Of a stretch of 64,000 nt of DNA, positions 1 through 64,000 are shown in pieces. The notes under the pieces were generated by a model that did no database searches, had not been told where the DNA came from, and saw only the letters and a program-made list of their open reading frames with translations. The DNA comes from Paraphysoderma sedebokerense (lineage: Eukaryota; Blastocladiomycota; Physodermatomycetes; Physodermatales; Physodermataceae). A program made the position numbers and the translations under genes. The stretch is from NCBI GenBank assembly GCA_025602915.1, contig JAHLJZ010000057.1, forward strand, positions 62,001 to 126,000. The letters run 5' to 3'. Numbering within the stretch: position 1 is the stretch's first letter; every line of letters starts with the position of its first letter.

Positions 1-1051
1 GTATCAGTATTATGACATAGTGGTATGGAGGTGCGGTTTGGGTTTTCTTTTGTGTGTGATTGGGTCGACGAAGGATGAGATAATGACCGATATGATATTA
101 ACGGTTGGGACTCTTGACTTTGCATTGTTTTAATTTTGAACCATAAATAGCCAAACGAGTTGGAGAGCCTTGGTATGAACTTTATACTTGTTGGTTCTTT
201 ACGCCAGAGCTGCCTAACTGATCTATATCGCATTTTCGTGTAGGAAATGAAAATAACGGAATTAGGAATATTGACGCATCCCGGGTACAAAATTGCATTC
301 GGTTCGTTCATTTCCACCCTCCGTTTTCGATTTGGTCTGTGAAAAAATGAGTCTAATATTTGGCTAATCTCTCCCCTTTCTCCTATTCGTATTTTTCCGG
401 GAATGGAATTCTCAGTCCTTGATAAGACTTCAATGTTTAGTATCACTACGAAGCGTAACGGTAAACCCTATAAGCATGAAGTCAAGGCGCTGGATATCAT
501 TTGGAACAAATTTCCAGAGTTGTACAGCCCAGTCAATAGTATACATATCGGTACGTCATAGGGTTTCATGTGATTGATTCGGTCATATTTATTGACTGTT
601 GTTTTGAAACATAGACGATTTATCCCGGAATTTTGCCATGAATCCACAAAGTGTATGTCATCCTATGTCATTAAGGATATCCAACACTGTAATATTTCGT
701 GATATTTGTCCTCAACATCTGCATTTCTTGATAGGGTCTAAAAATTACGGCATTCAAAAATGCCCCTCAAACACGACAATTTGACCGCGAAATGTTTCCT
801 TTGGCGAAATATTTATTGCAGATTTCGTTAGTTGAGGATTTTAGAGTTCTAGATCATAAGGTAAGATGAAAAAATAATTCCCGTTAAATGTCATGATAGA
901 CTATGTGATAACTTGTCCATACTCCCATCGAAACTTTTTTTACACCGAAACTGTTGTCTAGAGATGGAAAAAATTTGAAGGCAAATTACCCCCGGACTTC
1001 AATCCAGACTCATTGCCCGATTCTTCTTCTTCATCGTCATCGTCTTCTTGA
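1..1051 (+). CDS. UBLCP1: UBLCP1-like ubiquitin-like-domain CTD phosphatase, 3' part
   Basis: HAD-type Ser/Thr phosphatase of the UBLCP1 family, which in other eukaryotes dephosphorylates the nuclear proteasome. Seven exons read in one frame: 1-30, 151-172, 244-301, 416-550, 615-652, 735-860 and 962-1051, giving 165 codons plus a stop. Family landmarks are YYDIVVWS at the left edge, then MKITELG, ALDIIWNKFPELY, the acid/DDLSRNFAMNPQSGLKI block and the C-terminal LVEDFRVLDHKRWKKFEGKL. The protein ends in an Asp-Ser-rich tail with a run of nine serines. The ubiquitin-like domain and the catalytic DxDxT lie left of the window, so the gene is truncated only by the window edge. Intron boundaries are by eye; the frame sum supports them. 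Confidence 0.88.
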
Positions 1052-1539
1052 GATTTTATACAGAATGCAAGAACATGCATTTAGAGAACAAAAAAAGCTA
1101 AATGAGGCAGAATGTTGTGTCTTTGTACATTGATGAATATTAATATTGTAAAAATTAAGAGGCAAGGAGATTATAAAGCAATACTGTTGGAAAAGATGGT
1201 CCAACAGCTCGTTATCAAGTATATACTTTGTCTTAGTAGTTCTTCGTTATTATAGTTACTCCGCTAGGTATATACAACATGCAAGCATACACCTAATCAG
1301 GAATACATTGTGATGTCATTCCGGTCACAAGAAGTTACTATTAATCGTACTTTGCAAGGATCACGCGGCCACATCTTATTTCATTCTTAACAAATACAAA
1401 TTGATTTCAATAATATAAGAGCGATTTTAGCGTATATGAGTTGAGAACTATGCTCAGCTTTAACCCAGTGGTAGGTTATTTGTTATTTATATTTTAATAA
1501 ATCTTTTAATACTTTTTTTTATGTTGATCACTACAACAA
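1052..1539. other. Intergenic, 3' flank of UBLCP1-like gene and 5' flank of tRNA
   Basis: AT-rich, no open frame with coding character. It should hold the 3' UTR and poly(A) site of the phosphatase gene and the upstream flank of the tRNA. No repeat or further RNA gene was recognised. Confidence 0.6.
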
Positions 1540-1629
1540 GTTTCGGTAGTGTAGTGGTTATCACGTTCGCCTCACAATCGCCCCTTGTGAGCCCGCGAAA
1601 GGTCTCGAGTTCAAACCTCGACCGAAACA
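1540..1629 (+). tRNA. tRNA-Val(CAC) with a 17-nt intron
   Basis: Cloverleaf: acceptor GTTTCGG (1540-1546) pairs with CCGAAAC (1622-1628), discriminator A at 1629. The D arm is GTG...CAC, the anticodon stem TTCGC/GCGAA and the T arm TCGAG-TTCAAAC-CTCGA. The anticodon loop is CT-CAC-A with the anticodon at 1573-1575. A 17-nt intron (1577-1593) sits after position 37, the canonical eukaryotic place. It contains TTGTGAG, the exact reverse complement of the loop bases CTCACAA, so the precursor can form the usual anticodon-intron helix recognised by the splicing endonuclease. Confidence 0.95.
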
Positions 1630-1634
1630 TTTTT
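1630..1634 (+). terminator. Pol III T-tract terminator of tRNA-Val(CAC)
   Basis: Five consecutive T residues directly after the discriminator base, the normal RNA polymerase III stop signal. Confidence 0.8.
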
Positions 1635-2084
1635 GGTTGTTGTCATTACGTCTGATCAATGTGCTGTTTCTTTTTTAGGAGATATTAACAAGTTACTTTC
1701 ATTTAATTTACATTTATATAAATATTATGGAATAGGCGATCTTAATAATGCTGCGTCTATTCGGTACTCATGTCAATGTCAATGTTAGCGCAAAGTGCAT
1801 ATCTAATTTTAATCGAATTTAATTGCATTTCTGCAATTTCTACCTCTCTCGTCATTCACGATTACAGCAGAGTATTATGTATTGAATATCATTTTTCCGC
1901 ATTTGAGGAGGAAGAATCGCGTCGCCGCTAAAGTTCCTCTTCGAGTTCACACAGATTTCACCGGCTGTATTCACAACACTAGGGTGACCTCAAGTGCCGA
2001 CAAACAGAGCTGCATCATTGCATTCGTTTACTGCAAGTCATTAAAGTATATATCGCACAATTCATTTGGCTTTAGCGAAGGATC
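1635..2084. other. Intergenic, upstream of Timeless/Tof1 gene
   Basis: AT-rich spacer with the 5' region of the Tof1 gene. A short open frame from 1882 runs into the gene in another frame and looks like chance. Nothing else seen. Confidence 0.6.
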
Positions 2085-5000
2085 ATGGCCACAATACAGG
2101 AACTCGAATCACATATCCTGTCGGTTTGTACCGCCATGGGCGGTATAGAGGAGTATATAGCAGAAGACGGTCCTGAGAAGGGTTCTATTAAACGGTCGTA
2201 CGTCCTTGGTGATGAATGTCTAGGTATGAATGAGGTCATCTTTTTACGAATGTCGGCCATGTTGGTTTTGTTTTTTTCGACCTTCAGTGGTGTTTGGCAT
2301 TTTAAAATTTAAGTGCGCTTGAGGCTAACCCTTGATTTTTCCATTTTCTTTCAAGATTGTTTAAGAGATTTGAAGAAATTCTTGAGACTCGATGAAACAG
2401 ATAAAGATAGATCTATACTGCGAATGTTGGGGAAATTTGAGATTTTGCAAAGAGACTTAATTCCAATCGTGATGCAACACGGAGCCAATGTTCCAGTGTC
2501 CACAGCTGTCGGTAAGTGGATATTCCCCCCATCTCCCTCAATTCATTTTCAATACCAGTTTGCCGCTTGGGTAAATCCAGAAGAAGTAATCAAATGTGAT
2601 CCTTCTTTTCTAGTCGAGTTGCTTGTCCCAATGACTTGGCCGCCTAATCAAGAGACTCACGATACAGCCGGCCAGCTCGAAATATTAAGATCTTATAAGC
2701 ATGCTCTTGTCATGGGCAATGGATTGAACGCAGTGTTTCAATTGCTAATTAAACTTTTATCCGTCCCTTTTCGGTATACATTGATTCATATGTCTCGGCC
2801 CGATGCGCTTTATGCTAAGACGAAAACTAACACTACTTCCCTACAGACAACGTACCGATCGTGATAACGCCGTAATTCGACTTATTGTCTACTTTTTCCG
2901 AAATTTGCTCTGTATTGAAGATCCGCAACCAACTGCCTACGCTTCATCTGAAATGGTTATGAGATCAAAACTACAGGTAACGGAAATCGTCTGCATTTGG
3001 CGCGTTGTTTGGACGTCCATTCACATATCAATTGGCATTACGTAGGAAATGTTGCTACAACGATTGGATAAACTTAAAATTTTGGAATTTTTTGTTACGG
3101 TTGGGAGCTCGATTGATGAACGGCAATTTCAAACTTGGAACACCATCGTCCTGGAGTTATTCTATCACATTTTCAACAATATCGATGCAAAGGATTTGTT
3201 CCCTAATTCAGCCAAGGTAAAGCGCAGAAATGACTTTCAATATAAGGATATACTATACTCACTCCTGATTCACCAGAAACGGGGTGAAGATTTGGCAGCA
3301 TTGTTACAGCAAGAACAGACGAAAAAGAAACTCCAAAAGAAGGCAATACCAACTCGCCATTCTAGATTTGGCGGTACTATTGCTGTGAAATTTGGAGTGC
3401 GTGACTTATCTTGTCTTTTCTCTTTTTCACACAGTAGCTCATCTCACATAATATAGGACGGCACGAGATTAAATCTTCACCGTCAACAAGCAGCCGTTAA
3501 TCCGCTTAATCAGTCGATCGATGTGACGAAAAAGTTGTACGCTAACCGTCAAGCCCCTCAAAATGTGCGTTATCAATATCAAATATTATTGAGCAACATT
3601 CAGTGCCATTAATGCCAGCCTTCCTCACATAGGATGATTTAGATGTTAAGAAACGTAAAACAGTCAGCGATGATTACTTGCGGCTGCTTAAGAAATTTGG
3701 CAAAGAGTTCTTGGAAAGTTGCTTTAACCGTACGTGTCCCAATTTAAAGCTCCTGCTACCATGTGTATATTCAAACTCGCAATATTTTTAGCCCTTATTA
3801 ATTCGGTCAAACGCGATATGGACGCCGAACGAACTCATATTCGTGAAGAAGATTATATCCATATTCTACACACCATCGGCTTTTTCTTGGAATTCCAGCG
3901 TTACGTTTATTCCCCGAAGGATCCAATGATGACAAGCTCAAACCTGGACAATGAGAAACCAGAATACGGATTTGAGTTAGTGTCTAGTATACTTGATGTA
4001 AGGGGAATGTTATTTATTGTCAAGCGCATTCGAATGGCGAATGAAGAGAAGGTGGGTTTAGTAGTGGAAATCTTTTGTTTTTGCCGTCAATTAATATACT
4101 GATCTATATACTCATTAGCGATGGACAGAACTTCATGTTGCGGTGAACTGCTTTAAACAATTGGTCTGTTACGTCTGGTTGGTAGAAAGTAATAATTTCA
4201 GTTCTGACATGGCGTTTTTACAGCTTTTATCGATGGAGAAAATGCTGTCATCAAACGACCCGCTTTCCGTTGAAGTTGCCGAAAACATTCAAGATAATCT
4301 TTACTATGAACAATCTACATTAGAGTTAATTGTCACTCTACTTAAAGGCTACAAAGATCAATCTAGATCGTATGTATTTAGTGGTTCGCACTTTATCGCA
4401 TGGTTTCTAGAACTGATATACTTCACCATTCAGCTACCTGACGGCTTTGATTGAAACTACTCACGTATTGATGCGCTTGTTGGAGAGTTATTGCACCTCG
4501 AAAGGAACGGTTATCATAAAGAAGAAGAAACGCGGCGGAAGGAAGAAAAATGGTGATTCTCGACACAATCAATTTTCTTTTGCTTTCCTTGTATTCATTA
4601 ATTACTTATCGTATTCGTTCATCGAATTACAGACCAGGAAGAAACAGGAATCATCGACGACGTCGATGACGAAGAAGACACGGCTCCTCAATTCACTGAA
4701 GGGGAATTTAAATTTGAACGATTCGAAATGGTACACTGTTGAATCATCTGTTCCCTGCCTCTCCGTGGAAAATATTTCATTGCTTGACGGGTTTCACTCT
4801 TGCTTTAGAATTTTGCAAACGAAAGCGTAATTGATACGTACATTAAGCTCTTGCGTGATTTCGTATCGCTCCGGGAAAACAGTATTCACCATATTGTTAA
4901 AATGTTTGATCGCGTTGCTATCAAATGTTGCATGGAGCCATTATTCTATAAGGTTTCTACCGTATTTTCTCTTATACCTTGTGGAATCGGTTGTGCTGAT

Positions 5001-7478
5001 CGAAATTTGAAGGCTTCAATATTGAATATTTTTAATAATATTCTCCAAAGTCGACGCGCATTACCTAGTACGCAAGAACACAAAGAGCTATATAACTTTA
5101 TCAGAACTCTAGTCTCTAAATTCTTTGAAAAGGCAAAGGAATATCCATTGCTTTTTGTCGAGGTTGGCACCGCTTTTTTAAATTTGATCATTTCAAACTG
5201 TTATACTCATTTCAGCATAACAGATTTTCTTCCCGAAACATAAATCAGATTGTCGGCGTATCAACGCCGGAAAGGATGCATTGGAAGATGATGATGTATT
5301 CCCAAGTCTATCGTCTAACAAAAAGGTGAGTTTTAACTCCAAGTGCCCATCTTCCCCTGCTGTTTGCTAACATACATATCCTCAAATTGTTTTCTCAGTA
5401 CAAAGTTTGGAAGTATGTAGTTCTTCTGCACATCCCATTCGCTTACTTCGTACTCATTGCATTATTAATTTGGCTTCTTACTTACAGACCAGAAGATGAA
5501 ATCGAAGTCAAAGACACTCTCAGTTTGTCTCAACAGATTGGTGTGACTGTTAAAGTATTGATGGACAAGGAAGAAAAAGACTTGGTGCTTTGGTTACTGG
5601 AGGTTTGCTGCATTTATAAGTGTCCAAGTCACAGATACCGTCGAAGCTAACTCAATCGTAATAAGGAAATGCAAAAGGCCGCCGATCAGCGGGTTCCGCC
5701 CGAACGAAACTCTGATGAGGACGACGACGACGATAACGGAGTTACCTGGGATTATTATTGTATGTAGCAACTCTTTTCATCGCCACACATAATTGTTTGT
5801 AGGGATTCTCATTATTTCTTTGTGTTCCATTTTCTCAGATATTCAACCTGACGACGAATCAAGAGCTGAGGCATGCAAGAGCAATAAAGAACTAAGATTG
5901 TTAATGAGGCTATTCAGATTTGTTCCGCCTGATACCGGTGTGTTCTATTTCCTACACATTCAATCCTGGAGAATTCACTTGCTAATAAGACCAACACTTA
6001 CCGCGTCAATCTATGCTAGACCCTGACTCCCCCTTGAAACATTGGTCGATACCACGCACTAGACCTCGAGATGTTCTTTTGGAAGATATAAACATGTTGA
6101 CACAATTCGTGGAAAACCCGCTCGATCTAGACGGCAAACCAGCATATAAATTTCTTAAACGAATCAAGAAACGTAAGGAACGAAAACGAAAAGAACGAGT
6201 TGACGGAGTTACGGTTTCGTCAAAACGAAAGGAAAAAGAGTCGTTGAAGATTAAGAGCGCACAATTCATTGAGGATTCGGATGACATGTTGAGCGACGAC
6301 GACGAATTTTGGAAAGCCGAAAAAGAGAGAAGATTGAAAACCGCACAGAAACACGATGCATTAGCGGGAGGGAAGATTGATATCAACGCGGAGAAAAAAG
6401 GCAACGGGCATAAAGTGTCGGCACGCGGGAAAGATGATGACGTTGCACTTTCTGACCAAGATTCAACCGCTGCTTCACAATCGCAATCGCAAACTTCAAC
6501 AACTAAGATTAGTAGATCCTTAGATTCTGAAGCGGGTTCAAATTCCAATGCTGAATCTAGTGATTCTGATTCTTCGTCTGGCTCGTCCTCGTCTTCTTCT
6601 TCCGATTCGGATGGGGAAGACTTAAAAGCTTACCAGCAAAAACTGCGTCAAGTCAGTGGGATCTCCAAATCCCTATTACTCCAATCGAAAACAAAATCTA
6701 CTGCTGCATCTGCTGCATCATCCCCCGAAAATTCTCCCCAGGCTGTACCTATTCCGACCGCCCCAGTTGACCACGATACATCTCCACAACCTGTACTGCA
6801 GAAACCAATGAGCAAACTAGATCAAATCCTTCAAAGGTCTCGCAATCGAAAACTGCAGAACCGTTCTTCCGTCACAAAATCCACTGGTGATTACCCAGTA
6901 GGGAACAGTTCTCCGCCTGATGCCAACGACGCTGATACCGAGTCCGCAAACGTAGCAATTAATAATGGTCGTAATAATACAGATTACGATACCACTGATT
7001 CCTTAGCATTCAGAGAGTACGCTGATACACAAGTACTATCTGGTGCCTCTGACTATATGAAAGACACCAAAAGGAGCACTGAGGGATCCAACAACCCTGG
7101 CGAGGAGGAAGAAGAATTCCAATTACATTTATCACTCGACGAATCTCAATCTCAATCTCAAGGGGTCAGTAAAAAACGAGGCATTATTATCGATTCCGAC
7201 GTAGACAATGAGGACGACGACGAATCATCGAATGATAACGAAAATTCGGATCTAAGTGCTAACATTCGTGACACTGCTTTTGGGGGTTTAGTTGGAGAGA
7301 CCTCCTTCTTTGACGAGACGGATAATATGGCGACAAAGAGTAAAAGTAGTAAAAAGAGGAGAATGGTTTTGGTATGTATCGTCTTGGTGTTTTCTCCCAT
7401 TTATGTGACATAGTACCCGTTGAGCTGAAATTGACTCACTTTATAAAATAATAGGATGACTCTGATTCCGATTCTTAA
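2085..7478 (+). CDS. TOF1: Timeless/Tof1/Swi1 replication fork-protection protein
   Basis: Homologue of Timeless/Tof1/Swi1, which with Tipin/Csm3 stabilises stalled forks and signals the S-phase checkpoint. The start ATG at 2085 gives MATIQELESHILSVCTAMGG, followed by YVLGDECLDCLRDLKKFL across the first intron (2224-2355) and VELLVPMTWPP in exon 3. Further diagnostic blocks are RHSRFGGT (about 3355), FANESVIDTYIKLLRDF (about 4809), EPLFYKASILNIFNNIL over an intron near 4955-5010, and FFPKHKSDCRRINAGKDALE (about 5230). About 20 exons give an estimated 1,250-1,300 residues. The last long exon (about 6010-7371) is a Lys/Arg-rich then Ser/Asp/Glu-rich disordered tail. The final exon 7455-7478 encodes DDSDSDS. 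Internal exon limits are by eye. Confidence 0.92.
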
Positions 7479-8053
7479 ATACCTTGTTGAATCGCGACGA
7501 AAGTCGACCGCATCCTTCAGTGCGTTTCGATTAACCGATATATAAACTTAAGCACGGCCCGTTGTAGAATAAATATTGCTCTGTTATCTTTACCTGATTC
7601 AATACATATTAACCTTAAATCAATCTACATGGCAGACGAGCCGTAGATTCTTAAGGTCAGCCCGATTTAGCGCGCACTTCCAAGCTCCACTCGCGAGTCA
7701 ATCCAAAACATAAGAACTCGACAGTGCATTTCAAAATTAGCTGTATAATTTCCTTTTCGGAGGTGTCCATTGGAATGCGCTGAAATTATTTCCCTTCGAA
7801 TATGCCTGTTTCAGTTCAGCAATCCTCATTACATTTGACTAAGTTGAAAGCATTTCTTGAAAGAATTGATTACTGTGATCTGAGTTTGTATAAGAAGATA
7901 TGAAAGAAAGAGAACTTAGCACGGACAGAAATCAGACTTACGATCCGAATATTTCTGGAGTATGCTGGTCTTCCTGGTTTAGCCAGCAGACCGCGCCATT
8001 TGTCCGAATCAACCACTTACGAAAGGTCCACATTAGCATCTAAAGAATATAAA
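7479..8053. other. Intergenic between Tof1 and NAD+ synthetase genes
   Basis: About 575 bp holding the Tof1 3' UTR and the QNS1 promoter. No coding frame or RNA gene recognised. Confidence 0.6.
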
Positions 8054-11000
8054 ATGGGGCATCTTGCTATTGTTGCTACCTGTGCTCTTGATCAATGGGC
8101 CCTCGATTTTGAAGGGAACTATCTCCGCATTCTGGAGTCTATCAAAATTGCAAAGGAAAAGGGAGCAAAACTTAGGGTGGGGCCCGAGTTGGAAATTTGG
8201 TATTTTGCAATTAACTATAGTGGTTATTAATCGACGAGAAGTATCTGACATTATTAATGCATTTGCGCTTCTTTTGACTTGGCAACAGTGGATACGGTTG
8301 TAACGACCATTTTTATGAAGGTATTTTTGAACGATTAGCACTAAAGCAAAGAGGAAACGTTCACTCAATCATTTATTCAAATATTTATAGGCGACACATA
8401 TCTTCATTCGTGGGAAGTATTGACAAAGTTATTGTCATCACAAGATACTAGAGATATTTTGCTCGATATTGGAATGTAACGTTATCAAAGTTATATTTGA
8501 TTCAGTTCATTCAGCCACCACTCTTCATTGACTTCTGACGAACCTTTCTTCTTGGATTAACTGCCACTTGTATTATTTTTCATTTTATTATATAGGCCAA
8601 TTAAACACAAAAATGTGAACTACAACTGCCGAGTTCTGGTATTGAACGGAAAGATACTTCTGATCCGACCTAAGAAGGCACTCGCGAATGACGGAAATTA
8701 CCGAGAAATGAGATGGTTTACACCTTGGACTAAAGATCGGGTTTTAGAGAATCACTATTTACCAAGGATTATAAGAAATGTGACTGAACAGGTACGAACA
8801 TTCAGTTATCGATTCTGCGGAATCGAATAGTTGTGTTAACGCTGGTGTTTCAACTAAGTCGTACGTTCCTTTCGGTGATGGTGTTATATCTACCAATGAC
8901 ACCTGTGTTGGAGTCGAATTATGCGAAGAGCTATTTGCTCCAGACAGGTTTGTATTTCTGTCAGTTTGCGTTGTGTCGAACGGCTCTGACGTTTTCAACC
9001 CGGCTAGTCCACATATCCACCTCTCATTGGACGGGGTAGAAATCATCACAAACAGTTCGGGATCGCATCATGAACTGCGAAAATTGTCGAAACGAATCGA
9101 CTTGATTCGAAACGCAACCGCTAAAGTTGGTGGTGTGTACTTGTACGCTAATCAACAAGGTTGTGACGGAGAAAGAGTTTACTATGACGGCTGTGCAATG
9201 ATATTGGTGAATGGAAAAGTAGTTGCCCAAGGAACACAATTCAGTTTAAAGGATATCGTATGTCGACTTTCTCTTTAAATCCTAAACGGGTCATTCACGC
9301 AAAGAATTGACAAAGTGCGTTCTTGATACAGGAAGTGACAACTGCGACCGTAGACTTGGAAGATATCCGTTCATACCGGTCGTCTCACATATCGCGATCT
9401 TTACAAGCTTCTCGGGCTCCAGCCTACCCTCGAATCGATGTTGATTTCAACTTAACTGTTCCTGCATCCTCCCCAACCGTACTCACGATTCAACCTTCCT
9501 TCCCTATCGTCCCTAAAGTTCACACTCCAGAGGAAGAAATCAGTTTAGGCCCCGCTTGTTGGTTGTGGGATTACCTGCGACGAAGCAGAACTCAAGGATT
9601 CTTTTTACCGCTGTCTGGAGGGATTGATAGCTGTGCTACAGCTGTCATTGTTTACAGTATGTGTAGATTCGTGGTTGAGTCGTGTCAAAAGGGTGGTATG
9701 TTGCAAGGACTATTTCGAATTCTATTTAGATTGCTTGCTGTATCAAACGCTAATATGTCCAATAAGATCAACAAGTAATTCAAGACGCTAGACGAATTGT
9801 GGGAGAATCGGATTCAGATTATATTCCCTCACATCCGCAAGAATTCTGCAGGTACTTTCTTCTTATCCTCTATCTCTTCGAACTTCTATCAATTGAGACT
9901 AACCTGTACCCTGTTATATCGGACAAAAATCTGATTAGTCGGATCTTCCACACCGCTTACCTCAGTACAACCAACTCTTCCCGTGAAACACACACCCGCG
10001 CCGAATCTTTGGCCCAAGCTATCGGATCGTATCATCTCTCACTACCAATAGACTCTATCATTTCCGCGGCTCTAACAGTCTTCACTACTGTCACTGGTAA
10101 AACACCACAATTCAAGGTATTCGGTGGATCGAATGCGGAGAATTTAGCGCTGCAAAATTTACAGGCTAGAACGAGGATGGTAATGAGTTATTTGTTGGCG
10201 CAGTTGTTGTGTTGGGTTCGCGGACGGACTGGGGGGCTGTTGGTGCTGGGCAGTGCTAATGTTGATGAAAGGTATGGTGCATTTCCTATTGCGGTCTTTT
10301 TCCTCAGTTGCCACGGAGAAAGTTTTATATTGATGTTCCCCACTTTTGCTCTATGTTTGCGTTGAATGGCGGTTGGCTTTATTTCTGATAAAGTCTTCGC
10401 GGGTATCTCACAAAATACGATTGTTCATCCGCGGATCTAAATCCCATCGGTGGCATATCAAAATCTGATCTCCGAAAATTCATTCAATACGCCCACACGA
10501 ATTTTAATCTTCCTATTCTACCGTCCTTTTTAACTGCTGCTCCGACCGCAGAATTAGAGCCCATCACCGAGAGTTATGTTCAAAAAGACGAAGTTGATAT
10601 GGGAATGACGTATGATGAATTGACTGTATTCGGGAGGTTACGGAAGGTTGCGAAGTGTGGGCCGTTCGGAATGTGGGAAAAGATGGTTGGTGGGATGGGA
10701 AGTTGGAGTTGGAGTTGGGTTGAGAGGAGTTCTGGACATGATGGTAGCAATCATTCGGGAGGAAATGATGACAGTAACATGAGAGAAATCAAATTTTCCC
10801 CACTTGAGGTACGCAAATCTGGTGGTGATTATGCTGAATGGCACTGCTGCCTCAGTCGTTGTATTCATCTGACCTCTTTTATCTTTTGGCGCTTCACATA
10901 TCAGGCCGCGCAGAAAGTGAAACGGTTTTTTACCTACTACGCTATCAATCGTCACAAAATGACTACATTGACCCCTTCTTATCACGCCGAGTCGTATTCG

Positions 11001-11129
11001 CCCGATGATAACAGATTCGATTTACGACCTTTCTTGTATCCCAATTGGGGATGGCAGTATAGGAGGATCGACGAAGAAGTTGAGAAATTGAAGAAGTTCG
11101 AGGAAGACGCGACTATGAAGCCAATTTAA
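8054..11129 (+). CDS. QNS1: Glutamine-dependent NAD+ synthetase
   Basis: Makes NAD+ from deamido-NAD+, ATP and glutamine; the last step of NAD+ synthesis, cytosolic/nuclear. The N-terminal nitrilase-type glutaminase domain starts [20 protein letters not shown], so ATG 8054 is preferred over upstream in-frame codons. Its catalytic triad is visible: Glu in GPELEI, Lys in [17 protein letters not shown] and Cys in [11 protein letters not shown]. The C-terminal synthetase domain has the PP-loop LSGGIDS (about 9613), then [22 protein letters not shown], and [34 protein letters not shown] near the end. The family's usual LEITGYGC reads as LEICGYGC over the first intron. A Gly/Ser/Trp-rich insert (about 10690-10780) follows GPFGMWEKM. 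About 11 exons; ends EDATMKPI. It converges on the AN1 gene with 195 bp between stops. Confidence 0.95.
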
Positions 11130-11324
11130 GCTACATGTTGTGCGTCGTGTAAGACTGTTACTACTATCTTCAAAATTAAAAATAAATATGTTCCGATTTT
11201 TTGTTACGTATTTTGTACAATGGTTTTCATCTAAGCATAAAGTTCGTTGACAATATCCTCCTAAACTTAGGTTACCCTTCCAAATGTTGTCGAGGAACTA
11301 AAATTGAATCTTAACAATTCAATC

Positions 11325-12194
11325 TTAAGCAACCACGCAACCAGTTTTAGAGTTCCCTTGATTCCTCCTTCTCTGTTCTTCTTCCTGTAGCGACAACGAT
11401 AAAGCAAGTGCAAGCTGCTCATCGTCCGACAAGTTTTGATTTCCCCTACCGGCACTCCCATTACGACCTCGTTCGTTTGTCCTACTATTAGCATTTCGGT
11501 GCCCTGTCTTTGGACTGGCATTTCTGTTTCCGCCATTTGTTCCTATCGGGCCGGAACATTTATGGTCTGCCTCCAACCGATGTTTAATGCAATACCCTTT
11601 TCCGCATTGAGAACAGGTGATGTTCACCATTGACTTGCTTTTGCAAGACCTGAAGGAGCAAGAATTTTTGTAGACTGGGGTTTTTGATATCGAGGTTGGA
11701 GATTTTGGACAGTTTTGTGCAATGTGATTATTCACGGAGATGTTGGGATCAGTGTTTCGGGCTGTAGGAATGGGCTGTTTTAAATGGCCGTTATAGATCG
11801 GGCAGCGGTAACAATAAAAGCAGAAAGTGAGATAAGTTAAACTTGGTTAGTCGTATCGTCATAAGCTGATATAGCGTAGAAGATAACCTAAGTAGGGCCA
11901 TGTATTAAGAGTGGTGCAATACTTACTTGATTACAAATTGGGCACACTGGGACTTGAGAGTCAAAGGAACTATCGAATTGATGAGGACAAGAATGCTGAT
12001 CCGGTTTCCAATGTTCTTGGCTATTTTGTGTTGCCGAGTAGTTAGCAAAACCAGTTTCAGATGAAGCGAATGATGAGTGTGCAAGATGGCAATTACCAGT
12101 ATATGCTTTTACACCGATGACAAGTATACGGCAAGAAATCTAGTTGATTGCATCCTTTGTGGGTACAATGCTTACCGACATTGTAGAATTCCAT
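11325..12194 (-). CDS. AN1 zinc-finger protein, ZFAND2/AIRAPL-like, with UIM and CaaX end
   Basis: Predicted ubiquitin/Cdc48-proteasome adaptor like metazoan ZFAND2B (AIRAPL). Three exons on the minus strand, 12194-12097, 12020-11927 and 11774-11325, total 642 nt (213 residues plus stop). The first AN1 finger begins MEFYNVGKHCTHKGCNQLDF and is completed across intron 1 as YCQEHWKPDQHSC, which restores the CxxHx5HxC pattern. Next come VPVCPICNQPIPTARNTDPN and HIAQNC, as in ZFAND2. The second AN1 finger spans CSFRSCKSKSM to HRLEADHKC. A ubiquitin-interacting-like motif DDEQLALALSLSLQEEE follows, then the C-terminus CVVA, a plausible CaaX farnesylation box. Upstream in-frame sequence to 12476 is not needed: the family starts at this Met. 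Confidence 0.88.
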
Positions 12195-12507
12195 TGCGTA
12201 GAGCTTCTCTACTGTTCTCTTTGTGTGTGGATGTAGTAAGGATGGAGAAGGTAGGCTATGGACGATGGAAGTCAAAGCTTCGTAGTATTCTTCTCGTCGA
12301 CAGGCAATCCTGAATCCTTTTATCTGCTCTAGCGACAATATCGCATCCGGACTGTGCTGGAAGGAACAGGAAGCAAATTGAGGAATGGTGATTACGTAAC
12401 CAGTCCAAATATAGTAAATGATTACTAATAAAATTAATACATGACTAATAAAATTAATGTATTCTCGATATTCCATTCAGCCACAGGTCACAGCGTCACG
12501 CGGTCAT
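12195..12507. other. Short intergenic gap, minus-strand promoter of AN1 gene
   Basis: 313 bp between the start of the AN1 gene and the stop of the Rab escort gene, both on the minus strand. AT-rich at 12400-12460. It must contain the AN1 promoter and the Rab escort 3' UTR; no further gene seen. Confidence 0.55.
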
Positions 12508-14922
12508 TCAACCTTCCTCCTCCGCGACATCGCCAATTCCACTCCACGCTTCCTCTGGATCAGGCAACTTTTCGAGGAACTCCTTTCCCTCGTCTTTCTC
12601 GCCGTCGCCACCCCCAAACACACCGTCCCACTTCCCTCGGACATTGTCCACCACACACCCAAAGTCAATCAGATCATCCGGATCAGGAGTCACTATCAAA
12701 CTGCGCGCGGACTCGTCTGACTGTCCAGCGTCTGAAGAAGAACGAATGGTGTGAGTGTAGAATAAGGAAAAGAGAGCCTGAGGTTTATTCGACGGCGATG
12801 TTGGGTTGGACAGATCTGGGAATCGTACAAACCAATTATATTCGTCAATTTCTAATGAATTTTTGAAACTTGCGATAATAAAATGAGGCAATCTCACCAT
12901 CAACATTTTGAGCTGTGACATTTCGTGCATCGGTTATATCAACCAAAGATGTTACAGCCTCGAACAAGTCGGTTTTCGGATCTTTACCATCTTCGCTATT
13001 CACTGAAAAGTACAGGACATCTGACATCGCGGTGTTCAGGAACGAGAGAAAGTCACATTAAATTGATGCACGGAAATCAGAGCGAAAAAATACTGACAAT
13101 ATCCATTTGGTACAACGCCCACTCCTTCTGACATCTGTATCACCCTTATCGCGTAACGTTTTGTATCATTTGGTGGGACGATGGTGACCGTCACGGAACA
13201 ATCTTCGTACAGCGATTTATCCGTTATGATAATGGCGCGAGAAACGTATCGACTAATCAACTTATTTAGCATAGATTCTATCGAGTACAGGATCCAATAT
13301 ACTAAATTCAAACATACGTGGAACTCATTTGTGGTGGTAAATGTGTCGGGAGGAATTGGGAATAATCTAACGACATGACCAAATTTTTAGATTTCACTAT
13401 TTCGCCTTCTTCGGTTTTCAAAACCCAATTCTCAGTCTGCGGGTCACGGGAAAGTGAGGTAATTTGTTGATTGAGCATGCAGATACCACCGTACACAGCA
13501 GACACTCTATTCCATTTAATGTTAACACAACTGCATGGCGCAAGGCTCAAAAAGGAGGCAGATTCGAATGATGGGAAAATAAATGTGACATTTATCACAG
13601 TCAAACTGTACGAACCTGCAAAATGATTGCGATAATTCACAACCTCCGCCATACAGCGGACATAACAGCGGTGAGTTCCCGAACCGCCCTAGAGACGACA
13701 GATATTTTTTCGATTGTCGCAGTCCTTCTTGTGCAGAATCTGAAATAAGGAAAAATCAGATGTTCTGTAACTAATATCAAAAAAAGCAAGCAACGTACAA
13801 TGAGTAGGTTCTTTAATTGGAAGCATAGCAACACCATTGACGAATATTGATCTGTACTTCCCAGTCATACCGTATTGGTCCAACAATTGAGAGAATGTCA
13901 TAGAATTTGTGTCTACAAGAAAATAAACAAATGAACTATCAACCACACAACGAACAGAATATTCGAAACTTCGTCGAATTTAAATTTCACTCACCGCCCA
14001 GTTCGGTTTCCGAATCCTTCATTGCTGAGGTAAAGAATTTCATCAATTTTCGCTTTTCAACTAGCGATAACTTTTTGTTTGAAAAAACATCTTCCTTCGA
14101 TGTTGGCACCTGCATCATCAGGATTGCGACGTAAGATAATTTGGACTCTAGACAACAAGATGCTGTCGTCAAAGTCGTAGGAGATTCTTAGTCGAACACA
14201 CCTTTTCTATATCGCCATTACCGAAATCAACGAATACAGACTCCAGTAATTTACATTCTAAATATTTTCCAACTCTTGAAGACATCAGCAAATCAACCAA
14301 GGATCCTCGGCAGAAAAGTAGTTTCGGGGATAATTCGAGGGCAAACTTTCGCGATAGTTTGCGCAGGTTTTCTTCGATATTACTGTCAGCAATGGTAGGC
14401 GGTATCGATGTTTCAGGCTCTTTATTCTCTGATGTTGAATTTATACTGACGTCGGTTGGCGACGGAGAATGAACGCTATATGTGACGTTGCTATAACATG
14501 AACAGGTCGGTTCGTTCTGCGCTGTGACTTAACCATAAGATGAGAATGAGAATGATTCATGACCACTCTATAATAAAACTCATACTGTCTGTCCTTTCAT
14601 TCGGCTTAAATTTCTCAGCCCATTCCATTAATGAATTGAAATTAAAAGCAGTCCAGTTGCCGCCGTAATAGTCATTCTGGTCCAAGAGTAATACTGATTT
14701 GCCTGCTCTTGCTGCCGCACTAGAAATGATTCCAAAGTGTATTTATAAACGACTAATTAGCAATTTCCAACATTACGGCGCTTATAAGGTTCTAAATCTC
14801 CTATGTCATATCACGCTTACCAAGGGTAGTAATTCAACTTACGCTGCCCATAACGCTTCGGGGACACCGGTCCCAAGGACGGTAAGATCAAATTCAGAGG
14901 GAAGTGACTGTTTCTGAGACAT
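12508..14922 (-). CDS. MRS6: Rab escort protein / Rab geranylgeranyltransferase component A
   Basis: REP presents newly made Rab GTPases to Rab geranylgeranyltransferase; related to GDI. The N-terminus starts at 14922 with MSQKQSLPSEFDLTVLGTGV-PEALWAA, the degenerate dinucleotide-fold motif of REP/GDI. After the first intron comes AARAGKSVLLLDQNDYYGGN followed by WTAFNF and LMEWAEKF, the signature block of REP rather than GDI. The middle holds MTFSQLLDQYGMTGKYRSIF (a variant of the family's FL..G.M.KYR region), AVYGGICMLNQQI (typical YGG..ML region) and LKTEEGEIVKSKNLV. The C-terminal exon encodes TPDPDDLIDFGCVVDN and ends LEKLPDPEEAWSGIGDVAEE, as in REP acidic tails. Several introns; most exon limits are approximate. 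Confidence 0.87.
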
Positions 14923-15785
14923 AATTGAAGAAGTTCCGTCTTTTCAGCAATCTGAGTTCCAGTGCAAGAAGTCGACAGCGCTTAACTGGACGAAGTTCAA
15001 GTTCTTAAAGGCTTAAACCCCGGAAGCTACGGACATCGGAGTTTTTACAGTTTTTACAAAAACCGTATTAATGACATTCTTTAATTTAATAAAACGTATC
15101 AAAATATAATTATTATCATCCTATTCTTTCCTTGGTTGAATTCTCGCTGTAGTTTTAGGTGCCTCGAATAGAGCCTTCAATACTTCAAAGACGCATTTGT
15201 CCGAACCAACGACACACACAGAAGAGAATCATATTGAACCGACCCAAACTAAAGCCAATATGAGCATGATTTGAACGCCTTGAATATCCTTATTTTGGAT
15301 TCCAAAAGTATTACAGATCGAATCCCTGCAAATTGGACTAAACTCGCGCCGGAGCTTAAATCAGGTCGGGGACTGGTAATATTAAAATATTATTTTCTAT
15401 TTGTTTAAGACCGCTTTTCTCTCAAAATTAAGGCTTTATATTAAAGCTATTTTACTTAAGCATCTCTAGGTTCGTCTGTTCGATGCAGTGTAAGTACAGC
15501 CAACTGTAAATTTAAGCAGGTCACATCCCGAGCCATCACAGAAGAGACGGCGATATATCTATAACAGAAAAGGAGGGCCAAGTTATACTAGTATAACTAG
15601 TAGCAGTACCTAGAATAAAACCAAATTATGATATAAAAAAACCAATCACGATAGTGATAAATGAATTGTTTACGGGTCTGACAATGCTCCTTGACAACTG
15701 AACACGTGACATGACATAACAAAAGTTTGAAGTCCAAGAATTTAGCATTGCTAATAGGAAGGGAGATACAACATTTAACGACACA
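14923..15785. other. Intergenic divergent promoter region (Rab escort / HGH1)
   Basis: About 860 bp between two genes transcribed apart. It must hold both promoters. No coding frame, tRNA or clear repeat was recognised. A short palindromic patch (TATACTAGTATA, near 15583-15594) and a CACGTGAC box at 15713 are the only structured elements noticed. Confidence 0.6.
15713..15720. promoter_or_regulatory. CACGTGAC E-box upstream of HGH1
   Basis: A CACGTG core followed by AC, about 65 bp upstream of the HGH1 start. Such sites are bound by bHLH factors (Cbf1/CDE1 type) in fungi. Similar boxes recur at 40250 and 44775 in this window. Function is inferred. Confidence 0.4.
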
Positions 15786-17406
15786 ATGACCATCTTAGAG
15801 ATTGAAAACCAACTGGACGAAGTATTTATCTCTCTTAAATTTCGGCATCATTAATTTCAAGACACCAAAATTGACTTCTCCTCTTTCTGTATTAGCTCGT
15901 CGAATTCTTTACTCATGACAATCCTCAAGTCGTAGAAGCAGCATCCCAGTACATTGCCTCATTGTCAGGTGGAGATGCTAAACCACTACTACTCCTGCCA
16001 CGTAGAATGAGTCGAGTAGTAAATGGACTCAAGAAGTTAGTGACAACTGATCCAGTTGTGGCACATAATGCGATTAAAGCATTGATTAATTTAAGTACTG
16101 AGGAAGCTGTAATGAACGAATGTGCAGATGAAGAGTTCTTAATGTTTCTGGGGAAATTAGCGTTGGTACGATTTATGCCGATCTTTCATTTAATTTTGAA
16201 TCGAAAACCTCTTCGATTAACATTTGGTATCTCTTTTCGCAGACTCCGACGTCAGTACTGGCAGACCCCGTGTGCATGTTGCTTTCGAATCTATCAAAGA
16301 ACCCCAATGTTGTGTCCTCACTTCTCACACTTCCACCTCATCTTTCCATTTCCGCTCCACCGTCTGTCATTCTTCAAGATGACGCTATTCCTCGTGAGAA
16401 GTTACCACAAGTGAAATATCTGCGTGAAAGTATTGATCGTCTTTTCGGAATGCCAACACTTTTGGATCAACTTGTCGAAGTTTTTGGTCGTGGCGTACCT
16501 CGGCTGGTTGATAGTGCAGAAGGGAAAGCGGAAAAACAGAAATGGTTTAATGAAAACGCAGAATTTCACTTTCTGGGGAGTGTGTTTGCGAATGTTTCGA
16601 GTGCTGACAATGGGCGAGATTTTTTCTTGGAGAGTGTGCAAAGTCGGTATCAAAAAATGGTAGCCCCGGAAGCCAAGAAACAGAAAATGGATTCAGAGAC
16701 TGAACAAAAATCATCTGATGCTTTGCCTTCTGTGGATGAATCAAACGTCTCGGCTTTGAGTAAATTGATCTGCTTTACTGAGCACGACAACCTTATTCGA
16801 CGAGGTGGCGTCGTCTCTACAATAAAGTATGTATTGATTAAATTATTAGAATGCTTGGCTGAAGAACAATTTCAGCTAACATGATACTGCAGGAACTGCG
16901 CATTTCATCTGACAGCACACGACGACTTTCTCGCACCCTCTCATCCGCATTACCTCATTCAGTCACTCCTAATTCCTCTTGCGCCGCCATTATTGGCTGA
17001 CAATCTCTTAACTGATGATCAGCTAGACCTGGACACTACCCCCGACTATCTTCTCTCTCTTCCGACTTCACATTTTGTTGAAACTGACCCACACCTTCGT
17101 CGTATTCTTCTGGAATCGATTCTTTTGTTATCTTGTACTCGCGTGGGCAGAGATACATTGAGGAACGAAAAAGCTTACTATGTTATCAGAGAAATGCACA
17201 AGCTGGAGAGCGATAAAGCTGTCAAAGTTGTAGCAGAGAGGATAGTAGATATGTTGATGAGAGATGAAAGTACTGGTATTGAAGAAACCGACAGCGAAGT
17301 GAAGGAGTTGATGCGATTTGTCGGTGCTGGTGAAAGAGATACAGAATTGGAACAGGTCCTGGAGCAAGACGACGACGATGATATGATTATTGAAGAAATC
17401 ATTTAA
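15786..17406 (+). CDS. HGH1: HGH1 family protein, eEF2 folding chaperone
   Basis: Armadillo-like protein that in yeast helps eEF2 fold with TRiC/CCT and Cns1. Four exons, 15786-15821, 15896-16165, 16243-16826 and 16893-17406, sum to 1,404 nt (467 residues). It starts MTILEIENQLDE; exon 2 begins LVEFFTHDNPQVVEAASQYI and includes HNAIKALINLSTEEAV. Exon 3 has the family block VCMLLSNLSKNPNV and, further on, FHFLGSVFANVSS followed by NGRDFFLE. The splice to exon 4 makes IKNCAFHLTAHDDF and then LLIPLAPPLL, matching the DUF383/DUF384 order of HGH1. The protein ends in an acidic stretch with a run of Asp. The length is somewhat above yeast Hgh1 (394), in line with other eukaryotes. Confidence 0.9.
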
Positions 17407-17757
17407 TTAGCAAAGCTCATATACATAACTTATAATATCATGAATATCTGACTGTGAACAAATGAATATGTTATTCCATGTAAATGGAAGCCGTCCTTGT
17501 TCAGCGGCCCGAATGCTCAGATGGCGCGCATGGCAGCACGTTGAGGTTTTGAAACAAACATATCCAGGACATAGTGTCCAACGACGACAATCTCTTTTGT
17601 ATGATGGCGGATGATGTATGTTGTTAGAAGTATGATGCTCGGGCGATAGGAGGGCGTCCTCAACTTTTCTTGAATCTAAAAGCGAAGTTCATCTTGTTCC
17701 ATTCCGTATTTGACCTTTTATCTTTTTACCTCGTTCATTATACATATCGCATAGAAG
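17407..17757. other. Intergenic, promoter of galactokinase
   Basis: About 350 bp, AT-rich, with a pyrimidine-rich patch before the galactokinase ATG. No further gene recognised. Confidence 0.55.
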
Positions 17758-19950
17758 ATGTCTCCAGTCTCTCCGGCCCATCAGCCCCTCCCTATATTTT
17801 CGTCTTTAAAAGATATATATGAACCACATCGTTTGCCTTTCCAAACGTACTGTCTTTTTCTTGTCCTCCGTATTCCCGGTTCAAGCCGGCTATTGCTCTG
17901 AACACTTTCGCTCTGCATTTATATTCCGTTAGCAGGTAGAAAGATCTATTCATTAACCGAATCAATCTTTGTCCACTTATCGAAATAGCAAACGGTATGC
18001 CCGCCTCAACGATGAATTCTCCAAAAAATTTAACTTGAAGGCGCAATTTATCTGCAGAGCCCCTGGAAGAGTAAATTTAATTGGTACGTTTTCCAGATCG
18101 TTGACATATTCTAGTGATCCAGAAGAAACCGATGATGTGCTTGGTTGGTAGTATGCACACATACAAAATACTGACTCGTCTTTACTTTGATTTACAGGCG
18201 AACATATTGATTACGCAGGGTACTATTGAAGATTTCTTTCAGTTCTATTTGTCTTGGTTAAGACGGGCTTCATTGACTCATTCCCTTTCAAGATTTGGTG
18301 TATTGCCCATGGCGATCGACCGTGATATCATTATTGCCGTGGCCATCGTTCCAACTTTAGCTGATGAACAGCCCAAAGTATTTTTGGCTAATACCGATTC
18401 GGAAAAGTACCCTGATCGATCGTTTGTTCACGATGAAAGTAACGATATCGTCGATATCAACAGTAAAGTGTTGGAATGGAGTAATTACTTTAAGAGTGGC
18501 TACAAAGTAGGATTTGATACTGTTCCTCATCAGCCTTTACTCAGACAATTGACCCAATGCTTACTGCGTTAGGGGATTTACAAAAACCTTGGTCTCTCGA
18601 CTCCTCGTCACCATTTGTATTGTCTCGTAGACAGTACTCTCCCAACGGGATCCGGATTGTCTAGTTCATCAGCTTTTGTCGTTTGCTCGGCATTAGTCGC
18701 TCTTTTTACATCAACTGGACAAAGTCCATCTACTTCGCAGGAGGTTACTTCCAAAGTTACGAAAAAAGCGTTGACTGAGATTGCGATCAGTTCCGAAAGA
18801 TATGTAAGTCGACATTCTCTGTCACCTTCGTACTCTCTGTCCAGCTCATAACCGTTTTTGTTTTGTCTTTAGGTGGGTGTTGAATCAGGAGGCATGGATC
18901 AATCTATCTCGGTCATGGGGCTCCGAAATTCTGCCTGCATGATTCATTTTGTTCCGACTCTTGCTGCCGATCCTATTAAACTTCCCTTTGATCCTTCCGA
19001 ATCCGAGTCAACTGCCGAACATGATGCACCCATTTTCGTTATCGCCCATTGTATGGTAACTGCCGACAAGCATGTGACTGCCCCGACGAATTATAATCTC
19101 AGAGTAGTGGAAACTAGATTGGCTGCTGTCATGTTGTCTAAATATTGCAATCTTGATGAATCCCGTACTCTCCATGACTTCATGATTTCTTACTTTTCAC
19201 TACCTCAAAATCAAGTCGCATCGTCTGTTTCAAAACCAGAGGAACTTGAACTGAAATTCCGTAAGATGGGAGAACTTGTAGACTCAGTTTTTGGTGCTAC
19301 CGAGTCCTTACGTCAGGGATGGTCAATTGAGCAAGTCGCTGAATTTTTGCAAATGTCTGTAGCGGAATTGAAAAAGAAATTCATGTCTAGTTTTGAAGTA
19401 AGATTCGAAAAGTTAAAGCTGTGGAAAAGAAGTAAACATGTTTTTGAGGAAGCGGAAAGAGTTTGGAAATTTAGAAGTATCTGTGAACATGGCGACGGTG
19501 TTCAAAGTAAGATTGAAAAATTAGGAGAGTTGATGAACGGAAGTTTCAAAAGTTGTAGAGAGTTGTTCGAATGCAGTTGCGACGAGTTAAATGAACTTGT
19601 CGAGCTAAGTAGAAAAGCTGGGGCAGTCGGTGCTAGATTGACAGGTTTGTAGCCAACTCAATTCGCATGCGTTTTATCTTCCTTTCCGCTGACTGTGTGC
19701 TCTCTTTCAAATTTACTATTTGTATTTTACAGGAGCCGGTTGGGGCGGTTCGACAGTTTCTCTTCTTCCTCGTTCATCCATGTTGCCGTCTTATCTGTCG
19801 ACGTTAACAAAGGAGTACTATCTTAAACACAACTTTATCCAATCCATGGATACTCTACAAAACAATGAAATGGTCCCAAAAGAATTGGAAAATTGGCTCT
19901 TCCCGACAACTCCGGGGAGCGGTGCAGGGGTAGTAGTTCTAGGTAGCTAG
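17758..19950 (+). CDS. GAL1: Galactokinase (GHMP kinase)
   Basis: Phosphorylates galactose at C1, first step of the Leloir pathway. Start chosen at ATG 17758 because MSPVSPAHQPLPIFSSLKDI gives the usual N-terminal leader, and exon 1 (17758-17846) splices in frame to exon 2 (17989-18083) encoding KRYARLNDEFSKKF and CRAPGRVNLIG. The galactokinase signature GRVNLIGEHIDYAGFGVLP is completed over two introns (18084-18197 and about 18222-18289). The ATP-binding GHMP motif LPTGSGLSSSSAF is at 18636-18674; ERYVGVESGGMDQSISVMG follows over an intron; the C-terminal motif GAGWGGSTVSLLP is at 19735-19773. The size, roughly 500-530 residues, fits fungal and GALK2-type enzymes. The neighbours are not GAL7 or GAL10, so there is no GAL cluster here. 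Confidence 0.93.
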
Positions 19951-20209
19951 AAAGGCTGAACGAAATGGAACTCGAACAACAGATAATAGTGATAGAGTAA
20001 AGTGTATAAGAGTTGTTGCGATAAACTAATTGCCCGGCTGGGACATTTATTTGTTACTCCATTACTATGAAATAGATTTATTGAATTTCTGTCTTTAAAA
20101 TTGACTATGATTCAGCTCTCGCGTCGAATCCTCAATTCTTCTCCAGTCCTTTTTTTTTGCTTTGGATTAGAATTATTTGAGTATAGTATTAGAACGAATG
20201 TTCGCTAAT
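19951..20209. other. Intergenic, 3' flank of galactokinase
   Basis: About 260 bp of AT-rich sequence with a T-run near 20151-20158, leading into the copia fossil. No gene seen. Confidence 0.5.
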
Positions 20210-20830
20210 GGTCAAGGGGGAGTGTTGAAATTCGGTGGAACTCGTAACTGGACAGGTTACGAACACAGAGACATAACACGTGACTATATTGTATATCGTA
20301 TCTATGTAATAAACAGGAAACCGGTAATTTTACGAAGCGGATAAGTTTATATAATCATCTTATAATATATGAGGACTCGTCATTAGCCCAGTGTATCTAC
20401 CCAATCGAAATGTCAAACTCCAATACCACCTTGCCAATCCCCGAAGGGCCAATCCTCGAAATTGATCTCCTCGATGAAGATGGCCAAAATTATATAAGCT
20501 GGGCATCGCAATGCCGAATTCTCTTGATAACAAAATCCGTCGAATATACGATTTCTGATGAATACCCACGCCTCCGGCCGAACCAACTCTGACTCAGCCC
20601 GCCACCGAGGAACAGGTTACCCGATACAATCGTCAATTAACCGAATATCAACGAAAGCTAGAAGCAATCGAGATAATGGAAAGAGACCAGGCTGTGGCCT
20701 ATCTCGCTATCATTCGTCATCTTCCGCCGGTACTAAAGCACCTACTTCGCTACGAAAATCAACCTAAGAATATCTGGAAAGCCCTCCAGCAAAATTCTCA
20801 CGGGCTGTTCAACAATGTGTCGCACGGATA
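20210..20830 (+). mobile_element. Ty1/copia retrotransposon fossil: LTR-like segment plus gag start
   Basis: A purine-rich tract at about 20211-20222 is followed by an LTR-like segment starting TGTTGAAATTC (20223) and running to about 20403. Directly after it comes gag-like coding sequence from 20410. Recognisable copia gag traits are an opening with a GPILEIDLLDEDGQNYISWA-type block (as in DUF4219/UBN2 gag leaders) and a stretch with AYLAIIRHLPPVLKHLL. Only the start of gag is present: protease, integrase, reverse transcriptase and a second LTR are absent. The element is broken, with few breaks in what remains plus a large loss, suggesting a moderately old relic. Confidence 0.55.
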
Positions 20831-21496
20831 CTGAGAGAATTATTATTTATTTAAAGAAGTTGCTATAGTGTAGGAAAACTCGACATCTTGAACTGATGTA
20901 CTATGTCAACGAATCTTCTAGTTTGTTATCATGTGCTATTATTTGTACTCTCCAATCTGCGGACGACCCGCATAATTGGATATATGGTATTGCTCTCTTG
21001 AGTTATGCATTTCAGTTAATTTAAAAGTCAGTAGCGATTATGTATCTTATGACGTTGCAACTCGTTAATCTAGACAACGGAAGACAGACTTCGCCGTCCT
21101 CGCTGGTCGCGTTTCCCGTTATATAAGCAAAGACATTTATGGAAATTTGAGCTATCAAAAGATGGACATTCTATTCCATTCACGATAACAGCATATACAT
21201 CTGAAATTACTGTTATGCCATCAAAACGATTGCATCGAATCATGATATATGCGTGTGGCCTCAGAATTCAAATGTATATATATAAACGATTTATGGCCGG
21301 ATGCAGCGATGCAGCGTCGTGATGGTTGTGTTGATGCGGGTCTCATTGTCAATGATAACATGATAAATATTGTTTGCATCGAGGTGTTTGATTCATATAA
21401 AGTGCACATAATCTGTGCATCACGCCGACCAAAACAAATTCATTTTCAACTTTCTCTCACAAGGAACGGGCCCGTCGAGAACTCGCTTTCATCCAA
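20831..21496. other. Intergenic, upstream of MSH3
   Basis: About 665 bp with no recognised gene. It includes the MSH3 promoter and perhaps more decayed transposon sequence at its left end, which I could not identify. Confidence 0.5.
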
Positions 21497-24400
21497 ATGA
21501 GAATGTTGGGTTCAAGCAAAGCAAAGAAGAAGCCTCTGGCTCAGACTTCCATCTCATCATTTTTTGCTCCGAAACAATCATCCAAAAAACAACAGTCGTC
21601 CTCTCCCACTACTTCCGCGGCACCTCAACCATCTTTCCCGCCAACATCGTCAAATCCTATTATCGTTGATGATATCCCCACCGATGACGATAATGAAGTT
21701 CAATTGGTAGAAGAAACTAACCGTAAAAGATCGATCATTGAGCTTGAACAAGCGGAGGTACCATCGCCTATTAAGAAACAAAAGAAATCTCCGAAAACTC
21801 TTCGGACCTCCAAGTTCGCATATAAGACACATACCAACGATTCGACGCAAGTCGATCCGCTTTCATCGGCCTCGACAACAAATAGAGAGAAGATACAAAG
21901 AAGAGAACAATTCATTCAAAAATTTGGATCTCAGTCGACTAAATCCGAGCAGCGAATGATGACGATACAGGAGCATGTCGAGGCGATCCAACATGAGAAA
22001 AAGGGAAAATCTGCATATACACCCTTGGAGAAACAGTTTGTCGAAATCAAATCAGAAAATCCGGATGTATTGCTGTTAGTGGAAGTTGGGTACAAATATA
22101 GGTTCTTTGGTGACGATGCTCAGGTATGATCTATTCACCTTTCGCAAATAGCGTATTTCCTTGCCCATCTCTACAACGATGCTAATCGACTACCACTGAA
22201 TCAGATTGCATCTCGACAACTCAATATTGCTTGTTTTATTGACCGACACTTTTACACTGCAAGTATCCCTACTCATCGCCTATCTGTCCATGTTAAAAAG
22301 TTGGTTTCTGCAGGGTACAAAGTCGGAGTCGTACGACAAACTGAAACTGCTGCGTTAAAAGCAGCGTCAGACAATAGAAATGCACCATTTACCAGAAAGC
22401 TCACCAATATTTATACCAGAGCTACCTTCATTGATATCCTTTTTCCGGTCGCGTGTGTTCGTTGGTTGGCGGGCAGAGGGCTTTTTGCATTCTAATAATT
22501 ATTAGATTAACTTCTCCTTCACAGTCGGAAGGCATTGAAGATATCTCATCTTTAAACCAGCAGTATTTAATGTGCATCTGGGAACGGCAAAACTCATCTG
22601 ACGAGAAGGCGGAAATTGCTATCGTCGCAGTCGAAGTAGCTACCGGCGACATCATATACGATGACTTTACCGATAACCTTTTACGAAGCGAACTCGAGAC
22701 TAGGATCACGCATTTGGCACCATGTGAACTCTTGTTACCAGTGTCCTTGACTAGTGCCAGCGAAAAATTGATTAAATACTACGCAGGAGCAAAGTTTGTC
22801 TTCTCCCATTCTTCATCATCATGCGATGCATGCTAATGACGTCGGATTTCATTATTAAAACAGCAAATATCAAGTTCGAATCGATCGGCAGCCATTCCAG
22901 GACTACAATGCTGCCGTTTCTTTCATTTCCAATTTTTATGCTTCACGTCCCACAATAGAACAATCCACCCTCCACACTATCCTCTCTCTACCCGCGGGCT
23001 GCATATCATGTATAACGTCCTTAATTCTACACTTTGAAACTTTCTCACTTTCAAATATATTCGACATATCGATTAACTTTCACAAATTCACATCCATCAG
23101 TCACATGACGTTGCCGAGCTCAACACTTAAAAATCTGGAAATATTTCATAACAGTACAGACGGAAGCGAAAAAGGTACATTATTCAGTGTACTAAATCAC
23201 ACGGTTACGTCCTTTGGCAAGCGGATGCTGAAGAAATGGATGTCGAAACCATTAGTGAGAGAGGATGAGTTAGTCGCAAGAGTCGAAGCTGTAGAAGAAG
23301 TTAAGTGCAGAATGGAAGATGGGGTGTTAGAAATTGTGAGGAACGAAATGGCGAAAATGATGGATCTGGAGAAAGGTTAGATTCACTATTTTTTTTGGCT
23401 TGGCTGTTCGCTCGTTTTGACAGTATTGAGAATTTGCTAACCCCGCCTGCAACTTGACTGTATGCCACTTCAGCTTTGTCTCGCCTTCACTACCTTAAAC
23501 TCCCACCATCTTCCCTCTACCAACTTCTTTCAACATTCTCTACGATCACTCGTTTCATTCCTTCGCCGTCTCCCTCTTCCTCCGGACTCTTCTCGTCACC
23601 AGTTCTAAATTCCATATTCAATGGCATTTCTGATGCAGGCACGCTTGCAGAGCAGTACCTGCATTTAATGGATAAAAGCAAGGCGATGGATAACGATAAA
23701 TCTAGTGTATTCATTGAAACCAGAAAAGAAAATGAAGAACGTTGCGGCGACCTGATAAATATTAAGAGGGTTTGTTTCCTATGTAAGATGATCTGAATCG
23801 AAGCTCAGAAGATATCTGACTTGTTGTTTTTCATTTTGCGTTGATTGTTGAATTTGCTTTTTTTCAACCTGTGAATAAATTAGAAACTATCCGATCTCGA
23901 AATGGAGATGCATCGACATTTACTTGATGTTCGTAAAGAGATTAGAAATTCAGGGGTAGAATTCAGAACTGTGTCTGGCATATCGGTACGCCTTTCGCTC
24001 CAGTGTTTTTAATTGGGGTTCGCTTTAAGTGACTCCTGCTAATTTCAGTTCTTCAATAGCACTTAATCGAGCTCCCGCATAAACATGCCATTCCAAAGTC
24101 ATGGATCAAGATATCTGCGACAAAAAGTCTGGCTAGATACCACACTCCATTTGTAGTAGCAAAGCTGAAAGAAGTTGAACAATCTAGAGAACGCTTGGAG
24201 ATTGAAGCGGGTCGAATATACGACGAGTTTTTAAAGTATGCATTTCCATTTCTTGGTCCAAACACCAGCCTACCCGGGCTTACTCTGTCTTCCCTCCTCG
24301 CCGTTTTCAATTCTACAGCCATATTTCAAGTACTTCATACTCTTCACTCCGAAATAGTATAACGAATCTCGCTATTCTAGATTGCTTATATTCGTTAGCA

Positions 24401-25678
24401 ATCGTCGCTAAGCTCCCAGGCTACATCAAACCGGAAATCGTTGACGGTCAAAGTATTGAATTGCAGGAATCGAGGCACCCAGTCTTGGAGTGTTTGGTAG
24501 ATGACTACGTGGGCAATGATATAGCTTTGAATGTATGTAAACTTAGTTGAACTTTACCTCTGCCTTTGCTGGCTTTTTCTAATCAAAAAATGTTCTTATT
24601 TCATTTTTCCTTTGCATCAATAAGGCAAATGGCACCAGGGCAGTCATCATGACCGGTCCAAATATGAGTGGTAAAAGCTCATTGATTAGACAAGTCGCTT
24701 TGAACGTTATCATGACTGTACGTTCCTTCTGAAAATTAATATCTCGAAAGTGGCCTTGAATTTGTGGTATCCCTTGCTTGCATTAATGTTCCAACCATCT
24801 ATCTACAGCAAATAGGCTCCTACGTCCCCGCATCGAAAGCTCGAATGGGAATCTTTGACTCAGTTTACACTCGAATGGGGGCATCGGATAATATCACTCG
24901 CGGTCAATCCACCTTCTTTCTAGAACTTTACGAAACATCCGAAATTATATCAAAATCTACCTCCAAGTCTCTTGTAATTCTCGATGAAATAGGACGCGGT
25001 ACCTCAACCTATGACGGCACAGCCATTGCCTTTGCGGTATTGAAGTATTTCATTGACGTAAAGCAATGTGTGACATTATTCGTGACGCATTACCCACAAG
25101 TTGGAGTGGTTGAACGCACGGGCAAAGGGAAGGTGAAATGCTGGTATATGGGATTTTTGGAGTTAGATTCTCATTCAGCGGATGGCATCACGGAAATGCA
25201 AACTTATGAAAGTGGAAGTGAGCAAGCTACAGCCGAAGGAAACGATGGGAAGAATAAAGAAAAAGTGATTACATTTTTGTATAAAATAGTCGAAGGATTG
25301 GCGGATAAGAGCTATGGATTAAACGTTGCAAAGTTGGCGGGGTTACCGGATAATGTGATTAGGAGGGCGGAAGTGAAAAGTCAAGAAATGGAGGATAAAA
25401 GCAATTCCAAACGGTTTGTGTTCTTTGTCTTTGCTTTTCCCTCGTATTGATTACCCGCATTTTAAACACAATTCGCCTTATTCTTTTTGTGAAACTGCAG
25501 AAACATTTATCTCTTCAAGACACTGCTCCGCGCAGCTTCATATTCTCTGAAGTCAACTCTCACGGACATGGATATCGACTCAGCCACGGACGAATTTAAC
25601 GGCACGGAAGAAGCATCCGAATATATCAAAGAACAGCCGAGTTTATTGGAAGTTATTCAGAGCTCGTTAGTCATGTAA
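21497..25678 (+). CDS. MSH3: DNA mismatch repair protein MSH3
   Basis: MutS homologue that pairs with MSH2 (MutS-beta) and binds insertion/deletion loops. The N-terminal exon (21497-22123) carries a PCNA-binding box QTSISSFF at residues 16-23, a disordered linker and the MutS-I domain start [20 protein letters not shown]. Exon 2 (from 22205) continues [20 protein letters not shown] and [20 protein letters not shown], diagnostic of MSH3 over MSH6. Later exons cover the connector, core ([16 protein letters not shown]) and clamp. The ATPase has Walker [17 protein letters not shown] (about 24654), then [17 protein letters not shown], Walker [14 protein letters not shown] and TLFVTHYPQ. The end is SSLVM at 25678. 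About 14 exons; middle exon limits are approximate. It converges on VWA8 with 200 bp between stops. Confidence 0.93.
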
Positions 25679-25878
25679 ACTAATACGGATTTATTCCGCT
25701 GCATGGAGTAGTTGAAGAGCAGTTCTGAAACCGTCACATGTAGCACTCTCGTTATAACTGTATCAAATTCGATTGTATAGATATCAATTTTGAAAGTTTT
25801 ATTCATTGATCCAATCAATGTATTTAAAGGAATGAATCTTCCATAATCATGATAGAGAACACATAAAAGAATTGAGAT

Positions 25879-28800
25879 TTAAAGTACGGAGGCAAATATT
25901 TGTCTCATAATATTAGGAATATCTTTCGATTGTCTAGCTATGAATGCTCTAAACGGAGGTAGCGATTTCTTCAACCTAAAAGATGTCAAGGAAATCGTAC
26001 GGGAAAAGATTAAACACTAGTCAACGAAATATTTTCAGGAAATAAACCTTACATTTCAGCTTCTGATCCCAATGCGCCAATGAATATCATAACTGCATTC
26101 ACTTTCGGATTAAACGTTAACGCCTTTTTAACTTCTTCTGGACGAATTCCATATCGCTGTAAGTTCGCATCTGAAAGAATGATAACGTGATAATCATCTA
26201 CAAAAAACAAGTATGCGTTGGCTTAGAGCGACCATAGTAAACGCGCACATAAGAATATTACCAGCGTCATCTTTTGCAACATCTTCAATAGCGGTACGTG
26301 TAGCTTGAATCGTTGTATCGCCAGAGAAACAAAATTGACTATGTGCAACCTACGATTCCCAACATTAGTACACCCAGAATTTGACAACACATATCAAAGC
26401 AGCTACAAAAATCTTACCATTTGCTGAAGGACTAAGTATTTATCAATAATTATAAGAATATACGACATGAGTCCTCAATTTTACCATTAATCGAAGAACG
26501 GAACAAGAATTTACCCTTAAGGCGTTCTTTCTCATTTGTAGGTGGTGCACCTGCCTTGACGAACGGAATACAAGCAGAGTCGCCTGAAAGAAGAGTATTT
26601 AAGTTGAGTTGCATACAATATGAAGTTTATGAAATAAACAAACCGCTGTGCCCCACAATATCGTAGACGAATTTGTGCTCAAGGGACTGCAAACCTTCCA
26701 TCACCTATGGAACAAACACGCTGGTCAGAAACTCTACTGCTACCCAAAAAAAGATTGAGCCATACAAACCAACAAGGCAGCTTCTAAACTTCTTGTCAAT
26801 CGACCGTCGGCGCCATTGAAACTGTACATACTAGCAGAAACATCAAACACGAATTTTAATCGTTTGGGTTTTAACCAGTTGGCATGTGGATCTGGATCTT
26901 CTTCTCCTCGACGTTTATAAACACTATGTTCACCAGTCATTCCTTCCACTAATTTAGTTTCGTCTAGATCGCCTTCGTTTTGATTTTTCAGCCAAACTCT
27001 CTCTTTTGTTTTGGATTGCAAGGACGACAGAATAACGTTCAGTTGACGCACAAGAGGAGCGATGTTTGTTCTAATATTGTTGTAAACCTGTCACATAAAT
27101 CCAGAAAACGTCGTTTCAAATTTGCCATAATCATCGAAAATGAATAATGAGATAGTTACATCGGATTCATGTTCTGACATTTCAATTTCTTTAAGCCGCT
27201 TGAGTAAAGCTTCTCGTCCCATTTGTCGAGCTGCTTCTTTTATCTCTTCCGGGACAGCATTTTTGACTTCGTCAGATACTCGATGAACATTATGGCCCTT
27301 GTCCAGTCGATATGGTCCAGCAACCCCGCCTAAACCGGCAGTATCTCGCCCACCAGTACCACCAGCCCATTGATTTCCACCTACATGAGGTTTATTCTCT
27401 GGATCTTCTTTACCATGTTTCGGTCCTTTTAACTAATCGAAGGAAGACATATTAACGTCATATTTAAGTCGTACGAAGTACAGGACGGCTTACATCAGAG
27501 TGGCTCTTGTTTGTCTCCATCTTCAGTTCCAAACGCTTCTTTTCCCCTTGTTTTTCCAAAATGGATGACAAGCTAAAATCACTCGAAATAGGCAATCTAT
27601 TAAAAGGAATCAACGTCACACACGTGAATTACCAATTGAAATAAACAATGCAGCATATTCTTACCCGTGTCTGATCAGCGTCGGTATTAATATCTCGGTT
27701 ATCTCATTTCGATGCAGATCGAAATCGAAAACATTTCGAATAACGGATTCGATCGAATCATTCGGAAATTTCTGACAAATACACATGAGATATTAAATTC
27801 CATCTATCTGATATGCTAGAGATGTAACTTACTTGCATATGACGGGCAATATGTAGGAGTTCTCGCAAACTGTATGGATACGAGATTGAGCCCTCATCAA
27901 AGACAGCCCGAAGTTCTTGGAAAGCGGCCACAAGAGCTTTCAAAATGTCTTGCGGAACGTCCGGTGCGACAGCCTATATATGACAGTAATAGATTATGAG
28001 GAAAATATACAGGCTTAGAAAATTAATGCGGACGTACCGAGACTACCGCCAATTCTGATTGCAAGTCAGGGTTGTCTACCGGGTGGCTGGGAGAAATGAG
28101 TATCAATTTCTGGACTTAATCATAGAGTGAGCGAAGGAAAAGAATATTCACCAACTGAATACATCTCCGATGGCTTGAAAAAAATCATTCCCCAAAAATC
28201 CAGAACCTGGGCGATTTGCTAAGACTATCATTCGAAAATCCGGATGAACGAATATGTCAGTTCCATCTCCAGACGGTGTCGTCACGGACCTAGGATGAGG
28301 TAACGGTCGAATTCGACGTCCATCTGGTAACGTCAGTTCTCCTGATTCTGCGAGGGACTTCAAAATACTGACGACGTAAACAGGAGCTTTATCGGCTTCG
28401 TCTATGACGAGGGTGTGACCTAAATTATCGAACACACTGTGGTAAACGGTCTATCACACAATTAATTTTATCAAGAAATCACTAACCGAGTTTCACTGCC
28501 TTTAATAACGGAGAATCCTTCCATAATATCACTCCATTTTCTACAGACGGCTGAGTTATAATAGATTGAACGGTTGTATCACGATGTAATTGGATATATT
28601 CTCGTGGCCGTTGAAGCAGTTCCAAAAATTTGTCGGTTATCTTATTCTTCCCCACTCCTTGGTTACTGTAAAGTAAACGAACAGTTATTAAGAATGCAGT
28701 TGGATACGAGTTTCATCTCTCAACGTACCCTATCAGCAATAGATGTTCCCCTAGGTTATAATCCATTAACATATCACGAAGCAATCGTTTGTGTAAATCA

Positions 28801-31800
28801 TTCTCAAAGAAGTCATCGATTTTAGGTATCAAAGCTCTCGATGAATCAGGTATTTGCAAAATTTGTGCTTGAATGTCACCGATAACCAACACATTGGATC
28901 CATCAGTAGGCGGTTTAATTTCAATCTTAAATGATGGCATTGATTAAAACTTTCATCTATATGAAGTGATGTAAAGTAAAGTTATACCGATGGTAATTTT
29001 CCTTCAAGTGGTTTAATTCCTGAAGACTCCAACAACGTATCTAGAGAATAGCGAGCAATTTGCGGCATAAAATTGGATAAGAAAACTCGATTGATGTCCC
29101 GATATAAATCTTCATTGGGGTGATGAGCGATGCGGTTACTAAGACGTATGATTTGTCTTATAGAAATGAATTAGTTCGATATCTGACACAACAATTAACC
29201 TATAAGAAAATTACCTCGTGGAGAACGAAGTCGACTTCGACAATAACGAAACCTCCTCGTTTAATTTTCCGAAATTCGAGGAAAATTTCAATATTTTTGA
29301 GAGTTCGCGATCGGGACAGTTGGTCAATGCTATGTTTAAAAAATGGTAAGATTATGCCAAATATTCTATATGTGCTCTAAGAAGGGACGCACCCTTCACA
29401 ATCGCCGCCTCTTCTTCCTTGCTAGGAGGGGCCAAATACAGGAATTGGAACATCGCAGACAATTCTAAGAACTGACTGATTAGTGATATTTACTAGAAAG
29501 GAAGGAAAAACGATTCGTTACCTTCAGAAAACCATTTCATTTGCTCTGGTTTGACTTGACCCTGAACATGCTTCGGAAGCGTTGCGGTCCCAATAACACG
29601 GAAACTAGGGTGAATCGGGAAAACACCACGTCTATTCAGCTCCTGATTGAAAGTAATGAACGGATGATTAGCCGATTCATCAATTTCCGTTGCCCTGCAT
29701 AAATTAAGGAAAGGAAAATCTACCTCAGTTGTCAGGCCAGACGAAGCCTTCAGTTTATCAAATTGCGAGGTCAAGAATGTTCCGTCGGGTAATGTAACTT
29801 CGCTAGTAGTTTAAACCGAACAAGTGAGTACGGAAATCTATGGTTCAGAATATCATACAATTTACTGACCGGTCCTGAATCAGTCTCTGTAATGTCGTTA
29901 ATGTACCGGCAGCCACATTCTCTATTCCTTCTAGAACCGCTAAGCGACCTGAAAGAGCCGCAAGAACCAGTGGTGCGTTCTCCCTATAATTTTGTTTACA
30001 AATCAAGGATGGATGGAATATTTAACATATTTTGAACGCACCATATCGTGTTACCATCGTTATCTGTTCCTCTACGTTGCAAAAGATCGCGAGCAGTCAT
30101 ATCTTTATAAAGATGGACAACTTCGACGCCAGAACCATCGCGCAAAGCGGTGTATCCGAGTAGATTGGCGAAATGTCGAATGAGAGTTGACTTGCCGCTT
30201 GACTTTCCGCCAATCTATCCAATAACGAAATATTTCAACAATTGCGATTGTTCAATTGAGGTTAACAGTAGCGACTTACCACAGCAAAATCGCCAAGTGA
30301 ATGAGCTTGAATCATGTCAACCGTAAACTGAGCTACTCTGTCCGTCAAAACAAACTTATGGTCCGATCCGAGATCGCCAACCACCCCTGAACCGCAAGGA
30401 ACGGCAATTTCGGTCAGTTCGGATATTGTCTTATTTGTATTGGACGATGATAACGTAATCGAAGCCCTAAAGGGTTCGTTTAACTTCGACACGGAAGTTA
30501 AAGAGTATGGCGGCGCGGACTAAAACAAAATCAGCTAAAAGATATCCGACTCATAGGTTACCTTGTGAAACAATACAAACCGTTCCAAGTTTTGTATCAA
30601 CACTGAACTTCGCAAGAAGCTTGTTCAACGCAACTTTGTTATCATCAGACAGCGCTACGAGTGATGTTAGCAACATCTAACGCAAAACTACTACAGCAGG
30701 AAGCCGAACGAACTTACAACCCAGATTTACGTAAGGGTAGAACCGATTGAAAATTCTTATCATCGATTCGTTCGGGAAGGACTCGATCGATGCTTTTATT
30801 TGAGGAAGTGATGTCTGAGAGCAACGCGGTAATGACTGAAGATTTTCCTCTAGATATGGAGTTAATGATTGTTTCGGGGATAAAAGGCGTTCAGTTGACA
30901 AGGTTTACCAGTTCTCTTCATGTAATCTAAAGTTCGAACTACTTTTTCAATATTATTAAGCCTATCACCGACAATTTGTGGCAAATCCCTGGAAGTATTA
31001 TTGACACTGAGTTGGTTGGTGAAAGGCGAATCATACGAATCGATATATCTGACTTGAAATCTAGATCGAAAAGGAGGATCCAAGGGATTTCCAGTATACG
31101 GCGGAATCTGGGACACAGTTTTTAACCTTGGCCCGAAACTGAAAAACATAAATGTTTGCTACATACGGGAACTCCAAGAGCAATCACTCTGAACCGTTCA
31201 GAAACTCTAACTAGATTCCACTTTAGCAACTGCTCCTCAGAATGCTTTTGGCGAAGATGATCGTATCGCTGAGGATGAATGAGATGTCTGCCATCCTCGA
31301 GCGTGATCTCTCTATTCTCCAGTAAGTTGTTGAGAACTGGTAGAACGTTTCGCTCGGCTTTTTCGATACCTGTCGAAAGTACAATATAAAACATTGTTAA
31401 AGAATCCGATGGGTCCTACAATCGAATTCAAATAGCAACCTTCAATCACCAAAACTCTTCCATGAAGTGCGGCACTCACAGCCGGCCCGTCAATCCATTC
31501 AACTCGATCTATTGGTGTCTTCCTAATTTCTCGTCGCTGCTTGAAATCCGATTCTCCCGACGTATCTCGATGCAATGAAACATATTCTACTTCACGATTG
31601 GTCAGGTGAAGATATGTTAAAGCAATATTTCGCCTCAAAGTTCCAGGAGGCCTAAATAAAAAAATTATAATGAATAGTTGCGCGGCATTGGATTTTGTGA
31701 TGAAGAGTAGAGACCGAGCCATACCCAAGTAAAAAGATATCCTGTCCTAATAGATCCTTCTGCATAATCCATTGCAAATGTTCGAGAATATCCTAGTATC

Positions 31801-32134
31801 AAAGAATAAGAAAACGGTATTAACATTATAAGTTTCTTGGACACAATGTAGTCAGTCATACTTGTCTATTCAAATCACATCGCACACCAATTGGAACTTT
31901 TTCCAAAGATTCCGGAGAAAGAGGAAGAACGTCAATTGATGTTGAGCCTATTGATAAGGTTTGATTTGCTAAGATTTGATGAAATAAAAATGGCAATGCT
32001 TAGTTTTAATACTAACGCAGATTTCAAATCTCGGCAGACTCACCAGCATCGGCAGAAAGTGCTCTCGTCGGATTTAAAAATAGCCCTCGCAGATGTTGCA
32101 GCCTTCTCAAAGACGATTTGGCAGTGGATGCCAT
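25879..32134 (-). CDS. VWA8: VWA8-like mitochondrial AAA ATPase with von Willebrand A domain
   Basis: Dynein/midasin-like multi-AAA protein; animal VWA8 is on the matrix side of the mitochondrial inner membrane. Start at 32134: MASTAKSSLRRLQHLRGLF is basic, Ser/Arg-rich and lacks acidic residues, fitting a mitochondrial presequence. Exon 1 is 32134-32044 and exon 2 31947-31862. The first AAA module reads LLGPPGTLRRNIALTYLHL, a P-loop without the usual GK[ST], as in VWA8, then NREVEYVSLHRDT and GIEKAERNVLPVLNNLLENR. A later module has Walker A GGKSSGKSTLIRHFANLLGY and HLYKDMTARDLLQ. Another block is LVIDEADKAPVYVVSILKSL and DFRMIVLANRPGSGFLGNDF. The VWA domain has the MIDAS DVSAS (about 26830) and IILSDANLQRYGI. 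The last exon (25975-25879) ends MRQIFASVL. Many introns; I estimate about 1,500-1,700 residues. Confidence 0.9.
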
Positions 32135-32446
32135 TCTATACTGATAAATATTTGAAGAAGAAATCCTTAAATACGACAACTGAAGTAATTGCAAGTCTTG
32201 GATTCTTTCAGTTGACAAACTCCGTAATTGATTTTGCGAGTGTTAAAGCCCGCCACGCCTTAGATACGTGATCCAAGGCGCCTGAATTTAAGAGAGCAAA
32301 ATGCGGAACAGCAATGATAGTAATTGCAATCAGGGTTGTATTTAGTGATACTGCTATAGCATATACATGCAATACAACTTGTCGTTCATATCGGGACAGC
32401 AACAGAGTAACAGGATAAACGGTAATACTAGTCTACAATGTGCAAT
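32135..32446. other. Intergenic between VWA8 start and NIF3 stop; contains repeat edge
   Basis: About 310 bp with the VWA8 promoter and NIF3 3' flank, both on the minus strand. The left edge of the 8-kb direct repeat falls inside it at 32383, only 64 bp beyond the NIF3 stop. Confidence 0.6.
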
Positions 32447-33660
32447 CTACATTATCACAAGGGGCTCTTCGTCAAACTTACTCACGACAACGTCAAAGCC
32501 TCCATCATCCTCTTTTTTCAACTCTGTATACAATTTCTCTGCTAGCACTGCTTCAAGAAACCCGCGTTCCGTATTTGTATGTTCACAAAGGATGACAGAA
32601 GTGTTATTCGCAACAGCTTGGAGAACTTCGTGGTGAGACATTTCACCTGTAAAAATGAGATCAGGGGGAGGGGAGAGTGGGAGAAGAACAGAGGATCCTG
32701 CATAATGGTTGAGGCTAAGATTAACTGATGAGAGCGAGAGCAGCAAAGAGCAAAGAGCAATTTACCGCTTCCGGCGCAGATTCCAACAGTTTCGATTCTT
32801 GAGGACCCATGACTTTCGGCCACTCGGACTACAAAGTTTGAAATGATATTCAATTGGACGAATGAGTGCTCGTTATGCAGAATAATCATACCATGTTTCA
32901 ATTTTAAATGAGCTTTAATTCGATCTACTGCCTCTAATAAAGTCAGAGGTTTGTCTAATGTAACCAGTCGACCCGATCCTTCTTGACCCGTGCCCTCTTT
33001 TGACGGTGCGGCCGGAATTCTAGTACCAGGGCCCAAACAGGAAGCCAACCAATCATTGACTAAGAGCACATTAGAATACAAGCGATCAAAAGAGAAGAGA
33101 ATATGGAATTTGACATCGATACTTGCTTCCTCCAACAGCAGCATCAAGGGAAGTATGAGGACTGTATATTGATATTCCACTTGCAGCGCACTTGAGTGCA
33201 ATTTCTTGTTTTACAGACTCAGGGTTGCCTGGTTTCGACATAGTAAGCTGTTTCCAGCCCCGAAATATTGGTGGATGATACTTCATTTAAGAAATGCCGA
33301 ATGTTGGCACGTCAAAAGGATGCTGAGGCCTCATCGACACGGTGGAGAAAGAGAAGAAAAATTACCGCAACGATGACACCACAAGAGGGATCATCAATAG
33401 CTTCACTAACAACATCCTTGGTAAGATCAATTGTCAAAAGCACTGTTGATGCATGCTGTCTCGGGTACGGGCCTGAGTATAGAAAATGATTTTTGTAAAT
33501 AGCTTACATAGCGGCAACACAGACAGGATGATATTGGTGGTATAGGTAAACGTTGCTTACACTCTACGAGGACACCGACATTGTCCCAGGCTGTCTCCGC
33601 AAATTTCAACGGCGCTATGCGGTCCATAGCACGGACAACACTGTTCAGCATTGTGTGCAT
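32447..33660 (-). CDS. NIF3: NIF3-like dinuclear metal-binding protein (copy 1)
   Basis: NIF3/YbgI family, a conserved di-metal fold of uncertain biochemical role. Start at 33660 gives MHTMLNSVVRAMDRIAPLKF and then ETAWDNVGVLVE, where the family begins; the open frame to 33933 is a leader overlapping the next gene's start. Exon 1 33660-33561 and exon 2 33472-33366 join in frame to give CPYPRQHASTVLLTIDLTKD. Exon 3 (from 33280) continues AYHPPIFRGWKQLTM, with the family metal-site region, then IYSPHTSLDAAVGG. The C-terminal part has RIETVGICAGSGK and FTGEMSHHEVLQAVANNTSV followed by ILCEHTNTERGFLE, all conserved NIF3 motifs. The splice after AAVGG is unclear (see findings). An identical copy is at 56000-57213. 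Confidence 0.9.
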
Positions 33661-33901
33661 TATTGTTAGTGTCTGATAAATGATACTCGATGGAATATTT
33701 TCTGCAAAAGATGAGTTTAACCAGTTCACTTTAGGGGCAGGCGGATAGTGGGACTCGGATAAAATCTGTTCATTATTAATGGAACACAAGGAAGGTGGCT
33801 TGGTCAAATGGAAACTCTGACGGTGGATTTTAGTTCCATTCCATCCCGCCTCCTTTCGAGTTCCATTCCTCAACTGCGGTGATAAGTTGGCTATCATTAG
33901 G
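33661..33901. promoter_or_regulatory. Shared divergent promoter of NIF3 and GHKL ATPase (copy 1)
   Basis: 241 bp separate the NIF3 start (minus) from the GHKL ATPase start (plus), so both promoters must overlap here or reach into the 5' ends. No TATA box or known box stands out. The same interval recurs at 57214-57454. Confidence 0.6.
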
Positions 33902-36900
33902 ATGGCTGCACATACGCAATTTGATAAGGCCAACTTTCAGGCTGCTCTGTCCTCCGGAATTGAAGAAAAAGTTGAAGTCAGTAAGTTGTCGTCAGTCCCG
34001 CTGAATCTACCGCCGTGAATTACTCTTCCACAAGAACTTGATTCCCTGCTCGTTCCTACTATTATATTAATAAATTCTCATATTTGAATAGACCAGCGAC
34101 ACTTGATTGACAAAATTTTGGCCAGATATTCGGCACAGTACACAGTTTTTAGAGAGTTATTACAGAATTCTAACGATGCCGGAGCCAAAGAAGTCGTTTT
34201 GCAGTTCCAAAGCCAAAATGATAATCAATCACAGAGTAGCAAGAAAATAGATACCGTAATATACAAAAATAACGGTAGAGTGTTTATGGAGCAGGATTGG
34301 AAACGTTTGAAGAGTATCGCCGAGGTTAGTGTTAATGCGTCGATTCCATTGGAAGACTCCCCGCTTTGTCATCAGTCGTCACTGACTAGTCCTCTCTTCA
34401 ACCTATACTTTAATCTTGCATTGTCATTCCCGCTTGAATATGTAGGGTAATCCGGATGAGACAAAGGTTGGATTTTTCGGGGTTGGGTTCTACAGTTTAT
34501 TTTCTATTTGCGAAGAGCCATTAGTTTCATCAGGAGATCAATGTCTTGGTTTTTTTTGGAGAGGTGATCAATTATTTTCAATGAAAGCTGTGGTTCCGGA
34601 GAATGTGTCTGCAGAGGAACGTTTGTGGACAACTTTCTATATGGATCTGAGGGAGCCTATGAAGCTGCCAGATCGTGATGATTTCTCCAAGTTTATTGCA
34701 ACTTCGCTCTCTTTCACTGAATTTCTGTGTACTGTTAAAGTATTTTACAACGACGAGCTTGTAATATCGCTGTCGAAGAAAAGTTCGCCCTTTCGAGACA
34801 TGCCGATTCCCGCTTATATAGAACGATCTAGTCCGAACAATGTATTGAAATTAAAGGCGGTTGAGATTCGACAGGTCCAGATGGAGGCAGAAGTTCTGCC
34901 TGAAGAAAATGCGTCGAAATTATCTTCGTTTCTCGGACTTGCTTCTCCTAAGACATCTCGCAAAGAGAAGGTCAGCTGTACTATTTTCCTCAGAATTGCC
35001 CGAGCTGTTGTAGATGTAAAACTTGGTGCGAATTTTGCCGCCTCCATGCAAAGAACTACCAAGAAACCCCCGCCATCTACAACTGTCATCCAACTTATAT
35101 ATACGAATTACGACGAATATGATGCGAGCGAGAAAATGCGGACTAAATATTCAGTTTTCAACGACATCGTGCCATTTCCGTCGCAAGGACGTGTTTTTAT
35201 CGGGTTCCCCACTCACCAGACAACTGGTTGTTCGATTCATTTAGCTGCGCACCTCATTCCAACAGTGGAAAGAGAAAATATAGATTTTGTTGATCCAATA
35301 TTGAATCAGTGGAATCAAGAGATACTTTCAATGGGAGGGCTATTGGCGAGAATCACCTATGATGATGAAATGAACGCTATTAATCGGCTTTATACTGAAA
35401 TCATTCAACCCGGCCGTAGAGAAGGGACGACGTTAAGCTCTCCGCCGTCTGAAGAATTTCTTTGGCTTTCCAAGAAAGCTATACATGCCATGAAATCATT
35501 CACTTTCCGGGATTCAACCCCAGCGTCTCTCGTTAACCGAATCATTTCGAGTTTCTTTTACAAGGCATCCAAACAGCCATTAGCGCTTCTCTCGACTCAT
35601 GGCGTCCTCCCTTGTCCAACCGTTCGTGTTTTTGATTCTGATACAGAAATGTTCGTCAAGAATGTGCCTGCGGTTCCAAAAAAGCTTCTCTCGGATGTTC
35701 CAGATTTCATCAAACCATTGCAGCAACAAGGTCTAATCCGTGATATTTCAAAGGAGGATGTGTTCCAAGAATTAGCGGGGCGAAATCTTCCTGAAAATGA
35801 AATTGTCGCTGCGCTCAAATGGTGGATCAAAGGCTGTAAAATTGGCCAATATAACGAGTCGGATCTTGTTTCGTTCAAACAACGATTAAAAATTACATCC
35901 GCAGACGAGACGCAGCCAAGAAAACTGGAAGCTATGAGGTACTTCCCGAACTACAGGGTATTGCCCCCCGATGTCCCCTTGTCAACCGACACTTTGCCGA
36001 TGAGTATATCCAAGCAGCTGATAGATTTAGATTTAGTCCAATGTCTTCGGTAAGCCTGCATTGTTTCCTATTTTACTGTGCCGTATTAACTTAAATTGCT
36101 TCAGTCTGTCTGAATTACCACTTTCGGCCTGGTCTGTCTTCATATCAGAACATCCATCATTCTCCGGTCAGAATGCATCACCTGAATTCGTGCAAAAAAT
36201 ATTCGGTGTTCTCTCGCGTGCTTTACCGAACTTAAATCATACCGAGAGAACCTACATTGTGTCTGCTTTTACTGTCAAATCATGTATTCCGACCACTAAA
36301 GGGTGGAGAACCCCAGCTGAAAGCTATTTCAAATCAGTGAATCTGTTTGAAGACCTCAGTGTAGTCCAGTTTCCTAATGAGAAAGTCGTGAGCCCAAAGT
36401 TGTTGGCAATGCTTGGAGTTAGAGAACATGTTGACTTGCAAATGATTTTTGACAAGCTAGACACCTTGAATTGGGATCATGTCCACTTGGTGAGAACAAA
36501 TTCGTCGTTTCTGTTGTCGTTCTGCTCTAATTATACCCAAAATTAGGTGAAATATCTGAGTACAGTCAGCGATAAACTTACAGATTCCGAGATAGCGAAA
36601 CTTAAAAATGCATACATCTTGCCTATTGAATCTAATGGTTCACCACAAACTATCTCAACCGATAAATCAAGTAACAACTCAGCAAGTGCCCAAGTAGCGC
36701 CGGCTGTACCTGGCACAACGGCTCATGTTCCATCTAAACGATTTCGGGCTCAAGATGTCTTCCCACCCACAGAGTTATTCCGATCCCTTAAACTCCCCAT
36801 TCTATCGTGGCCTCGAAATAAATGGCGATCGAATTCTCCCGAGACAAAGTTACTCCATCGTCTTGGGCTTCCGACACATTTGACTCTACAATACATCATC

Positions 36901-39900
36901 AACCAATGCTCACTGGCCACTACTGCATCTGAAACTCGACTTTCGTTGTTGCAATACTTTTCAAACAATTTTGAACACTACAGGTGTCAATATGATCCGT
37001 ATCGAATCACAGTCCCTTTTTTGCCCACCCAAGATGGAAGGTTGGCTCTCCCTAAGGACATATTTGTCGAGGAAGAGGTCAAGTTACTGGGATTTAATGT
37101 TTTATTGAAGGATTTGAAAGATAAAAAGGAATTATTAGGGGTTAGAGATCATCCTAGTGGAAAGGAGCTGGTGGATACATTACGTCAGAAGCCTCCAAGT
37201 TTAAAAGAAGCTGTAGCAGTATTCTCATATTTAACTGGGCTCCAGAAGGGTATGTTTTATGATTTCCTTCTTCCAGACAGCAGTTAATGAATCATTCTAA
37301 TTATGTAATTCTCCCTCATTGTAGAATTCTCAAGAACCGATTTTTCCGTTCTTCGTGACTTAAAGTTTATACCGATCGTTACGAAAGCTTCAGAAGAAAA
37401 ATATCATTATTCGGAACCGGGACGAGTTTATTTCTCAAATAATTCAAACAGGTACTCAAACAAGTCCTTGCTTTTTACAGTTTTCAGGCCTCTAACAAAT
37501 CATGGTTACGTTAGTTCCCACTTGCCGCCTGACTTATTCGAGTATATTGATTTCGGACTTCCAGCCAACAATTTTCTCCGAGCATGTGGCGTGAAAGACG
37601 AGCCTTCTCCTATTGAATTGGCGCAATTAGTACTTGAAGATCCGCGGCGATTTTTCGAATACGGGGTTGATCGGTATATCGCTATATTAAACCAATTGGC
37701 TGCCCATTGGGAAGTTATTAGATACAGCAGCGGATTGGTTAGTAAAATGAAGAAAACTAAATGGGTGATCGGTTTGAAAGTAGAAAGTCAGAATAAAGTG
37801 AAGGATGTTGAAACGCTTGCGGAGAAGGGTGAGGCCGAAAAAATAGATGAAGGAGAGTTGGCGAAGGAAAAGACTCTTGCGAATTGCGAGCTGGCTATTC
37901 CTGGAGATGTGTATTTAATTGATGGTGTGTTCTCTGTGTTCACTGATTCGTCATTGAATTATTTTTGTCTTTCCGTTTACTAACTGGTAGAGTCATTTTA
38001 GACCCCCTTCTTCAATCTATATTTTGTCCATTATCCTGCCCGTTAGAACCCACCTTAGAAAAGATGTACGAAGCCCTGGGAGCCCGGTGGCTCTCAAGAA
38101 TGGTCACATCGAAGTATAAACTTCACGGAACACCTATGCAGACATCACAATCTAAACGACTTCAAGCTCTCATACACCAACGTGGACCCTTGTTAATTTA
38201 CGATAACAATTCATTGAACAATAACGTCAAATCGAACGCTCAATCCACCATCGATTCATTAAGATGTCTACAAGCCGATGGGATTGAGATTCTTCGCGAA
38301 TTTAACAAATCAGTTCACAAACAACCTATTTCAGCTTGTGTAACTGAGGAGAGTTCTGGTCGTTGGGGTAGAAAAAGTGGGTATTTATTGATAGTAACGA
38401 AAGGCGAAGTTGACTTCTTCGATGTCGCTAGAGGATTGAGTGATTTGTTGTTTAAGAGGCCAAAATTGAATGATGCGCTGCTTTTGAGTACGATGTTAAG
38501 TACATCCCTGGATAACTTGCGGAGAAAAGGTTTGTTTAACATTGTCGCGGGTCTCGAACATCGCTGCTGTGTACTCACGATTCTTACTTGACAGGATTTC
38601 CTGTCGACAGAATTTTGAATATTGCCCCTCAGTTGAAGAAAGCAACACCGCCAGCCTCACCCTCATCTCAATCACCATCTCTGCAGCGAAAATTACCGGA
38701 ATTACCGTCCCCGCCAGATAATTCCAAAGACGGTTTCCAAATGTCACAAGAACTAGCGGCCTTTAAAGAGCTGAAAGAAATGTTTCCGGACGTGGATTCC
38801 AATTTTCTGCGTGGGCTTATACAAAAGGAAAAGGACAATCCTGTTATGAATGTTTCTAATCAGTTGTTAGATATGAAGTATCCTGTTGAGTCCAATCGAG
38901 AGGAGTCCCCAACGAAGTCGGAATTAGGACAAGATAGCTCGTTATCAAAATCGAATTCAAACTCAACGTTGGCCGAAAAGAAACCGTTACTGGAGAAACA
39001 GGAGAGTATTCCAGGCGGATTTTCCTCAGGACCATCATCTGGCGGAGGTGGCTTCGGAGGTGGTCTATTTGGATCATTATTAAACCAAGTTCAGCGTACC
39101 GTGGAGAACGCAGCCAAGCAAGCCGGGATTGACATCGCTCCAACTCAAACAACGCAACCCAAATCTCCCATTGCAGGCACAGGCCCATCATCTAGCAATG
39201 CGCCGCAACAAAGAAAAATCAGTGAAATTGATCCTGCTTTCAATCGCCATTTAAAATCAGATTTGGATTCTTCCATCCGCTCTTGTCGTCCGAATTCGAC
39301 ATCCTCCATTTCCTCCACCCCCTCTGTCGCCACTCTTGCCAACACGACATACTGTGATCTCACCCCAGGGCATGACCTACGACAAATAACTCAAATTGAG
39401 GCTGTTTCGGTTTGGCTAGATCCTGCAGTCTCGCCTGCTATCTTAGATACTTATCAACTCGGGCTATACAGTTTCATTCGAATGTTAAAAGAGTTGGCGC
39501 AGGTATTTGGCGTTCAAAATGACGCTTTGAATTTGTACATGGATGATAAAAATGAAACAGTTGCATTCAATCGCGGTCGCACGCTCTATTTTAATGCTGG
39601 GTTCTACTTGAAGATGCATTGGGAACAATCTAGAGGAGCGTTCACTCCGCGAACATCTGATTCTTATACTTATTGGTTCATGGTATGTTTTCTAATTTTG
39701 GATTTCCATGCAGCTATGCATTGTACTCACGTTTCATTGTGAATTTGTTATTTGAATAGGTGTTTGCGCACGAATTGGCGCACAATCATGTAGCGGCGCA
39801 TGATAGTCAACATGAATTTTACATGAGTAGTTATGCCAGTGTGTATATGGTTAAATTGATGAAGATGTTACTCGAGAAAGGAGTAGAACTTCAGATTTAG
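33902..39900 (+). CDS. GHKL (Hsp90/sacsin-like) ATPase with CUE-like and HExxH segments (copy 1)
   Basis: Large protein of the fungal DUF3684 type; function unknown. Ten exons (33902-33980, 34092-34324, 34446-36049, 36105-36489, 36547-37249, 37325-37451, 37488-37924, 37993-38529, 38595-39682, 39760-39900) sum to 5,334 nt, a continuous frame of 1,777 residues. The ATP site is of Bergerat fold: N-box ELLQNSNDAGAK (residues about 48-59) and G-box GNPDETKVGFFGVGFYSLFS (about 105), as in sacsin and Hsp90. Residues about 1418-1462 contain FKELKEMFPDVD and NQLLDMKYP, the MFP and di-Leu pattern of CUE ubiquitin-binding domains. A Ser/Gly-rich linker follows. The last exon encodes AHELAHNHVAAHDSQHEF, an HExxH metallopeptidase-like motif. 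The domain roles are inference. An identical copy is at 57455-63453. Confidence 0.88.
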
Positions 39901-40426
39901 AATTTGTGAACTTTCTGATAACGTACTTTTAATTGTAGAGTATCTCGTACCGTAGCATGTGAAATTGATGATGATTTGTGTATATACTGTACTTTTATTT
40001 AAGCATGAATGGAATTTACTCATTTTCCATGTCAATACGTTCGCATTCTCATTGACCCAAGTGCTCGCCAATGTTGGAGGGAGCATTCGGACTTAAATCG
40101 TCAATCTGAATCTTCCACAATCATTGGAAGAAAAGTAATCCCTCGTTTATATCGCAGATTGATGTCGTGATTTGGCGCTAGCATGAATTAGACTCGTTGA
40201 TCCCTGGCAAAAGTGTTGCCTTCCGTTTCAAAAATTCGCACTTATTCTGGTCACGTGACATTCACGCGGCATCAATGACGTTGGCCGGCATCAACAACGA
40301 GGGAGTACCTTTCCAGTTGTCTCCTTGCGTCCGTCCCCTCAGACATCACCGCAAACAACTCTGCAGAGAAAACGTACAAAACATACAATCCAAATACAGG
40401 AAATACCTCATTCTCCGATAAACGAA
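39901..40426. other. Intergenic between GHKL ATPase and monooxygenase genes
   Basis: About 525 bp with a 3' UTR and the promoter of the monooxygenase gene. It contains a palindromic GTCACGTGAC box. An in-frame ATG at 40325 could extend the downstream protein by 34 residues, but that stretch is basic and low in family character. The whole interval is in the direct repeat. Confidence 0.55.
40250..40259. promoter_or_regulatory. GTCACGTGAC palindrome upstream of monooxygenase gene
   Basis: Perfect 10-bp palindrome around a CACGTG E-box, about 170 bp upstream of the chosen start codon; probable bHLH (Cbf1-type) site by analogy. Repeated in copy 2 at 63803-63812. Confidence 0.45.
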
Positions 40427-42920
40427 ATGAATGCGACTGATATCTTTACTTCGTCATCTAATCTTTCATCTGAATACCCAGATTCACTCGTTGAAGAAGC
40501 TGTGATAAATGAATCAAACATCCTAGACGTTTTGGTCATTGGTGCTGGTCCTCATGCGTTAGCTTTCTTGACAAGATTACTGGAACCGTATCCATCTGCC
40601 ATTATGGATGATCGAGAACATTTGAGAGTACTCAGGTGGCGCAAACGTCAAAATGAACGGGAGGGGGATGAAAATGACCTAGTGTCGAAGCGGAAAAAAT
40701 TGGTCAAGGAAAAAGTAATGGTTGTCGATAGGTTTGGATTCTTCTATTTCATTCAATTTGTCAATTAGGCTTCTTAGGGATAAGACTAAACGTTATTGTT
40801 TGTTCTTTTTATAATGCAGGCATGGAAAATGGATGCACCAATGGAACTCGCAATTTGCCACATTCCAAATAGACAAATTGCGATCTCCAGTGTATTTTCA
40901 TCTAGATCCGTGAGTATCAATTTTTGTGCAAGCTTCGCTATAAATTTATATTAATGAACACATTTTATAGACATGATCACAGTGGGCTTCGTGCTTTCGC
41001 TGAAGAGACTGATCGGATGGACGAATTATACCATCTCGAAAATATTTTTGAGGACAAGAGTCATCGCAAACAGGATGGGTAAGTAGCTTGAATATCTTTT
41101 ATGCCGATATCATAGTTATCGCATTCGGGACTAAGATGTATAAGGTGTAATCATTAATACCACGGTTTTTTAATCTACCATCAAATAGAAAGAAATTTCG
41201 AACTCGAGGAACCCTATTTAATGAAACTCATCGCAATGAATACTTCGTCCCCTCGACCAAACTCTTTCATCATTTCAATCAAGAACTGTTGAAACGATAT
41301 TCACTCTCCGATTCAGCAATCATCAAAGCAGATGTCGTTTCTATCACGCCTGTGAATGGACCAGGAAGTTCAACGATATATCAAGTTTCCTTATCAAACG
41401 GAGAAATTGCTTACGCGCGAAGTGTGGTGTCTGCCATTGGAAATGCAAACCTCAAACGGGTTCCTTTATGGGCTCAAGATTTACGAGTCTCGGGATATCA
41501 AGACAAAATAGTTCATGCTTGGGAAATGAATCAAAACTGTATTCATGACATTGATGCAAACAGTGGCGAATCTACAATTGCTCAGAACAGTTCCAAATCT
41601 TTAGATGAATGTAAAATCTGTCAATTTGGTAAATTCACGGACAATGGCGAAATCAGGAAATCCTCTAAAAATTCACGTCGGAAAAAACTCAAGTCTCGGA
41701 ATCCCGAAAGGCACGCTGTTCCTAAAGCCAAATCTTTACAAAATCTCACACCAGCGAAACGACCTAGCATGTATCTTCCAATAGAAATATCTGCAGATAT
41801 TGAAGCGAAATTGCAATCGCCGAATCATCGACCGAAGCTCCTAATTGTCGGTGGAGGATTAACTGCCGCTCAATTAGCTCGTGTCGCGGTTGGTCGTGGG
41901 TTCGAGGAGGTTCCGTTATTTTTACTTACATAAGATGACATTAAAAGGATTATAATCTAATATTTTTATTGTATGAAACAGATTCAAATGATTACACGCT
42001 CGCACTTCAAGACGAAACAATTTGACGTTGATCTAACTTGGGTTGGTCGATACCGAGGTGTTTGCTTTCAAAAATTTTGGGAAGAGACTGATAAGTTCGG
42101 TAAATATCGCATTATTTTAAATTATACCCACAGAGTCACTTATTTCTTTTTTTTTTATTATAGAACGTGTCAAGATGATTCGGCGTGCCAGAAATGGTGG
42201 CAGTATTACACCTGAGATGATGAGTGTTTTGAAACAATACATCAACAACGGCATCCTTCGTATGCAAAATCAATGCGAAGTAACGAACTGCATTCGTTGT
42301 GAGGACACCAATAAATTTAAAGTGACATATTCCAACGGAGAAACAGATTATGTGGATTTAATTTGGCTGGCTACAGGAAGGTAAGGGAATATATTCTGGA
42401 ATTTATATTTAAAGTGTCGTTGCTGAAATACGTAATCTCTAGCTTCTTAGATGCAAGACAAGAGCCCATATTCAAAAATTTTATGGATGAGTTCGACGTG
42501 TCTACAGTAGAAGGATTCCCAGATGTCACTGAAGGTAAAGTTTATCACAAAACACGCAAAATCAGGGACTGCAATCTAAATTGATATTCTACACCACCAG
42601 ACCTGCGACTCCATCCTGATCACAACGTTTTCGTTCTTGGAGGTTATGCTTCACTTCAGTTAGGACCAAACGCTATCAATCTAATCGGAAGTAGAGCAGG
42701 CAGTGAACGTGTTGTAAGTGTTTTGGAAGGATTGTTAGACTTGGGATTTGAAAGCGATGTAACAGATGAGATCCAGGATTCTGGAATTGGTTCTGAGGAC
42801 GGGGATGATGTAGATATTCAAAAGAAAGAAATTTGGAAGGGACAGAAAGCTATTGAGGTATTTTCTAATGCTGGTAACTGGTTTGAAGTCTTGGATGGAT
42901 TGGGCGATGAAGAGGATTAA
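40427..42920 (+). CDS. FAD/NAD(P)-binding monooxygenase-like protein (ornithine/lysine monooxygenase fold)
   Basis: Flavoprotein resembling L-ornithine/lysine N-monooxygenases and OSGIN-type proteins; substrate unknown. Start 40427 gives MNATDIFTSSSNLSSEY; the FAD-binding Rossmann motif VLVIGAGPHALAFLTRLL follows at about residue 36. After intron 1 comes HGKWMHQWNSQFATFQIDKL and RSPVYFHLDP, a block typical of this group. The NADPH-binding motif LLIVGGGLTAAQLARVAVGR is at about 41840-41900. Further blocks are GVCFQKFWEETD, NGGSITPEMMSVLKQYI, YVDLIWLATG and, near the end, HPDHNVFVLGGYASLQLGPN with NLIGSRAGSERVV. The C-terminus is acidic and ends GLGDEED. About seven introns. A Ser/Lys-rich insert lies between the two nucleotide-binding motifs. 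The first 21 nt are repeated at 63980. Confidence 0.82.
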
Positions 42921-43073
42921 TGTGTTGTCAACCGATCCGGTTTTGACGATTGTTAATTGATTGGTTTAGCAAATATGATTAAGAATATTACATTTATTGA
43001 GCGATAAGATCGTTATGCTGTATGAATCTTTGTGACATGCGAAAATTTGTATATACAACGACTGAGAGCGCGA

Positions 43074-44695
43074 TCAACGATCCAAATCGTGACAAACTTT
43101 CTCTTTTAATTCGACAATTATGTCATCTACATCCGCTCCAGCATCCTTCGCACTTCCGAAATATCTTAACGCTTCAGCGTAATGATGATTTGATTGTTTT
43201 TTAAAATCAATATCTTGGATTTTAGATTCGAAAATTGGCTTTTCTTCCGAAGTCAGCGGTTTCAGGCGATACTCGTAAAGCGCGCCGAGGTTCAATTGCG
43301 TCTCAGCCATCTGTGATCCAAAACAACTTAATGGGTTGTCTACACATGTCAAGAATTGAAAACGAATGGACATACCAGGGAATACACCTGTTCTCGAAGA
43401 GTTTGCTCAACGTCAGAGTCAAAAAGCTTGATTGCCTGATCTAAGGCATTTACCGTCCGCTCTGAATATTCCTTCGCTTTGTTGAACGTTGAAAACGATA
43501 TATTAGTTTCTTCTTCTTCATTTTCGTCTTCGTCTACGTTATCGTCCCCAGCGGCGGATTGAATAATGAATGAGCCAATTGATGAATACGCTGTGGCATA
43601 GCCAAGTAAGGCTGGGATGCGGATATTCGGGTCGGTTGATTCTATGGAAAGAAAAATTCAGAATTACATATGGAGATAAAAAAGGGGATCAAAGACAAAC
43701 CTTGACTAATCTGGTCGAACAAATTGGCTGCCCATATATTATAAGTTCGCTTCTCCTCTTCGTTATCTACGAAATCACCATACATTTGAACTTGCCAGGC
43801 CATGTCAACCAAGTCCTTTATGGTATTCTTCATCTCTTTCGTTTTCGCTTCTACGGTATCCTTTTCTTGCATAATAATCTTCACAAGCTCTAGACTCGAA
43901 GACGCCACTCTGTCGAATTTTTCAATAGCCGCTTTAATGAAGTCATGTCGCTTTTCATCGGTCCATAATTCGGACTGATCGTCTAAATCACCAGACAGCC
44001 CACTCATGCAATACTTAACACAATATCGCCCATCTAGCAAATCAATCTTGCTTTCTATTGAAGATCGGTCTTCGGGTTTGATATCTTTCACAAGATCTCG
44101 TGCTGTCGATATCTTATCGCAAATTGCTGACAGATACTCTGATATCTCCATGTCATCTTTAGACTTGAACATTTCGTCGGTACTATTTGATACTTCTCCT
44201 TCCTGTGATGATTCGCATTCTAAATGAAGATTGTTACTCAATTCGAGTAGGGCATTGCCGTAAACTACGTATAAAGAGGCCAAAGAGCATGGGTCCTGAA
44301 GTTCGCCCAAGCGTATAATACGGTCGCATTCATGTATAGTGGCTCTTAGCAATAAAATTCCATTCTCGATATCCTTCTGAGTCACTAGTGGAGTGTGAGT
44401 AATCCAGATTAGTTCACAGCCAATCTCGATTCCGAAGCATGTGCAACGAAGTACCAAGTTTATCCATGGCCATATCAAACAAGGCCTGAGTCTCTGCAAT
44501 TTCGTTGCCTTCTTCTACGTCGGGCATCATGATTGTTCTGCTTCCATCATCAGATTGGCTTGTCGACGACAAGTCCGATTCTACTGTAGATCTGACTTTC
44601 TTAGTTGGCTGAGAGTCGTAAGTCGACTCGGTTGGTGTCGAGGAAGATGACGCTTTTAAACCTCTGGGACGTTTTTTGGAATTACCTGCAGTCAT
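43074..44695 (-). CDS. ETT1: ETT1/NRO1-like protein (enhancer of translation termination)
   Basis: Resembles yeast Ett1 and fission yeast Nro1, helical-repeat proteins that work with the prolyl hydroxylase Ofd1/Tpa1 in translation termination and oxygen response. Start at 44695: MTAGNSKKRPRGLK, then a Ser/Thr-rich leader. Exon 1 (44695-44455) splices to exon 2 (from 44384) giving VTQKDIENGILLLRA and the family motif IHECDRIIRLGE. The rest is helical with many acidic residues: LVKDIKPEDRSSIESKID, WTDEKRHDFIKAAIEKFDRV and MAWQVQMYGDFVDNEEEKRT. The C-terminal exon reads QMAETQLNLGALYEYRLKPL and ends VELKEKVCHDLDR. Assignment rests on the IHECDR motif, basic leader and helical layout; a different TPR-like protein is possible. 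Confidence 0.72.
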
Positions 44696-45218
44696 TATGT
44701 AAAGAGGGAATGGATAATGATGAGTCTCGCACTATGATATCAATATATAACCGATATTAAGACATTGCATCTCTATCACGTGATTACTGCGATATAGCAA
44801 CGAAGCTATTGCCCGGGCATTAAAATGCATAGACACATAAAAACGGCAATAATTAAAGTCTTTACCCAAATTCAGGAATTAAAGATCCCATAATAAACAG
44901 ATGTACGTTTAATCTAGACTCATGAGACTACGAGGACGCCAAGATTATATGTCGGAGAGCGTCCAAATTTCGAATTATATGCTCTGGTAATTGTATCTGG
45001 GATGGCTAATGGAATTATGGAAAGGAAGATAGTAGCAAATTTGAGTTCAAATTGTCGGAATTTATGTGACCGAGATGCAAAATGTGGACGTGAGAAGCCC
45101 ATTCCATATAATTAAACTTGATACGGGGTGCCTGAAATCTATATTCACCACATTGTTGCTCTTCAATCCGACTGCCTTCCCCATTCATTACCAGACTGCA
45201 TAGAGATATATATTACCT
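44696..45218. other. Intergenic divergent promoter (ETT1-like / kinesin)
   Basis: About 520 bp between genes transcribed apart, with a palindromic E-box at 44775-44784. No RNA gene or coding frame recognised. Confidence 0.55.
44775..44784. promoter_or_regulatory. ATCACGTGAT palindrome in divergent promoter
   Basis: Perfect 10-bp palindrome with a CACGTG core, 80 bp upstream of the ETT1-like start codon. Same core as the boxes at 15713 and 40250. Probable bHLH factor site; function inferred. Confidence 0.45.
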
Positions 45219-48200
45219 ATGCCCATATCCCCTTCGCCGTCCTCGTCTTCCCTCCATTCGGATTCGACAGTCGCAGGTATTGTTTAAGTTATCCGTCCTT
45301 GCCAAACTAATGCGCGCGACCTTTCGATTTACTTTCTTCATTAATATCCAAAGGTTCGAAGGGTGAGAATGTTAAAGTAACAGTGAGGGTGCGGCCTCTT
45401 ACGCCATCCGAAGAAAGGGAAAATCAATATGGAGTATGGGATGTAGATGCACTAGACTGCACCGTCAGATTGTCGAAGGAGTTTGCAGAGAGGAACAAGA
45501 AATTAGTAACCGACTTTCGTTATGGTATGTAACAACATTGATCTATTATTGATGAAATTGGCTACATTGCATTGCATTACTGTGATGTGTGAGGAGTTTT
45601 TAAGACGAATGAGTGTAGAAGACGACGAAGTGTTTAGCTCAAATCTATTAACCACATATCTGTTTGTTTATGTTCAGACCAAGTATTTATGGGAAGTAAT
45701 AACGCAGTGGTTTATAGTCAATCGGTTAAAAATTTAGTCTGGTAATGTTGGAATTTTGTATTGGCAGTCTCCGTTAATCACACAAGCAGCTAACATTGCC
45801 GCTCACCAAGGTCTTGCATGGAAGGATACAACGGAACTGTTTTTGCCTATGGACAGACTTCCAGTGGTAAGACATATACCATGGTTTGTCTCAAACCTTT
45901 CATATTTGCGAAGGAGTGTTCGAAATTGGATTGATTGACAACTTTCCATTAGACTGGTACTGAGTTCCAACCTGGTGTCATACCTCAAGCGGTTGAAGAT
46001 GTTTTCGCCTATATCCATCAGGTAGTTCTGGCCATTAATTCTTGCTTTCTGATTTTTGAGTTACTCACCTCTAATTAGTCTGCTGGAAAAAGAGAATTTT
46101 TGCTGCGAGTGTCGTACATGGAAATTTATAACGAAAGTGTTCGTGACCTTCTGTCGCCAGAAACAAGAGATCTGCGTATTCATGAAGATAAAAAGGTAGT
46201 TATATTTGAATGTTCTTGTGCGATATAACTATACTAAACAGTTTTGGTTCAGAGGGGTGTCTATGTTAGCCCGCTGAAAGAAGAAATCGTCACTACACCG
46301 AAACAAGTTATGCGTGTGATACAACGTGGTGAATGTACCTGTTATTTTACACTATTGAGTTGAGCAATATCCGGGTTATTCATTAATCGTCGATAATAGC
46401 AAATCGTCACGTATCTACGACCGATTATAACGAACATAGTAGTCGTTCACATACAATATTTCAAATGGTGATTGAGAGTCGGGACAACTCGTCCCTGTCC
46501 AGTCCGGCCCAGCTGCGAAAAGGGGGGAAAGGTTCTAACGCCGTACGAATTTCTTTATTGGTTAGTCTCTCGTCCTTTAGTCAATGAATCTGTTGCTATG
46601 TATTGATGGTACTGTGCATCAGAACTTGATAGATTTGGCTGGGTCAGAGAAAGCTTCTTCGAACGCCGATCGCAGAAAGGAAGGTGCTTACATCAACCGT
46701 TCATTGCTGACTTTGGGGACGGTTATTTCAAAGTTGACTGAGGAAAAAGGGTCTGTATTATTTCTATTCCTTGTGGCTCCTGTGGGTTTTTCTAAGTTTA
46801 GGGTCAATATTCAGATCACACATTCCCTTCCGAGATTCTAAGCTGACTCGGATACTACAATCATCCCTGAGCGGAAATGCTCTTGTCAGCGTCATTTGCA
46901 CAATGAGCCCAAGCTACGTTAACGTCGACGAGAGTGCAAACACGCTGAAGTTCGCCGCTAGAGTGAAGAGAATCGTTACACGAGCCACAACAAATCAAAT
47001 TCTTGACGATAAAGCTCTACTTCAGAAATATAGATTAGAAATAGCAGAACTGAAAGAGAAGCTGATGATGACAAATGAATTATACGAAAAGCAAAAGCAA
47101 CAAGAGATCGCTGCGCTGAAGCAGGAGAAGGAAAAGGTATGGGTGACCCAAAAAGGGAGCAAACGCACACACACGGTTAACCTTTTACCTCTAGTTCGAG
47201 GAAGAAATAGCAGAGCAACAGTTGCTTCGCACTGCGCTGAAAGAGAGGATAGATCATTTGACACGTCTCATTCTGACATCTTCGTCTATCAATGCAAAGT
47301 CTCTTGGTACTACTTCGATATCGTCATCAAATGTAATTATTCTTTCTAGTGGTTGCATTTCCAATCGAGACATCTAATGTATTAAATTTTCGCTTCAGTT
47401 GATTACACCAGGCATGGGTTCAGCGGCTAGCCAACAGACCTCTCAGCAGTCTCTGCAGTATGAGAAGGTGCGACAGTCTGGTTACTTTACTACTAATAGT
47501 CCGAATTCACATTCACATTATGAATATTTGTAATACTTTAGGAACGACTCGAACTCATTAATCATGAATTAATTCAGAAAGACGTAATGATTCAAAAACT
47601 TCATTCGGAAAATGACCGCAAGGATCGCTACATATCCCGACTTGAGCCAATATTCAGCCGCATTCTCCAATCAGAATTTCTTGATCATTCTCAGTTGAGC
47701 GAAATCAAGTCCGAGATTGCTTCCGCCAGGGACCATAGCGTACATCAGAGTCCGAATAAAGCAAACCAAGATCAAAATGATGTCGGTTCACGTGCTGAAA
47801 CCCCAGGTAACAAGGATGAAGAATTGATGACATTACGAAACGTGAATCGGGAAATGGAGATCATCCTGAAAGAACAAGAAGAAAAGATTACTCAATTACA
47901 ATCAATGATATCCGGTGGAAATCCTGCCGACAATACGAGTCGGTGTACAAGCCCTGTGTCGAGTCAGACTCAATATGAACTTCAACTAGCTACACAGCGA
48001 ATACAAGAACTTGAATCTGCAATAACCGATTCCGAAGATTTCATACGAGAGCTATCCACCGAAAACCGAGAATTCAAAACAATGATAATGGAACTCAAGA
48101 ACAAGATACGAAAAATGGAATTATCACAATTCGAAAATGCCGAAGTCGCGACTTCACAACCATCTACACCTTCATCGACAATAGATTCATTCACCGATTC

Positions 48201-48414
48201 ATTACAAAGTAGTCAAAATCAAGCTCCAACCATCCCAAGGCGAAGTTCGAAACGAGATGTGGAAACTACTGCTCGATTGAGAGAAGCAGAGTATTTATTG
48301 GAAAAGGAGAGAAAACTTAGGTTAGAAGAACAAAGTAAAATGCATGATCGGATTGCTTCATTAGAAGCTGAATTAACAATTACAAAAGGTGGTATTGCTT
48401 TTCAAAGATTGTAG
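45219..48414 (+). CDS. Kinesin motor protein, kinesin-7 (CENP-E/Kip2/Tea2)-like
   Basis: Plus-end-directed type microtubule motor with the motor domain at the N-terminus. Exon 1 (45219-45276) encodes a short Ser/Pro leader [19 protein letters not shown]; exon 2 (from 45354) begins [20 protein letters not shown]. Motifs: P-loop [20 protein letters not shown] (about 45817), switch [14 protein letters not shown] (about 46426), switch [22 protein letters not shown] (about 46626), then [20 protein letters not shown] and [12 protein letters not shown]. The EGYNGT and SSSL-leader pattern resembles CENP-E/Kip2. After the motor come coiled-coil stretches ([31 protein letters not shown], and several from about 47820), with linkers rich in Ser/Gln. 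The end is [11 protein letters not shown]. About 12 exons. Subfamily is inferred. Confidence 0.9.
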
Positions 48415-49439
48415 CGTAATCGTCCTTTATTAACGGTTGTTAATTTCCTATTTCTTGGTTATTTTGATTAATTGTAGCCGAACTGTCAGTTGCCCAACTC
48501 GTATCCAATTTTTCCCCTGGCACTTCTTTTTCGCCTCCACCTTCAGACATAAATTCCACAACCGACAATTTTTCGCCCATCGAAGTTCCATCGTCTTTAA
48601 AGGACAATTAATCTGTATCCACGACTACGAATTGCCCAGATGTATCTACCAAATTAGGGTGACCTCGTAGTGGTATTGCAGGTTCACCGACAAATATTAG
48701 TTCGCGGCAGGATGAAAACTTGGATGTAGATATGATCAGGATCCACTTTCGCTAGGTCAACTGTAGTATTTGTATTATACATTTTAAGTATTCTGAGGAA
48801 ATTTATAATAGAAAATCGTTTCGAGGGATATAGCAGCGCAGGAAAGGCATTCAATTTTTCGTTGAAGTGTATCAACAACACAAAAACGGTTTTATTTCTA
48901 CTTAGTTAATGCACAACACAAGGAAACTAGAACACAAAGATTAAAACAACACGCAAAATTATGACTTATAAAGACCAGAAAGTTTTGTAAAGAAACGTAT
49001 AAAGGGGATAAATTTATAGTTTGATTACAATAATGTCTTGGCATCCTATTTTGCGTTGAAGTTTTGGAATATTTGATCGTAAAGTTTCCGGCAAGTTTTC
49101 GGGAACGAGTAAGGTCAACGTGAATACAAATCGCCGCATAAATATACACATGGGATAAACAAACGGGACGTATCGGCATAGTCAAGAGGGATAATAAACA
49201 CAGCGGATTGATGAGAAGAAGATCGAGATGGAGGGTGTAGTTCGATTTACAAAGACAACGAGAGTGTGAAGATCGGTTACAATTTTGAAGGTAGATTTTA
49301 ACAAACGAGAGAAACGGTAAGTACGGATGGTACAGTCTTTTTAGCATTGCGGTTATATATTTATAGATGTCATTTGTTGAGATAGAAAAAAAAGAAACCA
49401 AAATGGTAGTCAAAAATAGACTTTCCAAGGGAAAAGTGC
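48415..49439. other. Intergenic between kinesin and pyruvate kinase (convergent 3' flanks)
   Basis: About 1 kb between convergent genes, so it should hold two 3' UTRs. A 46-codon minus-strand frame at 48440-48580 has protein-like composition (starts MGEKLSVVEFMSEGGGEK), but nothing upstream connects to it. A 176-codon minus-strand frame at 48898-49428 is Cys/Leu/Ser-rich and looks like chance. No RNA gene recognised. Confidence 0.45.
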
Positions 49440-51998
49440 TTAAAGCGGAGAAGATGCAACAATGACAGTTTTAGCAATGTATTGAGAGGAAAAATTACAA
49501 ACCAGAATACGCATGGTGTTCGTCTTTCCACTACCACCGCGCCATCCTTGAATTGCGACGACGTTGCATTGTTCAGGGATCTGTAAAAACGGCAGACAAT
49601 GCCATATGAGAAACAGTTTTGTAAGATCAGATAAGCCGCAGTTGTAACAAGTATGATAACAGAAGATATCGTGGTAGCGACTTACCAATTTTGATTGAAC
49701 GGCAAACTGAACAGCCCATCTAATTCTCTTATCGACATCATCCTGCCATTCGTCTCCAGTAGGGGTGGCAATTCCATGAGGTTCAGCATACACAAGAGGA
49801 TAAACGCCACGATACAAATGCATTTGTCGGGCAACATGTTCATATCGAGTAATAGCAATGATAGGGACGTGAGGTCGGTATTTAGCGACGAGACGGGCAG
49901 TGTTACCACTGTAAATTAGCAAAAAAAGAGATAACGCATGGTTAGATACGATGCGTAAAATGTGATACGTCAATAAAAGGGTGATCAGGAACCTGGTAGT
50001 CAGCACGATGATAGCCTTCAAATCTTGATCTTGTGTGGAGGCGACGGCAGAAACAGCGACGGTCTCGGTGTTGTCGAACGGTCGCTTGGCAAGAGCACGG
50101 ACTTCAATAGTGAGTGGGGGATAGCAAATGACGGACTCAGCTTCGATACTACATAAAATCAATAATTATTTTTAGACAATCGTACGTCAATAAAAAAATG
50201 CAAATAAAGAACCGAAGCCAGAAATAAAACATACCACACATGGTGCATCATTTGAACAGTTTCAATCGGATATATCCCTTTGGCGGTTTCACCAGATAAC
50301 ATGACACAATCAGCGCCATCTAATACAGCATTAGATACATCTGACACTTCGGCACGAGTGGGACGAGGATTGTTCTACACTGAATAAATTAGCAACATAA
50401 CTAAGGAAGCGGAGAACGCCAATGATACTGACTGTCATTGATTCCAACATTTGTGTGGCACTAGAGTAGAAGAGAGGTGTTAGATGAGAGAGGCGAAGTG
50501 CGTTGACAAAAAAACAAGACGAACCAAATAACTGGTTTTCCTTGAATATTGCATTTGGCGATCATCATTTTTTGGGCAATAAAGACTTTCTGTAACGGAA
50601 TTTCCATACCGAGGTCCTAACAACAACGTTTAAAGTGAGTTTCGATTGTAATTGGCTGGCAAAATCACAAAGAACTTCGTACCCCTCTAGCGACCATAAC
50701 GCCGTCGGTTTCCTTCAATATAGAGTCAAAGTTTTTGACTCCCTGTAAATTTTCAATTTTGGAAATAATCTTAATATGTCTTCCTTTTGGACCCAAGACA
50801 TCTCTAATTTCTCTCACGTCTTCGGCTCTTCTGATAAAGGATGCAAAGATCATATCAACTCCTTGCTCAACTCCAAACAACAAGTCTTTTTTATCTTTTT
50901 CACTGACTGCCGGTAAATCGACGTCGGTACCAGGTAAATTCACGTTCTTACGGGATGACAATTTATGCGTGTTGACAGCTTTAGCGAGGATGTGGTGAGT
51001 ATCAACGACTTTGGTCACGATAAGTGAAAGATTGCCGTCTTCAATAAAGATTTGTTTTCCAGGGGCCAAGGACTTGGTGAGGGAGGGGTATTCAATGTAA
51101 AGGATGGAACCAGTACATTTCCGTTCGTAGGCCGGGTCGTTCGTCAGAGTGATTTCTGAACCGGCTTCAATAAGAAACTAAGAAATTGGTGTGCTTGACA
51201 TGAGCCAATGAATCATTCGTCAGTCGAAATGAGCAAGTTACATACCTCTTTGTCGTCCACCATGTAACCTGTTCTAATTTCAGGACCCTTGGTATCTGTG
51301 GATTGAAAGTGAGTACACACACCGACCGTGCAAGAATTATACACCACTACACGTACCAAGGGCAATAGCAACAGGCCTTCCGGGCATATCGATGAAGCTA
51401 TCTCTAGTGTTCTTTATGACAGAGGCATGATACTTGAGGGCGGATGGTCAATGTCAGTATAGAAATTTTAAGCAAAAGGGGCCGGGCCCCACCGATTTGA
51501 TCCCAAAAAGGAAATAGAATTCAGATTGTAAAAGCTTACTTCATATGATCCATGAGAGAAGTTCAACCGCACGATGTTCATACCGGCGTTGCGTAATTCT
51601 TGAAGCATTTTGACCTAAATACAACACAAGAAAGGGCCACGAAATATTTTGACATTCCGAACACGGATAATTTAATCGAGGGTCAATCAAGCAGAATCGG
51701 AATAAATCGCTTTAAAGATTCTAAAGTAGGGATAGCAAAACTACTTACCGTATTTGTTTTCGGCCCTGTTGATGGAGTACCATGTTGCGATAAGGTCCAA
51801 AAACACACGCAGCAAATTTGCGACAACAACACAACTGATCAGTCTTTGACGGAAAAGTTTGCACCGTAAACGTAGACATGTCTGCAAGAATAAAAAGAAC
51901 GTACCGATGGTACAAATGATGGATGTTCTTCGGGTGTTGGAAGGTTCCACCTCGATGTCCTACGAAAAAATGCTGGTCAGGACCTGAGGCCGAGACAT
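49440..51998 (-). CDS. PYK1: Pyruvate kinase
   Basis: Last glycolytic enzyme: phosphoenolpyruvate plus ADP to pyruvate plus ATP, cytosolic. Start at 51998, with exon 1 encoding only MSRPQ and then [19 protein letters not shown], spliced to GPKTNT and [20 protein letters not shown] (substrate/metal region). Further blocks: [29 protein letters not shown], then [14 protein letters not shown], the [19 protein letters not shown] stretch, the active-site signature [17 protein letters not shown] with [31 protein letters not shown] and [19 protein letters not shown]. The end is [20 protein letters not shown], where fungal enzymes close. The open frame then adds 20 residues (to 49440), an odd tail that may instead be spliced off. 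About ten introns, many for a fungal PYK. Confidence 0.93.
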
Positions 51999-52052
51999 GG
52001 CGCGCAGAAGAGGAAAAAGGAAGGGAAGGGAGGGAGCGGAAGACAAGGAATA
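51999..52052 (-). promoter_or_regulatory. Pyrimidine-rich leader upstream of pyruvate kinase start
   Basis: Read on the minus strand, the bases just before the pyruvate kinase ATG are almost all C and T (for example CTCCCTCCCTTCCC and CCTTTTTCCTCTTCTG). CT-rich tracts close to the start are typical of highly expressed glycolytic genes in filamentous fungi. Inference from position and composition only. Confidence 0.5.
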
Positions 52053-53790
52053 CGAAAGCATAACTACCATGCAAGAGATCCATTCTAGCTTTGTGGTGAC
52101 GAGGTCGGCCATTCTGTGTCTGTATTGGGGAGATGAGGGAGGACAGCTGTCTGCGTTTCTGCAGGAAGGATGCGGTGTTATCGATGCGAGCATTTTTCGG
52201 GCGACTTTGGATACAGGAGAGAAAAGGGGAATTTCTGCCTCAGATCAATTAAGCTCAAATTCCCACCTCAACGCAGAGAAGAACATCTATCCCTCATCAT
52301 CGTCATCATCATCTCCACCATCATCATCCGTATCATGGACCACTGCGAATTCGTCTTGTGTCGATTATGTTGGTTCCGGCCCAGCGCACGTCACTCATGA
52401 TACTCGTATAATTATTGCCGTGATTCGAAATAAATACTAGATGAAATATAATATTCGTGGCATGTTTCATTATAATATTGGATCTATGCTATTGCACAAG
52501 TTATGGCAAAATTCAATTATGATCATCTCACTGCAGTATATAAATAGAGTATTTATTCATTAATGTGGCACATATGGGATTTTGAAATATAATATCATGA
52601 ACCGACATCGACACAAATTGGAAGAATCAAATATCATCCGGAATGATGCTTATAGTAGTTCGGCTCCCGCCAATGATTGAGGACCCGTTGCCGTCAATAC
52701 CTTAAGCATCTCAAATATGAGCATACGATGAAGCTCTCCTGGCTATTAATAGTTTTTTGGCTTCCATGATAGCTTATGTTCAAGCATGTTATGTTTTTTA
52801 TCGATCAATAGCCTAACTGTGTAAAATTATCGGGCACTATCTGCGTTTATCATGCATAATTGCGCCCCAGGCTTCGCCCATACCATTGCCATCCCGGGGA
52901 CAACCGTTTAATGAGGCAGCTAATATGATCGATATTCTCTGAATCGGCTAATCTGACCCTACTCGGTTCATTCCGCTGCAATCAATGTCATCTCAAAATT
53001 TCCATTATTCACTGAAAGGAAAGGACAAAAAAAAATTTGCAGAAATTAAAAATGATGAACCGATATTCAATACCATTTGTTTTTCAATTTTCTGTTAATT
53101 TCTGAAGATTTTTTTCCCTTCAGCCATGAGAGATCCAAAATGCATAAACCTGACAGTTGGACAAAAGCCAACCCAGATAATATGCGTGACATCACTTGTC
53201 AATCTAGCGGCAAAGTCGTTACGGTTTAATCATTAATGGGCAAGCATGCATCCAAATCGGCCCACTATGCCAGAAGCGGTACTCGAATAAGTGTAGCGGC
53301 ATTCTAAATATTAAACAAAGGGCAGGGGAATTGGGAATAAAAGCTTCCACTTTTTAGACAAGCAAAAAGAATTCCAGATGCGTGTGATTTGAGCGAGGAA
53401 CCGCTTCCCTCCTGACATCAGCAATAATCTCTGCGGACTCCCCGTCTCTGTCGTTGCGAGAATTGCTTCTTATATTGTCCTGAGCATCTAGTACACTAAA
53501 AGTATATCACACAGTATCAGGGTCGCTGTACTTCGTCTGTATTTCGTCTGAATTGCACTGTTTGTCAATTCGTCATATAGTCCCGACCCAATTTTAGCAA
53601 CAAAGCGTGCAGACGGTATGTGTGGCTGTTGACTTAAAAGCATTTTCAGTCGACAACTTTTTATTCTCTTCTCAGACGTCTTTCGGACTTTTGCAAAGAA
53701 GTGAACCTGACATTGTATCATTCGTCCCCTTCATCCTTTGCATAGACTTCCTGCTCTTCCAGCTCGGCCCTCTAACTGAATCCGATAATA
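52053..53790. other. Long intergenic region, promoters of pyruvate kinase and LEA-2 gene
   Basis: About 1.7 kb between divergent genes. It includes a TCA/TCC-type simple repeat (about 52293-52338), AT-rich blocks with TATA-like runs (52443-52620) and an A-run (53026-53036). The plus-strand frame from 51997 to 52440 lies antisense to the pyruvate kinase leader and is not convincing. No further gene recognised. Confidence 0.55.
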
Positions 53791-55528
53791 ATGGCTTCGT
53801 CAAACCAAAATGCATCATCACAGCAGCATTACAACCATAACCTGGACTCTGAATATGCCGCTTCTGCATCCGCTCTATTGTCTGCCCTACCTACTAGTCA
53901 GCATCCGATGAATAACTCCTCTAGCGGTTATCCGCAGAACATCACTTATGACCCAAATTATCAACAGTCTGATAATGTGATTTCCTTGGTAGACTATTCA
54001 GAAGACTCGGGAGATTCATTGGATATACCGAATCAAGATATTCCCGCTACGACTGTATTGGAGAATGGGCCAAATGTTACCAACGAGAGTCGTCCTCCTC
54101 GAACTCCAGAGTCAGCTTTGAACTCCCAACGTCAGTCTCCCCATCCTCCGAGACAAAGTTATATTCGAAGCAGCACAATGGGATCACCGTTACAACCGAA
54201 CCCATCAGTAAATGGTTATTCTTCAACAACTCAGGGCCAAGCTATTGCAACCCCCCAGTCTCAATTTGCCAGTCAGCAGTTCTATTCGCCGTATCCTCAA
54301 CACCCATCTGAAGCAAGCAACTCTGCTGTATCATTTAGTTCATTGGAGAATCCTCAATTGAATTCTCAATATTCAGCACAACAAGCTCCGCCATCTTTTT
54401 CCGACGGTCAACCCAGACCAATGTCAGAAATGTATGCAAATCGACCCACGGCCGCTGCTGCTCCCGTTATGCCATCATTCCGCAATAGTATCGCTTCCCC
54501 GAACTCTGCGCAGCAGACTCAGTCTCAACAGAAGCCCGCTCCGACATACTTGAATTATGATAATTTTTCCAATGAGCCTGCCCCAGCGCCCCCGCCAAAG
54601 CACTCTCATAATATGTCTAGTTCCTCCGCTTTTCCCTACAATCGAACTTCACCTGCATATGTGCATCCTCAACATCAACACTCTTCGTCATCTGTTTCTC
54701 TTCCTTATGGTCAACCGAATACCCATTCTCAAATGACTCTAACGGAATCCACGAATAAACCTCTTCCTGTCATCGAACCCACCCGTCCCCCGACCAGTAA
54801 GCGTCCACCCCCATCTGATCCTTCGCAAGCACCACCACCTCGCCGCCGATACTGTCGCTTTAGAACTCGTCTTGGATGTTGTTGCTGCTTCTCATTCTTA
54901 TTCCTTATTTTGATAGCGGCTGGTTTAGCAGTGTTCTTTGTGTTCTTTTTCAAAGCGCCCAATGTTCAATTCGACAGAGCAGTACCTCCGTCTGACGCAC
55001 AACCATTTACTATTCAAAGCGACGGTACCTGGACAATAAATTGGGGACTTAGATTTAACGCTACCAATCAAAACTTTTTTACAATCAATCTGAATAATTT
55101 GGCAGTCAATGTACGCTCATTTTTCTTTTTTATCCAACACATGTGTGTATCAAATTTAACGCAATCCTTTTAATTTCCGTTACTTTTTTCAGGGTTTCCC
55201 CACTGCTGAACGAACACCGCCCGCTCTAGCTACAGGCAGTCTCCCTAATTTGTCCCTTGCCTCAAACCAACCCAACCAATTTACTCTCCCGTTCCAAATC
55301 ACATATAATCCTTCAACGGCCCTAACGGATCCTCGCTCACAATTCTTGGTAGAACTAGTTAGATCTTGCACTGGTTCCGACAATGGTAGAATCAAAATGT
55401 TTGTAAACATAGAAGTTGGCTGGGTGGTAATTAGTTGGACAGGATACAAATTTAAGTTTGATCGTGATTTAGATTTTGCTTGTCCGGTTGATTTAAGAAA
55501 TTTACGTGATCGGCTGGGACAACGGTAA
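53791..55528 (+). CDS. Single-pass membrane protein with C-terminal LEA-2-like domain
   Basis: Two exons, 53791-55110 and 55193-55528, give 551 residues. Residues 1-350 are disordered, rich in Ser, Pro, Gln and Asn, with Pro-rich patches (PAPAPPPK, PPPSDPSQAPPPRRR). A basic stretch RRRYCRFRTRLG is followed by four cysteines (363-366) and a hydrophobic segment (about 367-387), so the N-terminal part is probably cytosolic and the Cys cluster a palmitoylation candidate. After the membrane segment come APNVQFDRAVPPSDAQPFTI and WTINWGLRFNATNQNFFTIN, the pattern of LEA-2/NDR1-HIN1-like beta domains, with NFTLPFQITYN-type strands in exon 2. Fungal proteins of this layout are known but not characterised. 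The role is unknown. Confidence 0.82.
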
Positions 55529-55891
55529 TCGATGGAAGATTTTAATGGCTTTTGTGAGTTGGTTTTGGGTGATCACGGAGAGAGAACAAAAGCAAAATGG
55601 AAAAAAAATTGATACTGTTCTTGCTTTTATTATTTATATCTTGAGTACTTTTTCTTGTATAAAATATAAATGTACTATCGAATTGATGAATTGATTTAAA
55701 CTGTTCGATAAATTGATCGATATCAAGTAACTTTGCAGGGAAAAATAAAAATCATCAGATTTGGGAATTTGGACATATTTAAGGTCGCTGCAGAGCAGTC
55801 CAACCAGGTATAAAAGCGGGAATGATATGAACTTTTCTGTCGTCCTTGCGTTAATGTAATATCATTCGTATTGCGACCACATCTCTCAGTT
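55529..55891. other. Intergenic, 3' flank of LEA-2 gene
   Basis: About 360 bp, AT-rich, with a TATAAAA element at 55810-55816 roughly 80 bp before the partial tRNA. No other gene seen. Confidence 0.5.
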
Positions 55892-55935
55892 GTCTTCGTG
55901 GTGTAGTCGGTTATCACGTCTGTCTAACACACAGA
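55892..55935 (+). pseudogene. 5' half of a tRNA-Val(AAC) gene, cut at the repeat junction
   Basis: Acceptor 5' strand GTCTTCG, D arm GTG...CAC with the AGTCGGTTA loop, anticodon stem TCTGT/ACAGA and loop CTAACAC with anticodon AAC, all as in fungal tRNA-Val. The match stops exactly at the last base of the anticodon stem (55935). The next base begins the repeated segment, and no T arm or 3' acceptor strand follows. Whether a whole gene exists elsewhere depends on what lies beyond the repeat. Confidence 0.85.
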
Positions 55936-55999
55936 CGTTCATATCGGGACAGCAACAGAGTAACAGGATAAACGGTAATACTAGTCTACAATGTGCAAT

Positions 56000-57213
56000 C
56001 TACATTATCACAAGGGGCTCTTCGTCAAACTTACTCACGACAACGTCAAAGCCTCCATCATCCTCTTTTTTCAACTCTGTATACAATTTCTCTGCTAGCA
56101 CTGCTTCAAGAAACCCGCGTTCCGTATTTGTATGTTCACAAAGGATGACAGAAGTGTTATTCGCAACAGCTTGGAGAACTTCGTGGTGAGACATTTCACC
56201 TGTAAAAATGAGATCAGGGGGAGGGGAGAGTGGGAGAAGAACAGAGGATCCTGCATAATGGTTGAGGCTAAGATTAACTGATGAGAGCGAGAGCAGCAAA
56301 GAGCAAAGAGCAATTTACCGCTTCCGGCGCAGATTCCAACAGTTTCGATTCTTGAGGACCCATGACTTTCGGCCACTCGGACTACAAAGTTTGAAATGAT
56401 ATTCAATTGGACGAATGAGTGCTCGTTATGCAGAATAATCATACCATGTTTCAATTTTAAATGAGCTTTAATTCGATCTACTGCCTCTAATAAAGTCAGA
56501 GGTTTGTCTAATGTAACCAGTCGACCCGATCCTTCTTGACCCGTGCCCTCTTTTGACGGTGCGGCCGGAATTCTAGTACCAGGGCCCAAACAGGAAGCCA
56601 ACCAATCATTGACTAAGAGCACATTAGAATACAAGCGATCAAAAGAGAAGAGAATATGGAATTTGACATCGATACTTGCTTCCTCCAACAGCAGCATCAA
56701 GGGAAGTATGAGGACTGTATATTGATATTCCACTTGCAGCGCACTTGAGTGCAATTTCTTGTTTTACAGACTCAGGGTTGCCTGGTTTCGACATAGTAAG
56801 CTGTTTCCAGCCCCGAAATATTGGTGGATGATACTTCATTTAAGAAATGCCGAATGTTGGCACGTCAAAAGGATGCTGAGGCCTCATCGACACGGTGGAG
56901 AAAGAGAAGAAAAATTACCGCAACGATGACACCACAAGAGGGATCATCAATAGCTTCACTAACAACATCCTTGGTAAGATCAATTGTCAAAAGCACTGTT
57001 GATGCATGCTGTCTCGGGTACGGGCCTGAGTATAGAAAATGATTTTTGTAAATAGCTTACATAGCGGCAACACAGACAGGATGATATTGGTGGTATAGGT
57101 AAACGTTGCTTACACTCTACGAGGACACCGACATTGTCCCAGGCTGTCTCCGCAAATTTCAACGGCGCTATGCGGTCCATAGCACGGACAACACTGTTCA
57201 GCATTGTGTGCAT
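56000..57213 (-). CDS. NIF3: NIF3-like dinuclear metal-binding protein (copy 2)
   Basis: Second copy of the NIF3-like gene, identical in exons and introns to 32447-33660. Landmarks fall at the same offsets: MHTMLNSVVRAMDRIAPLKF at the start and FTGEMSHHEVLQ near the end. The only difference is context. Its 3' end now points at the half tRNA-Val(AAC), 64 bp away, instead of the VWA8 promoter. Intact as read, so it could be expressed if the duplication is real. Confidence 0.88.
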
Positions 57214-57454
57214 TATTGTTAGTGTCTGATAAATGATACTCGATGGAATATTTTCTGCAAAAGATGAGTTTAACCAGTTCACTTTAGGGGCAGGCGGATA
57301 GTGGGACTCGGATAAAATCTGTTCATTATTAATGGAACACAAGGAAGGTGGCTTGGTCAAATGGAAACTCTGACGGTGGATTTTAGTTCCATTCCATCCC
57401 GCCTCCTTTCGAGTTCCATTCCTCAACTGCGGTGATAAGTTGGCTATCATTAGG
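57214..57454. promoter_or_regulatory. Shared divergent promoter of NIF3 and GHKL ATPase (copy 2)
   Basis: Copy of 33661-33901, unchanged, so both duplicated genes keep their complete promoter interval. Confidence 0.55.
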
Positions 57455-60400
57455 ATGGCTGCACATACGCAATTTGATAAGGCCAACTTTCAGGCTGCTC
57501 TGTCCTCCGGAATTGAAGAAAAAGTTGAAGTCAGTAAGTTGTCGTCAGTCCCGCTGAATCTACCGCCGTGAATTACTCTTCCACAAGAACTTGATTCCCT
57601 GCTCGTTCCTACTATTATATTAATAAATTCTCATATTTGAATAGACCAGCGACACTTGATTGACAAAATTTTGGCCAGATATTCGGCACAGTACACAGTT
57701 TTTAGAGAGTTATTACAGAATTCTAACGATGCCGGAGCCAAAGAAGTCGTTTTGCAGTTCCAAAGCCAAAATGATAATCAATCACAGAGTAGCAAGAAAA
57801 TAGATACCGTAATATACAAAAATAACGGTAGAGTGTTTATGGAGCAGGATTGGAAACGTTTGAAGAGTATCGCCGAGGTTAGTGTTAATGCGTCGATTCC
57901 ATTGGAAGACTCCCCGCTTTGTCATCAGTCGTCACTGACTAGTCCTCTCTTCAACCTATACTTTAATCTTGCATTGTCATTCCCGCTTGAATATGTAGGG
58001 TAATCCGGATGAGACAAAGGTTGGATTTTTCGGGGTTGGGTTCTACAGTTTATTTTCTATTTGCGAAGAGCCATTAGTTTCATCAGGAGATCAATGTCTT
58101 GGTTTTTTTTGGAGAGGTGATCAATTATTTTCAATGAAAGCTGTGGTTCCGGAGAATGTGTCTGCAGAGGAACGTTTGTGGACAACTTTCTATATGGATC
58201 TGAGGGAGCCTATGAAGCTGCCAGATCGTGATGATTTCTCCAAGTTTATTGCAACTTCGCTCTCTTTCACTGAATTTCTGTGTACTGTTAAAGTATTTTA
58301 CAACGACGAGCTTGTAATATCGCTGTCGAAGAAAAGTTCGCCCTTTCGAGACATGCCGATTCCCGCTTATATAGAACGATCTAGTCCGAACAATGTATTG
58401 AAATTAAAGGCGGTTGAGATTCGACAGGTCCAGATGGAGGCAGAAGTTCTGCCTGAAGAAAATGCGTCGAAATTATCTTCGTTTCTCGGACTTGCTTCTC
58501 CTAAGACATCTCGCAAAGAGAAGGTCAGCTGTACTATTTTCCTCAGAATTGCCCGAGCTGTTGTAGATGTAAAACTTGGTGCGAATTTTGCCGCCTCCAT
58601 GCAAAGAACTACCAAGAAACCCCCGCCATCTACAACTGTCATCCAACTTATATATACGAATTACGACGAATATGATGCGAGCGAGAAAATGCGGACTAAA
58701 TATTCAGTTTTCAACGACATCGTGCCATTTCCGTCGCAAGGACGTGTTTTTATCGGGTTCCCCACTCACCAGACAACTGGTTGTTCGATTCATTTAGCTG
58801 CGCACCTCATTCCAACAGTGGAAAGAGAAAATATAGATTTTGTTGATCCAATATTGAATCAGTGGAATCAAGAGATACTTTCAATGGGAGGGCTATTGGC
58901 GAGAATCACCTATGATGATGAAATGAACGCTATTAATCGGCTTTATACTGAAATCATTCAACCCGGCCGTAGAGAAGGGACGACGTTAAGCTCTCCGCCG
59001 TCTGAAGAATTTCTTTGGCTTTCCAAGAAAGCTATACATGCCATGAAATCATTCACTTTCCGGGATTCAACCCCAGCGTCTCTCGTTAACCGAATCATTT
59101 CGAGTTTCTTTTACAAGGCATCCAAACAGCCATTAGCGCTTCTCTCGACTCATGGCGTCCTCCCTTGTCCAACCGTTCGTGTTTTTGATTCTGATACAGA
59201 AATGTTCGTCAAGAATGTGCCTGCGGTTCCAAAAAAGCTTCTCTCGGATGTTCCAGATTTCATCAAACCATTGCAGCAACAAGGTCTAATCCGTGATATT
59301 TCAAAGGAGGATGTGTTCCAAGAATTAGCGGGGCGAAATCTTCCTGAAAATGAAATTGTCGCTGCGCTCAAATGGTGGATCAAAGGCTGTAAAATTGGCC
59401 AATATAACGAGTCGGATCTTGTTTCGTTCAAACAACGATTAAAAATTACATCCGCAGACGAGACGCAGCCAAGAAAACTGGAAGCTATGAGGTACTTCCC
59501 GAACTACAGGGTATTGCCCCCCGATGTCCCCTTGTCAACCGACACTTTGCCGATGAGTATATCCAAGCAGCTGATAGATTTAGATTTAGTCCAATGTCTT
59601 CGGTAAGCCTGCATTGTTTCCTATTTTACTGTGCCGTATTAACTTAAATTGCTTCAGTCTGTCTGAATTACCACTTTCGGCCTGGTCTGTCTTCATATCA
59701 GAACATCCATCATTCTCCGGTCAGAATGCATCACCTGAATTCGTGCAAAAAATATTCGGTGTTCTCTCGCGTGCTTTACCGAACTTAAATCATACCGAGA
59801 GAACCTACATTGTGTCTGCTTTTACTGTCAAATCATGTATTCCGACCACTAAAGGGTGGAGAACCCCAGCTGAAAGCTATTTCAAATCAGTGAATCTGTT
59901 TGAAGACCTCAGTGTAGTCCAGTTTCCTAATGAGAAAGTCGTGAGCCCAAAGTTGTTGGCAATGCTTGGAGTTAGAGAACATGTTGACTTGCAAATGATT
60001 TTTGACAAGCTAGACACCTTGAATTGGGATCATGTCCACTTGGTGAGAACAAATTCGTCGTTTCTGTTGTCGTTCTGCTCTAATTATACCCAAAATTAGG
60101 TGAAATATCTGAGTACAGTCAGCGATAAACTTACAGATTCCGAGATAGCGAAACTTAAAAATGCATACATCTTGCCTATTGAATCTAATGGTTCACCACA
60201 AACTATCTCAACCGATAAATCAAGTAACAACTCAGCAAGTGCCCAAGTAGCGCCGGCTGTACCTGGCACAACGGCTCATGTTCCATCTAAACGATTTCGG
60301 GCTCAAGATGTCTTCCCACCCACAGAGTTATTCCGATCCCTTAAACTCCCCATTCTATCGTGGCCTCGAAATAAATGGCGATCGAATTCTCCCGAGACAA

Positions 60401-63400
60401 AGTTACTCCATCGTCTTGGGCTTCCGACACATTTGACTCTACAATACATCATCAACCAATGCTCACTGGCCACTACTGCATCTGAAACTCGACTTTCGTT
60501 GTTGCAATACTTTTCAAACAATTTTGAACACTACAGGTGTCAATATGATCCGTATCGAATCACAGTCCCTTTTTTGCCCACCCAAGATGGAAGGTTGGCT
60601 CTCCCTAAGGACATATTTGTCGAGGAAGAGGTCAAGTTACTGGGATTTAATGTTTTATTGAAGGATTTGAAAGATAAAAAGGAATTATTAGGGGTTAGAG
60701 ATCATCCTAGTGGAAAGGAGCTGGTGGATACATTACGTCAGAAGCCTCCAAGTTTAAAAGAAGCTGTAGCAGTATTCTCATATTTAACTGGGCTCCAGAA
60801 GGGTATGTTTTATGATTTCCTTCTTCCAGACAGCAGTTAATGAATCATTCTAATTATGTAATTCTCCCTCATTGTAGAATTCTCAAGAACCGATTTTTCC
60901 GTTCTTCGTGACTTAAAGTTTATACCGATCGTTACGAAAGCTTCAGAAGAAAAATATCATTATTCGGAACCGGGACGAGTTTATTTCTCAAATAATTCAA
61001 ACAGGTACTCAAACAAGTCCTTGCTTTTTACAGTTTTCAGGCCTCTAACAAATCATGGTTACGTTAGTTCCCACTTGCCGCCTGACTTATTCGAGTATAT
61101 TGATTTCGGACTTCCAGCCAACAATTTTCTCCGAGCATGTGGCGTGAAAGACGAGCCTTCTCCTATTGAATTGGCGCAATTAGTACTTGAAGATCCGCGG
61201 CGATTTTTCGAATACGGGGTTGATCGGTATATCGCTATATTAAACCAATTGGCTGCCCATTGGGAAGTTATTAGATACAGCAGCGGATTGGTTAGTAAAA
61301 TGAAGAAAACTAAATGGGTGATCGGTTTGAAAGTAGAAAGTCAGAATAAAGTGAAGGATGTTGAAACGCTTGCGGAGAAGGGTGAGGCCGAAAAAATAGA
61401 TGAAGGAGAGTTGGCGAAGGAAAAGACTCTTGCGAATTGCGAGCTGGCTATTCCTGGAGATGTGTATTTAATTGATGGTGTGTTCTCTGTGTTCACTGAT
61501 TCGTCATTGAATTATTTTTGTCTTTCCGTTTACTAACTGGTAGAGTCATTTTAGACCCCCTTCTTCAATCTATATTTTGTCCATTATCCTGCCCGTTAGA
61601 ACCCACCTTAGAAAAGATGTACGAAGCCCTGGGAGCCCGGTGGCTCTCAAGAATGGTCACATCGAAGTATAAACTTCACGGAACACCTATGCAGACATCA
61701 CAATCTAAACGACTTCAAGCTCTCATACACCAACGTGGACCCTTGTTAATTTACGATAACAATTCATTGAACAATAACGTCAAATCGAACGCTCAATCCA
61801 CCATCGATTCATTAAGATGTCTACAAGCCGATGGGATTGAGATTCTTCGCGAATTTAACAAATCAGTTCACAAACAACCTATTTCAGCTTGTGTAACTGA
61901 GGAGAGTTCTGGTCGTTGGGGTAGAAAAAGTGGGTATTTATTGATAGTAACGAAAGGCGAAGTTGACTTCTTCGATGTCGCTAGAGGATTGAGTGATTTG
62001 TTGTTTAAGAGGCCAAAATTGAATGATGCGCTGCTTTTGAGTACGATGTTAAGTACATCCCTGGATAACTTGCGGAGAAAAGGTTTGTTTAACATTGTCG
62101 CGGGTCTCGAACATCGCTGCTGTGTACTCACGATTCTTACTTGACAGGATTTCCTGTCGACAGAATTTTGAATATTGCCCCTCAGTTGAAGAAAGCAACA
62201 CCGCCAGCCTCACCCTCATCTCAATCACCATCTCTGCAGCGAAAATTACCGGAATTACCGTCCCCGCCAGATAATTCCAAAGACGGTTTCCAAATGTCAC
62301 AAGAACTAGCGGCCTTTAAAGAGCTGAAAGAAATGTTTCCGGACGTGGATTCCAATTTTCTGCGTGGGCTTATACAAAAGGAAAAGGACAATCCTGTTAT
62401 GAATGTTTCTAATCAGTTGTTAGATATGAAGTATCCTGTTGAGTCCAATCGAGAGGAGTCCCCAACGAAGTCGGAATTAGGACAAGATAGCTCGTTATCA
62501 AAATCGAATTCAAACTCAACGTTGGCCGAAAAGAAACCGTTACTGGAGAAACAGGAGAGTATTCCAGGCGGATTTTCCTCAGGACCATCATCTGGCGGAG
62601 GTGGCTTCGGAGGTGGTCTATTTGGATCATTATTAAACCAAGTTCAGCGTACCGTGGAGAACGCAGCCAAGCAAGCCGGGATTGACATCGCTCCAACTCA
62701 AACAACGCAACCCAAATCTCCCATTGCAGGCACAGGCCCATCATCTAGCAATGCGCCGCAACAAAGAAAAATCAGTGAAATTGATCCTGCTTTCAATCGC
62801 CATTTAAAATCAGATTTGGATTCTTCCATCCGCTCTTGTCGTCCGAATTCGACATCCTCCATTTCCTCCACCCCCTCTGTCGCCACTCTTGCCAACACGA
62901 CATACTGTGATCTCACCCCAGGGCATGACCTACGACAAATAACTCAAATTGAGGCTGTTTCGGTTTGGCTAGATCCTGCAGTCTCGCCTGCTATCTTAGA
63001 TACTTATCAACTCGGGCTATACAGTTTCATTCGAATGTTAAAAGAGTTGGCGCAGGTATTTGGCGTTCAAAATGACGCTTTGAATTTGTACATGGATGAT
63101 AAAAATGAAACAGTTGCATTCAATCGCGGTCGCACGCTCTATTTTAATGCTGGGTTCTACTTGAAGATGCATTGGGAACAATCTAGAGGAGCGTTCACTC
63201 CGCGAACATCTGATTCTTATACTTATTGGTTCATGGTATGTTTTCTAATTTTGGATTTCCATGCAGCTATGCATTGTACTCACGTTTCATTGTGAATTTG
63301 TTATTTGAATAGGTGTTTGCGCACGAATTGGCGCACAATCATGTAGCGGCGCATGATAGTCAACATGAATTTTACATGAGTAGTTATGCCAGTGTGTATA

Positions 63401-63453
63401 TGGTTAAATTGATGAAGATGTTACTCGAGAAAGGAGTAGAACTTCAGATTTAG
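57455..63453 (+). CDS. GHKL (Hsp90/sacsin-like) ATPase with CUE-like and HExxH segments (copy 2)
   Basis: Second copy of the 1,777-residue protein, with ten exons at the copy 1 positions plus 23,553. N-box, G-box, CUE-like segment and HExxH are all kept. No change was seen in coding or intron sequence, so it is either a very young paralogue or an assembly duplicate. Flanks on both sides are also part of the repeat. Confidence 0.86.
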
Positions 63454-63979
63454 AATTTGTGAACTTTCTGATAACGTACTTTTAATTGTAGAGTATCTCG
63501 TACCGTAGCATGTGAAATTGATGATGATTTGTGTATATACTGTACTTTTATTTAAGCATGAATGGAATTTACTCATTTTCCATGTCAATACGTTCGCATT
63601 CTCATTGACCCAAGTGCTCGCCAATGTTGGAGGGAGCATTCGGACTTAAATCGTCAATCTGAATCTTCCACAATCATTGGAAGAAAAGTAATCCCTCGTT
63701 TATATCGCAGATTGATGTCGTGATTTGGCGCTAGCATGAATTAGACTCGTTGATCCCTGGCAAAAGTGTTGCCTTCCGTTTCAAAAATTCGCACTTATTC
63801 TGGTCACGTGACATTCACGCGGCATCAATGACGTTGGCCGGCATCAACAACGAGGGAGTACCTTTCCAGTTGTCTCCTTGCGTCCGTCCCCTCAGACATC
63901 ACCGCAAACAACTCTGCAGAGAAAACGTACAAAACATACAATCCAAATACAGGAAATACCTCATTCTCCGATAAACGAA
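63454..63979. other. Intergenic (copy 2 of 39901-40426)
   Basis: Same content as the first copy, including the GTCACGTGAC palindrome at 63803-63812. Confidence 0.55.
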
Positions 63980-64000
63980 ATGAATGCGACTGATATCTTT
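63980..64000 (+). CDS. Start of second monooxygenase-like gene, cut by window end
   Basis: First seven codons (MNATDIF) of the FAD/NAD(P)-binding monooxygenase-like gene, identical to 40427-40447. The rest lies outside the window. Whether the copy is complete cannot be told. Confidence 0.7.

Follow-up and report, generated by a model that had tools for sequence, protein, structure and literature searches.

A 23.5-kb head-to-tail repeat in the Paraphysoderma sedebokerense assembly is probably one graph edge printed twice

In the 64,000-bp stretch of Paraphysoderma sedebokerense DNA analyzed here (the window, C57:62001-126000), a 23,553-bp unit, U, begins a second time, head to tail, directly after its own last base. 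A match of 23.5 kb is too long to have arisen by chance, and the question is whether the organism has the second copy. We consider that this copy is probably an assembly artefact, in which one graph edge was printed twice. Assembly error was one of the options listed in the preliminary description of this stretch, and the k=55 signs, together with joins that lack 55 bases, make it the best explanation. For it speak the k=55 signature of the assembly, two 55-base-deficit joins elsewhere (one of them in C57 itself), other head-to-tail repeats, and a breakpoint near an expected edge end. If, as this best explanation has it, the second copy is an artefact, the identity and the copy number of the block are biologically uninformative.

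To follow the unit to its end, the comparison was extended with C57:126001-156752, and "extended" positions continue the window numbering rightwards. Within the window, 32383-40447 and 55936-64000 match at an offset of 23,553 with 0 mismatches in 8065 bp, as the preliminary description had reported. That description proposed a look at the sequence right of 64000, and there the identity continues through the entire unit: the second copy is complete (to C57:141488, starting at C57:117936), with 0 differences in 23,553 bp. The exact match measures 23,555 bp, 2 bp more than the unit, because CG is common to both sides of the join at 55935/55936. This 2-bp homology lies within the roughly 10 bp given earlier as an upper limit. 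At the junction, the 5′ part of a tRNA-Val gene up to tRNA position 44 is followed by CGTTCATATC. Probes from the start, middle, and end of U each hit two places in the assembly contigs of at least 10 kb, with additional matches to other tRNA genes by the tRNA segment at the end of U, and a 24-mer across the junction was found once in these contigs. The coordinates of all features are collected in Table 1.

Table 1 Features of the repeated block in window coordinates
Feature	Positions	Strand	Basis
U (23,553 bp), first printing	32383..55935	+	0 differences vs 55936-79488 (extended)
Second printing of U, part inside the window, continuing to C57:141488	55936..64000	+	Sequence comparison
Place of the first 55-mer of the graph edge of U under the artefact model	32333..32387	+	Expected from the model
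NIF3/DUF34 gene	32447..33936	-	PF01784, E=2.3e-6 over 32542-33210; other exons predicted from ORFs
Sacsin/Nov-type (GHKL) protein, DUF3684	34446..38591	+	PF12449 and ORFs
Kinesin: end of motor domain (46738-47349) and next ORF without Pfam match	46738..48414	+	PF00225, E=2.9e-19
Pyruvate kinase exons	49440..51177	-	PF00224, E=7.4e-62; PF02887, E=7.1e-28
Membrane protein ("LEA-2" of the preliminary description)	53776..55528	+	ORFs
5′ part of tRNA-Val(AAC), cut after tRNA position 44 (46 counting the shared CG)	55892..55935	+	Comparison with the intact copy
Expected graph-edge end: 55-mer where the locus becomes common with the tRNA-Val locus C128:40838	55886..55940	+	Sequence comparison

The unit carries a whole block of genes. 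The NIF3/DUF34 gene has its 3′ end about 65 bp within the unit. The Sacsin-type protein matches PF12449 at 34446-36053 (E=5.4e-113) and 36547-37287 (E=9.4e-46), the remainder being predicted from ORFs; some of its homologs bear the name Sacsin/Nov, and its best ten matches are 37-44% identical. For an RPB2 exon, the best five matches reach 74-80% identity, and the two ranges indicate a fungus close to the early-diverging groups. The Pfam scan of the "LEA-2" gene covered its main ORF (53776-55173), which has no match; the last ORF is at 55160-55528.

The contig ends suggest a short-read assembly of this genome, built by a de Bruijn graph of k=55. We infer this from 3 of 42 contig ends (the C128 end, the C78 start, and the C16 end) that switch from shared to unique sequence at exactly 55 bases, meaning that the terminal 55-mer occurs at another place and the 56-mer does not, with the duplicates within the same contig set aside. 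As a point against the artefact, no further match of exactly 55 bases was seen at 33 contig ends of contigs of at least 10 kb (40 of 113 candidates scored). A long-read assembly was considered and rejected on the basis of the 55-base contig ends and of contigs that stop at tRNA repeats. At least six matches to reverse-transcriptase loci were found, at least five of them over the cut-off; this small number fits collapsed repeats, as it would a repeat-poor genome.

The same length was obtained independently at two joins, where exactly k bases are lost at a second printing, as judged against edge starts known from other contigs. The first is on the same contig as U: C57:147311-156752 equals C128:56-9497 over 9442 bp, and the first 55 bases of C128 are missing from C57 at 147310/147311. 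The second is on C78, where a 26,433-bp unit stands head to tail and reaches the contig end (its identity was checked on samples from the start, the middle, and the end). Both C79 and C55 begin with one 26,488-bp edge, that is, 26,433 + 55, and the first 55 bases of this edge stand before the first C78 copy and are absent before the second. If a genuine junction edge of the k=55 graph lay at the C78 join, C79 and C55 would start near C78:57045; they actually start at C78:56992, and this possibility was rejected. Their position instead fits a period of edge length minus 55, the final 2 of these 55 bases agreeing by chance.

Other contigs also re-use sequence. The recurrence expected of such an artefact is seen in the head-to-tail pairs of C78 and C20 and in the 80-base terminal sequence of 10 of 33 contig ends, which is found again elsewhere; this tally leaves out one satellite end and the C2 end (97% match elsewhere). 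The C20 pair has a 4,372-bp unit that likewise reaches the contig end (identity sampled), and no independent witness of a 55-base trim was found for it among contigs of at least 10 kb. An overlap of 8,372 bp between C128 and C78 is free of differences, and C57 and C109 share their first 100 bases only, a short re-use. Sharing was followed over 80-248 bases for C4, C25, C40, C70, and the C1 end; the start of the C25/C98 overlap was not at the predicted place. The C1 and C4 ends were also considered as tandem pairs and set aside: each is found again within its own contig, though the copies are not adjacent and head to tail with those periods.

The breakpoint of U lies in a tRNA gene. The intact tRNA-Val(AAC) gene is found at the right end of the second copy (extended 79445-79518), and the contig runs on through it. 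There, extended 79439-79493 is a 55-mer common to C128:40838, whereas the break of the first copy falls 3-5 bp short of this point, that is, 3-5 bp before tRNA position 49, and has one mismatch, base 55938, to C128:40838 over the expected edge end. We note that, should breaks occur biologically in tRNA genes, one that falls no more than 5 bp from the edge end has a chance of about 11/74 in a 74-bp gene, which is not rare.

These observations suggest how the second copy may have arisen. The stretch ending at 55940 would be one graph edge, which stops where the tRNA-Val gene equals the other tRNA-Val locus. The path builder would have joined this edge to itself, assuming a constant 55-base overlap between successive edges, so that the second printing would begin 55 bases into the edge. 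Base 55938, near the join, was perhaps changed afterwards by consensus correction. The origin of the U-U join by the same route as the other joins, the position of the edge start, and the base correction are inferred steps. Among contigs of at least 10 kb, none starts at the predicted edge start, 32333, and the 55-base trim of U itself thus has no independent witness. The expected edge end followed by 32388 onward reproduces the observed junction except for base 55938, and this argues weakly for the artefact, as we placed the split point where it fitted and only bases 55938-55940 are free, two of the three agreeing. Against it are the unexplained change of that base, which the junction requires, and the bases common at the joins (CG at U-U and CAAAG, read by eye, at C78 versus C79), as microhomology-mediated events also leave.

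The preliminary description had held that, with so little breakpoint homology, a simple k-mer repeat does not obviously explain a misassembly. A simple misjoin at a shared k-mer is indeed rejected, CG alone being common to the breakpoints. As a general argument against misassembly the scarcity is weakened, because at the two other joins without k-mer overlap the first 55 bases of the appended edge are skipped. A join of two haplotypes, also suggested there, predicts differences between the copies, and is rejected on their complete identity. It is also very unlikely that the end of the unit was joined to its start in a chimeric molecule, from the library or from amplification, which the assembler then used as an edge; the 2-bp homology would suit such a molecule, but it explains neither why the break lies so near the k=55 edge end nor the 55-base deficits at other joins.

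A real tandem duplication in the strain, formed where a replication fork stalled or broke at the tRNA-Val gene and showing CG as microhomology at the join, with the copies then collapsed in the graph and the loop printed twice, is a more serious alternative, though still an unlikely one. The geometry fits, with head-to-tail copies and a breakpoint with microhomology inside a tRNA gene, and the rightmost tRNA gene is intact, as such an event requires; the outer flanks were judged at this right edge, no gene spanning the left one. Segmental duplication in yeast by microhomology/microsatellite-induced replication (MMIR; PMC2518615) is alike in tandem geometry, in microhomology, and, in one sequenced case, in the tRNA gene at the breakpoint, where a rad1 mutant carried a segmental duplication with 8-nt microhomology inside the gene. 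The yeast events described there were shown experimentally and have 5-10 bp of microhomology or microsatellites, whereas the U junction has 2 bp and lies beside an assembly-edge end. In a published benchmark on simulated tandem arrays (PMC6052550), SPAdes, when it printed arrays, gave two copies; this held in paired mode for most arrays with a true number of 3 to 5, and without pairs for no array in that range. Two copies were likewise printed for U, and the true number may be larger in such a loop traversal. The benchmark units are real and at most 612 bp long, and in our case the C78 and C57/C128 joins lack any k-mer overlap that would support a graph loop. Against a duplication stand the breakpoint, only 3-5 bp from where a k=55 edge is expected to end, the exact coincidence of the C78 and C20 pairs with contig ends on their right, and the period of edge length minus 55 on C78. 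A 23.5-kb extrachromosomal circle carrying the unit, its closure threaded into the chromosome by the assembler, is the least probable reading. Closure at CG would yield the identical junction, and no third copy of U was found by the probes in contigs of at least 10 kb; the arguments against a duplication apply equally, and nothing is specific to a circle.

An artefact of this kind belongs with the false segmental duplications described in other assemblies (PMC2864568, PMC9516828), in which a duplication likewise looks recent and may be absent from the genome. In the cases described in PMC2864568, divergent haplotypes were built twice, whereas the U copies are identical and the apparent cause is the double printing of an edge that lost 55 bases the second time. 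When a k=55 graph assembly prints a 23.5-kb edge twice, the two stretches necessarily agree in every base, so that zero divergence is no evidence of youth. The earlier proposal of a very recent duplication, with NIF3, the GHKL ATPase, and further genes doubled, is not the best supported. It is improbable that this early-diverging fungus carries a real and very recent tandem duplication (or circle) of 23.5 kb that has one of its breakpoints within a tRNA-Val gene. If it does, pyruvate kinase, kinesin, NIF3, and the Sacsin-type protein would be doubled, and, together with the C78 and C20 pairs, this would suggest repeated tandem amplification in the genome, here at a Pol III gene. The C78 signature, with a period of edge length minus k and contig starts shifted by k, offers a simple, reads-free test for this error in public draft genomes. 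Taken at face value, the assembly would give this fungus false recent duplicates of a whole gene block, and at least two further contigs would add pairs that seem alike.

Comparison of the window with itself at an offset of 23,553 gave matches at 8065 of 8065 positions, so the repeat reported in the preliminary description is present in the sequence as given. The assembly comprises 27.29 Mb in 195 contigs, and the contig carrying the window (C57, of which the window is positions 62001-126000) continues beyond position 64000. There the second copy proved to be full-length: in numbering extended past the window, it occupies 55936-79488 without a single difference from the first copy in 23,553 bp, and other sequence begins to its right.

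To the left of the unit's first edge, at 32383, a + strand ORF stops at 32271; to the right of that edge, NIF3 has its 3′ end near 32447. The right edge of the unit falls within a tRNA-Val(AAC) gene. In the first copy, this gene breaks off after tRNA position 44 and gives way to CGTTCATATC, the start of the unit; the homology at the join of the copies is CG only. The unit contains NIF3, a DUF3684/Sacsin-type gene, a kinesin, a pyruvate kinase, and a membrane protein whose earlier LEA-2 label gained no Pfam confirmation when the main ORF was scanned. The genome is fungal: the best named matches of the Sacsin-type protein are from Ambispora (42%) and Cetraspora (43%), and the five best matches of an RPB2 exon show 74-80% identity. 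ARAGORN, run in its bacterial mode, reported no tRNA for the window. Two tRNA-family matches of above-usual size were seen, at window 1540-1629 and extended 80403-80494; the latter, 958 bp past the Val(AAC) gene that spans the second copy's right edge, is Val-gene-like with a short insertion.

Because a k=55 de Bruijn graph stores a repeated 23.5-kb stretch once, any two copies printed from it must be identical, and the printed copy number says little. In a published benchmark (PMC6052550), simulated tandem repeats of two units came out of SPAdes as two copies in every setting; arrays of three to five units gave two copies in most settings in paired mode and none without pairs, and several real tandem arrays were not rebuilt. 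False duplications from mis-assembly have been known for a long time (PMC2864568, PMC9516828). A limited literature search found no printed account of the form with a 55-base trim.

Searching the genome with the end of the unit matched further tRNA-Val genes, of which two lie at contig ends: the last base of C128 is tRNA position 49, and C78 starts at tRNA position 20. On short reads, SPAdes by default uses k values of 21, 33, and 55. The last 55 bases of C128 are present at one more tRNA-Val locus, from which the last 56 are absent; the first 55 bases of C78 occur in four more places and the first 56 in none (both counts leave out the contigs' own places and the C128/C78 duplicate). The end of C16 shows the same switch at 55, inside a 56-bp local repeat. 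These were the three of 42 contig ends with an exact switch at 55 when matched against selected sequence regions only, and no further exact 55-base match was found among 33 ends compared with the genome contigs (40 of 113 candidates scored, in a set apparently without contigs below 10 kb). Sampled contigs are numbered in size order, the last, C195, having 10,333 bp; contigs below 10 kb therefore seem to have been dropped, and repeats that would reveal graph branches are probably among them.

The same sequence is re-used across the assembly. At least 10 of the 33 ends searched, omitting one satellite end, recur elsewhere over 80 bases (see table). Long sharing, its extents taken from samples at both ends or at the ends and middle, involves C78 (26.4 kb), C58/C136 (16.1 kb), the start of C1 and C85 (6.1 kb), and C20 (4.4 kb), where the head-to-tail pair stops exactly at the contig end. 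The last 8372 bp of C128 (40857-49228) are identical to C78:1-8372, with tRNA-Val genes in direct orientation on both sides of this stretch. Short CCTAA-type repeats, which either resemble telomeres or belong to a repeat family, stand at the starts of C16, C70, C57, and C109 and at the end of C30; some are common to contigs (C16/C70, 182 bp; C57/C109, 100 bp, the only sharing of that pair).

Features of the unit and of re-used sequence in the assembly
Feature	Location	Remark
Intact tRNA-Val(AAC) gene	extended 79445-79518	at right end of second copy
Head-to-tail pair	C78:57047-83479/83480-109912	26,433-bp unit, identity sampled
Head-to-tail pair	C20:318260-322631/322632-327003	4,372-bp unit, identity sampled
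Coinciding contig ends	C58:137398-153471 = C136:1-16074	16.1 kb, both overlap ends checked
Coinciding contig ends	C1:1-6052 = C85:6052-1	6.1 kb, both overlap ends checked
Re-used ends	C1 start and end, C4 end, C20 end, C25 end, C40 start, C57 start, C58 end, C70 end, C78 end	

Two contigs, C79 and C55, both start with the C78 unit with 55 extra bases ahead of it, and the edge common to them is 26,488 bp (26,433 + 55). In C78 itself, the extra bases stand ahead of the first unit and are absent before the second. Similarly, the last 9442 bp of C57 equal C128:56-9497 and are joined at C57:147310/147311 (extended 85310/85311) without the first 55 bases of C128. This join looks faulty, and C57 to its right may belong to another locus; to its left, a diverged likeness to the start of C128 was noted by eye. 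Both the C78 and C57 joins are as expected from an edge appended with k bases trimmed and without true overlap. A real graph edge at the C78 junction was rejected, as it predicts that C79 and C55 start near C78:57045 and the actual position is 56992. By sampling, the 26.4-kb unit is printed four times over three contigs (C78:57047-109912, C79:1-26488, and C55:1-26488); past it, C79 and C55 differ at the first base, enter GGGACA-rich repeats, and are perhaps two alleles.

Under such a model with k=55, the graph edge of the unit is expected to stop at the point from which its 55-mer is common to another locus. The first 55-mer common to C128:40838 falls at tRNA position 49 (extended 79493, or 55940 in the first copy), and the first copy breaks 3-5 bp short of this point, which argues against a real duplication or a circle, readings that even taken together we consider rather unlikely. 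Five such edge-end points are known on C57, four of them Val-type tRNA genes and the fifth the join at 147310; a random break would lie within 5 bp of one of them with a chance of about 0.0004, which further points would raise. Should real breaks favour tRNA genes, such closeness within the gene has a chance of about 11/74, so the closeness alone does not decide against biology. Microhomology-mediated events likewise leave shared bases such as those at the joins (CG at the unit; CAAAG by eye between C78 and C79), and in yeast a segmental duplication is known whose breakpoint lies within a tRNA gene (PMC2518615). That a chimeric molecule produced the junction appears very improbable.

For the assembly artefact, the expected edge end followed by the sequence from 32388 reproduces the observed junction except at base 55938, an odd base that reads from the 32383 locus may have introduced through consensus correction. 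This check is weak: the split point had been selected for its fit, which left three bases free, and two of these agree. Among the contigs searched, none begins at 32333, the inferred start of the edge, or at the corresponding C20 position; at both loci, therefore, the 55-base trim is without an independent witness. We nevertheless regard an assembly artefact as the probable source of the second copy, with confidence still high after being lowered slightly on rechecking. The tandem repeat was observed correctly, but given the k=55 signature and the joins that are 55 bases short elsewhere, the very recent duplication proposed from it is most likely absent from the organism.
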